From positions 1 to 47,678 of the IMG/VR virus record IMGVR_UViG_3300046804_002270: a stretch of DNA of 47,678 nt. One strand, written 5' to 3'. The notes beneath the pieces are model-generated. The model did not search any database, was not told the DNA's origin, and worked only from the letters and a program-made list of their open reading frames with translations. The translations under genes and the position numbers were made by a program. Below, piece after piece: positions 1-47,678 of the stretch (positions are counted from its first letter, which is position 1; each line of letters begins with the position of its first letter). This DNA comes from a virus.

Positions 1-2
1 TT

Positions 3-125
3 ACAATCCAACTTGAAATTGGACCGTGTTTATGTGATCCGATCCCTAATAGAATGTCATTTGTTAATCGGAAATATATAGACCTCTGTGTATTGTATTT
101 TGCACGTTGTCTAGAGGATGCCTAA
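3..125 (+). CDS. possible C-terminal end of a gene entering the window
   Basis: An open frame runs from the window edge to a TAA at 123-125 (40 codons, including a CLCDP stretch and ending CLEDA). No start is visible and I do not recognise a family. A frame this short could be open by chance, and another frame here is open to a TAG at 79-81, so this is only a candidate. I see nothing else in bases 1-190. Confidence 0.2.
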
Positions 126-201
126 GTGCTACTCGTTTGCATATTGTCCGGTCTATTACTTGACCTTTCGTCGATCCGTTATTTTAACACAAAGGAGCCA
201 C

Positions 202-432
202 ATGGCTAGGTACACTTCAGAGGCGGCGGCCAAGATGGCTGGTAATAGATTTGAGTTAGTTCTAATGGCTTCGCATAGAGCTAGAGAATTAAAAAATGGA
301 CATCTACAACGAGTAGAAGGAACAGATGCAACTACAGTGGTAACAGCGTTACGAGAAATTGAAGAAGGCAAATACACTAAAAAAGAATGGTACAATAGTT
401 TACCGAAGAAACAAAAAGGACAGATAGAATGA
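202..432 (+). CDS. rpoZ: RNA polymerase omega subunit-like protein
   Basis: A 76-residue protein that matches the bacterial omega subunit: an N-terminal MARYTSEAA start, the GNRFELVL core followed by a basic RAREL helix, and a [14 protein letters not shown] segment. These are the conserved parts of RpoZ that hold the beta-prime subunit. I chose the ATG at 202 because AAAGGAG lies at 191-197 and the family begins exactly here; the frame is open further upstream (to 118) but that part has no ribosome site and no homology. Its TGA overlaps the next start (ATGA). A phage omega would presumably join host RNA polymerase and change promoter use or stability; that role is inference. Confidence 0.85.
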
Positions 433-1001
433 ATATCACATTAAGAAAAGCAAATGCAATCCAAGCTTCTATCACTGATGCTATCCGTGGCATCAAGATT
501 GAAAGAAGTGTTGAACTCACAGAGTTCCAAGACCCTGTGGCAGAATTGAAGAAAGCAAACGATGCACTGTTTGCCGCTGACGCTCGTCGTCAAAAGCTGT
601 TGTTGGCTTTGTACAACATCCGTGGGCTAGTTGGTGCTGCCAACGCCAGCGCAGGTGTTGACATGAATCTTGCCAAGGCAGCATTCATTGACAAGCGTGT
701 CACACAGTTGGACGAAATTGCCAACAGCGATGCAGTCACTGACTTAGCAGTTATCAAAGGCAAACTTGAGAAAATCAAGAACCGTCCCGCCGATGCCCGC
801 GAAAGTCTATACGGACGCATGGACACTGTGACAACCAGTGTTATTGGAACTGAGCAAATTGCTCAGGCCAAAGCTGAGATTAAAAATCTCAAGAAACAAA
901 AACAAAAGCTCAATGATGAAATTCTCGAGCTTAACATTAAAACAGAAATTCCACTAACTGAAGATGTGGTAGCAACATTGACAGCAGAAGGAATTCTGTA
1001 A
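429..1001 (+). CDS. uncharacterised coiled-coil-rich phage protein
   Basis: A 190-residue protein I do not recognise. It starts in an ATGA overlap with the omega gene, so the two are probably translationally coupled. The sequence is highly helical: an Ala- and Lys-rich middle and a predicted coiled coil near residues 140-170 (alternating K, A, E, L and Q). There are no cysteines, membrane segments or obvious catalytic motifs. A structural or scaffolding role is possible but not shown. Codon use looks like that of its neighbours, and it is followed after 9 nt by a tRNA. Confidence 0.75.
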
Positions 1002-1010
1002 CAGATTGAT

Positions 1011-1084
1011 AGCGGGTTAGAGAAGGGGTATCTCGAGAGTCTCATAAGCTCTAGTCCCTGGTTCGATTCCAGGACCCGCAACCA
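1011..1084 (+). tRNA. tRNA with CAT anticodon, initiator-like
   Basis: The cloverleaf folds fully: acceptor AGCGGGT/ACCCGCA, D-stem GAGA/TCTC, anticodon arm AGAGT-CTCATAA-GCTCT, T-arm CCTGG-TTCGATT-CCAGG, encoded A-CCA. Anticodon CAT means Met, initiator Met, or Ile2 if C34 becomes lysidine. Bases 1 and 72 are A and A and cannot pair, and pair 11-24 is purine-pyrimidine (A-U); both are hallmarks of bacterial initiator tRNA. The three G-C pairs at the base of the initiator anticodon stem are absent, so it is not a canonical initiator. Confidence 0.85.
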
Positions 1085-1094
1085 ATTTTACATT

Positions 1095-1340
1095 ATGATT
1101 GATTACATAACGACATTTTTTGCAATCTTTCTGCTTGATGTTGTCTACACATACTATCTAAGATGCGTGTCAGATAACAATGTATTAGGTGCAAGTTTTT
1201 GGTCAGTAGCCTGCTATATTTTAGGAAGTGTAGCAGTTATAAATTACACAACTAACCATTGGTTGGTTATACCGGCAATAGCTGGGGCGTTCTCTGGAAC
1301 GTTTGTTGGGATGAAGATTAAAAAGAATAGCGGAGTATAG
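1095..1340 (+). CDS. small integral membrane protein
   Basis: An 81-residue hydrophobic protein with two or three probable membrane helices: about residues 3-22 (TTFFAIFLLDVVYTYYL), about 32-50, and 57-73 (glycine-rich), ending in a basic KIKKN tail. I do not know its function. It lies between two tRNA genes; its TAG stop at 1338-1340 is inside the acceptor stem of the following tRNA-Pro, so the CDS and tRNA overlap by 10 nt. No Shine-Dalgarno sequence is evident, so it may be translated from the tRNA-containing transcript before or after processing. Confidence 0.65.
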   Translation: MIDYITTFFAIFLLDVVYTYYLRCVSDNNVLGASFWSVACYILGSVAVINYTTNHWLVIPAIAGAFSGTFVGMKIKKNSGV

Positions 1341-1408
1341 CGCAGCCTGGCTAGCGCATCTGGTTTGGGACCAGAGGGTCGTAGGTTCGAATCCTACTAC
1401 TCCGACCA
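1331..1408 (+). tRNA. tRNA-Pro (TGG)
   Basis: Complete cloverleaf: acceptor CGGAGTA/TACTCCG, anticodon arm TCTGG-TTTGGGA-CCAGA with anticodon TGG, T-arm GTAGG-TTCGAAT-CCTAC, encoded ACCA end. Its first ten bases overlap the 3' end of the upstream coding gene. It reads CCA-type proline codons, which suits an AT-rich phage. Confidence 0.95.
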
Positions 1409-1411
1409 TTA

Positions 1412-2185
1412 ATGAGGAGAGGTATGGTTTTATTTCGACGTAGTAAAGTGGTTGTAGATTGTTTTATAAATTTACCACCAGTATACGAATTGTTTAAAAT
1501 TGATTACGCACATCGATTCGTTCCGCAAGGATGGAAATCGTTGCCGGTAGTCAACGAAATGAAACCCAATACCAATCCAGCAAGTAAAATCACTATTCCT
1601 GTATCTACTATAAAGAGATGCGTGGGTCTGACAAATCTTTTTACAACAGGATTTATTCTTCCTAGCTGGACTGATGTTAACATTGAAATGATGGCCGATG
1701 GTAGATTTAATATCTATGATCCTATGAATGTACAGAAAGCAGATCCCCATCCAGATTGGATGTGGTGGAATGAACTGTATAAAGGATACAGTCATCTTAA
1801 GTTATACAGCCCTTGGCTAATTAGAGAAAAATCAGGAATAAACTTTTCGTGGCAACAATGTGACTGGCACAATACTGACAGATTGGCAAACTTTCATGTA
1901 CTGTCTGGGGTTATGGATTACAAGGCTCAACATAATACACACGTAAATGTATTCATGAAAAAGAACAGTTCTGTAAAAATACAAGCTGGTGATCCACTAG
2001 CGCACATTATTCCACTAACAGACAAAGAAGTTGATGTAAGAAGTCATTTAATTGATGACAAAGAATACAATAAAATAGCAAATTCTTTTACATCAAAATT
2101 TATGTGGTTCGGACAGCATAGAGCGTTGCTTAATGCAAAGAAAGAATCAAAATGTCCATTCAACTTTTTGTCTGGCAGTAAATAG
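1412..2185 (+). CDS. uncharacterised T4-like phage protein
   Basis: A 257-residue protein of a kind that recurs in marine T4-like phages, but without an assigned function that I know. Visible features are a Trp- and Pro-rich centre (DPHPDWMWWNELYKG, then a KLYSPWLIREKSG stretch) and a C-terminal GDPLAHIIPLTDKE segment that looks like the end of a beta-barrel fold. No membrane segment or signal peptide. A second in-frame ATG lies at 1424 after the GAGGAG at 1415-1420, and could be the true start. It sits between tRNA-Pro and tRNA-Gly and ends 6 nt before the latter. Confidence 0.7.
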   Translation: MRRGMVLFRRSKVVVDCFINLPPVYELFKIDYAHRFVPQGWKSLPVVNEMKPNTNPASKITIPVSTIKRCVGLTNLFTTGFILPSWTDVNIEMMADGRFNIYDPMNVQKADPHPDWMWWNELYKGYSHLKLYSPWLIREKSGINFSWQQCDWHNTDRLANFHVLSGVMDYKAQHNTHVNVFMKKNSSVKIQAGDPLAHIIPLTDKEVDVRSHLIDDKEYNKIANSFTSKFMWFGQHRALLNAKKESKCPFNFLSGSK

Positions 2186-2191
2186 TTTTAT

Positions 2192-2265
2192 GCGGGGTTC
2201 GTAAAATGGTATTACCTTAGCCTTCCAAGCTAAAGTCGAGGGTTCGATTCCCTTACCCCGCTCCA
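2192..2265 (+). tRNA. tRNA-Gly (TCC)
   Basis: Acceptor GCGGGGT/ACCCCGC, D-arm GTAA/TTAC, anticodon arm TTAGC-CTTCCAA-GCTAA with anticodon TCC, T-arm GAGGG-TTCGATT-CCCTT, discriminator T and encoded CCA. It lies between two coding genes with only a few bases on each side. Confidence 0.95.
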
Positions 2266-2273
2266 AGGATATT

Positions 2274-2849
2274 ATGAATACAGTCATTGACTCAAACGAA
2301 GTATTTCAAAAATTTGATTTCAGTTCAATAATAACGCAACAAGATAATCTCGAAGTTATCGAGATAATTAAAAAAATTATTGACAGTGGGAATTACTTCA
2401 CTAACAGTCCTAAGTATCAAACCAAAGAAAATCTTTTCGCTCGTACTGAACCTGTATGGGTAAAATATAGGATGAGTTTTTTGATGAGTCTTTTCATGTA
2501 TTTGGGTAAAGAAGTAAAAGTATCAAATATGATGGCTTGGAGTTTTATGACCAATCTTGAGGGTGCCGAAGATCGTGATAATTTATGGCATCATCATTGG
2601 CATCCGCAAAGCTCTAGTAGCAAAATGATGAGCGGAATCTTCTATCTACATATTCCAGAAGATGTTAAAGATAGAGATTACTGCGGTACAGAAATGGCAC
2701 CGAACGGTGTCAGCGAAGATGGAAAATTTTTTGTTCGACCTACAGACTTTAATTGGTTGATTTATCCTAGTGATCAGTGGCATAGACCGGGAATAGTACA
2801 AAGCAATCAATATAGATTTATTCTAGCTGTAGATATCGAATATCAGTAA
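2274..2849 (+). CDS. Fe(II)/2-oxoglutarate-type oxygenase
   Basis: A 191-residue protein resembling the small phage 2OG-Fe(II) oxygenases (Pfam 2OG-FeII_Oxy_5-like). A His-rich metal-site segment at residues 105-111 (WHHHWHP) is followed by the double-stranded beta-helix strand SGIFYLHIP, then the distal His in YPSDQWHRPG (H170) and a cosubstrate-binding Arg at R181. The first ligand pair is His-rich rather than the classical HxD. The substrate is unknown; in related phages such genes lie near structural genes. It starts 8 nt after tRNA-Gly and stops 1 nt before the next tRNA. Confidence 0.75.
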   Translation: MNTVIDSNEVFQKFDFSSIITQQDNLEVIEIIKKIIDSGNYFTNSPKYQTKENLFARTEPVWVKYRMSFLMSLFMYLGKEVKVSNMMAWSFMTNLEGAEDRDNLWHHHWHPQSSSSKMMSGIFYLHIPEDVKDRDYCGTEMAPNGVSEDGKFFVRPTDFNWLIYPSDQWHRPGIVQSNQYRFILAVDIEYQ

Positions 2850-2850
2850 T

Positions 2851-2926
<76 letters not shown>

Positions 2927-2931
2927 AAATA

Positions 2932-3006
2932 CTGGCGTTAGCACAATGGATAGTGCAGTAGCCTTCTAAGCTATAGATACAGGTTCGATTCCTGTACGCC
3001 GGGCCA
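2932..3006 (+). tRNA. tRNA-Arg (TCT)
   Basis: Acceptor CTGGCGT/ACGCCGG (with a U-G wobble at pair 2-71), D-arm GCAC/GTGC, anticodon arm GTAGC-CTTCTAA-GCTAT with anticodon TCT, T-arm ACAGG-TTCGATT-CCTGT, G-CCA end. It reads AGA/AGG, codons that are frequent in these AT-rich phage genes. Confidence 0.93.
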
Positions 3007-3016
3007 TAAATAACAG

Positions 3017-3045
3017 TTGACAAGAATGTCATTAGATGCTATAAT
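3017..3045 (+). promoter_or_regulatory. perfect sigma-70 promoter
   Basis: TTGACA at 3017-3022 and TATAAT at 3040-3045 are separated by exactly 17 bp. Transcription would start near 3052 and run into the DksA/TraR-like gene. It lies just after the tRNA cluster and is one of several full-consensus promoters in this window. Confidence 0.85.
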
Positions 3046-3079
3046 AGTAGATGTAAAAATGTTAATCTGAAAGGAATTT

Positions 3080-3328
3080 ATGAAAGAATACGAAAGCATT
3101 CAAGGCGATAATTTGGAAGAAGCCGATATGGCTCAACTGCTGTCTGTTACCCAAAATGATGACGCCGTTGCTCGTGTTCGTGCCGCAATTCCCACAGGCC
3201 CTAGTTTGAGTCATTGTGAAGAATGTGGTGAAGAAATTCCCGAAGCACGTCGATTAGCCGTGCGTGGTTGCAAGACCTGTATTGAATGTCAAAATCATAT
3301 CGATAGGATGAAACGAAATTATGGTTGA
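3080..3328 (+). CDS. DksA/TraR-type C4 zinc-finger protein
   Basis: An 82-residue protein with the DksA/TraR zinc finger: CEECGEEIPEARRLAV followed by CKTCIECQ, giving a C-x2-C...C-x2-C site at about residues 46-70. An acidic, helical N-terminus (DNLEEADMAQLL) precedes it, as in the short TraR group that binds in the secondary channel of RNA polymerase without ppGpp. The start has a GAAAGGAA ribosome site, and a perfect sigma-70 promoter lies just upstream. It overlaps the next small gene by 8 nt. Likely role: altering host promoter output in favour of the phage (family knowledge plus inference). Confidence 0.88.
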   Translation: MKEYESIQGDNLEEADMAQLLSVTQNDDAVARVRAAIPTGPSLSHCEECGEEIPEARRLAVRGCKTCIECQNHIDRMKRNYG

Positions 3329-3497
3329 TACTATTTTAGCAATTTGGTTTATGGCAACTGCCAATAAAGCATATGATGAAATAACAGCACCACCCCCAGT
3401 AATTAAAGTAGAAAAACTAACAGTACCAGCAGAACTTTATTATCCAGATTTAGCGGACGATATGTGGGATCCAAACTGGATTAACAAGAAAAGTTAA
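3321..3497 (+). CDS. 58-residue small protein
   Basis: A short ORF starting at an ATG inside the end of the TraR-like gene and ending at the TAA at 3495-3497, directly before a terminator. The N-terminus (VDTILAIWFMATA) is hydrophobic and could be a membrane anchor or weak signal segment. It is followed by a Pro-rich stretch (TAPPPV) and a Trp-, Asp- and Pro-containing C-terminus. No recognised family. Support comes from the start overlap with the upstream gene and the immediately following terminator. Confidence 0.5.
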   Translation: MVDTILAIWFMATANKAYDEITAPPPVIKVEKLTVPAELYYPDLADDMWDPNWINKKS

Positions 3498-3515
3498 TCT
3501 GTGGCATCTTTACAA

Positions 3516-3551
3516 CACCCCGTTAACTTTTGGTTGACGGGGTTTCTTTTT
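3516..3551 (+). terminator. rho-independent terminator
   Basis: The stem CCCCGTTAAC (3518-3527) pairs with GTTGACGGGG (3533-3542) and is followed by TTTCTTTTT. It ends the TraR-like operon. Its 3' arm contains the -35 box (TTGACG) of the next promoter. Confidence 0.88.
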
Positions 3552-3562
3552 GGTGCTACAAT
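3534..3562 (+). promoter_or_regulatory. sigma-70 promoter overlapping a terminator
   Basis: TTGACG at 3534-3539 and TACAAT at 3557-3562 have a 17-bp spacer. The -35 box lies in the 3' arm of the terminator stem. The -10 box ends six bases before the ATG at 3569, so the transcript should start at or next to the A of the start codon (leaderless). Confidence 0.75.
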
Positions 3563-3568
3563 AGACAA

Positions 3569-3793
3569 ATGATAGAAGTAAAAAATAAAACAGAAACAAG
3601 AGAATTTGAAACACTAGCCCTTGCAATGGATTGGGCAAAAGAATTAGGTGAGTTTGTAACCATTACTGTTAATGGTATGGAACTTGTAGGTAAATTTGGA
3701 GCAGACAGCATTGTTGATGGCCTGTGTCCAGACGGTACTAAATATTCGTGGTATAAAAGGAGAATCCCAAATGAAACGAGTAATCGAAATTAG
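3569..3793 (+). CDS. small uncharacterised protein, probably leaderless mRNA
   Basis: A 74-residue protein with an alternating beta/helix pattern (IEVKNKTETREFETLALAMDW, then TITVNGMELVGKFG), like a small alpha/beta phage protein. No family recognised. The ATG at 3569 is chosen because a -10 box ends six bases upstream and there is no Shine-Dalgarno site. The frame is open further upstream, but only through the terminator. It overlaps the release-factor gene by 23 nt, so the two probably share a transcript. Confidence 0.65.
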   Translation: MIEVKNKTETREFETLALAMDWAKELGEFVTITVNGMELVGKFGADSIVDGLCPDGTKYSWYKRRIPNETSNRN

Positions 3794-4448
3794 AGCAGCA
3801 GAAGGCGGAGAGGATAGTAAACTATTTGTATCTGATCTTGCTACTGCATATCAAAAACTAGGAACAAAACTTGGTTGAACTACCCGCCTGATAGATGTAC
3901 GTCTTGGCGAATGTAGTATTGAAGTCCAGGGCGCAGATTTATCTGGCTTAGATAATGAACCCGGTGGTCACAGAATACAACGAGTACCTCCTACAGAAAG
4001 AAAAGGCCGTGTTCACACTAGCACTGTTACCGTTGCTGTCGTAGACGCAGGCGGGTACTCATCAGCCGTTCTTATACCAGAGAAAGACCTTAGGGTAGAA
4101 TGGTATAGCGGTACAGGCGCTGGTGGACAACATCGCAACAAACATCAAAACAGTTGTCGAATAACTCACATTCCCTCGGGCGTTACAACAACAGCACAAT
4201 GCCGAAGTCGCCAAAATAGTTTCGAACAAGCTATGGCTTCTATACAACAACGAGTTGACAGCGAAACCAAAAGACAGTATAATAGTAACATAGCGAGCAA
4301 TAGAAAGACTCAGGTCGGAACAGGAATGCGAGGAGATAAAATTCGCACTTATCGCTTTCAAGACGATACTGTACAAGATCACATCAGTGGTAAACGTGGT
4401 AGCGTTAAGAAAGTATTGAACGGAAACTTTGATTTACTTTGGATGTAA
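3771..4448 (+). CDS. RF1-type peptide chain release factor with in-frame UGA
   Basis: If the TGA at 3876-3878 is read through, this is a 225-residue class-I release factor lacking the N-terminal domain 1. Visible parts are EIRAAEGGED (domain 2 start), GGHRIQRVPPT, HTSTVTVAV, the catalytic GGQ in GTGAGGQHRNK, and a C-terminal IRTYRFQ...DHISG segment. PPT matches the PxT stop-recognition motif of RF1 (UAA/UAG). The TGA (codon 36) falls where class-I factors usually carry Trp, and the reading frame is the same on both sides, so it is not an RF2-style frameshift site. The start has an AAAGGAGA ribosome site. It may be regulated readthrough, a recent nonsense mutation, or a base error. Confidence 0.8.
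4255..4283 (+). promoter_or_regulatory. perfect sigma-70 promoter inside the release-factor gene
   Basis: TTGACA at 4255-4260, a 17-bp spacer, and TATAAT at 4278-4283. The sequence after the -10 box (AGTAACAT) is the same as after the promoter at 42516. It would drive the small genes from 4450 onward independently of the interrupted release-factor gene. Confidence 0.65.
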
Positions 4449-4449
4449 T

Positions 4450-4560
4450 ATGGACGATGACAAAGCATTTTTTGGAACAATCTTAGCAATGTGTGCCATG
4501 TTTACAGGGCACCCAATCATTGCATTGTTTATCTTTTTCTTAGCTGTATTTGGGAGTTAA
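4450..4560 (+). CDS. 36-residue membrane peptide
   Basis: A short ORF starting two bases after the release-factor stop. After an acidic start (MDDDK) it is almost wholly hydrophobic (FFGTILAMCAMF, then IIALFIFFLAVFG), enough for one or two membrane helices. The next gene's GGGAG ribosome site overlaps its end. No recognised family; single-helix micro-proteins like this are common in phage early regions. Coding status is supported by tight packing rather than homology. Confidence 0.45.
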   Translation: MDDDKAFFGTILAMCAMFTGHPIIALFIFFLAVFGS

Positions 4561-4561
4561 C

Positions 4562-4819
4562 ATGGTAGTAAAAGTAATTCCTGTTCACCGAGATCAACTT
4601 GGTCGAGAGTTGAACATGGGCGACTGTGTTGCCTATCCGCAGAGTAATACTCTAGTGATTGGTGTTGTTCGTAAGATTAATCCTAAGATGATTGGGGTTC
4701 GTAAAATTGGAAAACGAGGTTGGGGAACAGAAAAAAACAAATATCCCAGCGATTGTGTTAAACTCGAAGGCCCAGAGGTAACAATGTTTATTATCAAACA
4801 CGCAGGAGAATCAAAATGA
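4562..4819 (+). CDS. small basic beta-rich protein (SH3/KOW-like)
   Basis: An 85-residue protein. The ATG at 4562 is preferred over an upstream TTG because GGGAG lies at 4552-4556. It begins MVVKVIPVHRDQLGRELNMGDCVAYP and continues with short beta strands and basic turns (VVRKINPKMIGVRKIGKRG). A small SH3- or KOW-like barrel is plausible, perhaps binding nucleic acid, but this is a fold guess only. Its TGA overlaps the next ATG (ATGA). Confidence 0.65.
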   Translation: MVVKVIPVHRDQLGRELNMGDCVAYPQSNTLVIGVVRKINPKMIGVRKIGKRGWGTEKNKYPSDCVKLEGPEVTMFIIKHAGESK

Positions 4820-5286
4820 ATCCATGGATTCAAAATTGTGCGGCAGCAGATATTCCAACTGGGTTTCATGTTGCGGTGGGTGAAAATTCTATGCTGATCC
4901 AAATTGCGGATCCAGCTAGCTGGTTTCCTACACCAAAGCATCAGTTTAAAGAAGTTCATCGTTTTGAATTTCTTGATGTAGAGGAAAAGGATTCAGTCCT
5001 TGATGAAGCAATGAAGTGTAGTCAAGAACAAGCTAACGAGCTTGTTCGACTTCTACAACATGCATTAGACAATCGTATGGACGTTATTGTCCATTGCTTT
5101 GCAGGAATTTGTCGTAGTGGTGCTGTATGCGAAGTTGGTGTTATGATGGGCTTTCAAGATACTGAAAGATTTCGTAGCCCTAACTTGCTGGTAAAACACC
5201 GTATGATGAAAGCATTGGGTTGGACCTACGATGAAAACGAAAAGCCAAACTTAGATGATTGGCGAACTTTTAGAAACGATTTTTAA
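4816..5286 (+). CDS. dual-specificity/tyrosine phosphatase-like protein
   Basis: A 156-residue protein with the Cys-based phosphatase signature HCFAGICRSG at about residues 94-103 (the C-x5-R P-loop), preceded by the beta strand MDVIVH. The size suits a compact phage or plant-type dual-specificity phosphatase fold, and an upstream Asp (general acid) may lie in DVEEKDSVLD. Expected chemistry is phosphate-ester hydrolysis via a phospho-Cys intermediate; the substrate is unknown. It overlaps the gene before by 4 nt and is followed by another phosphate-ester hydrolase, so the pair may work on related substrates. Confidence 0.8.
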   Translation: MNPWIQNCAAADIPTGFHVAVGENSMLIQIADPASWFPTPKHQFKEVHRFEFLDVEEKDSVLDEAMKCSQEQANELVRLLQHALDNRMDVIVHCFAGICRSGAVCEVGVMMGFQDTERFRSPNLLVKHRMMKALGWTYDENEKPNLDDWRTFRNDF

Positions 5287-5300
5287 GAAAGGAGGGCATT

Positions 5301-5906
5301 ATGCCTAGTGTGTTTTTAGTTAGCGACACGCACTTTGGTCACGCTGGCGTATGCCGCTTTACTAGGAGTGACGGTGAAAAGTTGCGCCCGTGGACAGATC
5401 CAGACGAAATGGACGAAGCAATGGTTAAAGCGTGGAACGACCGTGTAAAACCCACAGACAAAGTCTATCATTTAGGCGATGTTGTTATTAACCGCAGGGC
5501 TATGAAAACATTAGCCCGGTTAAATGGTGACAAAGTATTGATCCGGGGCAATCACGATATTTTCCGTGACGACGAGTACCGCGAATACTTCCGCGAGTTG
5601 CGAGCTTATCACGTTATGAACGGTATGATCTTGAGTCATATCCCAGTACACAGTGATAGCTTGGGACGTTTTGGAGTTAACATACACGGGCATTTGCACA
5701 GTAATCGTGTAAAAAAAGCTCGTGGTGTAGATGCTAGGACGGGTGAAATATTGTACAGTGACGAAAACGATGTGCGTTATCACTGCGTTTGCGTAGAACA
5801 AACTCCTGATTTTGCGCCTATTTTGTTTGAAGATGTTATTAAACGCATTGAAGCAGAGGGCGGATCAGTAGGTTTTAGGAACGGAAACGGACCTACAGTA
5901 GATTAG
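5301..5906 (+). CDS. calcineurin-like metallophosphoesterase
   Basis: A 201-residue protein with the full set of metallophosphoesterase motifs in order: SDTHFGH (residues 8-14), LGDVV (58-62), GNHD (83-86), a His in LSHIPVH, and GHLH (130-133). These bind two metal ions and hydrolyse phosphoesters. The length is typical of small phage and YfcE-like members. It has a strong AAAGGAGGG ribosome site at 5288-5296. It is the last gene before the terminator at 5959. Confidence 0.93.
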   Translation: MPSVFLVSDTHFGHAGVCRFTRSDGEKLRPWTDPDEMDEAMVKAWNDRVKPTDKVYHLGDVVINRRAMKTLARLNGDKVLIRGNHDIFRDDEYREYFRELRAYHVMNGMILSHIPVHSDSLGRFGVNIHGHLHSNRVKKARGVDARTGEILYSDENDVRYHCVCVEQTPDFAPILFEDVIKRIEAEGGSVGFRNGNGPTVD

Positions 5907-5958
5907 GACATAGTCCTATAGCAGGCGCTTGCCCTTATGCGCTGTATAAATTGGGCTT

Positions 5959-5986
5959 AAATAGCACCTTCGGGTGCTATTTTTTT
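5959..5986 (+). terminator. rho-independent terminator
   Basis: AAATAGCACC, a TTCG tetraloop and GGTGCTATTT are followed by a run of T. This is a stable stem with the classic UUCG loop. It separates the metallophosphoesterase operon from the tail-fibre gene. Confidence 0.95.
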
Positions 5987-6021
5987 GGCTGTTTTTTCTG
6001 TTCTGGAAAATTTCATCTGAC

Positions 6022-6028
6022 ATAAATA
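6022..6028 (+). promoter_or_regulatory. T4-late-type promoter element
   Basis: ATAAATA matches seven of the eight bases of the T4 late consensus TATAAATA. It lies 34 nt upstream of the tail-fibre ATG, which also has an AGGAG ribosome site at 6051-6055. Confidence 0.65.
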
Positions 6029-6062
6029 TATGATACAGGAATTGATACCCAGGAGTTAAAAC

Positions 6063-7268
6063 ATGCCCTTACAGATCCGCAGAGGCACCAACGCAGAAAG
6101 ACTAGATCTTGCAACCCCGTTCGCAGAAGGCGAATTAGTATATGTTACCGACACAGGTAAACTATGGATTGGAGACGGAAACACTTTAGGTGGAGTCCAG
6201 GTAACTGGTTTTGGAGCAAAAGACGCAAAAGATGCTGCTGCCGCAGCATTCGCTGATGGTACACATCAGAACATTTCATTTAGCTATGACGAGCCATCTG
6301 GCGCAATAAGTGCTACTGCTAGCATTTCAACATTGCTTGGAAATCTTAATTTAAACAATTACAACATTACTGGTACAGGAAATGTATCAATTCAAGGACA
6401 AGTTTCAGCAGATGCATTTGTTGGATCAGTATTTCCTGATGCTTCTTCTTTGGGTGGCGCTGCCCTAGTCGATGGAATTGCTGCTTCAATTAACTTAAAC
6501 GGTACTATCAAAGGCAATGTAATTCCTGGCACAACTACTGTATTTGACATTGGTTCAAGCTCTTATAAATTTAAAGATTTATACATTCAAAACGTATACG
6601 GTAACCTAACTGGTAACACAACTGGTTATCATACTGGCGATACTAAGGGTTCATTATTCGGTCAAGATTCCACAGTTATCGTCGATGCTACTGAAGGTAA
6701 CGTAAGTGGTAATATTATCACAGCCCAATACATATCAGTTAGCAGTCAGCTAATGACTGATAATATTTTCAATTCAGATAGCAACAATACTGGATTAGAA
6801 ATATATTCTAAGAGAGGTAACGGTATTGATCTTAATACCTTTAACGGAACACAAGACAGCCCAACAACTACCCTAGCTGGAGAATATGTTGGTACTGTTA
6901 CAATTAAAGGTTTAAATCCATCATCAGCTTATGTTGTAGCTGGAGCTATCAACGCTCAGTGGCATGCCACAGCAACACTAACTGATGAATACCCAATCTC
7001 AACTGTGAGTTTAATTGCAGGTGCTGGCAGCTCTGATGTTGTTCAAGCATCGTTAAGTGGTAAAACCGGAGTATTAACTGTACCAACATTAGGTACTACA
7101 GTATATTCTGTAGCAGGCACACCACTACCTAGTGCATCAACTGTCGGAGCTGGTGCTAGGGCATTTGTATCAGACGCAACTGTAAGCACATTTGCTACTG
7201 CTTATACAGGCGGCGGATCTAATAAAGTTCCAGTTTATTCAGACGGCACAGCCTGGCACATCGGTTAA
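6063..7268 (+). CDS. tail-fibre-like virion protein
   Basis: A 401-residue structural protein. The N-terminus (MPLQIRRGTNAERL, then GELVYVTDTGKLWIGDG) is the attachment-type domain of many marine T4-like tail fibres. The middle is a low-complexity beta-repeat shaft rich in Gly, Asn, Thr and Val. The C-terminus (GARAFVSDATVSTF, then GGSNKVPVYSDG) is a common fibre-end domain in these phages. It has its own terminator upstream, a late-type promoter and a good ribosome site. It lies directly before the biosynthetic island, which suggests that the island's product may act on virion or receptor; that link is inference. Confidence 0.88.
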   Translation: MPLQIRRGTNAERLDLATPFAEGELVYVTDTGKLWIGDGNTLGGVQVTGFGAKDAKDAAAAAFADGTHQNISFSYDEPSGAISATASISTLLGNLNLNNYNITGTGNVSIQGQVSADAFVGSVFPDASSLGGAALVDGIAASINLNGTIKGNVIPGTTTVFDIGSSSYKFKDLYIQNVYGNLTGNTTGYHTGDTKGSLFGQDSTVIVDATEGNVSGNIITAQYISVSSQLMTDNIFNSDSNNTGLEIYSKRGNGIDLNTFNGTQDSPTTTLAGEYVGTVTIKGLNPSSAYVVAGAINAQWHATATLTDEYPISTVSLIAGAGSSDVVQASLSGKTGVLTVPTLGTTVYSVAGTPLPSASTVGAGARAFVSDATVSTFATAYTGGGSNKVPVYSDGTAWHIG

Positions 7269-7303
7269 TAATCAACTAATTTTTGTTCGTGGTAATATAG
7301 GCA

Positions 7304-7310
7304 ATAAATA
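7304..7310 (+). promoter_or_regulatory. late-type promoter, leaderless geometry
   Basis: ATAAATA ends five bases before the ATG at 7316. In T4 late promoters transcription starts about six bases after the last A, so the mRNA would begin at the start codon. No Shine-Dalgarno sequence is present. Confidence 0.6.
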
Positions 7311-7315
7311 TTGCC

Positions 7316-8053
7316 ATGAACAATATCTCTGGCATAGTTAATCGCCCCTACATAGATTTACAAAATTACATCGACTTAAAATCTTACGATATGCTCCATT
7401 CGGAGATATGTCGTGGGTTTGCTAAAGCTAGTCATTTAACCATAAACGGTTCACACATAATTAACGAAGGATCTATCAATCCTGGTGATTTTAAACCCCT
7501 ATACGAAGCATATAAAGAGCTACAGGCTCTTCCAGATACTGATGCACTCAAGCAGGCATCGCAAGGACTAAATTACAATCAGTTAACTACCTATCTAAAA
7601 TTTAGTTTAGGTGGTTATGATTTGTATACACGATATGTGTTATTCGAAAATTGCACAGACAAAATAGTCTTAGGAGAAGTTGCTGAATATTTCCCAGGTG
7701 TAATATCATGGATATTAAATCTAAAAGAATTAGGAATATTCTCACACATCGACGGCGCCACATTCTTTTTATTAGAAGCAGGTGGCGTTCCTTTTGAGCA
7801 TTGTGATCCGGCCCCGTCGAAAGAGTCGTTGTCAAGAGTGCCAGAATTCATACATATAAAGACAGATTTAGATAGACCGTTTTATCTAATTGATCCAGAC
7901 ACGAGAGAAAAAACCTATATAACAACAAGAGCTTCTTGGTGGAACGAAAGAGATTGGCACGGTGGTGAACCTATCCTCAAGCCTACATATACCTTTAGAG
8001 TCGATGGAACCTTTACTAACGAATTTAGAGAAAAAATATTAAAAAATGCTTAA
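7316..8053 (+). CDS. Fe(II)/2OG oxygenase, island family A, copy 1
   Basis: A 245-residue protein, the first of three paralogues (with 8046 and 16225). Metal-site residues are visible: H162 and D164 in FEHCDP, the distal H215 in the WWNERDWHGG segment, and R228 in the FRVDG strand. The pattern fits the aspartyl/asparaginyl hydroxylase side of the 2OG family. The shared N-terminal motif NRPYIDLQNYIDL is not part of a standard oxygenase core and probably forms a family-specific lid. It leads the first plus-strand operon of the island and overlaps the next gene by 8 nt. The substrate is unknown. Confidence 0.82.
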   Translation: MNNISGIVNRPYIDLQNYIDLKSYDMLHSEICRGFAKASHLTINGSHIINEGSINPGDFKPLYEAYKELQALPDTDALKQASQGLNYNQLTTYLKFSLGGYDLYTRYVLFENCTDKIVLGEVAEYFPGVISWILNLKELGIFSHIDGATFFLLEAGGVPFEHCDPAPSKESLSRVPEFIHIKTDLDRPFYLIDPDTREKTYITTRASWWNERDWHGGEPILKPTYTFRVDGTFTNEFREKILKNA

Positions 8054-8807
8054 AGGAATACTTGGACATCCTTACATAGATCTAAGCAATTACATAGATC
8101 TTAATAGTTTTGATAATCTACATCCAGAAATATGTAGAGCATTTGCCTTGGCTCGAGACAAAGCTGCATTTGGCAGTGTTGATGTCCCAGAAGGATTTAT
8201 GCATTTAAAGGTCTATGATAATCAATTTAAGCCCTTGTATATAACATACAATGACCTTTTAAATTTACCAGACGATGATCCGTTAAAAGTCAATGGTAAA
8301 GACTTACAAGATAATGAACTAACCACATACTTAAAATTTGCTATGGGTGCCTATGATCTATATTCATTTTATGTTCTTTATGATTTCAAGGATGGTTGGA
8401 GAAATGATACAGACATTCGAGGAACACAACAAATGGCTGATTATTTCCCATCTGTTGTTGCTTGGATTGACGAGCTCGTAGATCAAAAAGTATTTTCTCA
8501 TATAGGTCGTGCTACTTTCTTTGTACAAGAAGCAGGTGGTATATCATTTGAGCATAGGGATCCATCAGTTGATCCAGAGTATCCAGATGTGCCGAGTGAG
8601 TTTATACATCTAAGACCATCATTAGATAGACCATTTTATGTTCGAGATTCTGAAACTTTAGAAAAAACTTATATAAACACCAGAGCTGGGTACTGGAATG
8701 ATCAAGACTATCACGGTGGTGATCCGGTATTAAGGCCCACTTATTCTTTTAGAATAGATGGAAAATTCACTGACGAATTTAAAGAAAAAATAAAAAATGG
8801 ACTATAA
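8046..8807 (+). CDS. Fe(II)/2OG oxygenase, island family A, copy 2
   Basis: A 253-residue tandem paralogue of the upstream gene; the two share the start (GHPYIDLSNYIDL), a TTYLKFAMGAYDLY segment and the active-site half. Metal-site residues: H170 and D172 in FEHRDP, H223 in DYHGG, R236 in SFRIDG. All ligands are kept, so both copies should be active, perhaps on successive positions of one substrate. It starts inside the end of copy 1 and ends 11 nt inside the SDR-like gene, so translation is coupled throughout. Confidence 0.83.
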   Translation: MLKGILGHPYIDLSNYIDLNSFDNLHPEICRAFALARDKAAFGSVDVPEGFMHLKVYDNQFKPLYITYNDLLNLPDDDPLKVNGKDLQDNELTTYLKFAMGAYDLYSFYVLYDFKDGWRNDTDIRGTQQMADYFPSVVAWIDELVDQKVFSHIGRATFFVQEAGGISFEHRDPSVDPEYPDVPSEFIHLRPSLDRPFYVRDSETLEKTYINTRAGYWNDQDYHGGDPVLRPTYSFRIDGKFTDEFKEKIKNGL

Positions 8808-9357
8808 AATTATCTGCACAGGGAATCCCAACACACCTGGGATACCAAATGCTGTTAATAAACAGTTTCCAAACACGACATTTATTTCTTTATCGACAGG
8901 TTATGATCTGGTAACCGACGAAGGACAAAATAAGTTCAAAGATATAGTTGCAGAGTTTAACGTTTTTATTAATGTTGCTCAGTTATCAAATGGTGCTCAA
9001 GAGAAACTATTGAGAATAGCACACGAATCTGGTATGCAAGGACACGTATTTAACATAGGAAGTATAGCAGAATACAAACGATGGGAATGGTATGATGCTG
9101 ATTATACCGCAGAAAAAAGAAGTTTAAGAGAAACCAGTTTAGAACTCTGCACAGAATTTTTTAAAACCACACACATAGTAACTGGCGGTTTCCAAGATGC
9201 AACTTCTGATCATCCTGATAGAATGGATCCTATGGAAATTGTCAATGCTATAAAATACATCTTAGAGAGCAAAGTAAATATTCCTATAATAGGTGTAGAA
9301 AAAATAAATGATATTGAAATGCAAAAACAATTAAAGGTACAAAATGGTAAAGTATAA
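8797..9357 (+). CDS. short-chain dehydrogenase/reductase-like protein
   Basis: A 186-residue protein with a compact SDR layout: a nucleotide-binding turn TGNPNTPGI (residues 8-16), NVAQ at 59-62 in the place of the NAG motif, NIGS with S89, and Y103-x3-K107 (YTAEK), the catalytic Ser-Tyr-Lys set. At 186 residues it is shorter than usual (about 250), so the substrate lobe is reduced. Expected role is NAD(P)-linked oxidation or reduction of a hydroxyl or carbonyl, which would suit a product hydroxylated by its oxygenase neighbours. It overlaps genes on both sides. Confidence 0.72.
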   Translation: MDYKIICTGNPNTPGIPNAVNKQFPNTTFISLSTGYDLVTDEGQNKFKDIVAEFNVFINVAQLSNGAQEKLLRIAHESGMQGHVFNIGSIAEYKRWEWYDADYTAEKRSLRETSLELCTEFFKTTHIVTGGFQDATSDHPDRMDPMEIVNAIKYILESKVNIPIIGVEKINDIEMQKQLKVQNGKV

Positions 9358-10201
9358 CATACACGAAAACGGTTGGACTGTGTTCTTAGAAGATTTTGAT
9401 TTTAGAACAGCCACACAAGATGATATAAATCACATAGCAAGGCTGTTGGCAACTAACACATTAGTTATAGCACGAGGACAAACTCTTACAATCGAAGACG
9501 AAATTAGGATCGAAAATATGTTTAAAGATCCGCAAAGATTTTATCACGACGACGAAACTAGTCCAGACTACAACTTTAAAGGTGCAGAAATACCAGAGTC
9601 GGATAGATATCTACTGCGTGTAACTGCTGAACTAAACGATGAAGGCCTTACAGGCATAGCAGGACACGAAAGTGAAATGCATTGGCATGCTAACGATCAA
9701 ACAACTCCGCATAGAAAATCTTTAGTATGGCTATATGGTGTTAAAGGTACTAAAGGATCTCGCACATCGTGGAATAACAATATTATGTCCTATGAAAGTT
9801 TAGACGAAGAAAGACGCAGGCCTTTAGAAAATCTACGACTTACTGTATTAAAAAATGTTTCTTTAAGAGAAGATCAAGAAGATGGTACTGAAAAAATTGA
9901 AGACTACTGTCCAAATTTAGTAATGGAAAACATCGCAGGTAAAAGAGGATTCTATTTTCCGTTCTTGCAGATATCGGGCTTCGAAGGTTTAAGTGAAGAA
10001 GAAAGTAAAGAAATTATTGATTGGTTATCTGAATATACTATTCAAGAACGATTCTGCTATCACCATGATTGGGAAGATGGGGACGTAATCATTACAGAAC
10101 AATGGCTTGGCATACACAAGCGTTGGCCATTTAAAGGAATAGAGAAGCGTCTTTTACATCGAGGTGCATTTGACTTCCCTGATCAAGACTACAAAAATTA
10201 A
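9344..10201 (+). CDS. TauD/TfdA-like oxygenase with HxN site, copy 1
   Basis: A 285-residue member of the TauD clade. The ligand segment WHANDQTT (H115, N117) aligns with WHTD of taurine dioxygenase, so the usual metal-binding Asp is Asn, with an Asp one residue later (D118). The distal His is H258 in LGIHKRW, and the Arg is in the RLLHRGAF strand. A paralogue at 14324 shares the HAN motif. Either the iron site uses an unusual ligand set (possibly changing the chemistry) or D118 takes over. It ends the first plus-strand operon; its stop shares the TTAA at 10198-10201 with the convergent gene. Confidence 0.78.
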   Translation: MVKYNIHENGWTVFLEDFDFRTATQDDINHIARLLATNTLVIARGQTLTIEDEIRIENMFKDPQRFYHDDETSPDYNFKGAEIPESDRYLLRVTAELNDEGLTGIAGHESEMHWHANDQTTPHRKSLVWLYGVKGTKGSRTSWNNNIMSYESLDEERRRPLENLRLTVLKNVSLREDQEDGTEKIEDYCPNLVMENIAGKRGFYFPFLQISGFEGLSEEESKEIIDWLSEYTIQERFCYHHDWEDGDVIITEQWLGIHKRWPFKGIEKRLLHRGAFDFPDQDYKN

Positions 10202-10845
10202 GGTAGTTCGTCGATAACGATATATTCGCCTGTGATATTTTGTTTACGGGCTGCTTCGTTAACCAAGGCTTTCCACTCATCTAGTCCATCGTGACGAGCA
10301 ATGATCATATGCATACGATCTTCGTTGCTTTCGTTGACTACAGAATGTTGGTAATATAAATTCATAGCATATACTCCGCCTGGCTCCATAATCAATTCTT
10401 CGCCATCACCCCATATCCATTTACATCCTACAGGATTATTAAGAGCAACGTTGATGTTTTCAATTAACTTCATGCTAGAATCACTGTGCAGATCTATTTT
10501 GCCACCTGCACGTAACAGCATGAACCTAACTCTGCCATATCTATTACAAGGAAATACTTCCTTTAGCCACTTGGTTGTTATGGGACACATGTCTGCAATC
10601 TCTGTCCACTTCATATCTTTGCTGGCATCTTTGCCTTTTTTGTAACCATAGGTATCATAGTTTTCGTGTTTATCCCAACCTAGACCGTGTATGGTTAAAC
10701 TTTCCCAACCATCATGCACATATTCACCTGCACGATGTGGCGAAAACTTATCTATAAGTGCAAATGCTTCCGCACACATTTCCTTATAAGGCAATGGTAT
10801 ATCTAATTTTAGGTATCTACCGTCGGATTGAAAATAGTCTCTCAT
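10198..10845 (-). CDS. Fe(II)/2OG oxygenase, aspartyl-hydroxylase-like
   Basis: A 215-residue protein. The double-stranded beta-helix is clear: RVRFMLLRAGGKIDLHSD with H120 and D122, a GCKWIWGDGEELIMEPG turn, the distal H167 in YYQHSVVN and R177 in EDRMHMI. This ordering matches the aspartyl/asparaginyl beta-hydroxylase group. It is the last gene of the minus-strand operon that starts at 14255. It overlaps the previous gene by ATGA, has an AAGGA ribosome site, and its stop shares bases with the stop of the convergent TauD-like gene. Confidence 0.82.
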   Translation of the reverse strand: MRDYFQSDGRYLKLDIPLPYKEMCAEAFALIDKFSPHRAGEYVHDGWESLTIHGLGWDKHENYDTYGYKKGKDASKDMKWTEIADMCPITTKWLKEVFPCNRYGRVRFMLLRAGGKIDLHSDSSMKLIENINVALNNPVGCKWIWGDGEELIMEPGGVYAMNLYYQHSVVNESNEDRMHMIIARHDGLDEWKALVNEAARKQNITGEYIVIDELP

Positions 10846-12293
10846 GATAAAATCCTTACTTCACCTGTTAAAGGGCAGTAACTTTTCCAGTTTTGCTGTT
10901 GCCAAGGTGGACAATTAAATTCATTTATATCAGCTAATGCAAATTCAGACACCTTTCCAAAATAAATTTTATCTGTATCGTCTAATTTTGTGTTGTATAT
11001 GTACCCTAATCTAGTCGGAATATGTAACCAAATGTTGGGATTTATTTTTTTCAGATTATTAATTAATGCATTCTCTCTTGCTACTCTAAAATTGACAGGA
11101 GAATAATGTACATACGGGACATGATTAAATGCATCACTAACATTCACTAGTGTTTTTTCGTTGGGTTGAATAAAAGAAAAATTATTATCTGAAAAGAAAT
11201 CAGTTAAGACAAAATTAAATTTTAACTGCTTAACTTTATTCCAAGTCTCTTGGAAATTTTCAAATTCTTTTTCAAATTTTTCAAACCATTCTCTTATTCT
11301 ACGCTCGTGATTAACTAGATCTAAATGATAATTGTTAGGTACAAATTTTAATTGCTTCATATAAAACGATGCATAGTCAGTACCGTCCCATTCTTCTACC
11401 ATAGCTTTCATGAAACTTAGTACAGGATAGCTGATATCCATGAACGTTAATTTTGTATTTTCGTGATAACCTAATCTAGTTATGTTATGCACCCAATTTA
11501 AACCTGTACCGGTAGTAACAAAATGATCCAAACTGTTTCCAGGAATAGAAATATGTTTAGGTAATGTATCACTGTTCCATGGAGTAACCATTGTATTACA
11601 AATCAATGAATATCCAAACAGTAATGGAGCATGTGGTTCTCTAAAAAACGTATGATTATATTCATAATATAGATATTTTTTACCGTTGCGGATCTTGTCC
11701 CCAACATCACAAAAAATAGCATTATGCTTTAATCCAGTTTCAATGAGATTCCAACCATGGCGTTTGTGTTTGTAGGTTCTTTCCGTGGTACCTTCTTTAA
11801 CCCATACAGGTATTTCTGAATCTCCCCTAACACATTCTTCACTGCGTATTGGTTCTATTTTTGTATGTTCTTCATTCCAAGATACTTGACCCATTTCAGG
11901 ACAGCCAATTCTTTTATATTCTGCTAGATTTACAATAAAAAATTGATTGTGAATTTCATAATATGCATCATCTCTATCTAAAATATGCCCTGCAACAGTA
12001 AAATGTTCCTGGCATTTTTCTTCTATAGAGCCGATTATATTTTCAGATAGCGTAGGGTGGGTGCCTGTTATCACAACAACTGCATGAGAATAGAAGTCAT
12101 CAGCAACTGCTCTCTTTAACAGTTTGTCTGAGTCGTTGTCAATGATGATATCATGACCGCTGTTTATGACCAGTGAAAGAAAATAATCGCTGATATTTCT
12201 AGCTACTTCTTTAGAATAGGTTCCAGCTTGGTTTTCGATATTGTCTAAGATACAATATACTATTTTCTTTTTGCGATTAACAACATAATCCAT
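10842..12293 (-). CDS. large uncharacterised island protein
   Basis: A 483-residue protein that I cannot place. The first ~140 residues look like an alpha/beta domain (KKIVYCILDNI, then HAVVVITGTHPTLSENIIGSI), with some resemblance to a glycosyltransferase-type sugar-nucleotide fold. A second domain from about residue 240 contains HFVTTGTGLNW followed by LTFMDISYPVLS, which could be a Rossmann-like motif pair, but key glycines are not clear. The C-terminus is rich in Asn and aromatic residues. An AGGA ribosome site precedes the ATG. It lies between the PP-loop protein and the oxygenase and probably builds or carries the same product. Confidence 0.6.
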   Translation of the reverse strand: MDYVVNRKKKIVYCILDNIENQAGTYSKEVARNISDYFLSLVINSGHDIIIDNDSDKLLKRAVADDFYSHAVVVITGTHPTLSENIIGSIEEKCQEHFTVAGHILDRDDAYYEIHNQFFIVNLAEYKRIGCPEMGQVSWNEEHTKIEPIRSEECVRGDSEIPVWVKEGTTERTYKHKRHGWNLIETGLKHNAIFCDVGDKIRNGKKYLYYEYNHTFFREPHAPLLFGYSLICNTMVTPWNSDTLPKHISIPGNSLDHFVTTGTGLNWVHNITRLGYHENTKLTFMDISYPVLSFMKAMVEEWDGTDYASFYMKQLKFVPNNYHLDLVNHERRIREWFEKFEKEFENFQETWNKVKQLKFNFVLTDFFSDNNFSFIQPNEKTLVNVSDAFNHVPYVHYSPVNFRVARENALINNLKKINPNIWLHIPTRLGYIYNTKLDDTDKIYFGKVSEFALADINEFNCPPWQQQNWKSYCPLTGEVRILS

Positions 12294-12307
12294 TTAGTTT
12301 TCCTGTA

Positions 12308-13033
12308 TTAAGCGTATCCAAACGCCCATATTCTTTCTCTACACCACCAACATTCTCCACAATGAGATCCGGGATGTTTATCATTTTCACAACTTCTTGT
12401 AACGGGAAGCAAACTCTGCTCAACTCCAAGTGTTCTATATATTCTTGCTATATCTCGTTTATCGTGATTGAAGAAAGGAATATAAGCACGTTCGTCTATA
12501 GTTAATTTATCAACTACTCTACCGTCGGTGGTAAGAGGAACTTCTGAAAAACTTGTTGCTAATTCAACAGGAATGCTAAATCCAAACAAAGGATGTTCAT
12601 CTTCAGCAGCTCTAAATTTATTATGCCAATCAGGTTGTTGATTAGGCCACTTTGATAATTCTTCTAACGGAGGAAATTTGGTTAATCCCAAATAGACAAT
12701 GTCAACTTCTTTTCTATCTAATGCCGAAGTTAACATGTTAATATAGAATTCTGCAGATTCATCTGGTTCAACATAACTTTTATGCACAGTAAAATTAGTA
12801 TTGCCTGTGAGTCTAGAGCAGGTTGCAACTACATCATCAAAATGTTTTTCTAAAATTGGTCTACGATATTCGGCCATCATGTTGTAGATGTGTATATGTG
12901 ATTTAATATTTGACATCAGTATATACAATACTACCGCACTATCGGCTCCGCAGCTCACACCAACACCTACAGGCCCGGATTCATACAATCCTATTGTAAT
13001 TCCGTCAATGTCTATGTAATTTAAGTTTACCAT
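12308..13033 (-). CDS. PP-loop ATP pyrophosphatase, QueC-like Cys motif
   Basis: A 241-residue protein with an N-terminal PP-loop (SCGADS, residues 27-32, against the usual SGGxDS), which binds ATP and adenylates a substrate. The C-terminus holds a four-Cys zinc site like that of QueC (C215, then C225-x2-C228-x2-C231, followed by RERIWAF). QueC makes 7-cyano-7-deazaguanine, but the rest of the sequence is not close enough to assign that reaction. It may activate a carboxylate for amide or nitrile formation. It overlaps the GNAT-like gene by 7 nt. A QueD-like gene lies at 41200, outside the island. Confidence 0.72.
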   Translation of the reverse strand: MVNLNYIDIDGITIGLYESGPVGVGVSCGADSAVVLYILMSNIKSHIHIYNMMAEYRRPILEKHFDDVVATCSRLTGNTNFTVHKSYVEPDESAEFYINMLTSALDRKEVDIVYLGLTKFPPLEELSKWPNQQPDWHNKFRAAEDEHPLFGFSIPVELATSFSEVPLTTDGRVVDKLTIDERAYIPFFNHDKRDIARIYRTLGVEQSLLPVTRSCENDKHPGSHCGECWWCRERIWAFGYA

Positions 13034-13578
13034 CTTTTATACTTTGCAAGTTCTTCTAAAAATTTTGTTGGATACAATTCCCAAACAGTCTGATTTGTAC
13101 CTCTATAAAAAATATCTTTGATTCTTTTCATCTGCCCAGAGGCTTCCATAGCTGGAGCAAATATTCTATGCACCAATCTTTGGGTGCCTGCTTCATTCTC
13201 ATTGCTGGTGATAAACAGTCTACTGCCCTTTGGAGCCCATTCAATACATGCAGGAATTAAAAACTGGCTGGTAACGTGTTGATGTGTGACTATCTGATTC
13301 TTTGTTCGAAGTGTATTTGTTGGTAAAAGGTCAGTAAACACACAGGTACGTGCAGCTATTCTATATGCATTGTCTCCCATTTCAGGAAAACTATGTGCTG
13401 CCACACTACCCACTGCTACTTCATTGTAGTACAATATCCATACCTGCCACTCGTTCTCATTACGAAAACAATCAATCATGGTTTTTCGACTATCGTTATT
13501 TACAAATCCTTTGGCCTTTGCTAATCGATAAAAATCTGATAGATCTAATTCTTCACTCCAGGGCGTTATTCTATACAT
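13027..13578 (-). CDS. GNAT-type N-acetyltransferase-like protein
   Basis: A 183-residue protein with the length and strand order of a GNAT fold: an N-terminal helix-rich part (DLSDFYRLAKAKGF), the strand pair EWQVWILYYNEVAVGSVAAH, then a long segment with an Arg-rich region (ARTCVFTDL...RTKNQIVTHQHVT) in the place of the acetyl-CoA loop. The Q/RxxGxG/A signature is not clear, so acyl-CoA binding is uncertain. It is translationally coupled to the kinase-like gene upstream (overlap 13 nt) and the PP-loop gene downstream. Confidence 0.5.
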   Translation of the reverse strand: MYRITPWSEELDLSDFYRLAKAKGFVNNDSRKTMIDCFRNENEWQVWILYYNEVAVGSVAAHSFPEMGDNAYRIAARTCVFTDLLPTNTLRTKNQIVTHQHVTSQFLIPACIEWAPKGSRLFITSNENEAGTQRLVHRIFAPAMEASGQMKRIKDIFYRGTNQTVWELYPTKFLEELAKYKRW

Positions 13579-14255
13579 TTGGCTCTCTCGATAAACTCTG
13601 CTGGGTAATTAGTTCTAAAACTTTCCCAACATAATTGATCCATAACTGCCCACGGCTGTGGTTTGTCCCATTCAATGCCTAGTGCGTCTAGATGTTTACG
13701 CATTTCTATCTGTCTATTAGAATGAATATGACTTTCAACATCTTTGATGCTGATGTTTGGTTCATTTTTATTGTATGTAAAGAAATAATTGATGCTTTTG
13801 AGTTTGCCGTTGACTAAAAAATAACTGCTAGGGTGCATACTGTATTTGTGTAATCCTAAACTCTTGTGCGCTTTGATGATTTCTAGCATCTGTTCTTGCC
13901 AATCTGGCAATACTTTATCAAAGTTTGAGTGATCGCAACCTGCTTGTTCCCAAAAATCTGGGCCGTCTATTTCTAAAAACAGTTGTTGTTTTTCTAATTC
14001 AATCTTAAGTATTCTAGGAATCAAGTCTGGATAAGCGTTACGCATCTGTGTAAGATAATTTACTTCTCGTAACCATTTCTCTGTCATTAGTGCAGGGTCA
14101 ACTACCTGATTCTTTCCTTTGTGATATTCGCTGTCATTATGGTACCATTGGCAGAATGTTTTTTTATCTTTGCTGATCAAGCTCGTATAAATTAAATTGT
14201 TTCTGCTTGGGCTCTCGCCTGGAACGTTGTTGTAATAATACTCAAAGTCTAGCAC
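13566..14255 (-). CDS. degenerate kinase-fold protein (pseudokinase-like), copy 1
   Basis: A 229-residue protein. Residues 92-100 (LFLEIDGPD) resemble a kinase hinge, and residues 138-158 (YSMHPSSYFLV, then KLKSINYFF) align with the HGDLHPGNILV...IDFG region of small-molecule kinases, but the catalytic Asp, the metal-binding Asn and the DFG Asp are Ser, Ser/Tyr and Asn. It is paralogous to 19700-20392 (shared LPDWQEQ/LPNWQEH and the same loop). It may bind a substrate or carrier rather than phosphorylate. GTG start at 14255 with an AGGA ribosome site. It is the first gene of its operon. Confidence 0.6.
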   Translation of the reverse strand: MLDFEYYYNNVPGESPSRNNLIYTSLISKDKKTFCQWYHNDSEYHKGKNQVVDPALMTEKWLREVNYLTQMRNAYPDLIPRILKIELEKQQLFLEIDGPDFWEQAGCDHSNFDKVLPDWQEQMLEIIKAHKSLGLHKYSMHPSSYFLVNGKLKSINYFFTYNKNEPNISIKDVESHIHSNRQIEMRKHLDALGIEWDKPQPWAVMDQLCWESFRTNYPAEFIERAKCIE

Positions 14256-14286
14256 TCTAATTTTCCTCTACACACTAATTTATGCC

Positions 14287-14293
14287 ATAAATA
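14287..14293 (+). promoter_or_regulatory. late-type promoter in a divergent region
   Basis: ATAAATA on the plus strand, 30 nt upstream of the ATG at 14324, which has GGAG at 14313-14316. On the minus strand the neighbouring bases read CATAAATT, a weaker copy facing the GTG at 14255. The two form an imperfect palindrome (ATTTATG-CC-ATAAAT) that could fire both ways. Confidence 0.55.
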
Positions 14294-14323
14294 GATGCAT
14301 CTGTACAAATATGGAGTAATAAC

Positions 14324-15178
14324 ATGGATTACAAATTAGCCGAGAACGGGTGGACCGTTATTATCGACGATTTCAATATGGAACATGCAACGCAAGAAGA
14401 TATCAATTTTATATGCAAATTGATTAGCCGTCACACTTTGGTTGTAATCAAGAATCAGCCAACATTGAGTGTAGAAAGACAACTTGAAATTTTGCACATG
14501 TTTAAAGATCCTTCTCCATTATTCAATCCAGCAGATCAAAACTTTATAGATACCGCAGTCGATCCAGATGGTTTAATTTGTAGAGTGACTGCTGAAAAGA
14601 ATGAAAATGGTAAAACTGGTATTGGTGCTAATCCCGGAGACTTCGATTGGCATGCTAATGTTACATGGCGCAAAATCCGTGAACCGATTATTTGGTTACA
14701 TGGAATTAAAGGTACTGAAGGTTCAACAACAAGCTATAACAATAATGTTTTAACTTGGAAAGACTTACCTAAGATATTCAAAGACACAATTAGAGATTAC
14801 CAATTGATTATCACTGGTGGAGTGCGCCATGATGGTACTCCTATCTTTGCAAGAGATGATGAAAACCGTAACGAAAAATTCAATCATCCGCTAGTTTATA
14901 AAAGTCCATTAACAGGTGTTGAAGGATTATACTTCCCTTACTTACAGGTAAGAGGATTTGTAGGTGTTCCTCAAGACGAAGCTGATGAACTAATCAAATG
15001 GCTTGGCGAATATACTATTCAAGAAAAGTACATTTATCACCATCACTGGCAGGATGGCGACATTGTGTTGGGTGATCAATGGCACGGTATTCACAAGCGT
15101 TGGAAGTTTGTTAACTTAGAAACTAGAGTTCTACATCGCGCAGCCCTTTATTATCCAGAACAGGATTACAGTGTATAA
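14324..15178 (+). CDS. TauD/TfdA-like oxygenase with HxN site, copy 2
   Basis: A 284-residue paralogue of the gene at 9344: same start (ENGWTVIIDDF), same WLHGIKGTEGS and YNNN segments. The ligand region is DWHANVTWR, aligning residue by residue with taurine dioxygenase NWHTDVTFR, so H110 is kept but the metal Asp is N112, with no Asp beside it. The distal His is H257 (GIHKRW), and the Arg is in ETRVLHRAA. The Asn here cannot be explained by a shift in the alignment as easily as in copy 1. First gene of the second plus-strand operon; followed by a radical-SAM gene starting within its end. Confidence 0.8.
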   Translation: MDYKLAENGWTVIIDDFNMEHATQEDINFICKLISRHTLVVIKNQPTLSVERQLEILHMFKDPSPLFNPADQNFIDTAVDPDGLICRVTAEKNENGKTGIGANPGDFDWHANVTWRKIREPIIWLHGIKGTEGSTTSYNNNVLTWKDLPKIFKDTIRDYQLIITGGVRHDGTPIFARDDENRNEKFNHPLVYKSPLTGVEGLYFPYLQVRGFVGVPQDEADELIKWLGEYTIQEKYIYHHHWQDGDIVLGDQWHGIHKRWKFVNLETRVLHRAALYYPEQDYSV

Positions 15179-16241
15179 AGTAGACACAGTATCGATATGC
15201 GAACATTGCTACAGACACGTACCAGCAGTTCGATTCGAGCGTGATGGAGCAATCTGGATAAGCAAGAAATGCAAGTGGCATGGTGAATCTGAACATCTTG
15301 TAGAACCTAATGCTGATTTTTACATCAACTACAAATATCCCAAGCCTTATAATACCACTTACTGTTTAGATATCACTAACAGATGTAATTTAAATTGTCC
15401 TCATTGTTATCAAATACCAGATAACATGAGCAAGGATCCATCTATAGATGAGATTCTTGACATTGCAAAGGCTTGGGACGATGACGGATACGGTGTAGCA
15501 CTAATGGGTGCTGAGCCAACTACTAGAAAAGACCTTCCAGAATTATGTAAAGCTATCCAATCGTTACCAGGAAAGCTTCGCAGAATAATGATTTTAACAA
15601 ACGGTGTTTATCTATCTGACATTGACTATGCTAAACAATTTATAGACATGCCTAATGTACTATGGACTATTGGATTAAATCATCCAGACTACCAAGGCGC
15701 AACTGTTAGAAAGAAACAGATCGAAGGTATTGAGAATTGTTTGAAGCTAGGTATGCGTATTAAGAATGTTAGTTACACACTTGAAACAATAAGTCAACTA
15801 GAATATTGCTTAGAAGAAATACAACAGTTTGGAGAGCGTGTTTGTGATCAATATAGAATACGTGTTGGCACAGATATTGGTAGACATCCTGGAGAAGAAA
15901 AGGTATACCTGTCACAGTTATTACAAATGGTAATTGATATCTGTGATAAAAAAGGATGGACTCACGAGTACGATCCAGAGTATGGAATTAGAGTACATTA
16001 CCCATTGCGGATTAATGGAATATTAGTTAAAATAATTCAATGGCCCGATGTTCGTACAATTGACCTTGAAGAAGATCAAACAGAATCATGGGCAGATATG
16101 CTGCCAGGTAAACCAATAAGTCCATTAGTTCATCAGGTTATCTTAAGAGATGGATTAATAAACAAAAATTTGCCGTTGTATGATGTAGTACCAGAAAAAT
16201 ATCAACGTGCATTTCAGAAAGAAAATGATACACGGAATTAA
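15171..16241 (+). CDS. radical-SAM enzyme with N-terminal zinc motif
   Basis: A 356-residue protein. The 4Fe-4S motif is C72-x3-C76-x2-C79 (CNLNCPHCY), followed by MGAEPTTRKDLP in the place of GGEP. The N-terminus carries C10-x2-C13...C34-x2-H37 (CEHC, then KKCKWHG), a zinc-ribbon arrangement also found in MJ0619-like and tetraether-synthase-type radical-SAM proteins, where it precedes C-C bond or methyl-transfer chemistry. That link is by motif only. GTG start inside the end of the TauD-like gene. It overlaps the next oxygenase by 17 nt. Confidence 0.88.
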   Translation: MYKVDTVSICEHCYRHVPAVRFERDGAIWISKKCKWHGESEHLVEPNADFYINYKYPKPYNTTYCLDITNRCNLNCPHCYQIPDNMSKDPSIDEILDIAKAWDDDGYGVALMGAEPTTRKDLPELCKAIQSLPGKLRRIMILTNGVYLSDIDYAKQFIDMPNVLWTIGLNHPDYQGATVRKKQIEGIENCLKLGMRIKNVSYTLETISQLEYCLEEIQQFGERVCDQYRIRVGTDIGRHPGEEKVYLSQLLQMVIDICDKKGWTHEYDPEYGIRVHYPLRINGILVKIIQWPDVRTIDLEEDQTESWADMLPGKPISPLVHQVILRDGLINKNLPLYDVVPEKYQRAFQKENDTRN

Positions 16242-17028
16242 CAAACAGCCATATTTCGATATGACTCCATACCTGAATATGGATCAATTCGACAAACTAC
16301 AACCCGAGATATTAACAGGGTTCGCACTAGCACGTGAGTATGCTAAGGAAGGCACTTGGATGAAGCCTGGTTTCTCATTTGAAAATATGAGTTACAAACT
16401 TAGTTGGAAACCTATATATCAATCCATGGATGAGTTCATGGAACTGCCTAAAGACGATCCTATATATCAGGCTGGTATAAAATTAATGCCAACAGATTTT
16501 AAAAACTTTCAACAGCGTAACAAGTTTACTCGTTATCTAAAGATGGCAATGGGTTCATATGATCCATACATTTACTATTATTTGTGGGAAGAAGGTTCGT
16601 GGGACGACAGAACAGCACCACGTAAACTTACACCAGAAGCAGAATACTTTCCTAACACAGTTAAGTGGGTCGAAAGCCTAGTAGGTACAGTATTCCAAGA
16701 CATTGGACGTGTTATATTCTTCCACTGCGAAGCAGATGGTATTCCATTTGAACACAGAGACTTAGATGCTAAGAATGGCATTGATGTAGTTAAGCCGCAT
16801 CGCAACGAGTTTATACACATTCGTCCTAACACAAAGAAAGCCATGTACTTATGGGATCCAGAAACAAAAGATAAAACATATCTTAACACTAGAGCCGCAT
16901 GGTGGAACGATGTAGACTGGCACGGTGGCGAGCGAATCATGGAGCAGAGCTATAGTCTACGCATCGACGGTAAGTTCACTGACGAGTTCCGTAAAAAATT
17001 AGGCATTGATCATTTAGAAAGCTACTAA
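16225..17028 (+). CDS. Fe(II)/2OG oxygenase, island family A, copy 3
   Basis: A 267-residue third paralogue of 7316 and 8046. I start it at 16225 because the homology (HGINKQPYFDMTPYLNM) begins here; an upstream in-frame ATG at 16207 adds only six unmatched residues. Metal-site residues: H177 and D179 in FEHRDL, H233 in DWHGG, R246 in SLRIDG; all are kept. The long insert near residues 40-65 and 120-135 differs from copies 1 and 2, pointing to a different substrate or position. It lies between a radical-SAM gene and two smaller oxygenases in the same operon. Confidence 0.83.
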   Translation: MIHGINKQPYFDMTPYLNMDQFDKLQPEILTGFALAREYAKEGTWMKPGFSFENMSYKLSWKPIYQSMDEFMELPKDDPIYQAGIKLMPTDFKNFQQRNKFTRYLKMAMGSYDPYIYYYLWEEGSWDDRTAPRKLTPEAEYFPNTVKWVESLVGTVFQDIGRVIFFHCEADGIPFEHRDLDAKNGIDVVKPHRNEFIHIRPNTKKAMYLWDPETKDKTYLNTRAAWWNDVDWHGGERIMEQSYSLRIDGKFTDEFRKKLGIDHLESY

Positions 17029-17029
17029 C

Positions 17030-17623
17030 ATGAATACATTTAGTACCAAACTTTCTATTGTGTTTGATCTAAACGAAGCTCTTGAATATTATCATACATT
17101 AGAAAACAACTATCAACATTTAAAATGGCAAATGCCTGTGTTAGGGTTTCGTCATGAGGATGAAGAAATCAAAGAAAGCATTACAGGTTGGGCTATACAA
17201 ACTCCTAAAGAAGTCAACGAGCCACACTGTATGTTATATGATACTAACATACAAGGTAGAGAGTTCTATAAAGAAACACCTTGTGCATTTGGATTTGCAA
17301 AAAAACTGTTAGATAAATTTCCAACAGCTTTTAGAATGTATATAACTGTTAATTCTCCAGGCGTTGTAGTAGTGCCACACGTTGACAATGAAAATATTCC
17401 CAAGCGTGTCTACAAAATTATAATCCCTATACAGACTAATAGCAAAGCAACTTGGACTGTCGATGAAGGAACTATACACCTAGACGAAGGATCCGTTTAT
17501 CTCGTTGATACATTAAAGACACACGGAACTCAAAACTATGGAGATACCGACCGTGTACACTTTATGTTTGAAATTTTTGCAGAAGATTTTGATTTAGTAA
17601 GAAGCATGACAGGATCGATATGA
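17030..17623 (+). CDS. small Fe(II)/2OG oxygenase
   Basis: A 197-residue protein. The core strand VVVVPHVDNENIP carries H117 and D119; the distal H165 is in TLKTHGTQNYG and R175 in TDRVHFMFEI. The spacing fits the aspartyl-hydroxylase-like group, with a TWTVDEGTIHLDEGSVYLVD turn between strands. It is not an obvious paralogue of other island oxygenases. It starts one base after the previous stop and overlaps the next by 4 nt (ATGA). Confidence 0.8.
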   Translation: MNTFSTKLSIVFDLNEALEYYHTLENNYQHLKWQMPVLGFRHEDEEIKESITGWAIQTPKEVNEPHCMLYDTNIQGREFYKETPCAFGFAKKLLDKFPTAFRMYITVNSPGVVVVPHVDNENIPKRVYKIIIPIQTNSKATWTVDEGTIHLDEGSVYLVDTLKTHGTQNYGDTDRVHFMFEIFAEDFDLVRSMTGSI

Positions 17624-18144
17624 AGTATATAGGAAATTTTATAGACTGGATTCATGAACAACATATCATGGAACATCTCATATCCTGTCAAGGGGATCGT
17701 ACACCTGTATGGCAACCTGATAGATGGAGTGGAAATCCAACTCTAGAAAAATTTAAAGAGCTAGCTCGTCCTGGATATTCAGATAACAAACATTTCTTTC
17801 ATCAGATGAATCCAGCATCAAAAGAAATGCAAGACTTTAAATTTACTTTACCAGACTTGCCAGAAAAGAGAACTAATATAAATTGGTGGTTTGTTATGCT
17901 GTATCCTGGAGAGTTCCAAGCCATGCATATAGATCCGCAATTAACAGAAGTTGAGAATCCTGTGCGATATACTATGTTCTTACAAGACTGGGAACCTGGA
18001 CATATATTTGTCTACGATGACAAGGTAGCTGCAAATTACAAAGCTGGAGATGTATTTGAATGGAGTGATCCTATGATTGTACACGGTCCTGCTAACATAG
18101 GTTACAACGTTCGATATACCTTACAGATCACTATGTTCGATTAA
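17620..18144 (+). CDS. small Fe(II)/2OG oxygenase, family B, copy 1
   Basis: A 174-residue protein with H103 and D105 in QAMHIDPQ, the distal H155 in MIVHGPANIG and R165 in NVRYTLQIT. It pairs with the minus-strand gene 19216-19707: both have a short N-terminal region, a GHIFVYDDK/GHVFILGET strand and a GDVFEW/GSILKW turn. It ends the second plus-strand operon, and its last 14 bases overlap the end of the convergent radical-SAM gene. Confidence 0.8.
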   Translation: MKYIGNFIDWIHEQHIMEHLISCQGDRTPVWQPDRWSGNPTLEKFKELARPGYSDNKHFFHQMNPASKEMQDFKFTLPDLPEKRTNINWWFVMLYPGEFQAMHIDPQLTEVENPVRYTMFLQDWEPGHIFVYDDKVAANYKAGDVFEWSDPMIVHGPANIGYNVRYTLQITMFD

Positions 18145-19216
18145 GCTGTTCTTCTGTTTTTATAAACGGAGAACCAGTACCACATAATATATTACAAGCA
18201 GATGATGAATGTTCTGCCCACTTTTTGTGAATTAGTTCTTGCCATATAGGCTGTTCCATGATGTGTTTAATTCCATGCTTGTTAGCATCTAGATTATCGA
18301 GCCCACCATATTCTCGAATTAACTGATATATTTCTTGTTGTACTTCTCTAGCAATACCAATGATTGAAGTACTGTCTATTAAATTATATTTTTTGTACAA
18401 TTCAACATCATAATTTGCATAGAGAAACGATCCAATCAAACAGCATGGCATTAAATGTCCAGCAGCATCGATATAAAGTTCTTTGGAATCATAAGCAAAA
18501 CAACTCACATCTATATTCCATGTTTTATAATCTTTCAAATCAACAAACTCTACCGGTTTAATATCACTGCTAATCGGCTGTTCGATGTAATGTGTTACAG
18601 TGCCGGATCTATCAACTACAGGGAATTGTTTTCCAAAACGTTTGCTTGTCTTAACATCAAATGTTTTAAATCCTAACGTGTTGGCAATATCACGAGCAAT
18701 ATCTATTTGGTGTTCATTGTGTTTAAATTTAATGTACATCCAATGCGCATTACCGCCTGCATCCATAAATGCTGTGGCATTACGAATAACAATATCATAA
18801 TCTGTTCCTATTCTATAAAGACTATGAGTATCTTTTAATCCATCTATAGCAAATTCAACCATATGTTCAGCTGGCATTGCATTTGCTAATTCTGTCCACC
18901 ATGCAGTATTTCTAGCACTACCGTTGGTATGGATTTGTACGCTAACAGAACTGTTATCTTTTAGATAGCGACACATGTCAATTAAATCATTGTTTAATAT
19001 CGGATCACCGAAGTCTCCACAAAAATTCACACACTTAATCTGCGCCAATACTTCAGAATCAAATATTTTTTTAAACTGATCTAATGTCCAATCGTTGAGA
19101 GGTAGAGAAGGATTTTCGATGCCGCCATGTATATTTCGCAAACACATAGGGCAGCTTGCTTGACATCTACTTGTGATTTCAACCTGTATATGATGTAGAT
19201 CGTTAAAAGAAAACAT
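18131..19216 (-). CDS. radical-SAM/SPASM-type enzyme, family 1, copy 1
   Basis: A 361-residue protein. The radical-SAM motif is C18-x3-C22-x2-C25 (CQASCPMC), followed by NFCGDFGDP in the GGEP position and an HTNGSA motif. The C-terminal half contains further Cys residues (SCFAYD, PCCLIG, CNILCG) consistent with a SPASM-like auxiliary cluster. The copy at 28771-29856 shares CPMC.RN.HGG, CG.FGDP/CGNYGDP and the YRIGTD segment. SPASM enzymes usually modify peptides or sugars; the substrate here is unknown. It starts in a TAATG overlap with the oxygenase upstream. Confidence 0.88.
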   Translation of the reverse strand: MFSFNDLHHIQVEITSRCQASCPMCLRNIHGGIENPSLPLNDWTLDQFKKIFDSEVLAQIKCVNFCGDFGDPILNNDLIDMCRYLKDNSSVSVQIHTNGSARNTAWWTELANAMPAEHMVEFAIDGLKDTHSLYRIGTDYDIVIRNATAFMDAGGNAHWMYIKFKHNEHQIDIARDIANTLGFKTFDVKTSKRFGKQFPVVDRSGTVTHYIEQPISSDIKPVEFVDLKDYKTWNIDVSCFAYDSKELYIDAAGHLMPCCLIGSFLYANYDVELYKKYNLIDSTSIIGIAREVQQEIYQLIREYGGLDNLDANKHGIKHIMEQPIWQELIHKKWAEHSSSACNILCGTGSPFIKTEEQLNRT

Positions 19217-19707
19217 TAGTATCCTAAGATATGAAACATATACTTGTTACGGAGTCCGCCATTGATACCATTATGCCATTCTCTGTGATGATCCCATTTA
19301 AGAATAGAACCCTGCGGATTATTGACATGATAGGTTTCGCCTAAAATAAAAACATGACCAACCGCCGGTTCACTTATGAATATCGAATACCGTTTTAACT
19401 TACCAAGTTTTAGATATTCTTCTTCGTAATCATCTATATCATAATGATAACCTGTCATATATCCAGGCTCAACACAACTGATCCAACTACGAATAGGAGT
19501 AATTTCTAAATCTCTTGCAATAGTTGCTTGGATATCTTTAGTGTCATAGTAGTTGATCCATCTAACACTACCTGTATTAAAGTTATTACTTTCCCATAAC
19601 TCAACCATCTCTTTGTACTTAGGATTGTTCATGTTCCATCTTTCAGGATTTACAGTTACAATGCTACCGTCTTTGAGATTACTAATTACTGAATTCCAAT
19701 CAATCAT
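19216..19707 (-). CDS. small Fe(II)/2OG oxygenase, family B, copy 2
   Basis: A 163-residue protein. The ATG at 19707 is chosen because GAGGAG lies ten bases before it; an upstream TTG would add six residues. Metal-site residues: H88 and D90 in GYHYDID, the distal H145 in EWHNGING, R153 nearby. It is paralogous to 17620-18144 on the opposite strand. It lies between a kinase-like gene and a radical-SAM gene and overlaps both. Confidence 0.75.
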   Translation of the reverse strand: MIDWNSVISNLKDGSIVTVNPERWNMNNPKYKEMVELWESNNFNTGSVRWINYYDTKDIQATIARDLEITPIRSWISCVEPGYMTGYHYDIDDYEEEYLKLGKLKRYSIFISEPAVGHVFILGETYHVNNPQGSILKWDHHREWHNGINGGLRNKYMFHILGY

Positions 19708-20392
19708 TTGAATGTATCTCCTCAAACAATCTAGGGAATACAGAGTCGGGCCAGAAATTGTTTAGATGCTGCGTTAATGTAATTTTAAAAAACTTCTTGA
19801 AGTCTATTTTTCCATCTTCGGTTGATTCGTCAAATCTATAAGCACCCTCTGGTCCGATTATTTCTTCAATGATTCTACGGTCAATGAATCGTTCACTGTG
19901 TGGAACTACAGAATAATAGTCGATAGTTTTTAATTTACGATCTTTAGAAATATAAAAACAATGAGGATACAAAGACATCTTCCAACAATTTTCTTTTTTA
20001 ATGTCTTTTAAAATTTTGCCTATGTGCTCTTGCCAATTAGGAAGCTCGTGATTTAAATTTCGTTCTGGATCAAAAACTATTTGTGATAGTGTTTCTTTAT
20101 TCCATTCGATGATGATTTTTCTATTTGCTGTATCTATTTCATATACTTGAGGAGTTGAATCTAAATGACTAAACTCTTTTAGGAATCTCACTTCTCTATC
20201 AAAAAACCAAGTAATTACATCTTCTGAAATTGCAGAAGTTTGATTTCTGTAAAGAGGATCAGAACAATAATGCATACACATCATAGTACCTTCTGGATTT
20301 ACTGTGGGTGTATACAATAGATTAGATTCCGATGGATTCCCATTCGGCTGTAATTTAAAATAATAATGCCAATTTGTAGTGTCAATAATCAT
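19700..20392 (-). CDS. degenerate kinase-fold protein (pseudokinase-like), copy 2
   Basis: A 230-residue paralogue of 13566-14255. Shared elements are the start (NPSESNLLY against SPSRNNLIY), LPNWQEH, and the loop MSLYPHCFYIS followed by LKTIDYY. The catalytic-loop Asp and Asn are missing here too, though the DFG-position Asp survives (IDYY). The ATG at 20392 lies in an ATGA overlap with the radical-SAM gene upstream. Two copies in two operons of the island suggest a carrier, adaptor or substrate-holding role rather than phosphorylation; that is inference. Confidence 0.58.
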   Translation of the reverse strand: MIIDTTNWHYYFKLQPNGNPSESNLLYTPTVNPEGTMMCMHYCSDPLYRNQTSAISEDVITWFFDREVRFLKEFSHLDSTPQVYEIDTANRKIIIEWNKETLSQIVFDPERNLNHELPNWQEHIGKILKDIKKENCWKMSLYPHCFYISKDRKLKTIDYYSVVPHSERFIDRRIIEEIIGPEGAYRFDESTEDGKIDFKKFFKITLTQHLNNFWPDSVFPRLFEEIHSND

Positions 20393-21933
20393 AATGCTGT
20401 CCAACTTAATTTTTTATCAATATACTTTTGTACGAACTGTCTAAATTTTAAATCATCTGTATCTACACCTGTGACTTTTTTATCATATATTTCTCGATAA
20501 TCATTTGTTTCGTGGTAGACAAACAATCTATCAGATAAAAACGGATTACATCCTCGCAATCCGATAAAGCCTGCATCGGAATAAAATTCTTTTACAAGTG
20601 TTTCGGCTTGATACCAATCCATGTCATTGTGTTTCCATATAACAATATCATTTCTAGTGCTGCCTACTCCGCCACCTCGAGGAGTTGTAGACTTGAATAT
20701 AACACTGCCTCCGCTGTCTTTTGAAACCTCATAGCCTGGATTTTGTCTTGCTTCTAATTTAACTAGCCCATTACTAACAAGTTCTTTAGTGAACTTACTT
20801 TGGTTAGTAAGTGATTCGTCATAATCAGGTACTTCTAGAATATGTGCAGAAGCACTTTGTCTAGTCCAATAAGTGTTAAGCCACTGTAATGATTGATTCC
20901 AAGACTCTATGCTTTCTCCGGGTATGCCACAAATCATTTGTATGTTTGCTCTATAAAGTTTTGGAGCATGAATATCTGTGTATGCTTGGAAATCCAACAA
21001 GCCTTCTTGTAACTTATCTGGGTCCATGCCCTTACGCACAAGTTTACCAGCTTCACGATTAAATGTTTCAATGCCCATGCTGTGTCCAAGGAACCCTAAT
21101 CTGATATAGGTGTCCCAATGTTCTCGATGTTTAACGACTAGGTCGCCGCGAGCAAATCCACATATCCAAGGATTATAGTTTAATTCATCAACTGCGTCTG
21201 CATACTTCCGTAGTTTCTCCGGACGATCATTAAATGTTTCATCCATAACACGCCAATTCTTAATGCCCCACTTCTCATATCCTGTTTGCATTTGACGTTT
21301 AAATTCTTCTTTGCTTACACTAACGTCCTTGGCCTGTCCTATAATAGGAAAGTTACAGTAAGAGCAACTAAACATACAACCACGTGCTGTTTCAATCTGT
21401 GGACATTCATAAGGCATCATGAAATCCCGTGCTTCGTAGTCTACTAGGTAGTTGTCTAATGGCGCACTCGGATAGTGATCCAACCCTCGTATAACTTTTT
21501 TAACACCAAAAAATCTAGGATCTCTCATCAAGGGTGCGCCTAGTGTTCCTAATAAATGTTTGCATAAGGCAAGTATGGCATTCTCACCGTAGCTGTCTAC
21601 CCAATAGTCTACATGATTAGCTGGAGTTACCAAGGCGTTGTTGCCGCCAACTACTATCGGTATATTAGGATATTCTTCCTTAAGCCATTTAGTAAATTCA
21701 TTTAGGTACGGGCTCCATGGATTTAAAAATGCTGTACCAAAACAAAACATCACAGTTTTATTTGTTGTTCTTGAACGCACAAGCTCTTGTAGTTCGCCAA
21801 GTTTCCAGAATGCTGTAAAGTCTATAACTTCTGCATCCCAATCATTCATTCTCAGAAATGTAGCTACACGATGTGGCCATAATGCTCGCTCCCAGCGTTT
21901 ACCTGTTAGGCTAAAGAATAGTGCATGATTCAT
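20389..21933 (-). CDS. B12-binding-type radical-SAM enzyme
   Basis: A 514-residue protein. The N-terminal ~150 residues form a Rossmann-like domain (IPIVVGGNN near residue 95; SYGENAI) like the cobalamin-binding domain of class-B radical-SAM enzymes, but the DxHxxG cobalamin-ligand motif is not visible, so B12 binding may be base-off or lost. The radical-SAM motif is C186-x3-C190-x2-C193 (CMFSCSYC), followed by a TIM-barrel half with GIETFNREAGKLVRKGMD. Members often methylate, ring-contract or rearrange unactivated carbons. It overlaps both neighbours by ATGA. Confidence 0.88.
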   Translation of the reverse strand: MNHALFFSLTGKRWERALWPHRVATFLRMNDWDAEVIDFTAFWKLGELQELVRSRTTNKTVMFCFGTAFLNPWSPYLNEFTKWLKEEYPNIPIVVGGNNALVTPANHVDYWVDSYGENAILALCKHLLGTLGAPLMRDPRFFGVKKVIRGLDHYPSAPLDNYLVDYEARDFMMPYECPQIETARGCMFSCSYCNFPIIGQAKDVSVSKEEFKRQMQTGYEKWGIKNWRVMDETFNDRPEKLRKYADAVDELNYNPWICGFARGDLVVKHREHWDTYIRLGFLGHSMGIETFNREAGKLVRKGMDPDKLQEGLLDFQAYTDIHAPKLYRANIQMICGIPGESIESWNQSLQWLNTYWTRQSASAHILEVPDYDESLTNQSKFTKELVSNGLVKLEARQNPGYEVSKDSGGSVIFKSTTPRGGGVGSTRNDIVIWKHNDMDWYQAETLVKEFYSDAGFIGLRGCNPFLSDRLFVYHETNDYREIYDKKVTGVDTDDLKFRQFVQKYIDKKLSWTAL

Positions 21934-22595
21934 TCTATAATAAACTCGGTTGGAAGATAGCTTTTTAGATATTCTAATTGATGCTCTGCTATTTTAAACT
22001 TAACATGATCAGCAGAATATTCAAAGTCAGATATAACTTTATTTTTGTTAGCACTATTAAGCCAGGGACTTATGTGATTGTCAAACAGATATCTGGCATG
22101 ATCTAGATTACCCATTTTAGTTTTTATTGTAATTGCTATTGGATTTTCTATGGTATTGTGTTTTAATAACTTTCTAACTACCAACTGAACCCTAGAGCGT
22201 CTACCAAAATTAGCAGCGGTATGATGAAAGCCAGCATTCATATCGTACCATATTCCGTCTTGCTCTAATTTATACATCTGTTCTTGAACCAAGTTAATTA
22301 AGAAACATTCTTCTCCTAGAATGTTTAAATGATATCTATCATCTATATCAGCATGACTCTGATAAGCATGACCTGGATCCAAAATTATAATCCTTGCTTC
22401 GCCTTTGGTAACAGGCAATGAGTTATATAAGGTTTCCCAAACTGTTCCTTTGTACTCTGCTTTTATAACCCAGGGATCGTAAAAGAAATTACCTGTAGGT
22501 TGGTTGATTGTTGTTTTCATTCCTGCTTCGGGTAATGAATTACAAGCATCTCGAAATAGAGATGTATCAACTTTATAATTGGTAGGAGTTAACAT
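21930..22595 (-). CDS. aspartyl-hydroxylase-like Fe(II)/2OG oxygenase
   Basis: A 221-residue protein. Metal-site residues are H81 and D83 in YQSHADIDDRYH, distal H124/H125 in NAGFHHTAANFG and R135 in SRVQLVV, the classic order of aspartyl/asparaginyl beta-hydroxylases. The start at 22595 lies four bases after a TATAAATA box (22600-22607, minus strand) and has no Shine-Dalgarno site, so the mRNA is probably leaderless. First gene of the second minus-strand operon. Confidence 0.82.
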   Translation of the reverse strand: MLTPTNYKVDTSLFRDACNSLPEAGMKTTINQPTGNFFYDPWVIKAEYKGTVWETLYNSLPVTKGEARIIILDPGHAYQSHADIDDRYHLNILGEECFLINLVQEQMYKLEQDGIWYDMNAGFHHTAANFGRRSRVQLVVRKLLKHNTIENPIAITIKTKMGNLDHARYLFDNHISPWLNSANKNKVISDFEYSADHVKFKIAEHQLEYLKSYLPTEFIIE

Positions 22596-22599
22596 GAAA

Positions 22600-22607
22600 T
22601 ATTTATA
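22600..22607 (-). promoter_or_regulatory. T4-late-type promoter, minus strand
   Basis: TATAAATA, an exact match to the T4 late consensus, read on the minus strand. Only four bases separate it from the ATG at 22595. Confidence 0.7.
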
Positions 22608-22623
22608 TGCTACTATTACGAGG

Positions 22624-22630
22624 TTAAATA
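22624..22630 (+). promoter_or_regulatory. late-type promoter, plus strand
   Basis: TTAAATA four bases before the ATG at 22635, the mirror of the minus-strand promoter in the same inverted repeat. It implies a leaderless transcript for the PLP gene. Confidence 0.6.
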
Positions 22631-22634
22631 TTTC

Positions 22635-23486
22635 ATGGAAAGAATTAAGACAGCAACTAGCTATGACGAAAAATGGTTAGAAGTAGAACGTCCACAACCT
22701 TTGGTAGATTCTGTTATTGAACAGTTAATCCAAGATGTTCTATTTGGAAAAATAGACAAAGATATTTCCAACAATGTCTATACCAATTTTAAAAGCGAAA
22801 TGACCGATTGGTTATTTAATAGCACATTGAACACCATACACGGACTCGACAATTTCAATCGTGTGGATATCATTAATGGTTGTACCCAATTTATCGATGC
22901 CATCTACATGAAAGGTCCTGTACAGGTATTGTCGGGCGATTATAGATATCACGAACGGTTAGGATTATCTTATATAAAAGATGTAGGGTCTTTAATTCCG
23001 GGCGTTCCATTGATTATTGCAATGCCGTTTCCTAGCACAGGTGATGTGCATGTTGACATGGAAGAAATATTATATGAAGCGAGAAAAAAAGGTATTGATG
23101 TACATGTGGATGGCGCTTGGTATACTTGCTGCCGCGGAATTAACTTTGATGTATCTCATCCGGCAATTAAGTCAGTCGCTATAAGTTTGAGCAAAGGACT
23201 AGGGCTTGGTTGGAATCGTGTTGGACTGCGATGGACTAGAGAATCAAAAGCTGATGCTGTTACTATCATGAATGATTTTAATATGAATCTTCGAGCTCCT
23301 ATTATGATCGGCTTACACTTCCTACGCAATTTATCTCCGGACTATCTATGGAACAAACACAGCTATAGTTATTATAAGATATGTAAAGATTTTAATTTAA
23401 CACCAACTAATGCAATTTACCTTGCACTAAAAAACAATCAACCCGTTGGACTCAGTCCACTAATAAGATATGTCTCAGAACAGTAA
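22635..23486 (+). CDS. PLP-dependent aminotransferase-like protein (fold type I)
   Basis: A 283-residue protein. The PLP site is visible: D159 in HVDGAWY (pyridine-nitrogen Asp), K187 in SLSKGLGLGWNRVG (Schiff-base Lys) and R195 after it. It is shorter than usual aminotransferases (about 380-420), with a reduced N-terminal arm and C-terminal domain, so it may act as a lyase, racemase or decarboxylase instead. Its mRNA is probably leaderless. First gene of the third plus-strand operon; the following radical-SAM gene starts 17 nt before its end. Confidence 0.75.
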   Translation: MERIKTATSYDEKWLEVERPQPLVDSVIEQLIQDVLFGKIDKDISNNVYTNFKSEMTDWLFNSTLNTIHGLDNFNRVDIINGCTQFIDAIYMKGPVQVLSGDYRYHERLGLSYIKDVGSLIPGVPLIIAMPFPSTGDVHVDMEEILYEARKKGIDVHVDGAWYTCCRGINFDVSHPAIKSVAISLSKGLGLGWNRVGLRWTRESKADAVTIMNDFNMNLRAPIMIGLHFLRNLSPDYLWNKHSYSYYKICKDFNLTPTNAIYLALKNNQPVGLSPLIRYVSEQ

Positions 23487-24732
23487 AACATTTTGTATGC
23501 ACCCGTTTACAGGGCTGGCAACACGAGAAGATGGTGCAATCCAAGTGTGCTGTCGTAGTCATCCTATTGGATTTATTGACAAAGAAAAGTTAGAAGATAT
23601 ATGGAACAATGATACCATGCGTCGAATTCGTAGACAGGTATTGTCTGGCGAACGTCCGCCAGAATGCGAACCTTGTTTTAGTTTAGAGGACCAAGGTGTT
23701 GAAAGCCTACGACAACGACACATTGCTGGAGTTATACCAGAAGCACGTATTAATCTGTATCCAAAGGCATTAGAGAATCTACACCCAGAGATGACAATGC
23801 CGTTTGAGATTCCTACGATGGAACTTAAACTAAACAATCTGTGTAATTTAAAATGCCGTATGTGCCACCCAGGGGATAGTACCAGCTGGAATGATTGGGC
23901 AGAAATTAAAGATTTTTACAAAGGTTCAGGACAAGTTATTTTCAACCTAGTAGAAGAACATAACTTAGAAAACAAACCATTGCTTGATAAGTTTGAAGAC
24001 AATCCCAATTGGTGGGCTAGCCTAGAAAAGAATTTGCCACATTTCCGTCGTGTAGAGTTTGCTGGTGGCGAACCGTTGATGGATCCTCAGCATTACAGAA
24101 TTTTAGATATGTTAGCACCATATGGGCATCAGATAGAAATCAAGTATGCTACTAACTTAACTACCTTAGGCAAGAGCAATCGTACCATTTGGGAATACTG
24201 GCCCAAGTTTAAGAGTGTGGCTGTTAATGTAAGCATCGATGGTATTAGAGATAGTTACGAATATATTCGAGGTAATGCGCATTGGGGCGAACTTATAAAC
24301 AATATCAAACAAATACAAACAATACCAAACATCAGTCGTATTGTTGGTGCTGTGGCTGTACAGGTAAGTAACGTTCTTGTGCTTGACAAAATGATAGAAT
24401 ACTTTTTAAATGATTTAGGAATTGTATTTTATACCAATATGGTCAAGTACCCCAATGTACTTTCAGCTCAGGTATTGCCTAAGCCATTAAAGGCGTTAGC
24501 CATTATGCGTCTTGAAGAAGTCAAGCAGCGTGTGCCAGAGTTCAAATATGTTAAAGCTAATCCTATCTTATTAAATCTTACCATAGAACAAATTAACGGA
24601 GTAATCAATTATATTAACGCTGTGGATCAAAATGACAAATGGGAAGATTGTGTAGAATTTAACCGTAGATTAGATCAAACACGAGATCAAAGTTTCACAG
24701 ATGTTACTAAAGAATTCAAAGACTATGTTTAA
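23470..24732 (+). CDS. radical-SAM enzyme with N-terminal SPASM-like Cys domain, copy 1
   Basis: A 420-residue protein in which Cys motifs come before the radical-SAM core: C9 (FCMHPFTGL), C27-C28 (VCCRS), C66-x2-C69 (CEPCF), then C125-x3-C129-x2-C132 (CNLKCRMC) and FAGGEPL. The leading FC.HPF...G....CC pattern is the SPASM/twitch auxiliary-cluster motif, here at the N-terminus. A 461-residue paralogue lies at 26587-27972. It starts within the PLP gene and overlaps the next gene by 8 nt. Substrate unknown. Confidence 0.88.
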   Translation: MSQNSKTFCMHPFTGLATREDGAIQVCCRSHPIGFIDKEKLEDIWNNDTMRRIRRQVLSGERPPECEPCFSLEDQGVESLRQRHIAGVIPEARINLYPKALENLHPEMTMPFEIPTMELKLNNLCNLKCRMCHPGDSTSWNDWAEIKDFYKGSGQVIFNLVEEHNLENKPLLDKFEDNPNWWASLEKNLPHFRRVEFAGGEPLMDPQHYRILDMLAPYGHQIEIKYATNLTTLGKSNRTIWEYWPKFKSVAVNVSIDGIRDSYEYIRGNAHWGELINNIKQIQTIPNISRIVGAVAVQVSNVLVLDKMIEYFLNDLGIVFYTNMVKYPNVLSAQVLPKPLKALAIMRLEEVKQRVPEFKYVKANPILLNLTIEQINGVINYINAVDQNDKWEDCVEFNRRLDQTRDQSFTDVTKEFKDYV

Positions 24733-25624
24733 AGTTACTAGTGCGTGGCCTCATCAAGATCAGATTAAAGTCGAATGGAATCTTGGCAAACGCTGTAACT
24801 ACGACTGCACATATTGTCCTTCATCGATACACGATAACTTTAGTCCTCATACTGATATCAATATATTAGAATCAGCAGTTGATCGTTTATGCGAATTAGA
24901 TAAACCATTACGCATCAGCCTAACAGGCGGAGAACCCTGTGTACATCCTGACATAGAAGATTTTTTAGATTATCTAAAGCGTAAAAATATATTCTGGGTC
25001 AACTTAACTACAAATGGCACTAGAGGTTATCGTTGGTATTTAGATAATGAGATGTTCTTCAATCATCTTGTATTCAGCCTACACTTTGAAAAACTAGATC
25101 AATGGGTACGAGTATTTGATACTATTTTAAAATTTTACGATGAAACAGAAAGAGATTTCTTTGTCAATGTAATGGCGCATCATGATCATATGGATCATGT
25201 TAGAACTGTGGTAAAGAAATTTGATGAGGTTGGAATAAAATATGCCATTCGTAGAATACGATGGACTGAAGGGGATCATAATATATTTGATGATCTAAAA
25301 TACGAAGGCAAAGATTTAGAATGGATATTGTCTAAAGACGCAACAGTAAAACCCAATTGCCGAGTTGACAACGAACAGGTTATTCATGCTAACGACATTA
25401 TTAAAAAACATCTAAATCAATTCAAGGGTTGGCAATGTAACGCAGGTATAGAAAGCCTAATGATAAATTGGGACGGTGAAGTACATCGTGCGACTTGTAG
25501 AGTCGGTGGTAGTCTAGGGAACATCTACAAAGGAACGTTTGGTGTTCCTAGCGATCCAGTTATATGTACTCGAGATTTCTGTACCTGTGCTGCCGATATA
25601 CCGTTAACTAAAACTTTTAGTTAA
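24725..25624 (+). CDS. radical-SAM enzyme, family 2, copy 1
   Basis: A 299-residue protein. I start it at the ATG at 24725; the frame extends upstream to 24701, but only inside the previous gene. Motif C24-x3-C28-x2-C31 (CNYDCTYC), then SLTGGEPCVHPD and TTNGTRG. C-terminal Cys residues (QCNAG, TCRVGG, CTCAAD) may bind an auxiliary cluster. It ends PLTKTFS, and the same final bases encode LTKSFS on the other strand in the convergent paralogue. Related copies: 25604-26590 and 31195-32172. Confidence 0.87.
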   Translation: MFKVTSAWPHQDQIKVEWNLGKRCNYDCTYCPSSIHDNFSPHTDINILESAVDRLCELDKPLRISLTGGEPCVHPDIEDFLDYLKRKNIFWVNLTTNGTRGYRWYLDNEMFFNHLVFSLHFEKLDQWVRVFDTILKFYDETERDFFVNVMAHHDHMDHVRTVVKKFDEVGIKYAIRRIRWTEGDHNIFDDLKYEGKDLEWILSKDATVKPNCRVDNEQVIHANDIIKKHLNQFKGWQCNAGIESLMINWDGEVHRATCRVGGSLGNIYKGTFGVPSDPVICTRDFCTCAADIPLTKTFS

Positions 25625-26590
25625 GTGAGTTTCTGGAATACAACTACAGCAGTCTATCTGACATTTTGCCTGTTTAAATTCTGGATCAAACACGTCAATA
25701 AAATTTTTATCTAAGATATTATATCTTTGATCAAACAAAGGTTGACTGCAAGAACCTTGTATGATACCATCCCAGTTTATATAGATAGAATCTAATCCTA
25801 TATTACAATTCCAACCTTTAAAATCAGTCCAACCTTTGTTAATGTATGTGTTAGATGTGGCCATTACAGGAAGGACTTTATCTTCTAACCATACAGCACT
25901 TTCAAATATTTTAATAGATCCATCAAAGATCAAATTGTAGTTTTTAAGAAACCATGTTAGATTAGGCAATCGTTTCAATTCTTTAGACATATAATTCTTT
26001 TGAATTTTAGTGTAAGGAAGATAACCTACAACTTCTTTGGCTAATACAAACCAAGGATACTTGCTAGACGTTTTCATATACTCAACTGCTGCTACACAAT
26101 CATCCCATCTAGTAGGATCCATTAATACCAATACTGTTACTTTTTTATTTAGAGAATATAATGTGTCAGCAACAGCAATCATGTGATCAATATTGCTTTC
26201 TTTAACATGATGTGACAATGTTGCATTGTCAATTAAATGTCCATTTTCTTGCCACCAGCGCAGAGTTCTAGATCCATTTGATGTAACACTTATATAAACA
26301 TCATTAGATTTTTTTATTTCCGAAATAACTTTATGCAGGTCTTTCCAGACTGTGGGTTCACCGCCGCCGATGTCTAGATGGAATTTGGTTTTTCCTAATT
26401 TGATAGTGTATTGATTAAACAGATGCTGTAGATTAGCTATTACAGTATCAGTGTCAGTTGGTGATTTAAAATTTCCTTCATTTGACCCTGGGAAACAATA
26501 GTCGCATTTGAAATTACATACATTGCTAGGGCTCCATCTTATATTCAAAATATTAGATTTAGAAAGAGATTTTATTTTAATTGGTTTCAT
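25604..26590 (-). CDS. radical-SAM enzyme, family 2, copy 2
   Basis: A 328-residue paralogue of the convergent gene at 24725. Motif C25-x3-C29-x2-C32 (CNFKCDYC), then DIGGGEPTVWKD and VTSNGSRTL. C-terminal features shared with copy 1 are WNCNIGLDSIYINWDG, a late CCSC cluster and an LTKSFS end. It is the final gene of the third minus-strand operon and overlaps the plus-strand copy by 21 nt. It starts in an ATGA overlap. Confidence 0.87.
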   Translation of the reverse strand: MKPIKIKSLSKSNILNIRWSPSNVCNFKCDYCFPGSNEGNFKSPTDTDTVIANLQHLFNQYTIKLGKTKFHLDIGGGEPTVWKDLHKVISEIKKSNDVYISVTSNGSRTLRWWQENGHLIDNATLSHHVKESNIDHMIAVADTLYSLNKKVTVLVLMDPTRWDDCVAAVEYMKTSSKYPWFVLAKEVVGYLPYTKIQKNYMSKELKRLPNLTWFLKNYNLIFDGSIKIFESAVWLEDKVLPVMATSNTYINKGWTDFKGWNCNIGLDSIYINWDGIIQGSCSQPLFDQRYNILDKNFIDVFDPEFKQAKCQIDCCSCIPETHLTKSFS

Positions 26591-27972
26591 AGCAGATGTT
26601 TTAATTCGGGAAATATCGACTTGGCATCTGTACCTCGAATTAAATCTAAATTAGCAACATACTCTTTAAAGTCCGGCAATAGGTGTGTGTGATCTCCCGC
26701 CTGTATAAATTTTAAAATGCCTTCCCAGCGTTTCCAACCGTAGGGATTATCTTTCCAAAAGTTATCATCCTGTCTATAATTGTCCCATAACCATTGTTTG
26801 AAATCTGCAAACTGTTTTACAATTTCATCTTTATCTTCTTGTGGTAATATTCTAGCACTAAGGAAAGTAGGAATATAAAGCAAATGCAAATTAATAATGC
26901 CGCCGCCTGTTTCATATTCGTCAAGTGCAAACTTATTGATCTTTTTAAAGCCTTGGCTCAATTTCCATTTAGCAAAATCAATAATATGTTTGACATTGAA
27001 TACTTGTACAGCACAGGCTATCGCGCAATGAATATTATCTGGAGCATTGTCCATTAACCATAAACTACGTTCTATGTCAGCCCAGTCTGTGGGATATCGT
27101 ATGTAATGATTTCGTTCCATTAAAGCATCAATACTAAATGCATAGCGTACCTGTTTGAATTGACTCCACACATTAATAATATCTTCATTAACGAATATTC
27201 CGTTGCTGTTATATCGCAGGCTGATATTTTTAGCGTAACCACGTTTAATGATTTCGTCTAAGAAGCGTCTGTGTTCTTTGATCATTAAAGGTTCACCACC
27301 AGCAAAGTACAGTTGTGTGATGTTTGGTATTTGCTCAAAGACGTCGTCCCAGAACTCCGGTTTTTCGTACCAAACATTATTAAATTCTTCTTTGGCAAAT
27401 CCTATCTGGTTTAATACTATTGTGCTTTTAGTTTTTTCAACTAACTTATCATAGTCTTGCAACCAACGACTGCTGTCGTGCGGACTACACATCACGCATT
27501 TTAAATTACAGGTATGTCCTAGTCGCAAATCCAAATATCGTATAACAGGCGGCACAGCACCTGTTGAATCAGTATCAGCGATAAGTTTATTAAAATCTAA
27601 ACCATCACGATTCCATTCATACATTTCCCATAAGCGTTTGCTGACTACTCCATTGCTTTCTTCTTCAAAACATTTTGTACAGCTGGCGGGTATCTTTCCT
27701 TCTAACATTGTTTTACGAACACTGCGCATATACTGATTATTAAATGCTTCTAACGGAGTTTCGCGTCCAAAGTTAGCGGGCAAGCCATCTTCTTTTTTAA
27801 CCAAGCCCACGGCATAGTCTCCGGTTTGAGCTCCGCTGGCATTAGTAACACAGCAAAGTCTAGCATCCCCATTAGGGCGTGTTGCCAAGTGTATCCAAGG
27901 CAAAGCACAAAAGGTGGGAGACCCTGTACGTTCTTCTATCAGTTTGATATACGTTTTAATCTTATTAGTCAT
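26587..27972 (-). CDS. radical-SAM enzyme with N-terminal SPASM-like Cys domain, copy 2
   Basis: A 461-residue paralogue of 23470-24732: the same leading Cys set (C22 in FCALPWIHLA, C40-C41, C98-x2-C101) before the radical-SAM core C155-x3-C159-x2-C162 (CNLKCVMC) and FAGGEPL. It has an extra ~40 residues before the core and a different C-terminus. The conserved segments SIDAL/SIDGI and QVFNV/QVSNV show common descent. It is translationally coupled to the SGNH gene upstream (overlap 8 nt) and to the radical-SAM gene downstream (ATGA). Confidence 0.88.
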   Translation of the reverse strand: MTNKIKTYIKLIEERTGSPTFCALPWIHLATRPNGDARLCCVTNASGAQTGDYAVGLVKKEDGLPANFGRETPLEAFNNQYMRSVRKTMLEGKIPASCTKCFEEESNGVVSKRLWEMYEWNRDGLDFNKLIADTDSTGAVPPVIRYLDLRLGHTCNLKCVMCSPHDSSRWLQDYDKLVEKTKSTIVLNQIGFAKEEFNNVWYEKPEFWDDVFEQIPNITQLYFAGGEPLMIKEHRRFLDEIIKRGYAKNISLRYNSNGIFVNEDIINVWSQFKQVRYAFSIDALMERNHYIRYPTDWADIERSLWLMDNAPDNIHCAIACAVQVFNVKHIIDFAKWKLSQGFKKINKFALDEYETGGGIINLHLLYIPTFLSARILPQEDKDEIVKQFADFKQWLWDNYRQDDNFWKDNPYGWKRWEGILKFIQAGDHTHLLPDFKEYVANLDLIRGTDAKSIFPELKHLL

Positions 27973-28771
27973 TGTCCCACATCTCGGAAATGATATCAGA
28001 ATAATTTAAAATTCTTCCATCTTCATAATTATCAATGGCATTCTTAATAAAATCAAATACCATATTGTTTTTAATACCTTCTAGGTGATTTGGCCTATTG
28101 TCTATCTTAGGATATTGAAAAGTGTTTTCTGTATCACCGGCTACACTTAAACTGTTAAGAGCAGGTCTGATTTCTACACCGTGTTTCCAAGCATAATCAT
28201 AATGAACATTGCTAGGATGGAATCCAGAGAAGTCCCAACTGCTGGGATTACCAAATGCCCAGAAATGAATAATCTTTGTAGTAGAAGGGAATCTCGGCAA
28301 TACATTATTATCAATGTATTCTAAAATTGCTCTATGTTCAAATTCTTCTTTTTCTTGATCATACAAATGCAGATAAAATTGTTTAGCTGCTTCCCACAAT
28401 TCTTTGGTAAACGGATTTGTTTTTCCAGGATACTCTTTTTCAAACCATTTTTCTTTTTCCGGATTGTAACCTGCAATACCAGAACTTACATGAATCGAAC
28501 GAGCAACTCGATTAAACAATCTACCAGGATTGGTCCAAACAAATACACACACGTCTGGTATTGACTGAGACATAATCAATGGCTGCAATTGAATTAAAAA
28601 TGCATCCCATACCGACGACCCGCCATAGCCAAGATTAACGATGTTGGCGTTGTAATAATCTCTTGTCTGTTCAATATAGGTAAGATATCCGTGCTCTATG
28701 CTATGAGGATTGTTTAATTTCGTACAAAAGCTATCACCAAAGAAGCCGACAGTTTTTATTTTGTCGTTCAT
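27965..28771 (-). CDS. SGNH/GDSL-type hydrolase-like protein, copy 1
   Basis: A 268-residue protein with GFFGDSFC near the N-terminus (Ser nucleophile), NLGYGGSSVWDA (Gly block), a block with CVFVWTNPGR in the Asn position, and RPNHLEG near the end giving the His. This fits the SGNH esterase/acyl-hydrolase family; deacylation or acyl transfer on a sugar or peptide is likely. A second, more divergent member lies at 30437-31195. It starts in a TAATG overlap with the radical-SAM gene. Confidence 0.78.
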   Translation of the reverse strand: MNDKIKTVGFFGDSFCTKLNNPHSIEHGYLTYIEQTRDYYNANIVNLGYGGSSVWDAFLIQLQPLIMSQSIPDVCVFVWTNPGRLFNRVARSIHVSSGIAGYNPEKEKWFEKEYPGKTNPFTKELWEAAKQFYLHLYDQEKEEFEHRAILEYIDNNVLPRFPSTTKIIHFWAFGNPSSWDFSGFHPSNVHYDYAWKHGVEIRPALNSLSVAGDTENTFQYPKIDNRPNHLEGIKNNMVFDFIKNAIDNYEDGRILNYSDIISEMWDND

Positions 28772-29856
28772 TAAAAAACATCCAAATCTAAAAATTGATC
28801 TCTACACTGGCTTACTTCTACTTTTTCAAACTTACCACATACTCTTGCGCACATGATAACAGACTTATCTTCGAATCCTTTGTTCCAAACAGTTTGCCAG
28901 GCATCGCTATTAACAAGATCTTTAACGGATCGTTTGTTTAGATTTAATCCTTCCATGCCGCCAAATGCTTCTAGCGCAGAATTTAAACTCTCTTTACTAT
29001 GTGTCATAAAATCCCAAACTAGTTTATTGGGTCTAGAATATTGATATGGGACGCTGGCAAGGAAACAACAGGGCCAAGCATATCCTTGAGAATCGATGTA
29101 TAGACTCTTTGTTCCTTCAACTTCACAGCTAACGGTACAACTTGCTATTGCTTCTTTATAATTCTCAACTGTCTTTCTATCAATAAATGCTATCTTCTTT
29201 TCGCTTGGAGATTCTAATTTATAAGCAACATTGCCATTGCTGTCTAAAACTTCAAAGAATGGATCTCCGATAAATCTACTAGTTTGCTTTTCATGAAAGC
29301 TGTCAAATCCCAATTCTTTAGCCAACTGTCTAGCAGTTTCTAATTGATGTTCGTTGTGTTTAAAGGTTATAAAATTCCAACGAGCGATACCACCAGCTGC
29401 GATAAATGATTTGGCGTTTTCAATAATCTTATTAAAGTCTGTGCCTATTCTATAGAGGTGATGTGTATCTTCAAGACCGTCTATGCCGAATAGCACTATG
29501 TGATTCTTTGGCATGGCCTTTGCTAAATCTTTCCACCAAGATTTAGATCTTGCGCTGCCATTAGTGTGTACTTGCAAATCTACATTAGGGTTTGATTTAG
29601 CGATGTAATCAACAATTTTAATTAGATCTTTATTTAAAATTGGATCGCCATAATTGCCACACAGCGATATGCCTGTGACCTGTGCTATCAACTCACTAGG
29701 AATAATAGATTTAAATTTCTTTATGTCTAGGTTCTTTTCAATTACATTTGGGTTAGGTAAACCGCCATGTTCGTTTCGGGCGCACATAGGACATTTAGCC
29801 TGACATAGGCTAGAAATTTCTAGATGTAATTTTTTTATATCTTCATACTTGTACAT
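28771..29856 (-). CDS. radical-SAM/SPASM-type enzyme, family 1, copy 2
   Basis: A 361-residue paralogue of 18131-19216. I use the ATG at 29856, in a TAATG overlap with the methyltransferase stop; the frame reaches 29880 only by running into that gene. Motif C18-x3-C22-x2-C25 (CQAKCPMC), SLCGNYGDP, HTNGSARS, and C-terminal Cys residues (WPCCFLAS, CARVCG) for a SPASM-type cluster. The two copies have the same length, so they probably catalyse the same kind of step in different operons. Confidence 0.88.
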   Translation of the reverse strand: MYKYEDIKKLHLEISSLCQAKCPMCARNEHGGLPNPNVIEKNLDIKKFKSIIPSELIAQVTGISLCGNYGDPILNKDLIKIVDYIAKSNPNVDLQVHTNGSARSKSWWKDLAKAMPKNHIVLFGIDGLEDTHHLYRIGTDFNKIIENAKSFIAAGGIARWNFITFKHNEHQLETARQLAKELGFDSFHEKQTSRFIGDPFFEVLDSNGNVAYKLESPSEKKIAFIDRKTVENYKEAIASCTVSCEVEGTKSLYIDSQGYAWPCCFLASVPYQYSRPNKLVWDFMTHSKESLNSALEAFGGMEGLNLNKRSVKDLVNSDAWQTVWNKGFEDKSVIMCARVCGKFEKVEVSQCRDQFLDLDVF

Positions 29857-30446
29857 TATTTTTTTCCAATAATCATCCAACGTGTGTAAAGAGGCAATTC
29901 TAATTCACCTGCCCACAATACGTTGATGCCACACTGTGTTTTGAATTCTTCAAGACTTTTTGCTATTCTGATATGCTCGGGAATTTCATAATTATTACTC
30001 TGTAATACTAACAAGCTGTTGTCAGACATTTTTGATTTCCATGCTTCAAATTGTTCTTGTGTAATATGTTCACAACTTGTATTGATGATTACATCTGCAT
30101 CGCTAGGAGTGTCGCACATATCAGCAGTAATTGCTTGAAACTTGCCTACCATCTCCTCGATTTTATTCATGTTAATTGCAATAGGTTCGCAAGTTGGATC
30201 AATGTCAATGCTACGAATACTTAATACAGGTACATCGCTTTGAAACAGTAAACTAGCTAATGTTCCTACCCAACCACCGTATATGTCAACCGTGACAAAT
30301 TTCTTAACATGTTTTCTTAAATTTTTAATCAACCACTGTTTGCTCTTTAATTGTCCTTGCCAGAATGCATCCATGGTACGCATAGGATCTGGGCTTTGTC
30401 TTACTGCCTGCATCCAGTGATGAAAATGATCTAAATTTATTTGCAT
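29856..30446 (-). CDS. class-I SAM-dependent methyltransferase-like protein
   Basis: A 196-residue protein. Motif I is TVDIYGGWVGTLA (residues ~52-64), motif II SIDIDPTC, then ITADMCD and DVIINTSCEHIT as motifs III and IV. This is a full, compact Rossmann methyltransferase. Motif I is DxYGGxxG rather than the usual ExGxGxG. The acceptor is unknown. It overlaps the SGNH-like gene upstream by 10 nt and the radical-SAM gene downstream by 1 nt. Confidence 0.8.
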   Translation of the reverse strand: MQINLDHFHHWMQAVRQSPDPMRTMDAFWQGQLKSKQWLIKNLRKHVKKFVTVDIYGGWVGTLASLLFQSDVPVLSIRSIDIDPTCEPIAINMNKIEEMVGKFQAITADMCDTPSDADVIINTSCEHITQEQFEAWKSKMSDNSLLVLQSNNYEIPEHIRIAKSLEEFKTQCGINVLWAGELELPLYTRWMIIGKK

Positions 30447-31195
30447 AACTGTAATCCTTTTGCTATTTCAATGGCTGCTAACTTTGCTGACACTATACCA
30501 GGGTGCATTAAGTCTCTAGCCTTATCGATGTTTTTAAAATGCTTACACTTCAGTAAAGAATTATTTCCCGAGAACGATCCTTCAAAGTATCTACTTTTAT
30601 TTTGCCATATCGCTTTGGCTGTCTTCTGAATAAAAATAGCATTAACTTTGGCATGATGACCATTGCTGTTCCATACATCCATAAGACTGTTTGGCTCCAT
30701 GTTCCACGATCCGTGGTTTCTTATACTGCTGCGATCGTATTCAAGTACTCTAGTATAATCGGGCCAGATGTAAACAACTGCAAATGGTGCAGGGTATTTT
30801 TCATTTAACATAATGGAGTTGTGTAATGCAAATGTCATAGACGATCCGCCTGAACCTAAATTCACAACAGGACGGTCTACTATTGCAGCCAATCTACTAC
30901 TGACAGTATCTTCTTCACTGAGTCCAACACCATAAGCATTAGAACATCCAAATATCACAATAGACTCTGCCCAATCTATTTTGTTAAACTCTTGAGTTCT
31001 GTATCCTTGAGAATTATTTTTATATGTTACTTCGTGTGTTCTATAATACCAATCTTGTGGTTGTGACTTTAAATTTTCTAAGAATCTTTCTTCTGTGTCA
31101 GTTCCGCTCCACTGCGGAGAGAGGTACGCATCGGGAGGTAGGAATTTATTTTTCCTGACATGATTCAATAGCGGATTGAGTGTAAAAATATTCAT
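30437..31195 (-). CDS. SGNH-hydrolase-like protein, copy 2 (GCS in place of GDS)
   Basis: A 252-residue protein. Block I reads IFGCSNAYGVGL, where the usual GDS is GCS, so the Ser is kept. Block II is NLGSGGSSMTFALHN and the C-terminal block has DLMHPG. The order matches 27965-28771, but the identity is low. Loss of the first-block Asp is common in diverged SGNH proteins and need not abolish activity. It begins in a TAATG overlap with the radical-SAM gene. Confidence 0.68.
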   Translation of the reverse strand: MNIFTLNPLLNHVRKNKFLPPDAYLSPQWSGTDTEERFLENLKSQPQDWYYRTHEVTYKNNSQGYRTQEFNKIDWAESIVIFGCSNAYGVGLSEEDTVSSRLAAIVDRPVVNLGSGGSSMTFALHNSIMLNEKYPAPFAVVYIWPDYTRVLEYDRSSIRNHGSWNMEPNSLMDVWNSNGHHAKVNAIFIQKTAKAIWQNKSRYFEGSFSGNNSLLKCKHFKNIDKARDLMHPGIVSAKLAAIEIAKGLQLCK

Positions 31196-32172
31196 TATCT
31201 ACTTTTAGGTATTTTTGAATCTGCCGAACTAACACAACTTGGTGTGATACATAATTTCGGTTCCTTAAACAATTCAAAGTGATCTAATGTACCTAACGGT
31301 ACATCATGACAACTGTAACTTCTCTTAACCTCAGTTCCTCTTATTATAACACTTTGATATCCAGAATTACAAGTCCAACCTTGAAACTTATTAAATCCAA
31401 ATGCGTTAAAACGTTCTGCCTGATCAAACAGGTATTCTTTATTATCTTCATCGTATAATGCTATTTGATAAACTTCTTCACCGTCCGCACGTTGCGGAAA
31501 TCCTTTCTGCATTATATCGATCATTTCGGGTGTATACCCGTCAACCAATCTACTGGCTGTAGGATCGCTTTGTGGTTTCAGTGTTACATTAATTCCACGT
31601 TTATACAATCGTTCCATACGTTCGTACAATTGATAAAACTTTTCTGGAACCATAACTTGATTTACAGTTACATGTACACTTTCATACATCAACTGCAAAC
31701 ACTTGTCACCAAACTCTTGCTCTTTGGCAAACTCATCATGGAAGGATGCTGTAATGCTTCTGCGCTGTAGAAGATTGGTATTATTACACCATGTGTTCCA
31801 CCATTTTGATCCAGGGCTAAGATTGGTAGTCATATGTACACTTTGATAACTGCTTTCTGTTTCGTCTAGGTGTTTGACTAAATCTAGAAGTTGTTTATAA
31901 GCAGTAGGCTCGCCACCACTAAAACTCCAATGGAATTGATTGAATCCATTTTGTCTTGCCTGTCTTTTTATTTCGTCTATGGTGTTGGTATAGACTTCAA
32001 ATGACTGGTAATCCAATTTGTCGCTGCGGGCATAGGGCCAACAATAGGAACAATTATAGTTACAAAATCTGCCTAAGATCCAACTAATAGAAAATAATGG
32101 ACGACTCAACATCGTGCGCTGTCCAAAGCGTTTTATATTTTGAAATGGTATTGTTTGAAAATCGGTTATCAT
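31195..32172 (-). CDS. radical-SAM enzyme, family 2, copy 3
   Basis: A 325-residue protein. Motif C37-x3-C41-x2-C44 (CNYNCSYC), SFSGGEPTAYKQ, MTTNLSPGS. C-terminal WTCNSGYQS and SCHD resemble the WQCNAG/WNCNIG regions of the other two copies, but the final Cys pair is reduced (PSCVSSAD) and the end is IPKSR instead of LTKxFS. First gene of the third minus-strand operon; a TTAAATA box lies ten bases upstream. Confidence 0.87.
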   Translation of the reverse strand: MITDFQTIPFQNIKRFGQRTMLSRPLFSISWILGRFCNYNCSYCWPYARSDKLDYQSFEVYTNTIDEIKRQARQNGFNQFHWSFSGGEPTAYKQLLDLVKHLDETESSYQSVHMTTNLSPGSKWWNTWCNNTNLLQRRSITASFHDEFAKEQEFGDKCLQLMYESVHVTVNQVMVPEKFYQLYERMERLYKRGINVTLKPQSDPTASRLVDGYTPEMIDIMQKGFPQRADGEEVYQIALYDEDNKEYLFDQAERFNAFGFNKFQGWTCNSGYQSVIIRGTEVKRSYSCHDVPLGTLDHFELFKEPKLCITPSCVSSADSKIPKSR

Positions 32173-32182
32173 AAACTGCTAC

Positions 32183-32189
32183 TATTTAA
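32183..32189 (-). promoter_or_regulatory. late-type promoter, minus strand
   Basis: TTAAATA on the minus strand, ten bases upstream of the ATG at 32172. It would drive the third minus-strand operon of the island. Confidence 0.5.
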
Positions 32190-32200
32190 CCTATTATAGG

Positions 32201-32229
32201 TTGCTTCTAGTTAAACGAGAGTATATAAT
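32201..32229 (+). promoter_or_regulatory. sigma-70-type promoter for the tRNA-like gene
   Basis: TTGCTT (32201-32206), a 17-bp spacer and a perfect TATAAT (32224-32229). The predicted start, about 7 bases on, coincides with the 5' end of the tRNA-like element at 32236. Confidence 0.55.
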
Positions 32230-32235
32230 GTACAT

Positions 32236-32347
32236 GTGGTCGTGAGTGGAATATGGTAGACCTCCGGCTCGTTGGGAAACGATGCTAGGGTTTGGGGCAA
32301 CGTCTTAGACACAGCCTTTGTAGGTTCGAATCCTACCGACCACACCA
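32236..32347 (+). tRNA. tRNA-like gene with abnormal anticodon region (Leu-type D-arm)
   Basis: A 7-bp acceptor (GTGGTCG/CGACCAC), A-CCA end, a perfect T-arm (GTAGG-TTCGAAT-CCTAC) and a Leu-type D-loop (TGGAATATGGTAGAC) are clear. Between D-arm and T-arm there are about 56 bases, some 24 more than in a long-variable-arm tRNA. They fold as a TCGTT/AACGA stem with a GGGA (GNRA) tetraloop, then a second stem GGGGC/GCCTT. I find no normal 7-base anticodon loop; CTTAGAC in the second stem would give TAG (Leu) but with a poorly paired stem. Could be an intron-bearing tRNA, a tRNA pseudogene or a tRNA-like regulatory RNA. Confidence 0.65.
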
Positions 32348-32390
32348 AATTCTCACATAAGTAGAATTACATAACTATAAGGAAAACATT

Positions 32391-32585
32391 ATGTCAAACA
32401 CAGTAGAACAACTCAAGTCAGCTTTCGAAACGTTCCTAGCAGAAGATGCAAAATTTACAGCAGGTAATGGTGCAGCAGGAACTCGTGCTCGCAAAGCTCT
32501 AGCAGAAACAGGTAAGTTGATTAAAGCTCGCCGTAACGAGATTACTGCTGAAAAAAATGCTCGTAAAGAAGCAAAGGCAAAATAA
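32391..32585 (+). CDS. histone H1-like small basic protein
   Basis: A 64-residue, strongly basic helical protein: AEDAKFTAGNGAAGTRARKALAETGKLIK, then ARRNEITAEKNARKEA. This resembles the bacterial/chlamydial Hc1-type histone-like family (GN.AAG.RARKAL). Likely role is binding phage or host DNA. The ATG has an AAGGA ribosome site and follows the tRNA-like gene. A second Lys/Ala/Pro-rich protein lies at 43746-43985. Confidence 0.7.
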   Translation: MSNTVEQLKSAFETFLAEDAKFTAGNGAAGTRARKALAETGKLIKARRNEITAEKNARKEAKAK

Positions 32586-32586
32586 A

Positions 32587-33132
32587 ATGTTAATGATTGA
32601 TCAACTCCGAGAAGCCGTAGAGGCTAACGCAGATGTTGAATCAGAATCAACTGTTAACATCAATTACAGTGACGGGACCACTGATACTATTACTATCAGT
32701 GGATCTGGTTTGTACGATTCTCTAACATCGACAAGCACCACATCAATCTGTGTACCATGCTATACTACCGGAACAGGAACATGTTACACCGGAGGATACA
32801 CTAGTATTCCGTCATTGACTATTGGTAACCTCTGTAACGGCACAACTACTTGGGCTACAGGTAGTGGCGGTGGATCTGGCTATACATTTACTGGTATCAA
32901 TGCCAATCCAGCAACTGTTAATATCACTACTGACGGAATTGATATTAAAGAAGGTGGCGACATTAAAGTGGGTGGGCATAGTCTTGTAGCTTTCATGAAA
33001 ACCATGGAAGAACGATTGGCTATCTTGGTTCCAGACCCAGCGAAGATGGAAAAATTTGCAGCACTTAAAAAAGCATACGAAAATTACAAACTTCTAGAAA
33101 AACTTTGCCAAGAAGAAGATAAACCAGAGTGA
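32587..33132 (+). CDS. virion structural protein
   Basis: A 181-residue protein. The Ser/Thr/Gly/Cys-rich N-terminal half is fibre-like; the C-terminus (GIDIKEGGDIKVGGHSL, then ERLAILVPDPAKMEKFAALKKAYENYKL) is a common end domain of structural proteins in marine T4-like phages. I use the ATG at 32587, directly after the H1-like stop; upstream in-frame codons lie inside that gene. Four Cys residues (ICVPC, GTCY, NLC) are unusual for a fibre. It overlaps the prolyl-hydroxylase-like gene by one base (TGATG), so the two are probably made in fixed ratio. Confidence 0.78.
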   Translation: MLMIDQLREAVEANADVESESTVNINYSDGTTDTITISGSGLYDSLTSTSTTSICVPCYTTGTGTCYTGGYTSIPSLTIGNLCNGTTTWATGSGGGSGYTFTGINANPATVNITTDGIDIKEGGDIKVGGHSLVAFMKTMEERLAILVPDPAKMEKFAALKKAYENYKLLEKLCQEEDKPE

Positions 33133-33674
33133 TGAATATATGGGTGTTGGATGATGTTATTCCAGAACATCTCCAAGATTTTTACGAACTAAGTATCCTT
33201 GGAAGGTCGGGAGATAAAGCCATGCACCCAATTATTCCACTCAAAGTAAAATACGAAGACACTGCCGTTGAACAATCATATGCTCCTGTGAGCTTTGTTC
33301 ATGTGTTGAAATCCTCTAATGTCTTATCTGAACACTTACCAAATTTTGATTTAATCCCAAAGCTAGTTTGTGGACACATTGGAAAACATTTAAAAGATGT
33401 TTTGGTTGGAAGGATCTTTATTGTTATGCCGCACTATACCACTTTGGAGAATTATGCACCCCATGTGGACTTGCCCTTTGACCACCTAGTTGTGTTATAC
33501 TATGTTAACGATTCAGATGGAGACACTGTATTTTTTAATGAACGAAATGAAATTATAAAATCAGTATCACCGAAAAAAGGACGAGTTGTTGCATTTGACG
33601 GATCTATATATCACGGCGGAGGCATTCCAAAGAAAGGACCTCGCTGTGCTATTAATTTTGATATATTAATTTAA
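33132..33674 (+). CDS. prolyl-4-hydroxylase-like Fe(II)/2OG oxygenase
   Basis: A 180-residue protein with the classic layout: NYAPHVDLPFDH (H111, D113), strand LVVLYYVNDSDGDTVFF, GRVVAFDGSIYHGGG (H161) and R171 in PRCAINFD. This is the phage prolyl-4-hydroxylase-like 2OG family. The ATG at 33132 lies in a TGATG overlap with the virion gene before it, so its substrate may be that protein or another virion component. It is outside the main island and keeps every ligand. Confidence 0.85.
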   Translation: MNIWVLDDVIPEHLQDFYELSILGRSGDKAMHPIIPLKVKYEDTAVEQSYAPVSFVHVLKSSNVLSEHLPNFDLIPKLVCGHIGKHLKDVLVGRIFIVMPHYTTLENYAPHVDLPFDHLVVLYYVNDSDGDTVFFNERNEIIKSVSPKKGRVVAFDGSIYHGGGIPKKGPRCAINFDILI

Positions 33675-33684
33675 GGAAGTATAA

Positions 33685-34356
33685 ATGAATGTTCGACTAC
33701 TCAGTTACAGTAAGCCCACAGAAGAATTTGCAAATTTGGGCCTTACAGATGCACAGGAACTCATTGCGTATTGCGCCCGTGTGTCCAACCCAAGCAACCA
33801 ATTCAATACAGACACAAGCGAAAAACTCATCAGATACTTGGTCAAACACCAACACTGGAGCCCGCTCGAAATGGTGTCGGCCTGCTGTGAAATCACAACT
33901 ACCCGAGACATTGCACGACAGATCCTTAGACATCGTAGCTTCAGCTTCCAAGAATTCAGTCAGCGATATGCTGACCCTACTAAAGACCTGTCGTTTGTAT
34001 TGCGAGAAGCACGACTTCAAGACACAAAAAATAGACAGAACAGTATCTCAACAGATGATACAGAGTTACAAGCATGGTGGGATGCTAAACAAAAGTTTAT
34101 CATTGAATCTGCTCGCGTAGTCTACGAAGAAGCCATTGCCAAGGGCATTGCTAAAGAACAGGCACGTGCCGTATTGCCAGAAGGACTAATTGAAAGTCGA
34201 CTATATATGAATGGAACATTACGCAGTTGGATCCACTTTATCGAGCTTCGTTCAGCTAACGGAACACAGCTCGAACATCAAGAAGTGGCTCGAGCATGTG
34301 CTAAAGTTATTGCAGAAATTTTTCCGATGACCACTGATTTTACTAAAGGAGACTAA
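33685..34356 (+). CDS. thyX: flavin-dependent thymidylate synthase
   Basis: A 223-residue protein with the ThyX signature RHRSFSFQEFSQR at residues 82-94 (RHRxxSxQxxSxR), a LVKHQHWSPLEM substrate segment, and a C-terminal RSWIHFIELRSANGTQLEHQE block. It makes dTMP from dUMP using FAD and methylene-tetrahydrofolate. The ATG has an AAGGAAG ribosome site. Common in marine T4-like phages. Confidence 0.97.
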   Translation: MNVRLLSYSKPTEEFANLGLTDAQELIAYCARVSNPSNQFNTDTSEKLIRYLVKHQHWSPLEMVSACCEITTTRDIARQILRHRSFSFQEFSQRYADPTKDLSFVLREARLQDTKNRQNSISTDDTELQAWWDAKQKFIIESARVVYEEAIAKGIAKEQARAVLPEGLIESRLYMNGTLRSWIHFIELRSANGTQLEHQEVARACAKVIAEIFPMTTDFTKGD

Positions 34357-34357
34357 A

Positions 34358-35053
34358 ATGTTTGGAACAAACTATTCAGTAGATGGCATTGTTGGCTATC
34401 GAACAGCAGAAGAAATCAATAGTGCGATGGGCCGTGTTTATGGACATATGAGCCTTGCTGTGATCGTGTCGATGATCGTCAGTTACTTCGTGGGCACAAG
34501 CCCAGAACTATTACAATTCTTTTTTACAGGTGTAATGAAATGGATTGTTATATTTGCTCCGCTTGTAGCAGTATTTGGTGTTGCTATGGTACTAGGCAAC
34601 GAACCTAGTAAAGGTGTTGCACAGTTATGCTTACATGGATTTGCGGCACTAATGGGTCTGAGCTTTGCGATGATCTTTGCTATCTTTACCATGGGCAGTA
34701 TTGTTAGTGCCTTTATGGGAGCAGCTATCCTATTTGGTACTATGAGCTTCTATGGTTACTTCACTAAACGCAGTCTAGAAAGTCTAGGCCAGTTTATGTT
34801 TATTGGTTTGATCGCCATCTGCATTGCCAGTATCGTTAACATCTTTATTGGCAGCACCGTGATGCAGACGGTGATCTCTGCATTGGCTATCATTATCTTC
34901 TTAGGACTCACCGCCTATGACACACAACAGATCCGTGAAATGGTCAGTACCGATACCAGCGATGCTGCCGAAGTTAGTGGTGCGTTAACGCTGTATATGG
35001 ACTTCATCAATCTGTTTATTAATCTATTACAACTATTTGGAGATAGAAAATAA
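34358..35053 (+). CDS. Bax inhibitor-1 / YccA-YbhL family membrane protein
   Basis: A 231-residue inner-membrane protein with about seven helices, beginning after a short soluble stretch (GYRTAEEINSAMGRVYGHMS). The family pattern is clear: FTGVMKWIVIFAPLVAVFG, GFAALMGLSFAMIF, and the C-terminal AYDTQQIREM with the conserved Asp pair region. Family members act as pH-sensitive calcium-leak channels or interact with FtsH. Why a phage carries it is unknown; effects on host membrane proteolysis or stress are possible. It starts one base after the thyX stop and overlaps the next ATG (TAATG). Confidence 0.92.
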   Translation: MFGTNYSVDGIVGYRTAEEINSAMGRVYGHMSLAVIVSMIVSYFVGTSPELLQFFFTGVMKWIVIFAPLVAVFGVAMVLGNEPSKGVAQLCLHGFAALMGLSFAMIFAIFTMGSIVSAFMGAAILFGTMSFYGYFTKRSLESLGQFMFIGLIAICIASIVNIFIGSTVMQTVISALAIIIFLGLTAYDTQQIREMVSTDTSDAAEVSGALTLYMDFINLFINLLQLFGDRK

Positions 35054-35211
35054 TGGCAACCAGTGACTTTTTAAAAGCCGCATTGGAAAAGAAAAAAGCA
35101 TCACAGCAACACGCCAGTAAAAAGAATACCAAGGATGCAGATAAAGGCATCCACGGTAATCAAGTTGTAACCAACAAACCAGCAAAGAAGTCAGCAGGCC
35201 GTGGACGATAA
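35053..35211 (+). CDS. 52-residue basic protein
   Basis: Starts in a TAATG overlap with the BI-1 gene. The N-terminus (MATSDFLKAALEKKKASQQ) is helical, followed by a Lys-, Asn- and Ala-rich disordered tail ending KKSAGRGR. Strongly positive, with no Cys or membrane helix. It may bind nucleic acid; no family recognised. The next gene starts within its end. Confidence 0.5.
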   Translation: MATSDFLKAALEKKKASQQHASKKNTKDADKGIHGNQVVTNKPAKKSAGRGR

Positions 35212-35587
35212 AGTAAAAAAATTCTGTGAACACTACGAAGTCAAAGTAGTTGATACTAATCAGCGTTATGCTCGTTATCGTAGAAACGCTTTCTTCGTAG
35301 ATCCGGAACGTGCGGATATGATCGAATCTCACATTGAAAATTTATCCGAACCGTTATACACTATGCAAATTCCAGAAAGCAGATTCAAGACACTGGTTGA
35401 AATGGAAGAACGATTTATGGGATTTCGTCCAACTGAAAATGTACGAGACATGTTTGATCTCTTAATGGAGAAAGAACGTGAAGAATCGTTTTATCGAAAT
35501 ACCAACGAAGCTGTAAGAAACGCTTACAAAACTTACAGCACAATGTTGCATCTAGCAGGTTATCAAAGGAAATTGTATGGAAACTAA
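35201..35587 (+). CDS. uncharacterised phage protein
   Basis: A 128-residue mixed alpha/beta protein. GTG start at 35201, inside the end of the preceding gene; the first in-frame ATG is far downstream, so GTG is preferred. Contains ARYRRNAFFVDPERADMIES and a long C-terminal helix (EKEREESFYRNTNEAVRNAYKT). No motif I can assign. It overlaps the DUF2061-type gene by 11 nt. Confidence 0.65.
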   Translation: MDDKVKKFCEHYEVKVVDTNQRYARYRRNAFFVDPERADMIESHIENLSEPLYTMQIPESRFKTLVEMEERFMGFRPTENVRDMFDLLMEKEREESFYRNTNEAVRNAYKTYSTMLHLAGYQRKLYGN

Positions 35588-35786
35588 AAAAAGAACCGTA
35601 GTCAGAATGATTACATATCGTCTTACCGCATGGCTGTTTACTATTTTTTGGACTTATTTGTTTACAGGTAATCTAGGAAATTCTGCAGGCTTTGCCACAG
35701 CACTACACGTTTTATTAAGTATTGATTACTACATTCATGAACGCATTTGGCTAAAAATCAAATGGGGCAAAATCAACGCATCTTGA
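35577..35786 (+). CDS. DUF2061-type small membrane protein
   Basis: A 69-residue protein with the DUF2061 pattern: RMITYRLTAWLFTIFWTYLFTG as first helix, then a short second helix (GFATALHVLLSI) and the end motif DYYIHERIWLKIKWG. Family function is unknown. Two membrane helices. It overlaps the previous gene, and a perfect sigma-70 promoter starts at its stop. Confidence 0.82.
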   Translation: METKKRTVVRMITYRLTAWLFTIFWTYLFTGNLGNSAGFATALHVLLSIDYYIHERIWLKIKWGKINAS

Positions 35787-35811
35787 CAGGTTTTTAGAAA
35801 GATTGTATAAT
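35783..35811 (+). promoter_or_regulatory. perfect sigma-70 promoter
   Basis: TTGACA at 35783-35788, 17-bp spacer, TATAAT at 35806-35811. The -35 overlaps the stop codon of the previous gene. It drives the run of small genes from 35850. Confidence 0.88.
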
Positions 35812-35849
35812 TAAAGTGTTCGGCACTACTATCTTAAAGGAATTATACA

Positions 35850-36680
35850 ATGCGTAGCCATTATTGGACTTGCTCAAAATTTGCAGACTGGCTTCGTGGC
35901 ACCACGAAGTTGAAGTGTGGCACCAGCGAAGAATGGCACGAGTGGGAAGATCGTGCTAAGTCAGCGTATCCAATTCGTTGGTGGCTTGCTGAAGAAGGTT
36001 TAGACTATATCCAAAAATTTGTTTACTACATTCCGGATCGACTAAATGACGTTCGTTACTATATTAATAATCGTTGGGTTTCTCACAGTCATCGTCTTAC
36101 CGCACATCCTCGAGATATCAAACCTGGTACTTGGTGTGATGTCGGCAATCGCTTTTTGCCTTGCCTGTTCAATGAGCTTGTGGATTTTGTTGAAGTAGAA
36201 CAAGCATGGCACTATGTCATGTGGAATCCCGAAGAACAAAAGAAATACAATGTACCTTGGTATCGCAGTGGCTGGCTTCGTTGGAGAACTTGGCGCTGTC
36301 CAGAAGCAGGTATGGCTTACTTAAATTGGGCCAGCACTCTTACCAACGAAGAGTTTCTCGACGAAGAAGAAAAGCACAAAGCTGAACCTACCTATCAAGC
36401 CAAAGCCGCTAAAGAAATTATCGAACTCTACACCTGGTGGACCCAAACATATCGCAATCGCCCAGATGCATACGATGCTAGTGGTTGGAGTGAATACTGC
36501 GAACTAAGTCGCAAAGCCAACGGTGGACGTCTAAGTTTTAGTGGTGACAAAAGTCCTGAACTCAAAAAGATGAGCGACAAAGCACACAAGGCTCTTCGTA
36601 AGATTGAAGAAGCCTATACCAAAGAAGAAGAACAAATGATGATTCGTTTGATTAAAATTCGTGAAAGTCTTTGGACATGA
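35850..36680 (+). CDS. uncharacterised Trp-rich phage protein
   Basis: A 276-residue protein with unusually many Trp and Tyr residues (RSHYWTCSKFADWLRG, EWHEWEDRA, GWLRWRTWRCPEAG, ELYTWWTQTYRNRP) and a charged helical C-terminus (HKALRKIEEAYTKEEEQM). It has an AAAGGAA ribosome site and a perfect promoter 40 bp upstream, so it is probably strongly expressed early. I know of no function. The TGA overlaps the region of the next start. Confidence 0.72.
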   Translation: MRSHYWTCSKFADWLRGTTKLKCGTSEEWHEWEDRAKSAYPIRWWLAEEGLDYIQKFVYYIPDRLNDVRYYINNRWVSHSHRLTAHPRDIKPGTWCDVGNRFLPCLFNELVDFVEVEQAWHYVMWNPEEQKKYNVPWYRSGWLRWRTWRCPEAGMAYLNWASTLTNEEFLDEEEKHKAEPTYQAKAAKEIIELYTWWTQTYRNRPDAYDASGWSEYCELSRKANGGRLSFSGDKSPELKKMSDKAHKALRKIEEAYTKEEEQMMIRLIKIRESLWT

Positions 36681-36865
36681 GAATTTTAAAAAAAACAATT
36701 TGGCCGCATCAAATTTCATTAACAGCGCCTATTAATAACGTAGATGAAATCACAGCATGGTTAGAAGAACGTGTGCCTCGAGATAGATGGTATGTTATCG
36801 GTCCTAATCGATTTTGTTTTAAAACATCGCAAGATGCTACTTTATTTTCGTTGAGGTGGGCATGA
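36677..36865 (+). CDS. 62-residue phage protein
   Basis: I start it at the ATG at 36677, in an ATGA overlap with the upstream stop, rather than at an upstream TTG. The sequence runs LKKTIWPHQISL, then ITAWLEERVPRDRWYVIG and NRFCFKTSQDATLFSLRWA, a small alpha/beta fold that looks real because of codon use and packing. Function unknown. Confidence 0.6.
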   Translation: MRILKKTIWPHQISLTAPINNVDEITAWLEERVPRDRWYVIGPNRFCFKTSQDATLFSLRWA

Positions 36866-37023
36866 AATCATTTAGACTTTGGGTGCAGGAAATTTGGATG
36901 GAAAATTGCGAAGAGCGATTGACATATCATCAAGACCCTGCTACAATTAGACAATATTGGAACACCTATAAATGGTGGCTCAAGCGTGAATACAATCATA
37001 GGAAGAAACAAAACAATGGCTGA
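36862..37023 (+). CDS. 53-residue basic aromatic protein
   Basis: Starts in an ATGA overlap with the gene before and ends in an overlap with the gene after (start at 37016). Rich in Trp, Tyr, Arg and Lys (SFRLWVQEIWMENC, then YWNTYKWWLKREYNHRKKQ). No family recognised. It contains a sigma-70-type promoter (36919-36947) for the downstream gene. Confidence 0.55.
   Translation: MKSFRLWVQEIWMENCEERLTYHQDPATIRQYWNTYKWWLKREYNHRKKQNNG
36919..36947 (+). promoter_or_regulatory. sigma-70-type promoter inside a small gene
   Basis: TTGACA at 36919-36924, 17-bp spacer, TACAAT at 36942-36947. It would give a transcript starting near 36954 that covers the gene at 37016. Confidence 0.6.
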
Positions 37024-37354
37024 TGTAAAATTACAAACACCGGCAGAAGGAATTTTAAAGAAAAACGATTGGGGTGATTCCAAATTATATCACGTTGTCT
37101 GCGATTGCGGACAGCCCGATCACAGTCACAATCTCTGGATTGAAGCAGAGGATGTAGGAGTTACTGTAACAATATATGCTGAGGTAAAAAGTCCTTGGTG
37201 GAAATGGAATCGATTCAGACAAATTTGGGAACTGTTAACTAAAGGTTATATTCAACACGAAACTGTGCTCACTATGAACGAACAGACAGCACTCAACTAC
37301 GCAGAAACTCTAAAGAAAGCAATTAAAGATGTCAAAGGTTTCAAAAAGCCCTGA
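37016..37354 (+). CDS. conserved T4-like phage protein
   Basis: A 112-residue protein. I take the ATG at 37016 (MADVKLQTPAEG), preceded by AGGAAG, instead of an upstream start within the previous gene. It has a beta-rich middle (HNLWIEAEDVGVTVTIYAEVKS) and a WWKWNRFRQIWELLTKGYIQHETVL segment that recurs in marine T4-like phages. Function unknown. It overlaps the next gene by 26 nt. Confidence 0.7.
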   Translation: MADVKLQTPAEGILKKNDWGDSKLYHVVCDCGQPDHSHNLWIEAEDVGVTVTIYAEVKSPWWKWNRFRQIWELLTKGYIQHETVLTMNEQTALNYAETLKKAIKDVKGFKKP

Positions 37355-37862
37355 ACGGCATACCTTTCAAAAGGAAGGATATATCAAACACCGTGAAGAA
37401 CAAGGGTTAGAACCTCTCGAAGAATATATCGAGATGTTCAAAACTTGGAAACAACAGGATGAAGCCAATCTTGTAGATCCCGAATGGCAGAAAGACAATA
37501 TGGAATATGATCTACGCAGTAGCGAATGGATGTGTGCCAAAGCTCGAAACTCCGAAGCTTATGCACAAAATCTCTATGCGGCAATGTGTAATATGCAGTT
37601 TCAACGATTAGATGTTTTACCTATTCTAAAAAATCAACGGTGGAGTTGTACTTGGCGCAGTGCTGGTGGCATTGTTGCAGACATGCGTGAACAGGGCGAC
37701 TACATTGATTGGTACTGTTCTGGAATGGGCGATGGTTTAGGAAATGGTGACTCCGAAGGTACTAAAGGATATGTACCAGAAGGGTTTGTTACAGATGAAA
37801 TCAAGGAGGATCTGAAACAACTGGGATGGGTCCCAGTTGAGTGGGATGATGACGAAAAATGA
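37329..37862 (+). CDS. uncharacterised phage protein
   Basis: A 177-residue acidic protein. The N-terminal part is helical (GLEPLEEYIEMFKTWKQQ). The centre has a WSCTWRSAGGIVADMRE stretch and a GMGDGLGNGDSEG loop that could bind a metal or ligand, followed by an acidic end (EWDDDEK). No family recognised. It overlaps the next start by 4 nt (ATGA). Confidence 0.65.
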   Translation: MSKVSKSPERHTFQKEGYIKHREEQGLEPLEEYIEMFKTWKQQDEANLVDPEWQKDNMEYDLRSSEWMCAKARNSEAYAQNLYAAMCNMQFQRLDVLPILKNQRWSCTWRSAGGIVADMREQGDYIDWYCSGMGDGLGNGDSEGTKGYVPEGFVTDEIKEDLKQLGWVPVEWDDDEK

Positions 37863-38059
37863 GCTACATGCTTTTTGAAATTTGGGCCGAAGACGATATC
37901 GGCCACCAAGAGTTAATTGATACAACGGCTAGCCAAAAAGAAGCTTTTGATTTAGCCAAAAAAAGTCTAGACGAAGGATATGTTGCAGCCATAGTCTATC
38001 AAGAAAATGAAGACGGCGAAAGTGTGGCTATTAAGCGATTCCAAAATACAACTACTTGA
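37859..38059 (+). CDS. 66-residue acidic protein
   Basis: Begins in an ATGA overlap. A compact beta-alpha-beta pattern (MLFEIWAEDDI, QKEAFDLAKKSLDEG, VAAIVYQENED) typical of small phage proteins of unknown function. Its stop codon lies within the -35 box of the promoter at 38056. Confidence 0.6.
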   Translation: MSYMLFEIWAEDDIGHQELIDTTASQKEAFDLAKKSLDEGYVAAIVYQENEDGESVAIKRFQNTTT

Positions 38060-38084
38060 CAACTACCATTTTTGGTGTTATAAT
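38056..38084 (+). promoter_or_regulatory. perfect sigma-70 promoter
   Basis: TTGACA at 38056-38061, 17-bp spacer, TATAAT at 38079-38084, upstream of the 393-residue gene at 38117. Confidence 0.88.
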
Positions 38085-38116
38085 ATAAGTATTGTTTAAT
38101 TAATTAGGAGCATTCA

Positions 38117-39298
38117 ATGGCAGCGGTAAAAAGCAAAGCAAAACATTTGGCAGAAGCTCGTTCATCTAAAGGACGTGATCTTTCTCCTAAATGGGATGGA
38201 CATGAAACTTGGGATACAAATCAATTCTTGCGTCATTTTCATTCTGCTATGACTTGGTATCGTTTGGAAAGTTCTGGCAAGGATCTAAAACCAAAAGTCA
38301 TCAATTGGATGAGTACTGTTGGTTGTACCAAAGAAGATATTGCGGCATTTAAGAAAACCAAAGATAATCGTTGCGGAACTACAATGGGTGCTATTGCTGC
38401 CTGTTTGCTGAAAGGCATGCCAGCTTCTCGTCCTGATTTTAACGACGGTCGAGACAGTGCCGAATGGTTGCGTAAACGTATCGTTGAAGTTATCGAAGAA
38501 GGTAAAAATGACACAGACGACGAAGTTGTTGCTGATGCTGTAGACAAACCCGCAGTGTATGTTCCTAGCATCCAAGAACGTGTTCGTGAAGCATCTTACA
38601 AAATGACCGAAGAAATTGAAGATGCAATTGAAGCATTTTCTGCAGATCCAGATGCATTTGATCCTAAAGCATTTAAAGTTATGAATCTGTTGCGGGGCAA
38701 AGATGCCAAGGCTGCTCATGCTCGCATTATCAAAGATTATTATATTCGTCAATATAATGAATATCTAGAACTTGCAGAAGGAAAATGCGAACAACTTAAA
38801 GAAGCATACAGTCATCTTTCTAAACCTCAGGTTAAAAAAATCACAGCATTTTATCAAGAAATCGTCAGTGCCTGTGATATGCTCGGTCAAGAAGCCAAAG
38901 TTAATCGCAAGCCACGTGCTAAGAAAGCACAGCCTAAGGATAAAATTGTTGCTAAACTCAAATATCAAAAGACCAACGAACCGTTGAAGCTTGTTTCGAT
39001 TAATCCTACAGACATCATTGGTTCTCAAGAACTTTGGGTGTATAACACAAAATCACGTAAATTGGGCAAATATGTTGCTGACGAGTACAAAGAACTCAGC
39101 GTCAAAGGTACTTCTATTATCGGGTATAACGAATTTAAGAGTGTGCAAAAGACTCTGCGTAAACCCGAAGAACAGCTTAAAGAGTTCAAAGCCGCCGGTA
39201 AAGTAGCTCTACGCAAGTTCTTGGACGATATTAAAGCCGTAGATATCAAGCTCAACGGACGTATTAACGAAGAGATTATTCTACTCAAAGTAGCTTAA
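38117..39298 (+). CDS. uncharacterised large phage protein
   Basis: A 393-residue, Lys- and Glu-rich protein with three parts: an N-terminal helical region with WDGHETWDTNQFLRHFHSA, a middle coiled-coil region (EEIEDAIEAFSADPDAFDP, then IRQYNEYLELAEGKCEQL), and a basic C-terminal half (RKPRAKKAQPKDKIVAKLK, GRINEEIILLKVA) that could bind nucleic acid. No family assigned. It has its own perfect promoter (38056) and its own terminator (39315), so it is a single-gene unit, which argues for high early expression. Confidence 0.7.
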   Translation: MAAVKSKAKHLAEARSSKGRDLSPKWDGHETWDTNQFLRHFHSAMTWYRLESSGKDLKPKVINWMSTVGCTKEDIAAFKKTKDNRCGTTMGAIAACLLKGMPASRPDFNDGRDSAEWLRKRIVEVIEEGKNDTDDEVVADAVDKPAVYVPSIQERVREASYKMTEEIEDAIEAFSADPDAFDPKAFKVMNLLRGKDAKAAHARIIKDYYIRQYNEYLELAEGKCEQLKEAYSHLSKPQVKKITAFYQEIVSACDMLGQEAKVNRKPRAKKAQPKDKIVAKLKYQKTNEPLKLVSINPTDIIGSQELWVYNTKSRKLGKYVADEYKELSVKGTSIIGYNEFKSVQKTLRKPEEQLKEFKAAGKVALRKFLDDIKAVDIKLNGRINEEIILLKVA

Positions 39299-39314
39299 AT
39301 AGTAATGTAGACCC

Positions 39315-39341
39315 AAAAGCGGGCTCCGGCCCGCTTTTTAT
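39315..39341 (+). terminator. rho-independent terminator
   Basis: AAAAGCGGGC (39315-39324), TCCG loop, GCCCGCTTTT (39329-39338), then TATTT. A strong GC stem with U-tract, ending the 393-residue gene. Confidence 0.94.
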
Positions 39342-39348
39342 TTGGCGG

Positions 39349-39355
39349 ATAAATA
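39349..39355 (+). promoter_or_regulatory. late-type promoter, near-leaderless geometry
   Basis: ATAAATA seven bases before the ATG at 39363, immediately after a terminator. No Shine-Dalgarno sequence precedes the ATG. Confidence 0.6.
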
Positions 39356-39362
39356 CATTACT

Positions 39363-40469
39363 ATGAACAGAAAGCACATTGATCAAGCCCTCGGCGCACT
39401 AGCAGACGCACTATACAGTGAAGAATTTTCTACGTCTGATCCATTAGTTTTTATAGAAAAATTGCCAAACCAATCCCTTAGTGGGGATCTTATCAAGGGC
39501 GGCAAAATTACAAAATTCAGCAGTGCCGGTATAACAGATAATTCAACTTCAGAACAATTAATCATAACCAATGATGCTGTTTCAGTCAAAGCATTAAGGG
39601 CAGATATTGTAAAAGGCAATCTAGTTGTTGACGGCGATGTTACTGCTAAAACTATCAATGTAGATACACTGAATGTAAAAGAAATCAAATCAGATATTAA
39701 AATTGAAAAAGATTCTTCTATTACATTTACAGGAACTGTTTACAGCAAGGGTTTAATTTGGTCTGCAAAAGACTACAACAAACAGTTCGTATTCAATTCA
39801 AATCCAGATCGATTCTTTTCATCTGAAATTATTGATCTCAACAGAGATAGATATTTCAGCATCAATGGATCAAAAGTTCTAGGAGAAGATGAACTAGGGC
39901 CAACTGTAACAAAAAGTAACCTTCGCGAAGTAGGAAATCTAAAAGGACTGTTAGTAGACGGTGATGTAAGAATCAACCAATACCTATTCTATAATTCAAC
40001 CATGGATCGATTAGGTCTTGGAACAGATATGCCTCATGCTGCATTAAGCGTTGCTGAGATGGGCATTGAAGTTATGCTTGGCACTGACGACGATCTCAAG
40101 GGCATGGTTGGTACATTTGCACCTGTTGATTTCAATATTGTAACTGATAATACTTCACGCATTTCTGTGAGTGCCTCCGGTAATATAATTTTAGGCAATG
40201 CAGGAAAGGTTGTTTCTGTTGCTGGAAAACTAGGCGTTGGTGTTAAGAATGTTGATCCTAACGTAGATCTTCATGTTGCTGGCGCTGTGAGATTAAACAA
40301 TCATTTACAGATGTTTGCTCCATCTGCTCCAACAGAAGGTGTGTTTACAGTAGGAGACATTGTTTGGAATTCAGAACCTAGAAATGGAAAATTTGTAGGT
40401 TGGGTATGCGTAGATGCTGGATCTCCAGGTACATGGTGCGCTTTTGGTGAAATAAAAGATAGGAAGTAA
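39363..40469 (+). CDS. tail-fibre-like virion protein
   Basis: A 368-residue structural protein with a helical N-terminus (HIDQALGALADALYSEEF) followed by regular beta repeats (VVDGDVTAKTINVDTLNVK, LLVDGDVRINQYLFYN, GNIILGNAGKVVSV) and an ending (GDIVWNSEPRNG, WVCVDAGSPGTWCAFG) typical of phage fibre tips. The ATG at 39363 is chosen because the late box and terminator lie just upstream; a TTG at 39342 inside the promoter region is less likely. It is followed after 2 nt by a glycosyltransferase-like gene. Confidence 0.82.
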   Translation: MNRKHIDQALGALADALYSEEFSTSDPLVFIEKLPNQSLSGDLIKGGKITKFSSAGITDNSTSEQLIITNDAVSVKALRADIVKGNLVVDGDVTAKTINVDTLNVKEIKSDIKIEKDSSITFTGTVYSKGLIWSAKDYNKQFVFNSNPDRFFSSEIIDLNRDRYFSINGSKVLGEDELGPTVTKSNLREVGNLKGLLVDGDVRINQYLFYNSTMDRLGLGTDMPHAALSVAEMGIEVMLGTDDDLKGMVGTFAPVDFNIVTDNTSRISVSASGNIILGNAGKVVSVAGKLGVGVKNVDPNVDLHVAGAVRLNNHLQMFAPSAPTEGVFTVGDIVWNSEPRNGKFVGWVCVDAGSPGTWCAFGEIKDRK

Positions 40470-40471
40470 TC

Positions 40472-41080
40472 GTGGGCAACACTGCCCTAGTTCTCGGTAA
40501 CGGTGAAAGCCGTCGTTCTGTAAATCTAAATCAATTCAATTACAATGTTCTTTTAGGATGCAATGCTGTGCATCGTGACATTTCTGTCGACTACATTGTA
40601 TGTGGTGATAAAAGAACTGTTGAAGAAGCTGTTCAATCCAACGTTAAAAATATCTACACCAGACCAGAATGGGCTGAAAAATTCAACGTCAACACACTTC
40701 CAGAATTACCCTATGTAGGATCTGACAGAATAGATCAACCCAAACATTGGGGCAGTGGCGCATACGCAGTTTTATTGGCCACTACTATGGCAGATAAAAT
40801 TATGCTTCTTGGATTCGACTTATACGGCATAGATACTTACAGACACAATAACAGTCTTACGGTGCGCCAATTAAAAACTCCACAGGTAAACAATATCTAT
40901 AAAGGTACAAGAAACTATTCTTCAACCGACACTGAAGCTGTAGATTACTCATATTGGATATATCAACTAGGAAAAATTTTCGAATGTTTTCCAAATATAG
41001 AATTTACTATAATCAATAAACCCGAATGGAAAATGCCAAACGAATGGCAAAAAAATAATGTAGAATTTCTTGCATTATAA
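40472..41080 (+). CDS. possible glycosyltransferase/DUF115-like protein
   Basis: A 202-residue protein starting with GTG at 40472 (AGGAAG upstream). It begins ALVLGNGESRRSV, a nucleotide-binding-type Gly turn, followed by VDYIVCGDKRTV, WGSGAYAVLLA and IMLLGFDLYG. These match the phage group related to DUF115/MptE-like or sialyltransferase-like proteins that begin LVLGNGxS. The precise reaction cannot be assigned. It lies next to a fibre gene, suggesting a link to surface or fibre sugars. The stop lies in a TATAAATA late box. Confidence 0.55.
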   Translation: MGNTALVLGNGESRRSVNLNQFNYNVLLGCNAVHRDISVDYIVCGDKRTVEEAVQSNVKNIYTRPEWAEKFNVNTLPELPYVGSDRIDQPKHWGSGAYAVLLATTMADKIMLLGFDLYGIDTYRHNNSLTVRQLKTPQVNNIYKGTRNYSSTDTEAVDYSYWIYQLGKIFECFPNIEFTIINKPEWKMPNEWQKNNVEFLAL

Positions 41081-41098
41081 ATACTAAGGTAATATAAT
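41070..41098 (+). promoter_or_regulatory. overlapping early and late promoters
   Basis: TTGCAT (41070-41075), 17-bp spacer, TATAAT (41093-41098) gives a sigma-70-type promoter. A full T4-late TATAAATA lies at 41076-41083 inside its spacer. Both point toward the queD-like gene. Confidence 0.6.
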
Positions 41099-41132
41099 AT
41101 TACAATAGACACACAGTAGCACAGAGGACTTT

Positions 41133-41249
41133 ATGGCATCATCCCTCTTTAAACATTCTGCAGTCATCAAACTTGCTACCTATATAAAGGAGACTAGAGA
41201 TGGCAAAATTTTACTCAACAAAAACTTACGGCAACGACAGAGGTCTTAG
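41133..41249 (+). CDS. possible 38-residue leader peptide
   Basis: ATG at 41133 after AGAGGA; the frame runs to a TAG at 41247-41249, overlapping the queD-like start by 50 nt. Basic (SLFKHSAVIKLATYIKE, ending QRQRS). Coding evidence is weak: only the ribosome site and position. It may be a translational leader that affects queD expression, or chance. The rest of 41084-41199 holds only promoter and ribosome-site signals. Confidence 0.3.
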   Translation: MASSLFKHSAVIKLATYIKETRDGKILLNKNLRQRQRS

Positions 41250-41685
41250 TTGCTGCTTCAGACAATGGCGTGCCACACACAGTCATTGCTCAACACTACA
41301 CGGTTATTCAATCGGCATTAAACTTGTATTCGAATGTGATACATTGGATGACAAGAATTGGTGCATGGACTTTGGCGGACTCAAAGAATTCAAAGCATGG
41401 GCAGATCACATGTTTGATCACACTTTGGTAATCGCTGAAGACGATCCTCATTTAGAAGTATTCAAACAACTAAACGAAATCAAAGGTGGATTTAACGACA
41501 GTGGAGTGTGCGACCTACGCATTGTTCCTGCTGTGGGCTGTGAAATGTTCGCTAAACTTGCCTACGACAAGATGGCTGAACTTTTAGCAGGCGGTGATAT
41601 GCGCTACCCAATTAACCCAAGTGTGCGTGTTAAGAGTGTAGAAGTCTTTGAACATAATGCTAACTCAGCAACATACGAAGGCTAA
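41200..41685 (+). CDS. queD: 6-pyruvoyl-tetrahydropterin synthase / QueD-like protein
   Basis: A 161-residue protein of the QueD/PTPS fold common in marine phages. Zinc-region residues: THSHCSTLHGYS (H27, H29, C30, H34), then DHTLVI and a C-terminal VEVFEHNANSATY. Cellular QueD has HGH; here the second His is Tyr (HGY), so metal ligation may use the extra His residues in THSH instead. The cellular enzyme makes 6-carboxy-tetrahydropterin for 7-deazaguanine synthesis. A strong AAAGGAGA ribosome site precedes the ATG. A QueC-like PP-loop gene is far away at 12308. Confidence 0.85.
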   Translation: MAKFYSTKTYGNDRGLSCCFRQWRATHSHCSTLHGYSIGIKLVFECDTLDDKNWCMDFGGLKEFKAWADHMFDHTLVIAEDDPHLEVFKQLNEIKGGFNDSGVCDLRIVPAVGCEMFAKLAYDKMAELLAGGDMRYPINPSVRVKSVEVFEHNANSATYEG

Positions 41686-41843
41686 TGAAACGACTATGGC
41701 GGCTTTGGGCTAAAGCCCTTGGAGAAAAAACAGGTGCTACAGACAGCGAAGCTGATCAAATAGCACTTGTTCGAACCGCCATTGTTCTAACTTACATTAT
41801 CACAAATATTTTTATTATTGCTGGAGTAATACGACATTGGTAA
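41685..41843 (+). CDS. 52-residue single-pass membrane protein
   Basis: Begins at the last base of the queD-like stop (TAATG). The N-terminus is basic and Trp-rich (KRLWRLWAKALGEK), followed by an acidic stretch and one membrane helix (IVLTYIITNIFIIAGVI), ending RHW. A conserved small protein of marine T4-like phages, function unknown. The next gene begins inside its last codons. Confidence 0.7.
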   Translation: MKRLWRLWAKALGEKTGATDSEADQIALVRTAIVLTYIITNIFIIAGVIRHW

Positions 41844-42532
41844 CTGTTCTTTGTGTTCGCTTCGGTAACAAATACGGAAAAGATTATGTTGAGAAACTGA
41901 GAAATATGGTTTCAAGGCATTTGACATTGCCGTATGAATTTGTCTGCCTTACAGACGATCCAACGCCTATAGACGGTGTTAGACTGATAGTTCAACCTAA
42001 TGCCGGATATGCTAAAGGCTGGTGGCACAAAGTACACATGTTTGATCCTGGGCTTCCAATGACGGGCAGAATACTGTATCTCGATCTAGATGTTATTATC
42101 TGCAATAACATAAACAAATTGGTTCAGGATCGCACCATACATGAGTTTTATGGTATTAGAGATTTCAACAGAAAGTTTCATGCCAATTGGAATATGTTAA
42201 ACAGTTCTGTGCTAAGTTGGGAGAAAGGTTATCATCCTGATGTATGGACTGTGTTTCAAACTAATCCTCACAAAGCACAAAAACTACACGGAGATCAAGA
42301 TTGGATTTGGCAGGTAGCTAAAAGCAGAATTAAATTTTGGCCCGACGAATACATTATGAGCTACAAATGGGAACTCCGTGAACGTAGCGAAATTGAAAGA
42401 GGAAACGGGTTGATAAGATTTAAAACCATACGCAATCCTATCATTCCAAAAGAATGTTGTATCGCAGTATTCCACGGAGATCCTAATCCACACGATGTTC
42501 AAGACCCTTTTGTTATTGACAACTGGCGCTAA
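41837..42532 (+). CDS. GT-A-fold glycosyltransferase
   Basis: A 231-residue protein with TTG start at 41837 overlapping the previous stop. Features: VTVLCVRFGNKYG (first strand and turn), PYEFVCLTDDP, and RILYLDLDVIICNNI with the DxD metal motif (DLD). HGDQDWIWQVA and a late AVFHGDPNPHD resemble the end of GT8-like folds. It probably transfers a sugar from a nucleotide sugar; the acceptor may be fibre or host surface. The end overlaps the promoter at 42516. Confidence 0.78.
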   Translation: MVTVLCVRFGNKYGKDYVEKLRNMVSRHLTLPYEFVCLTDDPTPIDGVRLIVQPNAGYAKGWWHKVHMFDPGLPMTGRILYLDLDVIICNNINKLVQDRTIHEFYGIRDFNRKFHANWNMLNSSVLSWEKGYHPDVWTVFQTNPHKAQKLHGDQDWIWQVAKSRIKFWPDEYIMSYKWELRERSEIERGNGLIRFKTIRNPIIPKECCIAVFHGDPNPHDVQDPFVIDNWR

Positions 42533-42544
42533 CGATGTTATAAT
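42516..42544 (+). promoter_or_regulatory. perfect sigma-70 promoter, leaderless geometry
   Basis: TTGACA at 42516-42521, 17-bp spacer, TATAAT at 42539-42544, then AGTAAC and the ATG at 42551. The start codon lies six bases after the -10, where transcription should begin. Confidence 0.82.
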
Positions 42545-42550
42545 AGTAAC

Positions 42551-42745
42551 ATGGATCGCATACAAGAATTGTTAGACAAAGAGGCGCAACTATCAAACTC
42601 TGGTCAGAATAACGAATTTCGTTGGCTAATCCATACTGAAATTAAACAACTACGTGGTCACGAAAGTCCTACTTGTTGGGGCGAAGATGACTGTTCAACT
42701 AATATATTAATGCGCTGTCCGTGGAGAATTGACTGTGGTAACTAA
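42551..42745 (+). CDS. 64-residue Cys-containing protein, probably leaderless mRNA
   Basis: Helical N-terminus (RIQELLDKEAQLSNSG) and a C-terminus with Cys residues (PTCWGEDDCS, MRCPWRIDCG) that might bind zinc. No family recognised. The -10 box ends six bases before the ATG and there is no ribosome site. It overlaps the uvsE-like gene by 11 nt, and the two probably share a transcript. Confidence 0.65.
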   Translation: MDRIQELLDKEAQLSNSGQNNEFRWLIHTEIKQLRGHESPTCWGEDDCSTNILMRCPWRIDCGN

Positions 42746-43763
42746 AAAAATTGGCTTCGCCTGCAAGTGGATTGATGGCCCTAGCCAAATTGATGGCATT
42801 AAACAAAAAGACAACTGTAAACAATATAATACTGGTAGTACCACTGTTGCTTGGTTAAATAGACAAACAACAGAAGTGGCAGAACAACGACTGTGGGACC
42901 TCATGGTAGGTAACATAGAATCTGCCCGTAAACTTGTTGAAAAGGTAGGTAGCTTAAATGAAGATCTTAGAATGGTACGACTCAGTAGCGATATCCTTCC
43001 TGTCTATACTGAGCCTACTTGGGGCCGGTTTTGGCGGAATCCCGATGTACGGGCTTATTGCGAAAGAGCATTTCTCACCGTTGGCGATATGGCTCGCCAG
43101 AATAATGTTAGGCTTAGTTTTCATCCTGGGCAGTTTTGCGTTCTGGCATCTGAGTCGGACGATATCGTTAACCGCTCAATAGAGGAGTTCGAATATCATG
43201 TGGACATGGCTCGCTGGATGGGATTTGGCAAAACGTTTCAAGACTTTAAAATCAACGTTCATATCGCGGGTCGACGAGGCCCCAATGGAATACGTGCTGC
43301 GCTGGCTCGAATGACACCCGAAGCACGTAACACACTAACAATCGAAAACGACGAAATGACTTGGGGCATCGAAGACAGCATTGAGCTAGTCAATGACTGT
43401 GCCTTAGTCCTTGACATACATCATCATTGGGTTAAAACTGGAGAATATATTGAAGCAACTGACGACCGTGTTAAAAGGGTTATTGATAGTTGGCGTGGTG
43501 TTCGCCCTGTGTTACATTATAGTGTTTCACGGGAAGACATTATTGCTGGCCATGCCACAGACACCTTACCCTCCCTTGATGCGTTGATAGAAAGTGGATA
43601 TAAAAAAGCAAAACTCAGGGCTCATTCAAACTTCTACTGGAATACAGCAGTGAATGAATGGGCACTGAGTTTTAGAGATTCGCACGATATCATGTGCGAA
43701 AGCAAGGCTAAGAATCTAGCCAGTTTTGCTCTTTACGAGCAGGCATTACACCTTGGGTTGTGA
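42735..43763 (+). CDS. uvsE: UV-damage endonuclease (UVDE/UvsE-type)
   Basis: A 342-residue TIM-barrel protein of the UVDE family: MVRLSSDILPVYTEPT, RLSFHPGQFCVL, INVHIAGRRG, LTIENDEMTWG and LVLDIHHHWV hold the metal-binding His and Glu residues, and LRAHSNFYWN follows. It nicks DNA 5' to UV photoproducts. Two possible starts exist: TTG at 42729 and GTG at 42735. I choose the GTG because the GGAG at 42723-42726 is eight bases from it and only two from the TTG. It is common in marine phages. Confidence 0.9.
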   Translation: MVTKKIGFACKWIDGPSQIDGIKQKDNCKQYNTGSTTVAWLNRQTTEVAEQRLWDLMVGNIESARKLVEKVGSLNEDLRMVRLSSDILPVYTEPTWGRFWRNPDVRAYCERAFLTVGDMARQNNVRLSFHPGQFCVLASESDDIVNRSIEEFEYHVDMARWMGFGKTFQDFKINVHIAGRRGPNGIRAALARMTPEARNTLTIENDEMTWGIEDSIELVNDCALVLDIHHHWVKTGEYIEATDDRVKRVIDSWRGVRPVLHYSVSREDIIAGHATDTLPSLDALIESGYKKAKLRAHSNFYWNTAVNEWALSFRDSHDIMCESKAKNLASFALYEQALHLGL

Positions 43764-43985
43764 TTTTGGTTTACGCGGACCTTTTTTACCTGCAGGTTTT
43801 GTACCAGCTGGTTTTTTAGGCGCAGTTTTTTTGGCAGGTTTAGCAACAGACTTAACAACGGCTTCAGTGGCTTTTTCTGCTACTGGAGTTGGTGCAGGTG
43901 CTGCTTCAACTTTGTATGGTGCAGCTTCAGGTTGAGTTGCTTCTGCCGGTTTAGAACCAAACAATTTTTTTAATAGATTTAACAT
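43746..43985 (-). CDS. Lys/Ala/Pro-rich basic protein
   Basis: A 79-residue protein starting at 43985 after AAGGAGG; an upstream in-frame ATG is rejected. Short helical head (LNLLKKLFGSKPAEAT), then a disordered tail of Ala, Pro and Lys (APAPTPVAEKATEAVV, PAKKTAPKKPAGTKPAGKKG). This composition is like the eukaryote-type histone H1 tail and bacterial AlgP-like proteins. DNA-binding is likely. A GTAAATA late box (44009-44015, minus) lies 23 bases upstream. Convergent overlap of 18 nt with uvsE. Confidence 0.68.
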   Translation of the reverse strand: MLNLLKKLFGSKPAEATQPEAAPYKVEAAPAPTPVAEKATEAVVKSVAKPAKKTAPKKPAGTKPAGKKGPRKPKSQPKV

Positions 43986-44008
43986 TGGGTAAATCCTCCT
44001 TGTGAGAG

Positions 44009-44036
44009 TATTTACTTCAATGAAGGATGTTAAATA
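44009..44036. promoter_or_regulatory. divergent late-type promoters
   Basis: GTAAATA on the minus strand (44009-44015) faces the basic-protein gene; TTAAATA on the plus strand (44030-44036) lies five bases before the ATG at 44042, predicting a leaderless sod transcript. Confidence 0.55.
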
Positions 44037-44041
44037 CAATT

Positions 44042-44611
44042 ATGAGTTACAATTTTATTAAATGGACGCAAAACGGTGTTTTAGAAGAATCAGCCGAATC
44101 CAACGAACTCACGTTGCTTAAACTGAAATATTCTAGAGCAGATTTAGATCCAGCGATCTCACAAGATACAATGGATTATCATTATGGTAAACTTGCTAAA
44201 GCATACGTGGACAGATATAATGCAGGCGAAGGCGATCCGGATTTTAATGAAGCTGGTGCGTTTTTGCACAACATACTATTCGCACAGTATATGATTCCAA
44301 AAAGCTCTAACGAACCAACTGGTGCATCAGATGATTTTATCAAAGAGCATTTTAAAACATTTAACGAGTTTAAAGAAGAATTCCTAAAAGTAGCAATGGG
44401 AATACAAGGTAGTGGATGGGTCTATCTTGCTAAAAATGGTATGATCAAAACCATTAAAAACCATCAAATAAAGAGCGACATAATACTGTTAATTGATTGG
44501 TGGGAACATGCCTGGGCCTTAGATTATCAAAGCGCCAAAGACAAATACCTAGAAAATCAATGGAAAATTATCGATTGGGCAGTAATTAACAATCGTTTAC
44601 AAGGAGAATAA
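44042..44611 (+). CDS. Fe/Mn superoxide dismutase-like protein
   Basis: A 189-residue protein. The SOD pattern is complete: LDPAISQDTMDYHYGKLAKAYVDR (first His), EAGAFLHNILFAQY (second His), GSGWVYLA, and IDWWEHAWALDYQSAKDKYL with the metal Asp and last His (DxWEHA). The motif spacing fits iron or manganese SOD. I use the ATG at 44042 because the TAAATA box is five bases upstream; another ATG at 44027 would add five residues. It may protect the phage's oxygen-sensitive radical-SAM and Fe enzymes (inference). Confidence 0.88.
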   Translation: MSYNFIKWTQNGVLEESAESNELTLLKLKYSRADLDPAISQDTMDYHYGKLAKAYVDRYNAGEGDPDFNEAGAFLHNILFAQYMIPKSSNEPTGASDDFIKEHFKTFNEFKEEFLKVAMGIQGSGWVYLAKNGMIKTIKNHQIKSDIILLIDWWEHAWALDYQSAKDKYLENQWKIIDWAVINNRLQGE

Positions 44612-44614
44612 ACT

Positions 44615-44728
44615 ATGATAACATCTATCATTTTAGTTTTAATTGGTTTAGTTATTGGTTGGAATACACCTCAACCAGAACTGGTAGCTAACCTAGTAGC
44701 AAAAGTAAAAGGTTTAGTTGGAAAATAA
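44615..44728 (+). CDS. 37-residue single-helix membrane peptide
   Basis: ATG at 44615 after AAGGAG (44601-44606). One hydrophobic segment (ITSIILVLIGLVIGW) and a short amphipathic tail (LVANLVAKVKGLVG). No family. It lies between sod and iscU with few spare bases, which supports it being real. Confidence 0.55.
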   Translation: MITSIILVLIGLVIGWNTPQPELVANLVAKVKGLVGK

Positions 44729-44731
44729 AAA

Positions 44732-45121
44732 ATGGCTTATTCTGACAAAGTAATCGATCATTACGAGAATCCTCGCAACGTTGGTAGCTTTGCCAAAGAT
44801 GAACCTAATGTCGGCACAGGTATGGTGGGAGCACCTGCCTGCGGCGACGTGATGAAATTACAAATCAAGGTTAACAACGAGGGTATAATTGAGGATGCAA
44901 AGTTTAAGACTTATGGTTGCGGTAGTGCTATTGCCAGTTCTAGTCTTGTTACAGAGTGGCTCAAGGGCAAGAACTTGGACGAGGCACAGTCCATCAAAAA
45001 CTCCGACATCGCTACTGAGCTTGCGTTACCGCCCGTTAAAATACACTGTAGCATCCTGGCGGAAGATGCTATCAAAGCAGCGGTAAGAGATTATAAACAG
45101 AAAAATGATCTCGTTAACTGA
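44732..45121 (+). CDS. iscU: IscU-type Fe-S cluster scaffold protein
   Basis: A 129-residue, full-length IscU. Cluster-binding residues are C37 (PACGD, with D39), C63 (YGCGSA) and C106 (KIHCSIL); the LPPVK motif at residues 99-103, recognised by the HscA chaperone, is intact. This suggests it works with the host Isc machinery (IscS, HscA/B). Overlaps iscA by 17 nt. A phage scaffold would raise cluster supply, which fits the nine radical-SAM enzymes of the island (inference). Confidence 0.96.
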
Positions 45122-45425
45122 AACCGCAGCAAACAAAGTTAAATCGCAATTAGAACGCAGAGGCAAAGGTCTAGGGATTCGAGCTGGTGTTAAAACCACA
45201 GGCTGTAGCGGATTAGCCTATACCATCGAATTTGTAGATGTTCCAAACAGTGAAGATCTAAGTTTTGTAAGCTACGGCGTACATGTGTTTGTAGATCCAA
45301 AAAGTTTGGTATATCTAGATGGCGTAGAAATGGATTGGGTTCGCAATGGACTCAATGAAGGGTTTGATTTTAAAAACCCCAATGAAAAAGATCGCTGCGG
45401 CTGTGGCGAAAGTTTCCGAGTTTAA
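45105..45425 (+). CDS. iscA: IscA/ErpA-type A-type Fe-S carrier
   Basis: A 106-residue A-type carrier: [16 protein letters not shown] (C34) and DRCGCGESF (C98, C100) are the three conserved Cys residues. Likely takes clusters from IscU and delivers them to client enzymes. It starts within iscU, so the two are co-translated, and it ends 4 nt inside the convergent zinc-ribbon gene. Confidence 0.96.
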
Positions 45426-45709
45426 AATTTACCCACAGGTAAAGTAGTACTAGCAGGCAAATCCCAAATTCTCTTTTGTTCAACACCCTTGCGTTGAGCA
45501 AATCTTTTGGCATCACAATTAGAGCAAACATGAAAATAATTGTTGCTTAATCGCTTATGATCCATCTTTTTTAAATCTCTGCTGAATTCAGTTCCACAGT
45601 TGTCGCATCGCAATACAGCCACAGTCTTGAACCGTTCATAGGTATGGCTATTGCCAAGTTTGCTGGTTCTAGTATATTCTGTACGCTGTCTTAATGTTTT
45701 CAAGAACAT
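45422..45709 (-). CDS. zinc-ribbon protein
   Basis: A 95-residue basic protein with C-x2-C (LRCDNCGTE) and C-x2-C (HVCSNCDAK), a four-Cys zinc ribbon, and a DHKRLS between the Cys pairs. The layout resembles small phage zinc fingers sometimes related to HNH endonuclease zinc domains, but no HNH core is evident. A GTAAATA late box (45714-45720, minus) lies four bases before its ATG, so its mRNA is probably leaderless. Confidence 0.72.
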
Positions 45710-45713
45710 TCTG

Positions 45714-45720
45714 TATTTAC
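45714..45720 (-). promoter_or_regulatory. late-type promoter, minus strand, leaderless geometry
   Basis: GTAAATA on the minus strand with only four bases before the ATG at 45709. It is part of a divergent region with the plus-strand CTAAATA at 45743. Confidence 0.5.
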
Positions 45721-45742
45721 ATTAGGCTTTTAAAATATTGGG

Positions 45743-45749
45743 CTAAATA
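45743..45749 (+). promoter_or_regulatory. late-type promoter
   Basis: CTAAATA 32 bases upstream of the ATG at 45782, with AGGA (about 45772) between. It serves the large virion gene. Confidence 0.5.
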
Positions 45750-45781
45750 TTAGACAGCAAGCATTAATCTTAGGATAAGTT

Positions 45782-47678
45782 ATGTCAAGAAAAATAATAG
45801 ATATAGGTGTTGTCGGTAATGACGGCACAGGCGACAGTATTCGCGACTCGTTTCGTAAAGTAAACGACAACTTCCGTGAACTATATAGCTCTTTGGGACT
45901 AGGAGAACGCCTATCATTTACAGGCTTAAACGATACTCCAGATTCCTATGTAGGACAAAATGACCCAGGTACAGGAGCCACTCCGTTAGTAACCATCAAT
46001 GATGACGAATCGGGCCTAGCATTTAAACAACTTAAAGCAGGCGATGGTATTTCAATTAACTTTACACAGCCAACTGATCCTAACCCTAACGAAATCGTTA
46101 TTAATTCTGAATTCGCAAGTATCTATGCTGATAAATCACCAGAGCTTGGCGGAAATCTAAGAGTCACTCCAGGAACTATAACCAACAGAATCATCGACAT
46201 GGTGGATGCAACTACCGGGGCTCCTATTGATCCTGTTTCTGCTGGTGAAGCTGTTAACAAGCATTATGCCGATACCAAAATATCACGCTATGGTGTAAAT
46301 GCTATTGATCCTGCAACAGGTGCTGTAAATGCTGCTTTTGGACGCATGAGCGGTCCACTTATTCTTTCTCGAGATCCAGAGCCCGAAGACGATGCAGTTT
46401 ACGGTGGATTAATTGCTGCTACTAAACGATATGTAGATAATTCAGCATTCGGATCATCAGTTAACTTATATGTTGCTACTTCTGGAGCAGATGATCGCCC
46501 AGGTGTTAATAAAACATTGCAGGGTCGAGCATTAGCGTATGCTTACAGAACCCTCGAAGCTGCTTGTAAACGTGCAGAAGAATTAGTTTTAGAATCCAAA
46601 GACGACCTAGGTCCTTACAAAAAGGTTCTAACTTATAATAACGGCGAATATGAATGTTACCTAACAGCAATTGAAACTTCTCCAATCTCGGGTGCTGGTT
46701 TCTCAGGTACTGCTGTTATGAGTGTTGACACAGTAACAATTAATTCTCGAGGATCAAACTATAACATTGGAGATAGATTAACGCTTATTGGTGGGAGCAT
46801 CGGAGTAGGTGGTCAAGCTGCAATCATCGAAGTTTTAACAACTGTAACTACTCCTGGTGCTATTTCAACTTATAGAATCGTTTCAACCGGTGCTTATGAT
46901 GATGTTCCAGGTGCTACAGCTATTACAACCGCAACCGATAGTGATTTCGGAGCTGGTGCAACATTTGATGTAACATATAAAGTTAATAATGTTAAAATCG
47001 TTAGCGGAGGTTCTGGCTACAGTTTAGTGTCTGTTCGAATTGCAGGTGGTGGTGGTAGCGGTGCGTTCGGTACAGCTGATGTTGTAAGCGAAAGCATTGC
47101 CAGCATTACAGTAACTGACCAAGGCAGCGGATTTACCAGCGTACCAACTGTTTATGCCGACTTGCCAAGATTTAAGGTTTTTACTAATGGACTAAGAACT
47201 GACTTTACAGGTAACGTTTCTGAGAGTTCTCCACAGGCTATTAGAACTAGAGACATTCGAGAAGGCTTATTCTTATATGGTACTGAGTCGGGAGCATTGG
47301 CACAGATTCTTGCTCACGATGGTTCATTAGACGGCGACGACGAAGTATTCGATGTTGATATCAAATACGGAACATTCCAAATCGGTGAACCTATTGCCTA
47401 TGGCGATGTTGCTAAAAAAGTACAAATCACTATCTTAGTTGAAACAGGTATCTATGAAGAAAACCTTCCTCTCAAAGTGCCTACTAACGTGTCTATCGTC
47501 GGTGACGAGTTTAGACGTTGTATTATTCGTCCCAAAAAAGGCACAAGCTCAAGCCCTTGGGCATTCCAAAAATTCCGCAGAGACTTAGTCAATGACGGAC
47601 TAGTAACTGCTACACAAGAATTTGGATATCATTATCTAACCGATACTTCACAACCTGTATATCCAAAGATACAAAACA
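45782..47678 (+). CDS. large virion structural protein (partial, runs off the window)
   Basis: The first 632 codons of a large protein, open to the window end. The N-terminus (RKIIDIGVVGNDGTGDSIRD, then FRKVNDNFRELYSSLG) is the attachment domain of large tail-fibre or baseplate-associated proteins in marine T4-like phages. A long beta-rich region with GGGSG and SGAGFSG loops follows, and from about residue 555 a KVQITILVETGIYEENLPLKVP stretch resembling the start of a pectate-lyase-like beta-helix. It carries its own late box and ribosome site. Confidence 0.88.
   Translation, partial: MSRKIIDIGVVGNDGTGDSIRDSFRKVNDNFRELYSSLGLGERLSFTGLNDTPDSYVGQNDPGTGATPLVTINDDESGLAFKQLKAGDGISINFTQPTDPNPNEIVINSEFASIYADKSPELGGNLRVTPGTITNRIIDMVDATTGAPIDPVSAGEAVNKHYADTKISRYGVNAIDPATGAVNAAFGRMSGPLILSRDPEPEDDAVYGGLIAATKRYVDNSAFGSSVNLYVATSGADDRPGVNKTLQGRALAYAYRTLEAACKRAEELVLESKDDLGPYKKVLTYNNGEYECYLTAIETSPISGAGFSGTAVMSVDTVTINSRGSNYNIGDRLTLIGGSIGVGGQAAIIEVLTTVTTPGAISTYRIVSTGAYDDVPGATAITTATDSDFGAGATFDVTYKVNNVKIVSGGSGYSLVSVRIAGGGGSGAFGTADVVSESIASITVTDQGSGFTSVPTVYADLPRFKVFTNGLRTDFTGNVSESSPQAIRTRDIREGLFLYGTESGALAQILAHDGSLDGDDEVFDVDIKYGTFQIGEPIAYGDVAKKVQITILVETGIYEENLPLKVPTNVSIVGDEFRRCIIRPKKGTSSSPWAFQKFRRDLVNDGLVTATQEFGYHYLTDTSQPVYPKIQN

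Follow-up and report, generated by a model that had tools for sequence, protein, structure and literature searches.

Late promoters of bacteriophage T4, which involve gp55, gp33 and gp45, have a -10-like TAAATA core and no -35 element (PMC2988020; PMC1524935). The T4 late box occupies positions -13 to -6 (PMC1524935), so +1 is the sixth base after the box; with five nucleotides between box and start codon, this base would be the A of the ATG. In T4 itself, no TATAAATA lies within 12 nt of a gene's ATG (the distances are 13-52 nt), and late mRNAs have leaders with a Shine-Dalgarno (SD) sequence. At T4 gene e and similar genes, early read-through transcripts form a hairpin that prevents their translation, and the late promoter lies within its 5' arm (PMC3014915). 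Late promoters of phage phiKZ have the sequence TATG, with transcription starting at the G (PMC4666361). Leaderless phage mRNAs exist, such as those of lambda cI, transcribed from PRM, and P2 gene V, which are single genes read by host sigma-70. We found no earlier description of leaderless late transcripts in T4-like phages, although the literature searched did not include subscription papers (Syn9 among them), and this is not proof that there is none.

The DNA analysed here ("the window") is the whole of IMG/VR record IMGVR_UViG_3300046804_002270, 47.7 kb (47,678 nt) with 38% GC. It is from a freshwater virus of bacteria, and the record is a fragment of the genome; gene content includes tail-fibre-like, endonuclease, thymidylate synthase, many radical-SAM, Fe-S, superoxide dismutase (SOD) and tRNA genes. 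A blastn search of the window against cultured phages gave no match. Relatives are frequent among viral contigs, the largest being 355 kb, and we examined six large ones in full (G001-G005 and G009), calling gene starts with a simple longest-ORF script rather than a trained gene finder. Each of the six has a gene for a gp55-family late sigma factor (phrog_234, E<=1e-24); no gp55 gene is present in the 47.7-kb window fragment, such that gp55 is shown in the relatives only. For the sliding clamp gp45 family there was one weak match (E=0.003) among 16 relatives. In terminase and capsid trees, those of the six relatives that could be included group with the cultured jumbo phages PA5oct and 121Q, apart from T4, Syn9 and HTVC008M. 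The phage IscU is nearest to proteins of Beta/Gammaproteobacteria (80-89% identity), from which we infer that the host is probably in that group.

The window and its relatives share with T4 the -10-like TAAATA core without a -35 element, an AT-rich stretch after the box, late genes downstream and, in the relatives, a gp55 homologue. They differ in that many genes have the box fused to their start codon, and the first T of TATAAATA is not conserved. The TAAATA core meets the description of a T4-type late promoter, a TATAAATA-like -10 element upstream of late genes, while the full TATAAATA is rare. As a motif in its own right, the full T4 consensus was rejected, being below expectation in the window (2 versus 5.3 expected); it is found at only one of the six boxes closest to start codons (22605, minus strand) and at one unrelated site at 41076, and TAAATA is therefore the right description. 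The relevant window features, in which the gap is the number of nucleotides between box and ATG and each box is a putative late promoter, are:

6023-6028, plus strand: late box with ordinary leader; gap 34, SD AGGAG, gene 6063
7283-7323, plus strand: inverted repeat around the following box; in read-through RNA the AUG would lie in a 16-bp hairpin (-19 kcal/mol)
7305-7310, plus strand: TAAATA late box; gap 5 to ATG 7316, preceded by C; predicted RNA start at the A of the ATG
7316-8053, plus strand: ORF of 245 aa, no family match; predicted leaderless
14288-14293, plus strand: late box with ordinary leader; gap 30, SD GGAG, gene 14324
21930-22595, minus strand: ORF of 221 aa, no family match; predicted leaderless
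22600-22605, minus strand: TAAATA late box with full TATAAATA; gap 4 to ATG 22595
22625-22630, plus strand: TAAATA late box; gap 4 to ATG 22635
22635-23486, plus strand: ORF of 283 aa, no family match; predicted leaderless
31195-32172, minus strand: radical-SAM gene
32183-32188, minus strand: TAAATA; gap 10 to ATG 32172
39315-39349, plus strand: intrinsic terminator (GC stem and T run) directly upstream of a late box
39350-39355, plus strand: TAAATA late box; gap 7 to ATG 39363; A at the fifth base after the box
39363-40469, plus strand: tail-fibre-like protein with C-terminal matches to phage fibre families
44009-44014, minus strand: late box with leader; strong SD AAGGAGG, minus-strand gene start at about 43985; divergent from the predicted-leaderless SOD gene
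44031-44036, plus strand: TAAATA late box; gap 5 to ATG 44042, preceded by T
44042-44611, plus strand: Fe/Mn superoxide dismutase; predicted leaderless
45422-45709, minus strand: ORF of 95 aa, unknown; predicted leaderless
45714-45719, minus strand: TAAATA late box; gap 4 to ATG 45709
45744-45749, plus strand: late box with leader; gap 32, weak SD AGGA, gene 45782; divergent from the predicted-leaderless 45709 gene

A preliminary description of the window had claimed that TAAATA boxes lie 4-7 bases before the ATGs at 7316, 22635, 22595 (minus), 39363, 44042 and 45709 (minus), and all six are present. Its claim that these starts have no SD site also held, with the caveat that SD-like 5-nt strings are found upstream of 22635 (GAGGT) and 44042 (AAGGA); at least about 13 nt separate these from the ATG, a distance too large for typical SD sites. 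That genes 6063, 14324 and 45782 have normal leaders was likewise borne out by their box gaps and SD sequences. The broader claims, that transcription begins T4-style about six bases past the box with the mRNA starting at or near the ATG, and that leaderless and leadered modes are used side by side, are supported by the tests described below (the gap peak, a register-specific pyrimidine, ATG-only starts, background SD frequency, restriction to T4-late homologues, orthologue conservation and recurrence in a cultured phage), with RNA 5' ends remaining unmapped. One refinement is that the sites with gap 7 (39363) and gap 10 (32172, minus) are more likely to have leaders of about 3 and 5 nt, respectively, than to be leaderless. 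The near-leaderless minus-strand gene at 32172, for which spacing predicts a very short leader with only a weak 4-nt SD match, and the leadered minus-strand gene at about 43985 were absent from that description.

TAAATA is scarce in the window, with 25 occurrences versus 69 expected from dinucleotide shuffles, and six of the 25 are positioned 4-7 nt before a called gene start, where 0.12 would be expected (P=3.9e-9); at this spacing, no more than two copies occur for any of the 14 permuted hexamers. Counting box-to-ATG distances across the relatives, we found a peak 4-5 nt before the ATG in each of the six large genomes, with 18, 28, 20, 17, 4 and 13 gene starts versus 0.3-1.7 expected from the permuted-hexamer rate. 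When every hexamer was scored at every distance upstream of 3273 candidate starts in the six gp55-bearing relatives and the window, the strongest signal was TAAATA at gap 5, above AAGGAG at gap 6. These proximal sites span 119 protein families (family-weighted, 25.7 have gap 4, 62.0 gap 5, 5.8 gap 6 and 14.1 gap 7), and so do not reflect one duplicated gene. The box and its spacing are thus shown. A genome with 38% GC contains many A/T hexamers, and the boxes could in principle be there by chance, but TAAATA is depleted overall and yet reaches 10-70 times expectation at this spacing, whereas permuted hexamers do not; the spacing statistics already refute this explanation and leave it almost no room.

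The base that precedes the ATG depends on the gap. At gap 5, 65 of 68 protein families have a pyrimidine in this position and none has G, compared with a pyrimidine in 15 of 34 families at gap 4 (P=8e-9 versus gap 5) and in 44% of ATG starts elsewhere. This register is observed, and from it we infer, as the simplest rule, that RNA polymerase starts at the fifth base after the box if that base is a purine, and otherwise at the sixth. A gap of 4 puts the A of the ATG at the fifth base, and the base before the ATG is therefore free; at gap 5 a pyrimidine is needed at the fifth base, because otherwise the A of the ATG would not be the start. If U before AUG were simply favoured in translation, the bias would be the same whatever the gap. 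Among the 19 gap-7 families, 14 have A as the fifth base, and bases six and seven are pyrimidines, a pattern that predicts a 3-nt leader; 39363 belongs to this class, and its mRNA, inferred from sequence alone, probably begins with ACU rather than with the AUG. The gap-7 and gap-8 classes, and the A at the fifth base in the former, could be taken to mean that the promoters are real but that starts are shifted by a few nucleotides throughout, giving short leaders of 1-5 nt instead of leaderless mRNAs. We consider this very unlikely, since gaps 4 and 5 dominate (25.7 and 62 of the 119 family weights) and gap-5 sites exclude those bases from which a 1-nt leader would result. The phiKZ promoters are similar in that a very short element lies near the start, and T-A-T-G is frequent at gap-5 starts here; they differ in using another RNA polymerase and starting at the G of TATG, whereas the element described here is TAAATA, used with gp55, and its predicted start is the A.

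Start codons at gaps 4-5 comprise 105 ATG, 1 GTG and 1 TTG, from 3273 ATG and 2486 GTG or TTG candidates. SD sequences of at least 5 nt precede 3.8% of starts with a proximal box, close to the background of 4.5%, versus 36% of genes with a distal box and 30% of other genes. Two marks of leaderless mRNAs, absence of an SD (background level only, in the proximal class alone) and near-exclusive use of AUG, are therefore shown. The low SD frequency partly follows from the box occupying the SD position, a design that leaves an SD no room. That the mRNA 5' end coincides with the start codon is predicted from spacing and base bias, no 5' end having been mapped. In common with lambda cI and P2 gene V, transcription (here by prediction) begins at the A of the AUG, there is no SD and only ATG is used; the difference is that the window clade would have a whole class of late-regulon genes of this kind, read with a phage late sigma factor (gp55 dependence being inferred), rather than single genes. 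We also considered Bacteroidetes-type non-SD translation as the cause, and regard it as unlikely because other genes here use SD sequences strongly and the phage IscU is nearest to Beta/Gammaproteobacteria.

An alternative is that TAAATA near the ATG is not a promoter but an AU-rich translation-initiation element on a leadered mRNA. AU-rich sequence before AUG can aid non-SD initiation, and U before AUG can pair with initiator tRNA. However, the same box with the same flanks also precedes genes that have an SD, at a distance of 15-45 nt that rules out a role as a ribosome site; the bias towards pyrimidines changes with the gap; terminators end directly before the box; and the proximal box is absent from T4-early homologues. 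We therefore regard this reading as very improbable, and favour late promoters that make leaderless mRNAs.

Homologues of T4 late genes have a proximal box in 9 of 44 cases, and homologues of T4 early genes in 0 of 55 (P=4e-4). The box is proximal at the large terminase gene gp17 in 4/4 genomes, at gp13 in 3/4 and at gp25 in 2/6, while at gp18 the box is in every case distal (31-34 nt) and accompanied by an SD, indicating that both modes serve core late genes; the gp10 box is also distal. Intrinsic terminators are found within 60 nt upstream of 19/131 proximal boxes, 10/276 distal boxes and 16/1322 other starts. At the proximal boxes, the median distance from the end of the T run to the box is 4 nt, and in 17 of the 19 it is 1-7 nt, leaving no room for another promoter. 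The association of proximal boxes with late genes and with terminators is thus shown. At 39315-39363 in the window and upstream of gp17 in G001-G004, terminator, promoter and start codon fit within about 50 bp; since nothing else fits between terminator and ATG at gp17 and 39363, transcription of these genes would, barring read-through of the terminator, have to start close to the ATG.

These genomes are very compact, and it could be argued that the late promoters are real but that the leaderless start is a by-product of packing, with the promoter there mainly for genes further along the operon, and the first AUG translated poorly, or translated from read-through RNA by coupling to the upstream gene. 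Consistent with this, divergent leaderless promoter pairs lie 26-39 nt apart in the window (22595/22635, where the boxes at 22625-22630 on the plus strand and 22605-22600 on the minus strand are back to back within a 39-nt intergenic region), in G002 and G003 and in HTVC008M, and about 21% of proximal starts have a co-directional gene no more than 10 nt upstream, where translation of read-through RNA by coupling is possible. Compaction alone would not require the exact register that is selected (pyrimidine only at gap 5, gap 6 rare), directly upstream terminators remove read-through for many of these genes, and single-gene cases such as SOD keep the arrangement across distant orthologues. On balance, packing is an unlikely explanation, and translated leaderless mRNAs remain our preferred reading. 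As a separate observation, boxes with leaderless spacing directly follow the stop codon of gp20 or gp17 at G002:139984, G002:229126, G003:234975 and G004:197122; these would be promoters inside structural operons, and translational coupling on read-through RNA is also possible there.

We searched relatives for orthologues with a box 3-9 nt before an in-frame ATG. The proximal box is kept in 70/71 orthologues of the minus-strand gene at 45709, 20/21 of 39363 (all with gap 7), 62/89 of 44042 (SOD), 11/20 of 7316, 2/2 of 22635 and 2/3 of 22595 (minus). Five control genes have a proximal box in 0/13, 0/18, 0/72, 0/44 and 3/76 orthologues. For gene 6063, 11/13 orthologues have a box within 100 nt upstream, and it is never proximal. 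Conservation of the arrangement is thus shown.

The 7316 start resembles T4 gene e in that the AUG is in a read-through hairpin whose 5' arm the late RNA would lack; the predicted leaderless RNA would therefore leave the AUG unburied, unlike read-through RNA. The T4 late RNA keeps its SD leader, whereas that of 7316 would have none. Hairpins of comparable strength, varying in sequence and register, occur in about half of 12 orthologues of 7316; L081, L083, L087, L088, L093 and L098 each have a strong one in this position that is built from different sequence. Because the registers differ, no pair-by-pair covariation count stands behind hairpin conservation in this family. A read-through hairpin as a general feature of proximal starts was rejected, there being only a mild enrichment (AUG fully paired with upstream RNA at 31% versus 20%), and since the effect is small over all families we view the 7316 hairpin as a local addition.

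The arrangement recurs in cultured phages. Pelagibacter phage HTVC008M has 11 gap-5 gene starts, 10 of them with the pyrimidine, and the nine in the annotated stretches we examined coincide with GenBank starts; the genes include those for tape measure, DNA end protector, head completion, baseplate and tail completion. In Pelagibacter phage Mosig (6/6) and Methylophilales phage Melnitz (3/3), all gap-5 sites have the pyrimidine. P-SSM4 has two gap-5 sites (P=0.07), and Syn9, S-PM2, 121Q and PA5oct have no significant TAAATA excess at proximal spacing; PA5oct, which has the closest cultured gp55, has 2 versus 1.5 expected. HTVC008M groups with Syn9 and not with the freshwater clade, which implies more than one origin or loss of the design. 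Late-promoter prediction with a cyanophage method failed in pelagimyophages (PMC7029224), and boxes fused to start codons may explain this.

We propose that the TAAATA boxes act as gp55-type late promoters like those of T4, in which the box would be a -10-like element for RNA polymerase carrying a phage late sigma factor. Polymerase would start at a purine 5 or 6 nt past the box, and at six window genes (subject to the gap-7 refinement above) and about 100 genes in the six relatives this purine would be the A of the ATG, giving an mRNA that starts with AUG and would be translated as a leaderless mRNA without an SD. At other late genes, the same box 15-45 nt upstream would give an ordinary SD leader. 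This is the likely and best reading, reached without 5'-end data: gp55 dependence in the window phage, the exact RNA 5' ends and leaderless translation are all inferred from sequence, and the host and its capacity for leaderless translation are unknown. As a suggested benefit, about 14 bp would suffice to make a gene late-expressed, and upstream read-through RNA would be poorly translated. If the proposal is true, one class of T4-like phages, which is abundant in both freshwater and marine environments, drives part of its late programme, terminase included, as leaderless mRNA; the rule TAAATA-N4-Y-ATG would then fix start codons and late genes in uncultured phages, and cultured HTVC008M would be a testable system for leaderless translation.

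Genes for ribosomal protein bS21 are frequent in phages with leaderless late promoters, being found in 7/12 fragmentary relatives (G001, G002, G005-G008 and G012) and in HTVC008M, Mosig and Melnitz; bS21 was not found in T4, Syn9, S-PM2, P-SSM4, 121Q or RaK2. Since bS21 is also present in PA5oct, Atu_ph07, Phosso and Vibrio 2.275, where the leaderless signal is slight or absent, we reject it as the sole or sufficient cause. A bolder reading, which we consider doubtful, is a late translational switch in which phage bS21 retunes host ribosomes late in infection to favour phage mRNAs with a 5' AUG, while read-through RNAs, lacking an SD and blocked by terminators or hairpins, stay silent.

Several other features of the window are of note. 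SOD, an IscU-like protein (44732) and an IscA/HesB-like protein (45105) are encoded in a row at 44042-45425, as an Fe-S and oxidative-stress cassette. About eight radical-SAM proteins cluster at 15171-32172, accompanied by 2-oxoglutarate-oxygenase-like proteins (phrog_24590 matches) at 9344 and 14324. Lastly, at 2179-2191 a TAAATA box ends 7 nt before a tRNA-Gly gene (2192-2265), and a start at A2190 would give a tRNA-Gly precursor with a 2-nt 5' leader.

Follow-up and report, generated by a model that had tools for sequence, protein, structure and literature searches.

The island at positions 7,316–32,172 of IMGVR_UViG_3300046804_002270 probably, though with appreciable doubt, encodes a late-expressed pathway that makes and tailors an unusual glycan for host recognition in a clade of T4-like jumbo phages. 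The record is a genome fragment of a virus of bacteria from a lake, and the window analyzed here comprises positions 1–47,678 of it. In the proposed scheme, a core of radical-SAM (rSAM) proteins of families F6, F3, and F0 together with F13, usually accompanied by F8 and F16, would act on sugars or sugar-bound substrates. Variable rSAM, 2OG, aminotransferase, acetyltransferase, PP-loop, and SGNH proteins would then add strain-specific modifications, comparable to O-antigen loci. The product would probably be attached to the phage tail fibre or adhesin, which we slightly favor over the envelope of the infected host; a host-envelope glycan is counted as the other branch of this reading and not as part of the lipid/LPS route considered below. 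We infer the glycan nature of the product, the order of the steps, and the acceptor from gene content, conservation, synteny, late-type promoter motifs, fibre adjacency, and the glycan-enzyme context of relatives, all of which are observed directly.

The ~25-kb island is filled by 29 ORFs, none shorter than 163 aa; nine of them encode rSAM proteins and ten encode 2OG-oxygenase-fold proteins. Non-coding DNA within 7,269–32,390 sums to 387 nt, spread over six gaps of which 32,173–32,390 is the longest. This bears out the initial annotation both in the tight packing with almost no spacer DNA and in the lack of room for a precursor peptide gene. Wherever dS is finite, dN/dS against the nearest relative lies between 0.03 and 0.34, indicating purifying selection on the island genes. 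The outer boundary is formed by a tail-fibre-like protein (6,063–7,268, plus strand) with an ATAAATA motif at −41; its Mtd_N domain (PF18454, 9.7e-8) confirms the neighboring tail-fibre gene noted initially. ThyX also adjoins the island, and an eleventh 2OG enzyme (33,132–33,674, PF13640) is encoded just beyond it.

The initial count of nine CxxxCxxC radical-SAM proteins holds, as the motif is intact in all nine and all exceed the Radical_SAM cut-off in a DNA-level search; at the protein level, eight pass the Pfam cut-off and the ninth (18,131) scores just under it (29.3 vs 29.5). The most conserved core gene is F6 (31,195–32,172, minus strand; PF04055 1.4e-12), which has TTAAATA upstream and at least 595 viral relatives. 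Two SPASM-like core proteins on the minus strand belong to F3 (18,131–19,216, PF04055 1.2e-6; 28,771–29,880, PF04055 3.5e-11), a family kept also in Bdellovibrionota. Two further core proteins pass the cut-off of 170 bits for N_Twi_rSAM (NF033640), a model whose name gives no function, and here they lie within a multi-rSAM cluster: 23,470–24,732 (plus strand, 335 bits) and 26,587–27,972 (minus strand, 385 bits), the latter with top Bdellovibrionota matches at 42–48% identity. The remaining four are a protein with an HMPTM-type zinc ribbon (15,171–16,241, plus strand; PF04055 2.1e-16, PF23545 8.4e-13), a B12-binding-type protein (20,389–21,933, minus strand; PF04055 1.4e-13), and two F1 members (24,701–25,624, plus strand, PF04055 1.8e-12; 25,604–26,590, minus strand, PF04055 1.7e-9). 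No island rSAM matches a known glycan-modifying equivalog.

Among the ten oxygenase-fold proteins, Pfam recognizes two as TauD and three, one of them weakly, as Asp_Arg_Hydrox. Both TauD proteins (9,344–10,201, PF02668 3.8e-19, 70.1 bits; 14,324–15,178, PF02668 8.5e-25, 88.6 bits; both plus strand) clear the gathering cut-off of 27, yet HxN replaces HxD in both, as in 42 of 54 family members. Therefore, the ten 2OG-type oxygenases proposed initially stand as to fold or family, but comprise eight with the canonical HxD...H triad and two atypical, family-typical HxN proteins. The aspartyl/asparaginyl hydroxylase group consists of F8 (10,198–10,845, minus strand; PF05118 9e-12; triad in 66/66), F9 (17,030–17,623, plus strand; PF05118 2e-10), and F17 (21,930–22,595, minus strand; weak PF05118 match, 0.0032; HxD...H in 20/20). 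The other five have no Pfam match: three plus-strand F7 proteins (7,316–8,053, with ATAAATA at −12 and H-x-D...H kept in its 67-member family; 8,046–8,807, with the same conservation; and 16,207–17,028, likewise, in the conserved core), F5 (17,620–18,144, plus strand; triad in 39/39), and F4 (19,216–19,725, minus strand; 35/35). Across these five, each of the 35–67 relatives aligned per family has H-x-D, and the distal His is present wherever a row has no gap at that position; a profile search with F7 against PDB sequences was uninformative.

The predicted structure of F16 (10,842–12,293, minus strand; AlphaFold2 pLDDT 91.9) combines, by Foldseek, a GT-A-like N-terminal domain with a methyltransferase-fold C-terminal domain. 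The GT-A assignment is weak, the N-domain having no PDB match below E=1e-3, but it adds to the case for a glycan. F16 adjoins F8 in 66/80 loci and is weakly similar to the lysyl hydroxylase/glycosyltransferase LH3; a profile search against PDB sequences gave nothing useful, and hhalign detected no relation between b0 and F16. The two kinase-fold proteins of the initial annotation keep their fold but are better named pseudokinases. For the first F2 member (13,566–14,255, minus strand; AlphaFold2 pLDDT 92.5), Foldseek matches the kinase fold with probability 1.0 and a TM of about 0.45–0.5, and in a conserved stretch read by eye the catalytic Asp of the HRD motif is S/T/A, as also in the second, assigned by family membership (19,700–20,404, minus strand). 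F2 is absent from 84,980 cellular genomes searched. The proposed PP-loop ATPase (12,308–13,033, minus strand) is supported in its QueC-like C-terminal part (PF06508 2e-7), to which the match is limited. Motifs and family conservation, with no Pfam matches, underlie the remaining labels: a GNAT-like protein conserved as family F26 (13,027–13,578, minus strand), a short SDR-like protein read from its motif and with no homolog in 16 relatives (8,797–9,357, plus strand), a PLP-enzyme-like protein of family F18 with a conserved SK motif (22,635–23,486, plus strand), two SGNH-like proteins identified by motif (27,965–28,771, and F77 at 30,437–31,195; both minus strand), and the methyltransferase-like core protein F13, which also occurs in Bdellovibrionota (29,856–30,446, minus strand).

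Sixteen long IMG/VR relatives carry rSAM genes adjoining the same anchor gene, and complete islands comprise 7–13 rSAM and 5–14 oxygenase-family genes. The site is usually flanked by ThyX on one side and a tail-fibre gene (F48/F104) on the other; its ends, ThyX/F6 and phosphoesterase/fibre, are syntenic and its content is variable in between. Related phages carry the genes as a block in conserved order and thus not scattered among unrelated neighbors, which sustains the initial view of a single system. Sister islands encode UDP-glucose dehydrogenase, a DegT aminotransferase (8.5e-96), and a GDP-mannose dehydratase-like epimerase as well as a formyltransferase, an APS-kinase-like protein, and a sulfotransferase, and several contain a StrB-like amidinotransferase (1e-83). 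These genes argue for a glycan, as does the arrangement in marine relatives, where a fibre gene, a GT8-like pair (glycogenin 4e-7), a b0 pair, F6, F3, F13, and F16 form one run that terminates at a fibre-type gene. A 281-kb relative has both sites occupied, the ThyX-side block and a host-recognition-type site, and G001 bears a separate cluster after its baseplate/fibre genes. Fatty-acid-desaturase-like and AMP-binding accessory genes in some relatives fit a pure glycan pathway poorly. A small ORF (F59) was rejected as a RiPP precursor: it occurs in few relatives only, lacks a core-like repeat, and is absent from the window.

The island genes are probably switched on late in infection, judging by their upstream motifs. 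A T4-type late-promoter motif marks the start of 40 of 75 directional gene blocks in the islands compared with 10 of 274 internal genes (p=1.5e-22). In the window, the divergent intergenic region 14,256–14,323 has ATAAATA at −37 of 14,324 and ATAAATT upstream of 14,255, while 22,596–22,634 has TATAAATA on the minus and TTAAATA on the plus strand. The flanking fibre gene at 6,063 also bears a late-type motif, and a gp55-like late sigma factor was matched in four of eight relative records searched, the window phage itself being a fragment. The motifs at block starts and at the fibre gene, together with the sigma factor, count in favor of the proposed late glycan pathway.

The core of three rSAMs and a methyltransferase-like gene also lies on Bdellovibrionota chromosomes (contigs of up to 937 kb), where F6-F3-F0(-F13) stand side by side (L139–L154) and the best F0 matches are 42–48% identical, as determined with a subgroup alignment, the broad F0 alignment being too diverged. 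These loci differ in being chromosomal, in having bona fide glycosyltransferases close by, and in lacking F2, which was found in none of the cellular genomes searched. Their neighbors include GT2 glycosyltransferases, an AT3-SGNH acyltransferase, and AsnB, and in a Gammaproteobacteria MAG the core sits beside a NodU-type carbamoyltransferase and a nucleotide-sugar epimerase; such neighbors argue for a glycan product. In the F6 tree, phage and bacterial proteins are largely apart, and the Bdellovibrionota homology does not identify the host of the phage.

Besides the weak GT-A assignment of F16, the lack of an rSAM match to a glycan-modifying equivalog, and the ill-fitting accessory genes, two further points count against a glycan: known glycosyltransferases and nucleotide-sugar enzymes have no match above cut-off among the genes of the window, and SPASM/twitch rSAMs and Asp/Asn hydroxylases often have peptides or proteins as substrates. 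Direct modification of the adjacent tail fibre, with residues hydroxylated, cross-linked, or otherwise altered and sugars minor or absent, would agree with the bordering fibre genes, the late-type motifs, the Asp/Asn-hydroxylase-type folds, which are the most frequent among the oxygenases, and the weak resemblance of F16 to LH3. We consider it unlikely, since the Bdellovibrionota core occurs without phage fibres and near glycosyltransferases, and sister islands carry nucleotide-sugar enzymes. Production by the infected cell of a RiPP-like compound or some other small natural product, such as a toxin, an antibiotic, or a signal, is improbable despite the many SPASM/twitch-type rSAMs and the AMP-binding and amidinotransferase genes of some relatives. 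The 387 nt of spacer hold no precursor gene, PqqD/RRE domains are found by Pfam in 0/29 island proteins, all nine rSAMs score far below the cut-off of every RiPP maturase model listed, protease or exporter genes were not found, and late-type motifs fit poorly. The peptide once suggested as product thus loses ground, and the surface glycan suggested alongside it gains clearly from the Bdellovibrionota neighbors, the sister-island sugar enzymes, the marine GT8-like genes, and Vibrio phage K566.

LpxO, a lipid A hydroxylase, is a member of the Asp_Arg_Hydrox family, which lends some weight to remodeling of host lipid or LPS without a new glycan, blocking superinfection or progeny re-adsorption. 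The rSAM cluster of K566 has PagP and LpxC genes in its vicinity, which points the same way, as does the preference of the pelagimyophage authors for an altered host O-chain (PMC7029224). Late-type promoters suit exclusion of competitors less well, however, and the island adjoins a fibre, making this route quite improbable. Hypermodification of DNA or tRNA, queuosine-like or of thymidine type, could draw on the QueC-like PP-loop protein and neighboring ThyX but is very improbable: Pfam matched none of the island genes to a tRNA-guanine transglycosylase, a DNA base kinase, or any further family of nucleobase-modifying enzymes, and the core is common to Bdellovibrionota glycan-type loci. DNA-modification and queuosine readings were rejected for lack of these partner enzymes.

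The glycan reading also rests on published host recognition clusters (HRCs) of pelagimyophages, which combine GT8 glycosyltransferases with, in some, rSAM cassettes (PMC7029224). Like the HRCs of pelagimyophages and cyanomyophages, the island is hypervariable between syntenic anchors and adjoins a tail fibre (Mtd_N fibre at 6,063) in a T4-like phage, and the marine relatives G017/G020 have its core in an HRC-type setting. In contrast, the block of the window clade occupies another site, on the ThyX side and with an Mtd_N/F48 fibre, and consists mostly of rSAM and 2OG enzymes, with no GT8 recognized in the window by Pfam, although marine relatives have GT8-like genes. HRCs lie between VrlC and gp14, which were not located here; the window island lies by ThyX and the marine core by fibres. 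Campylobacter phages CP220/CPt10 carry 11–12 rSAMs in exchangeable modules with glycine amidinotransferase, which several sister islands share but the window lacks (Pfam); the available sections of that report mention no 2OG enzymes (PMC2853527). Among cultured phages, F6 has its closest match in an rSAM of CP21 (23%), and in the CP21 region examined the rSAMs best match F1-like families, with F3, F13, and F2 missing. Vibrio phages K566/K567 possess five N_Twi_rSAM genes on both strands interleaved with GT8/GT4-type genes, again arguing for a glycan, but the 2OG family, F3, F6, and F13 were undetected in the 31-kb region examined. Among cultured phages, megablast of the first 25 kb of the window matched tRNA genes only; tblastn of four window proteins gave no match for F2 and F7 and 23–24% matches for F6 and F0, and a flanking protein matches T4-like relatives. 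The initial statement that this is not a described system needs qualifying: rSAM clusters are described (PMC7029224; PMC2853527), and we found no description in open-access literature of the combination with about ten 2OG-type enzymes, the Bdellovibrionota counterpart, or the late-promoter layout.

A bolder and doubtful extension is that the core may represent an unrecognized class of pathways that build glycans or glycoproteins by radical chemistry and are common to predatory Bdellovibrionota and very common aquatic T4-like phages. In phages, it might serve late adhesin decoration and evolve by swaps of rSAM/2OG modules, including His-Asn-His TauD-like enzymes that may perform non-hydroxylating chemistry. 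Much unusual chemistry depends on radical-SAM and 2OG enzymes, and the presence of some 20 of them in one late-type phage island, with hundreds of environmental viruses involved, suggests that a large repertoire awaits exploration. Should the product prove to be a glycan of the virion or envelope, the island would offer a concrete, testable mechanism for diversification of host recognition in abundant aquatic phages, and the Bdellovibrionota counterpart provides a cellular system for study. F6, whose copies in 13 of 14 aligned relatives are 82–86% identical to that of the window, lends itself to use as a marker and as a target for enzyme work.

The island at 7316-32172 of the 47,678-base IMG/VR viral record comprises 29 tightly packed genes, with 387 nt devoid of gene coverage from 7269 to 32390. 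Pfam identifies nine radical SAM (rSAM) proteins, eight of which score above the family cut-off at the protein level, while rSAM 18131 lies 0.2 bits short; in the DNA-level search all nine exceed the cut-off, and CxxxCxxC is intact in every one. Two belong firmly to NF033640, "twitch domain-containing radical SAM protein", with scores of 335 and 385 bits (cut-off 170 bits), one is of the B12 type, and another carries an HMPTM zinc ribbon. Five of the ten oxygenases are identified by Pfam, two as TauD and three as Asp/Asn hydroxylase type (one weakly). The remaining five fall into the Fe(II)/2-oxoglutarate (2OG) oxygenase-like families F4, F5, and F7, in which HxD is kept in every relative (35, 39, and 67, respectively) and the distal His in all but three F7 rows, which are gapped there. 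On this Pfam, motif, and family-conservation evidence, the nine rSAM and ten oxygenase genes of the initial annotation are essentially correct; all ten oxygenases have the fold, but eight are canonical and the two TauD proteins atypical. An eleventh 2OG enzyme is located just beyond the island at 33132-33674.

Both TauD proteins (9344-10201 and 14324-15178) display HxN at the expected iron-binding HxD/E site. At the same position, 42 members of their 54-member family F11 have Asn, 9 have Asp, and 3 have Glu; the iron site is thus atypical rather than randomly lost. A second TauD-like family among the relatives, F182, reads WHSN in 10/10 members.

The island is a real, conserved, and functional-looking unit. 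IMG/VR contains at least 595 relatives of the rSAM gene F6 at its end (31195-32172), with identities of ~81-88% among the best 80, one identical copy aside. In all sixteen long contigs taken for comparison, F6 is surrounded by rSAM genes; complete or near-complete islands contain 7-13 rSAM and 5-14 oxygenase-family genes, while two contigs ending within the island hold only two rSAMs. Gene order is recurrent, as are the anchors: ThyX or a small structural-type gene beside F6 at one end and phosphoesterase/tail fibre at the other. Scaffold families are common to 10-16 relatives, the remaining families being variable or unique. Many pairs have saturated dS; in those with a finite value, dN/dS to the nearest relative falls at 0.03-0.34, so the island genes are maintained. 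Moreover, the pseudokinase-like family F2 has 502 viral relatives and none were found in 84,980 cellular genomes, and F16 has 193 viral relatives, with the Asp/Asn hydroxylase F8 nearby in 66 of 80 loci.

Gene content around the island families points towards a glycan product. Sister islands carry UDP-glucose dehydrogenases, a DegT sugar aminotransferase, a GDP-mannose dehydratase-like epimerase, a formyltransferase, an APS-kinase-like protein, a sulfotransferase, a StrB-like amidinotransferase, a class III aminotransferase, and AMP-binding proteins. Marine relatives show a run of fibre genes, two GT8-like genes (glycogenin profile match, 4e-7), two b0 genes, F6, the rSAM F3, the methyltransferase-like F13, in some cases F8, and F16, followed further on by a fibre-type gene. 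The b0 proteins contain DxD, and a Bdellovibrionota member gives a weak GT2 match. For F16, high-confidence fold prediction yields an N-terminal GT-A glycosyltransferase-like domain, resembling LH3, STIV A197, and many viral glycosyltransferases at modest scores, and a methyltransferase domain at the C-terminus. Further, N_Twi_rSAM genes alternate with GT8/GT4-type genes in Vibrio phage K566, with LpxC near. By eye, some sister islands encode fatty-acid-desaturase-like proteins (L377:10112-10858, L377:16770-17582, L107:18008-18778, and L124:10850-11395), hinting at lipid modification.

A genome scan for the N_Twi_rSAM subgroup places the closest cellular relatives in Bdellovibrionota, where F6, F3, and F0 are adjacent on contigs of up to 937 kb, often with F13, the PLP-enzyme-like F18, or F8 nearby. 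GT2 glycosyltransferases, an AT3-SGNH acyltransferase, and asparagine synthase are among the neighbours; locus L159, from a Gammaproteobacteria MAG, adds a nucleotide-sugar epimerase and a NodU-type carbamoyltransferase. Island genes also occur on the short contigs L138 (3.5 kb, filed as a Thermoplasmata MAG; 60% identical) and L158 (Neisseriaceae MAG), probably misbinned phage sequences.

T4 late promoters have ATAAATA as their core. Five of the motif's seven occurrences in the window lie within 80 nt upstream of genes (0.3 expected), and exact sites precede 6063 (the fibre gene) and, within the island, 7316, 14324, and 21930, with one-mismatch sites at 22635, 13566-14255, and 31195-32172. 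Clade-wide, [AT]TAAATA occurs within 60 nt upstream of 40/75 island block-start genes, the first of a same-direction run, versus 10/274 internal ones (Fisher p=1.5e-22; random windows 1.2%). Searches of eight relatives detect a T4 gp55-like sigma in four, and in the 281-kb relative the motif lies upstream of genes including fibre genes. Because of these block-start motifs, the sigma, and the motif before fibre genes, the island appears to be expressed late. In 34 genes across the clade, including 7316 and 21930, ATAAATA begins at -12/-11 of the start codon. At that distance, transcription would begin at the ATG itself and the late mRNAs would be leaderless; another spacing peak lies near -40.

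We propose that the island encodes a late-expressed pathway of glycan synthesis and tailoring within a host-recognition system. The core rSAMs and F13 would have a sugar or a glycan-linked molecule as their substrate. Judged from their superfamilies, further rSAMs may add dehydrogenation, epimerisation, and B12-dependent methylation, and 2OG enzymes hydroxylation and desaturation, as variable decorations, to which PLP, GNAT, PP-loop, and SGNH proteins could contribute more. The neighbouring fibre genes, the late motifs, and the pairing of F16 with a hydroxylase slightly favour the phage's own adhesin as acceptor. Lipid A hydroxylases exist within the Asp/Asn hydroxylase family, which would suit the host envelope as putative alternative acceptor. 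Also in keeping with the envelope are the genes for PagP and LpxC close to the K566 cluster, as well as the published pelagimyophage view (PMC7029224). A candidate acceptor could be the small protein at 32557-33132, which has a conserved C-terminus and a variable Thr/Ser/Gly-rich middle (Cys-containing in the window), lies near F6 in nine records, and looks structural.

In pelagimyophages, the "host recognition cluster" brings radical-SAM cassettes together with GT8 glycosyltransferases and fibres (PMC7029224), and the island would work likewise, probably as a glycan-tailoring variant. In contrast to that cluster, it lacks a recognised GT8, and it lies on the ThyX side, apparently elsewhere than the pelagimyophage site between VrlC and gp14 (PMC7029224). 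The 281-kb relative has a cluster by baseplate and fibre genes at 128-153 kb plus a window-type island at 230-262 kb. Since these form one unit in marine relatives, the window-type island is most simply read as a relocated half. In the 281-kb relative, 145-158 kb holds a second rSAM cluster besides that of the window-type island; it lies by GT8-like, b0, and baseplate/fibre genes and is apparently the original host-recognition site. Campylobacter phages CP220/CPt10 encode 11 and 12 rSAM proteins, grouped into modules alongside an amidinotransferase (PMC2853527), and the island shares enzyme types with these. In the literature searched, we found no description of an rSAM island with about ten 2OG-type proteins, of its Bdellovibrionota counterpart, of the pseudokinase family, or of the late-promoter layout.

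Two small elements lie just past the F6 end of the island. A 109-nt tRNA-like sequence at 32236-32344 (+) has good acceptor and T stems, reaching 25.9 bits in Rfam (cut-off 29) and no ARAGORN call, and 32391-32585 encodes a basic 64-aa protein, histone-H1-like by eye.
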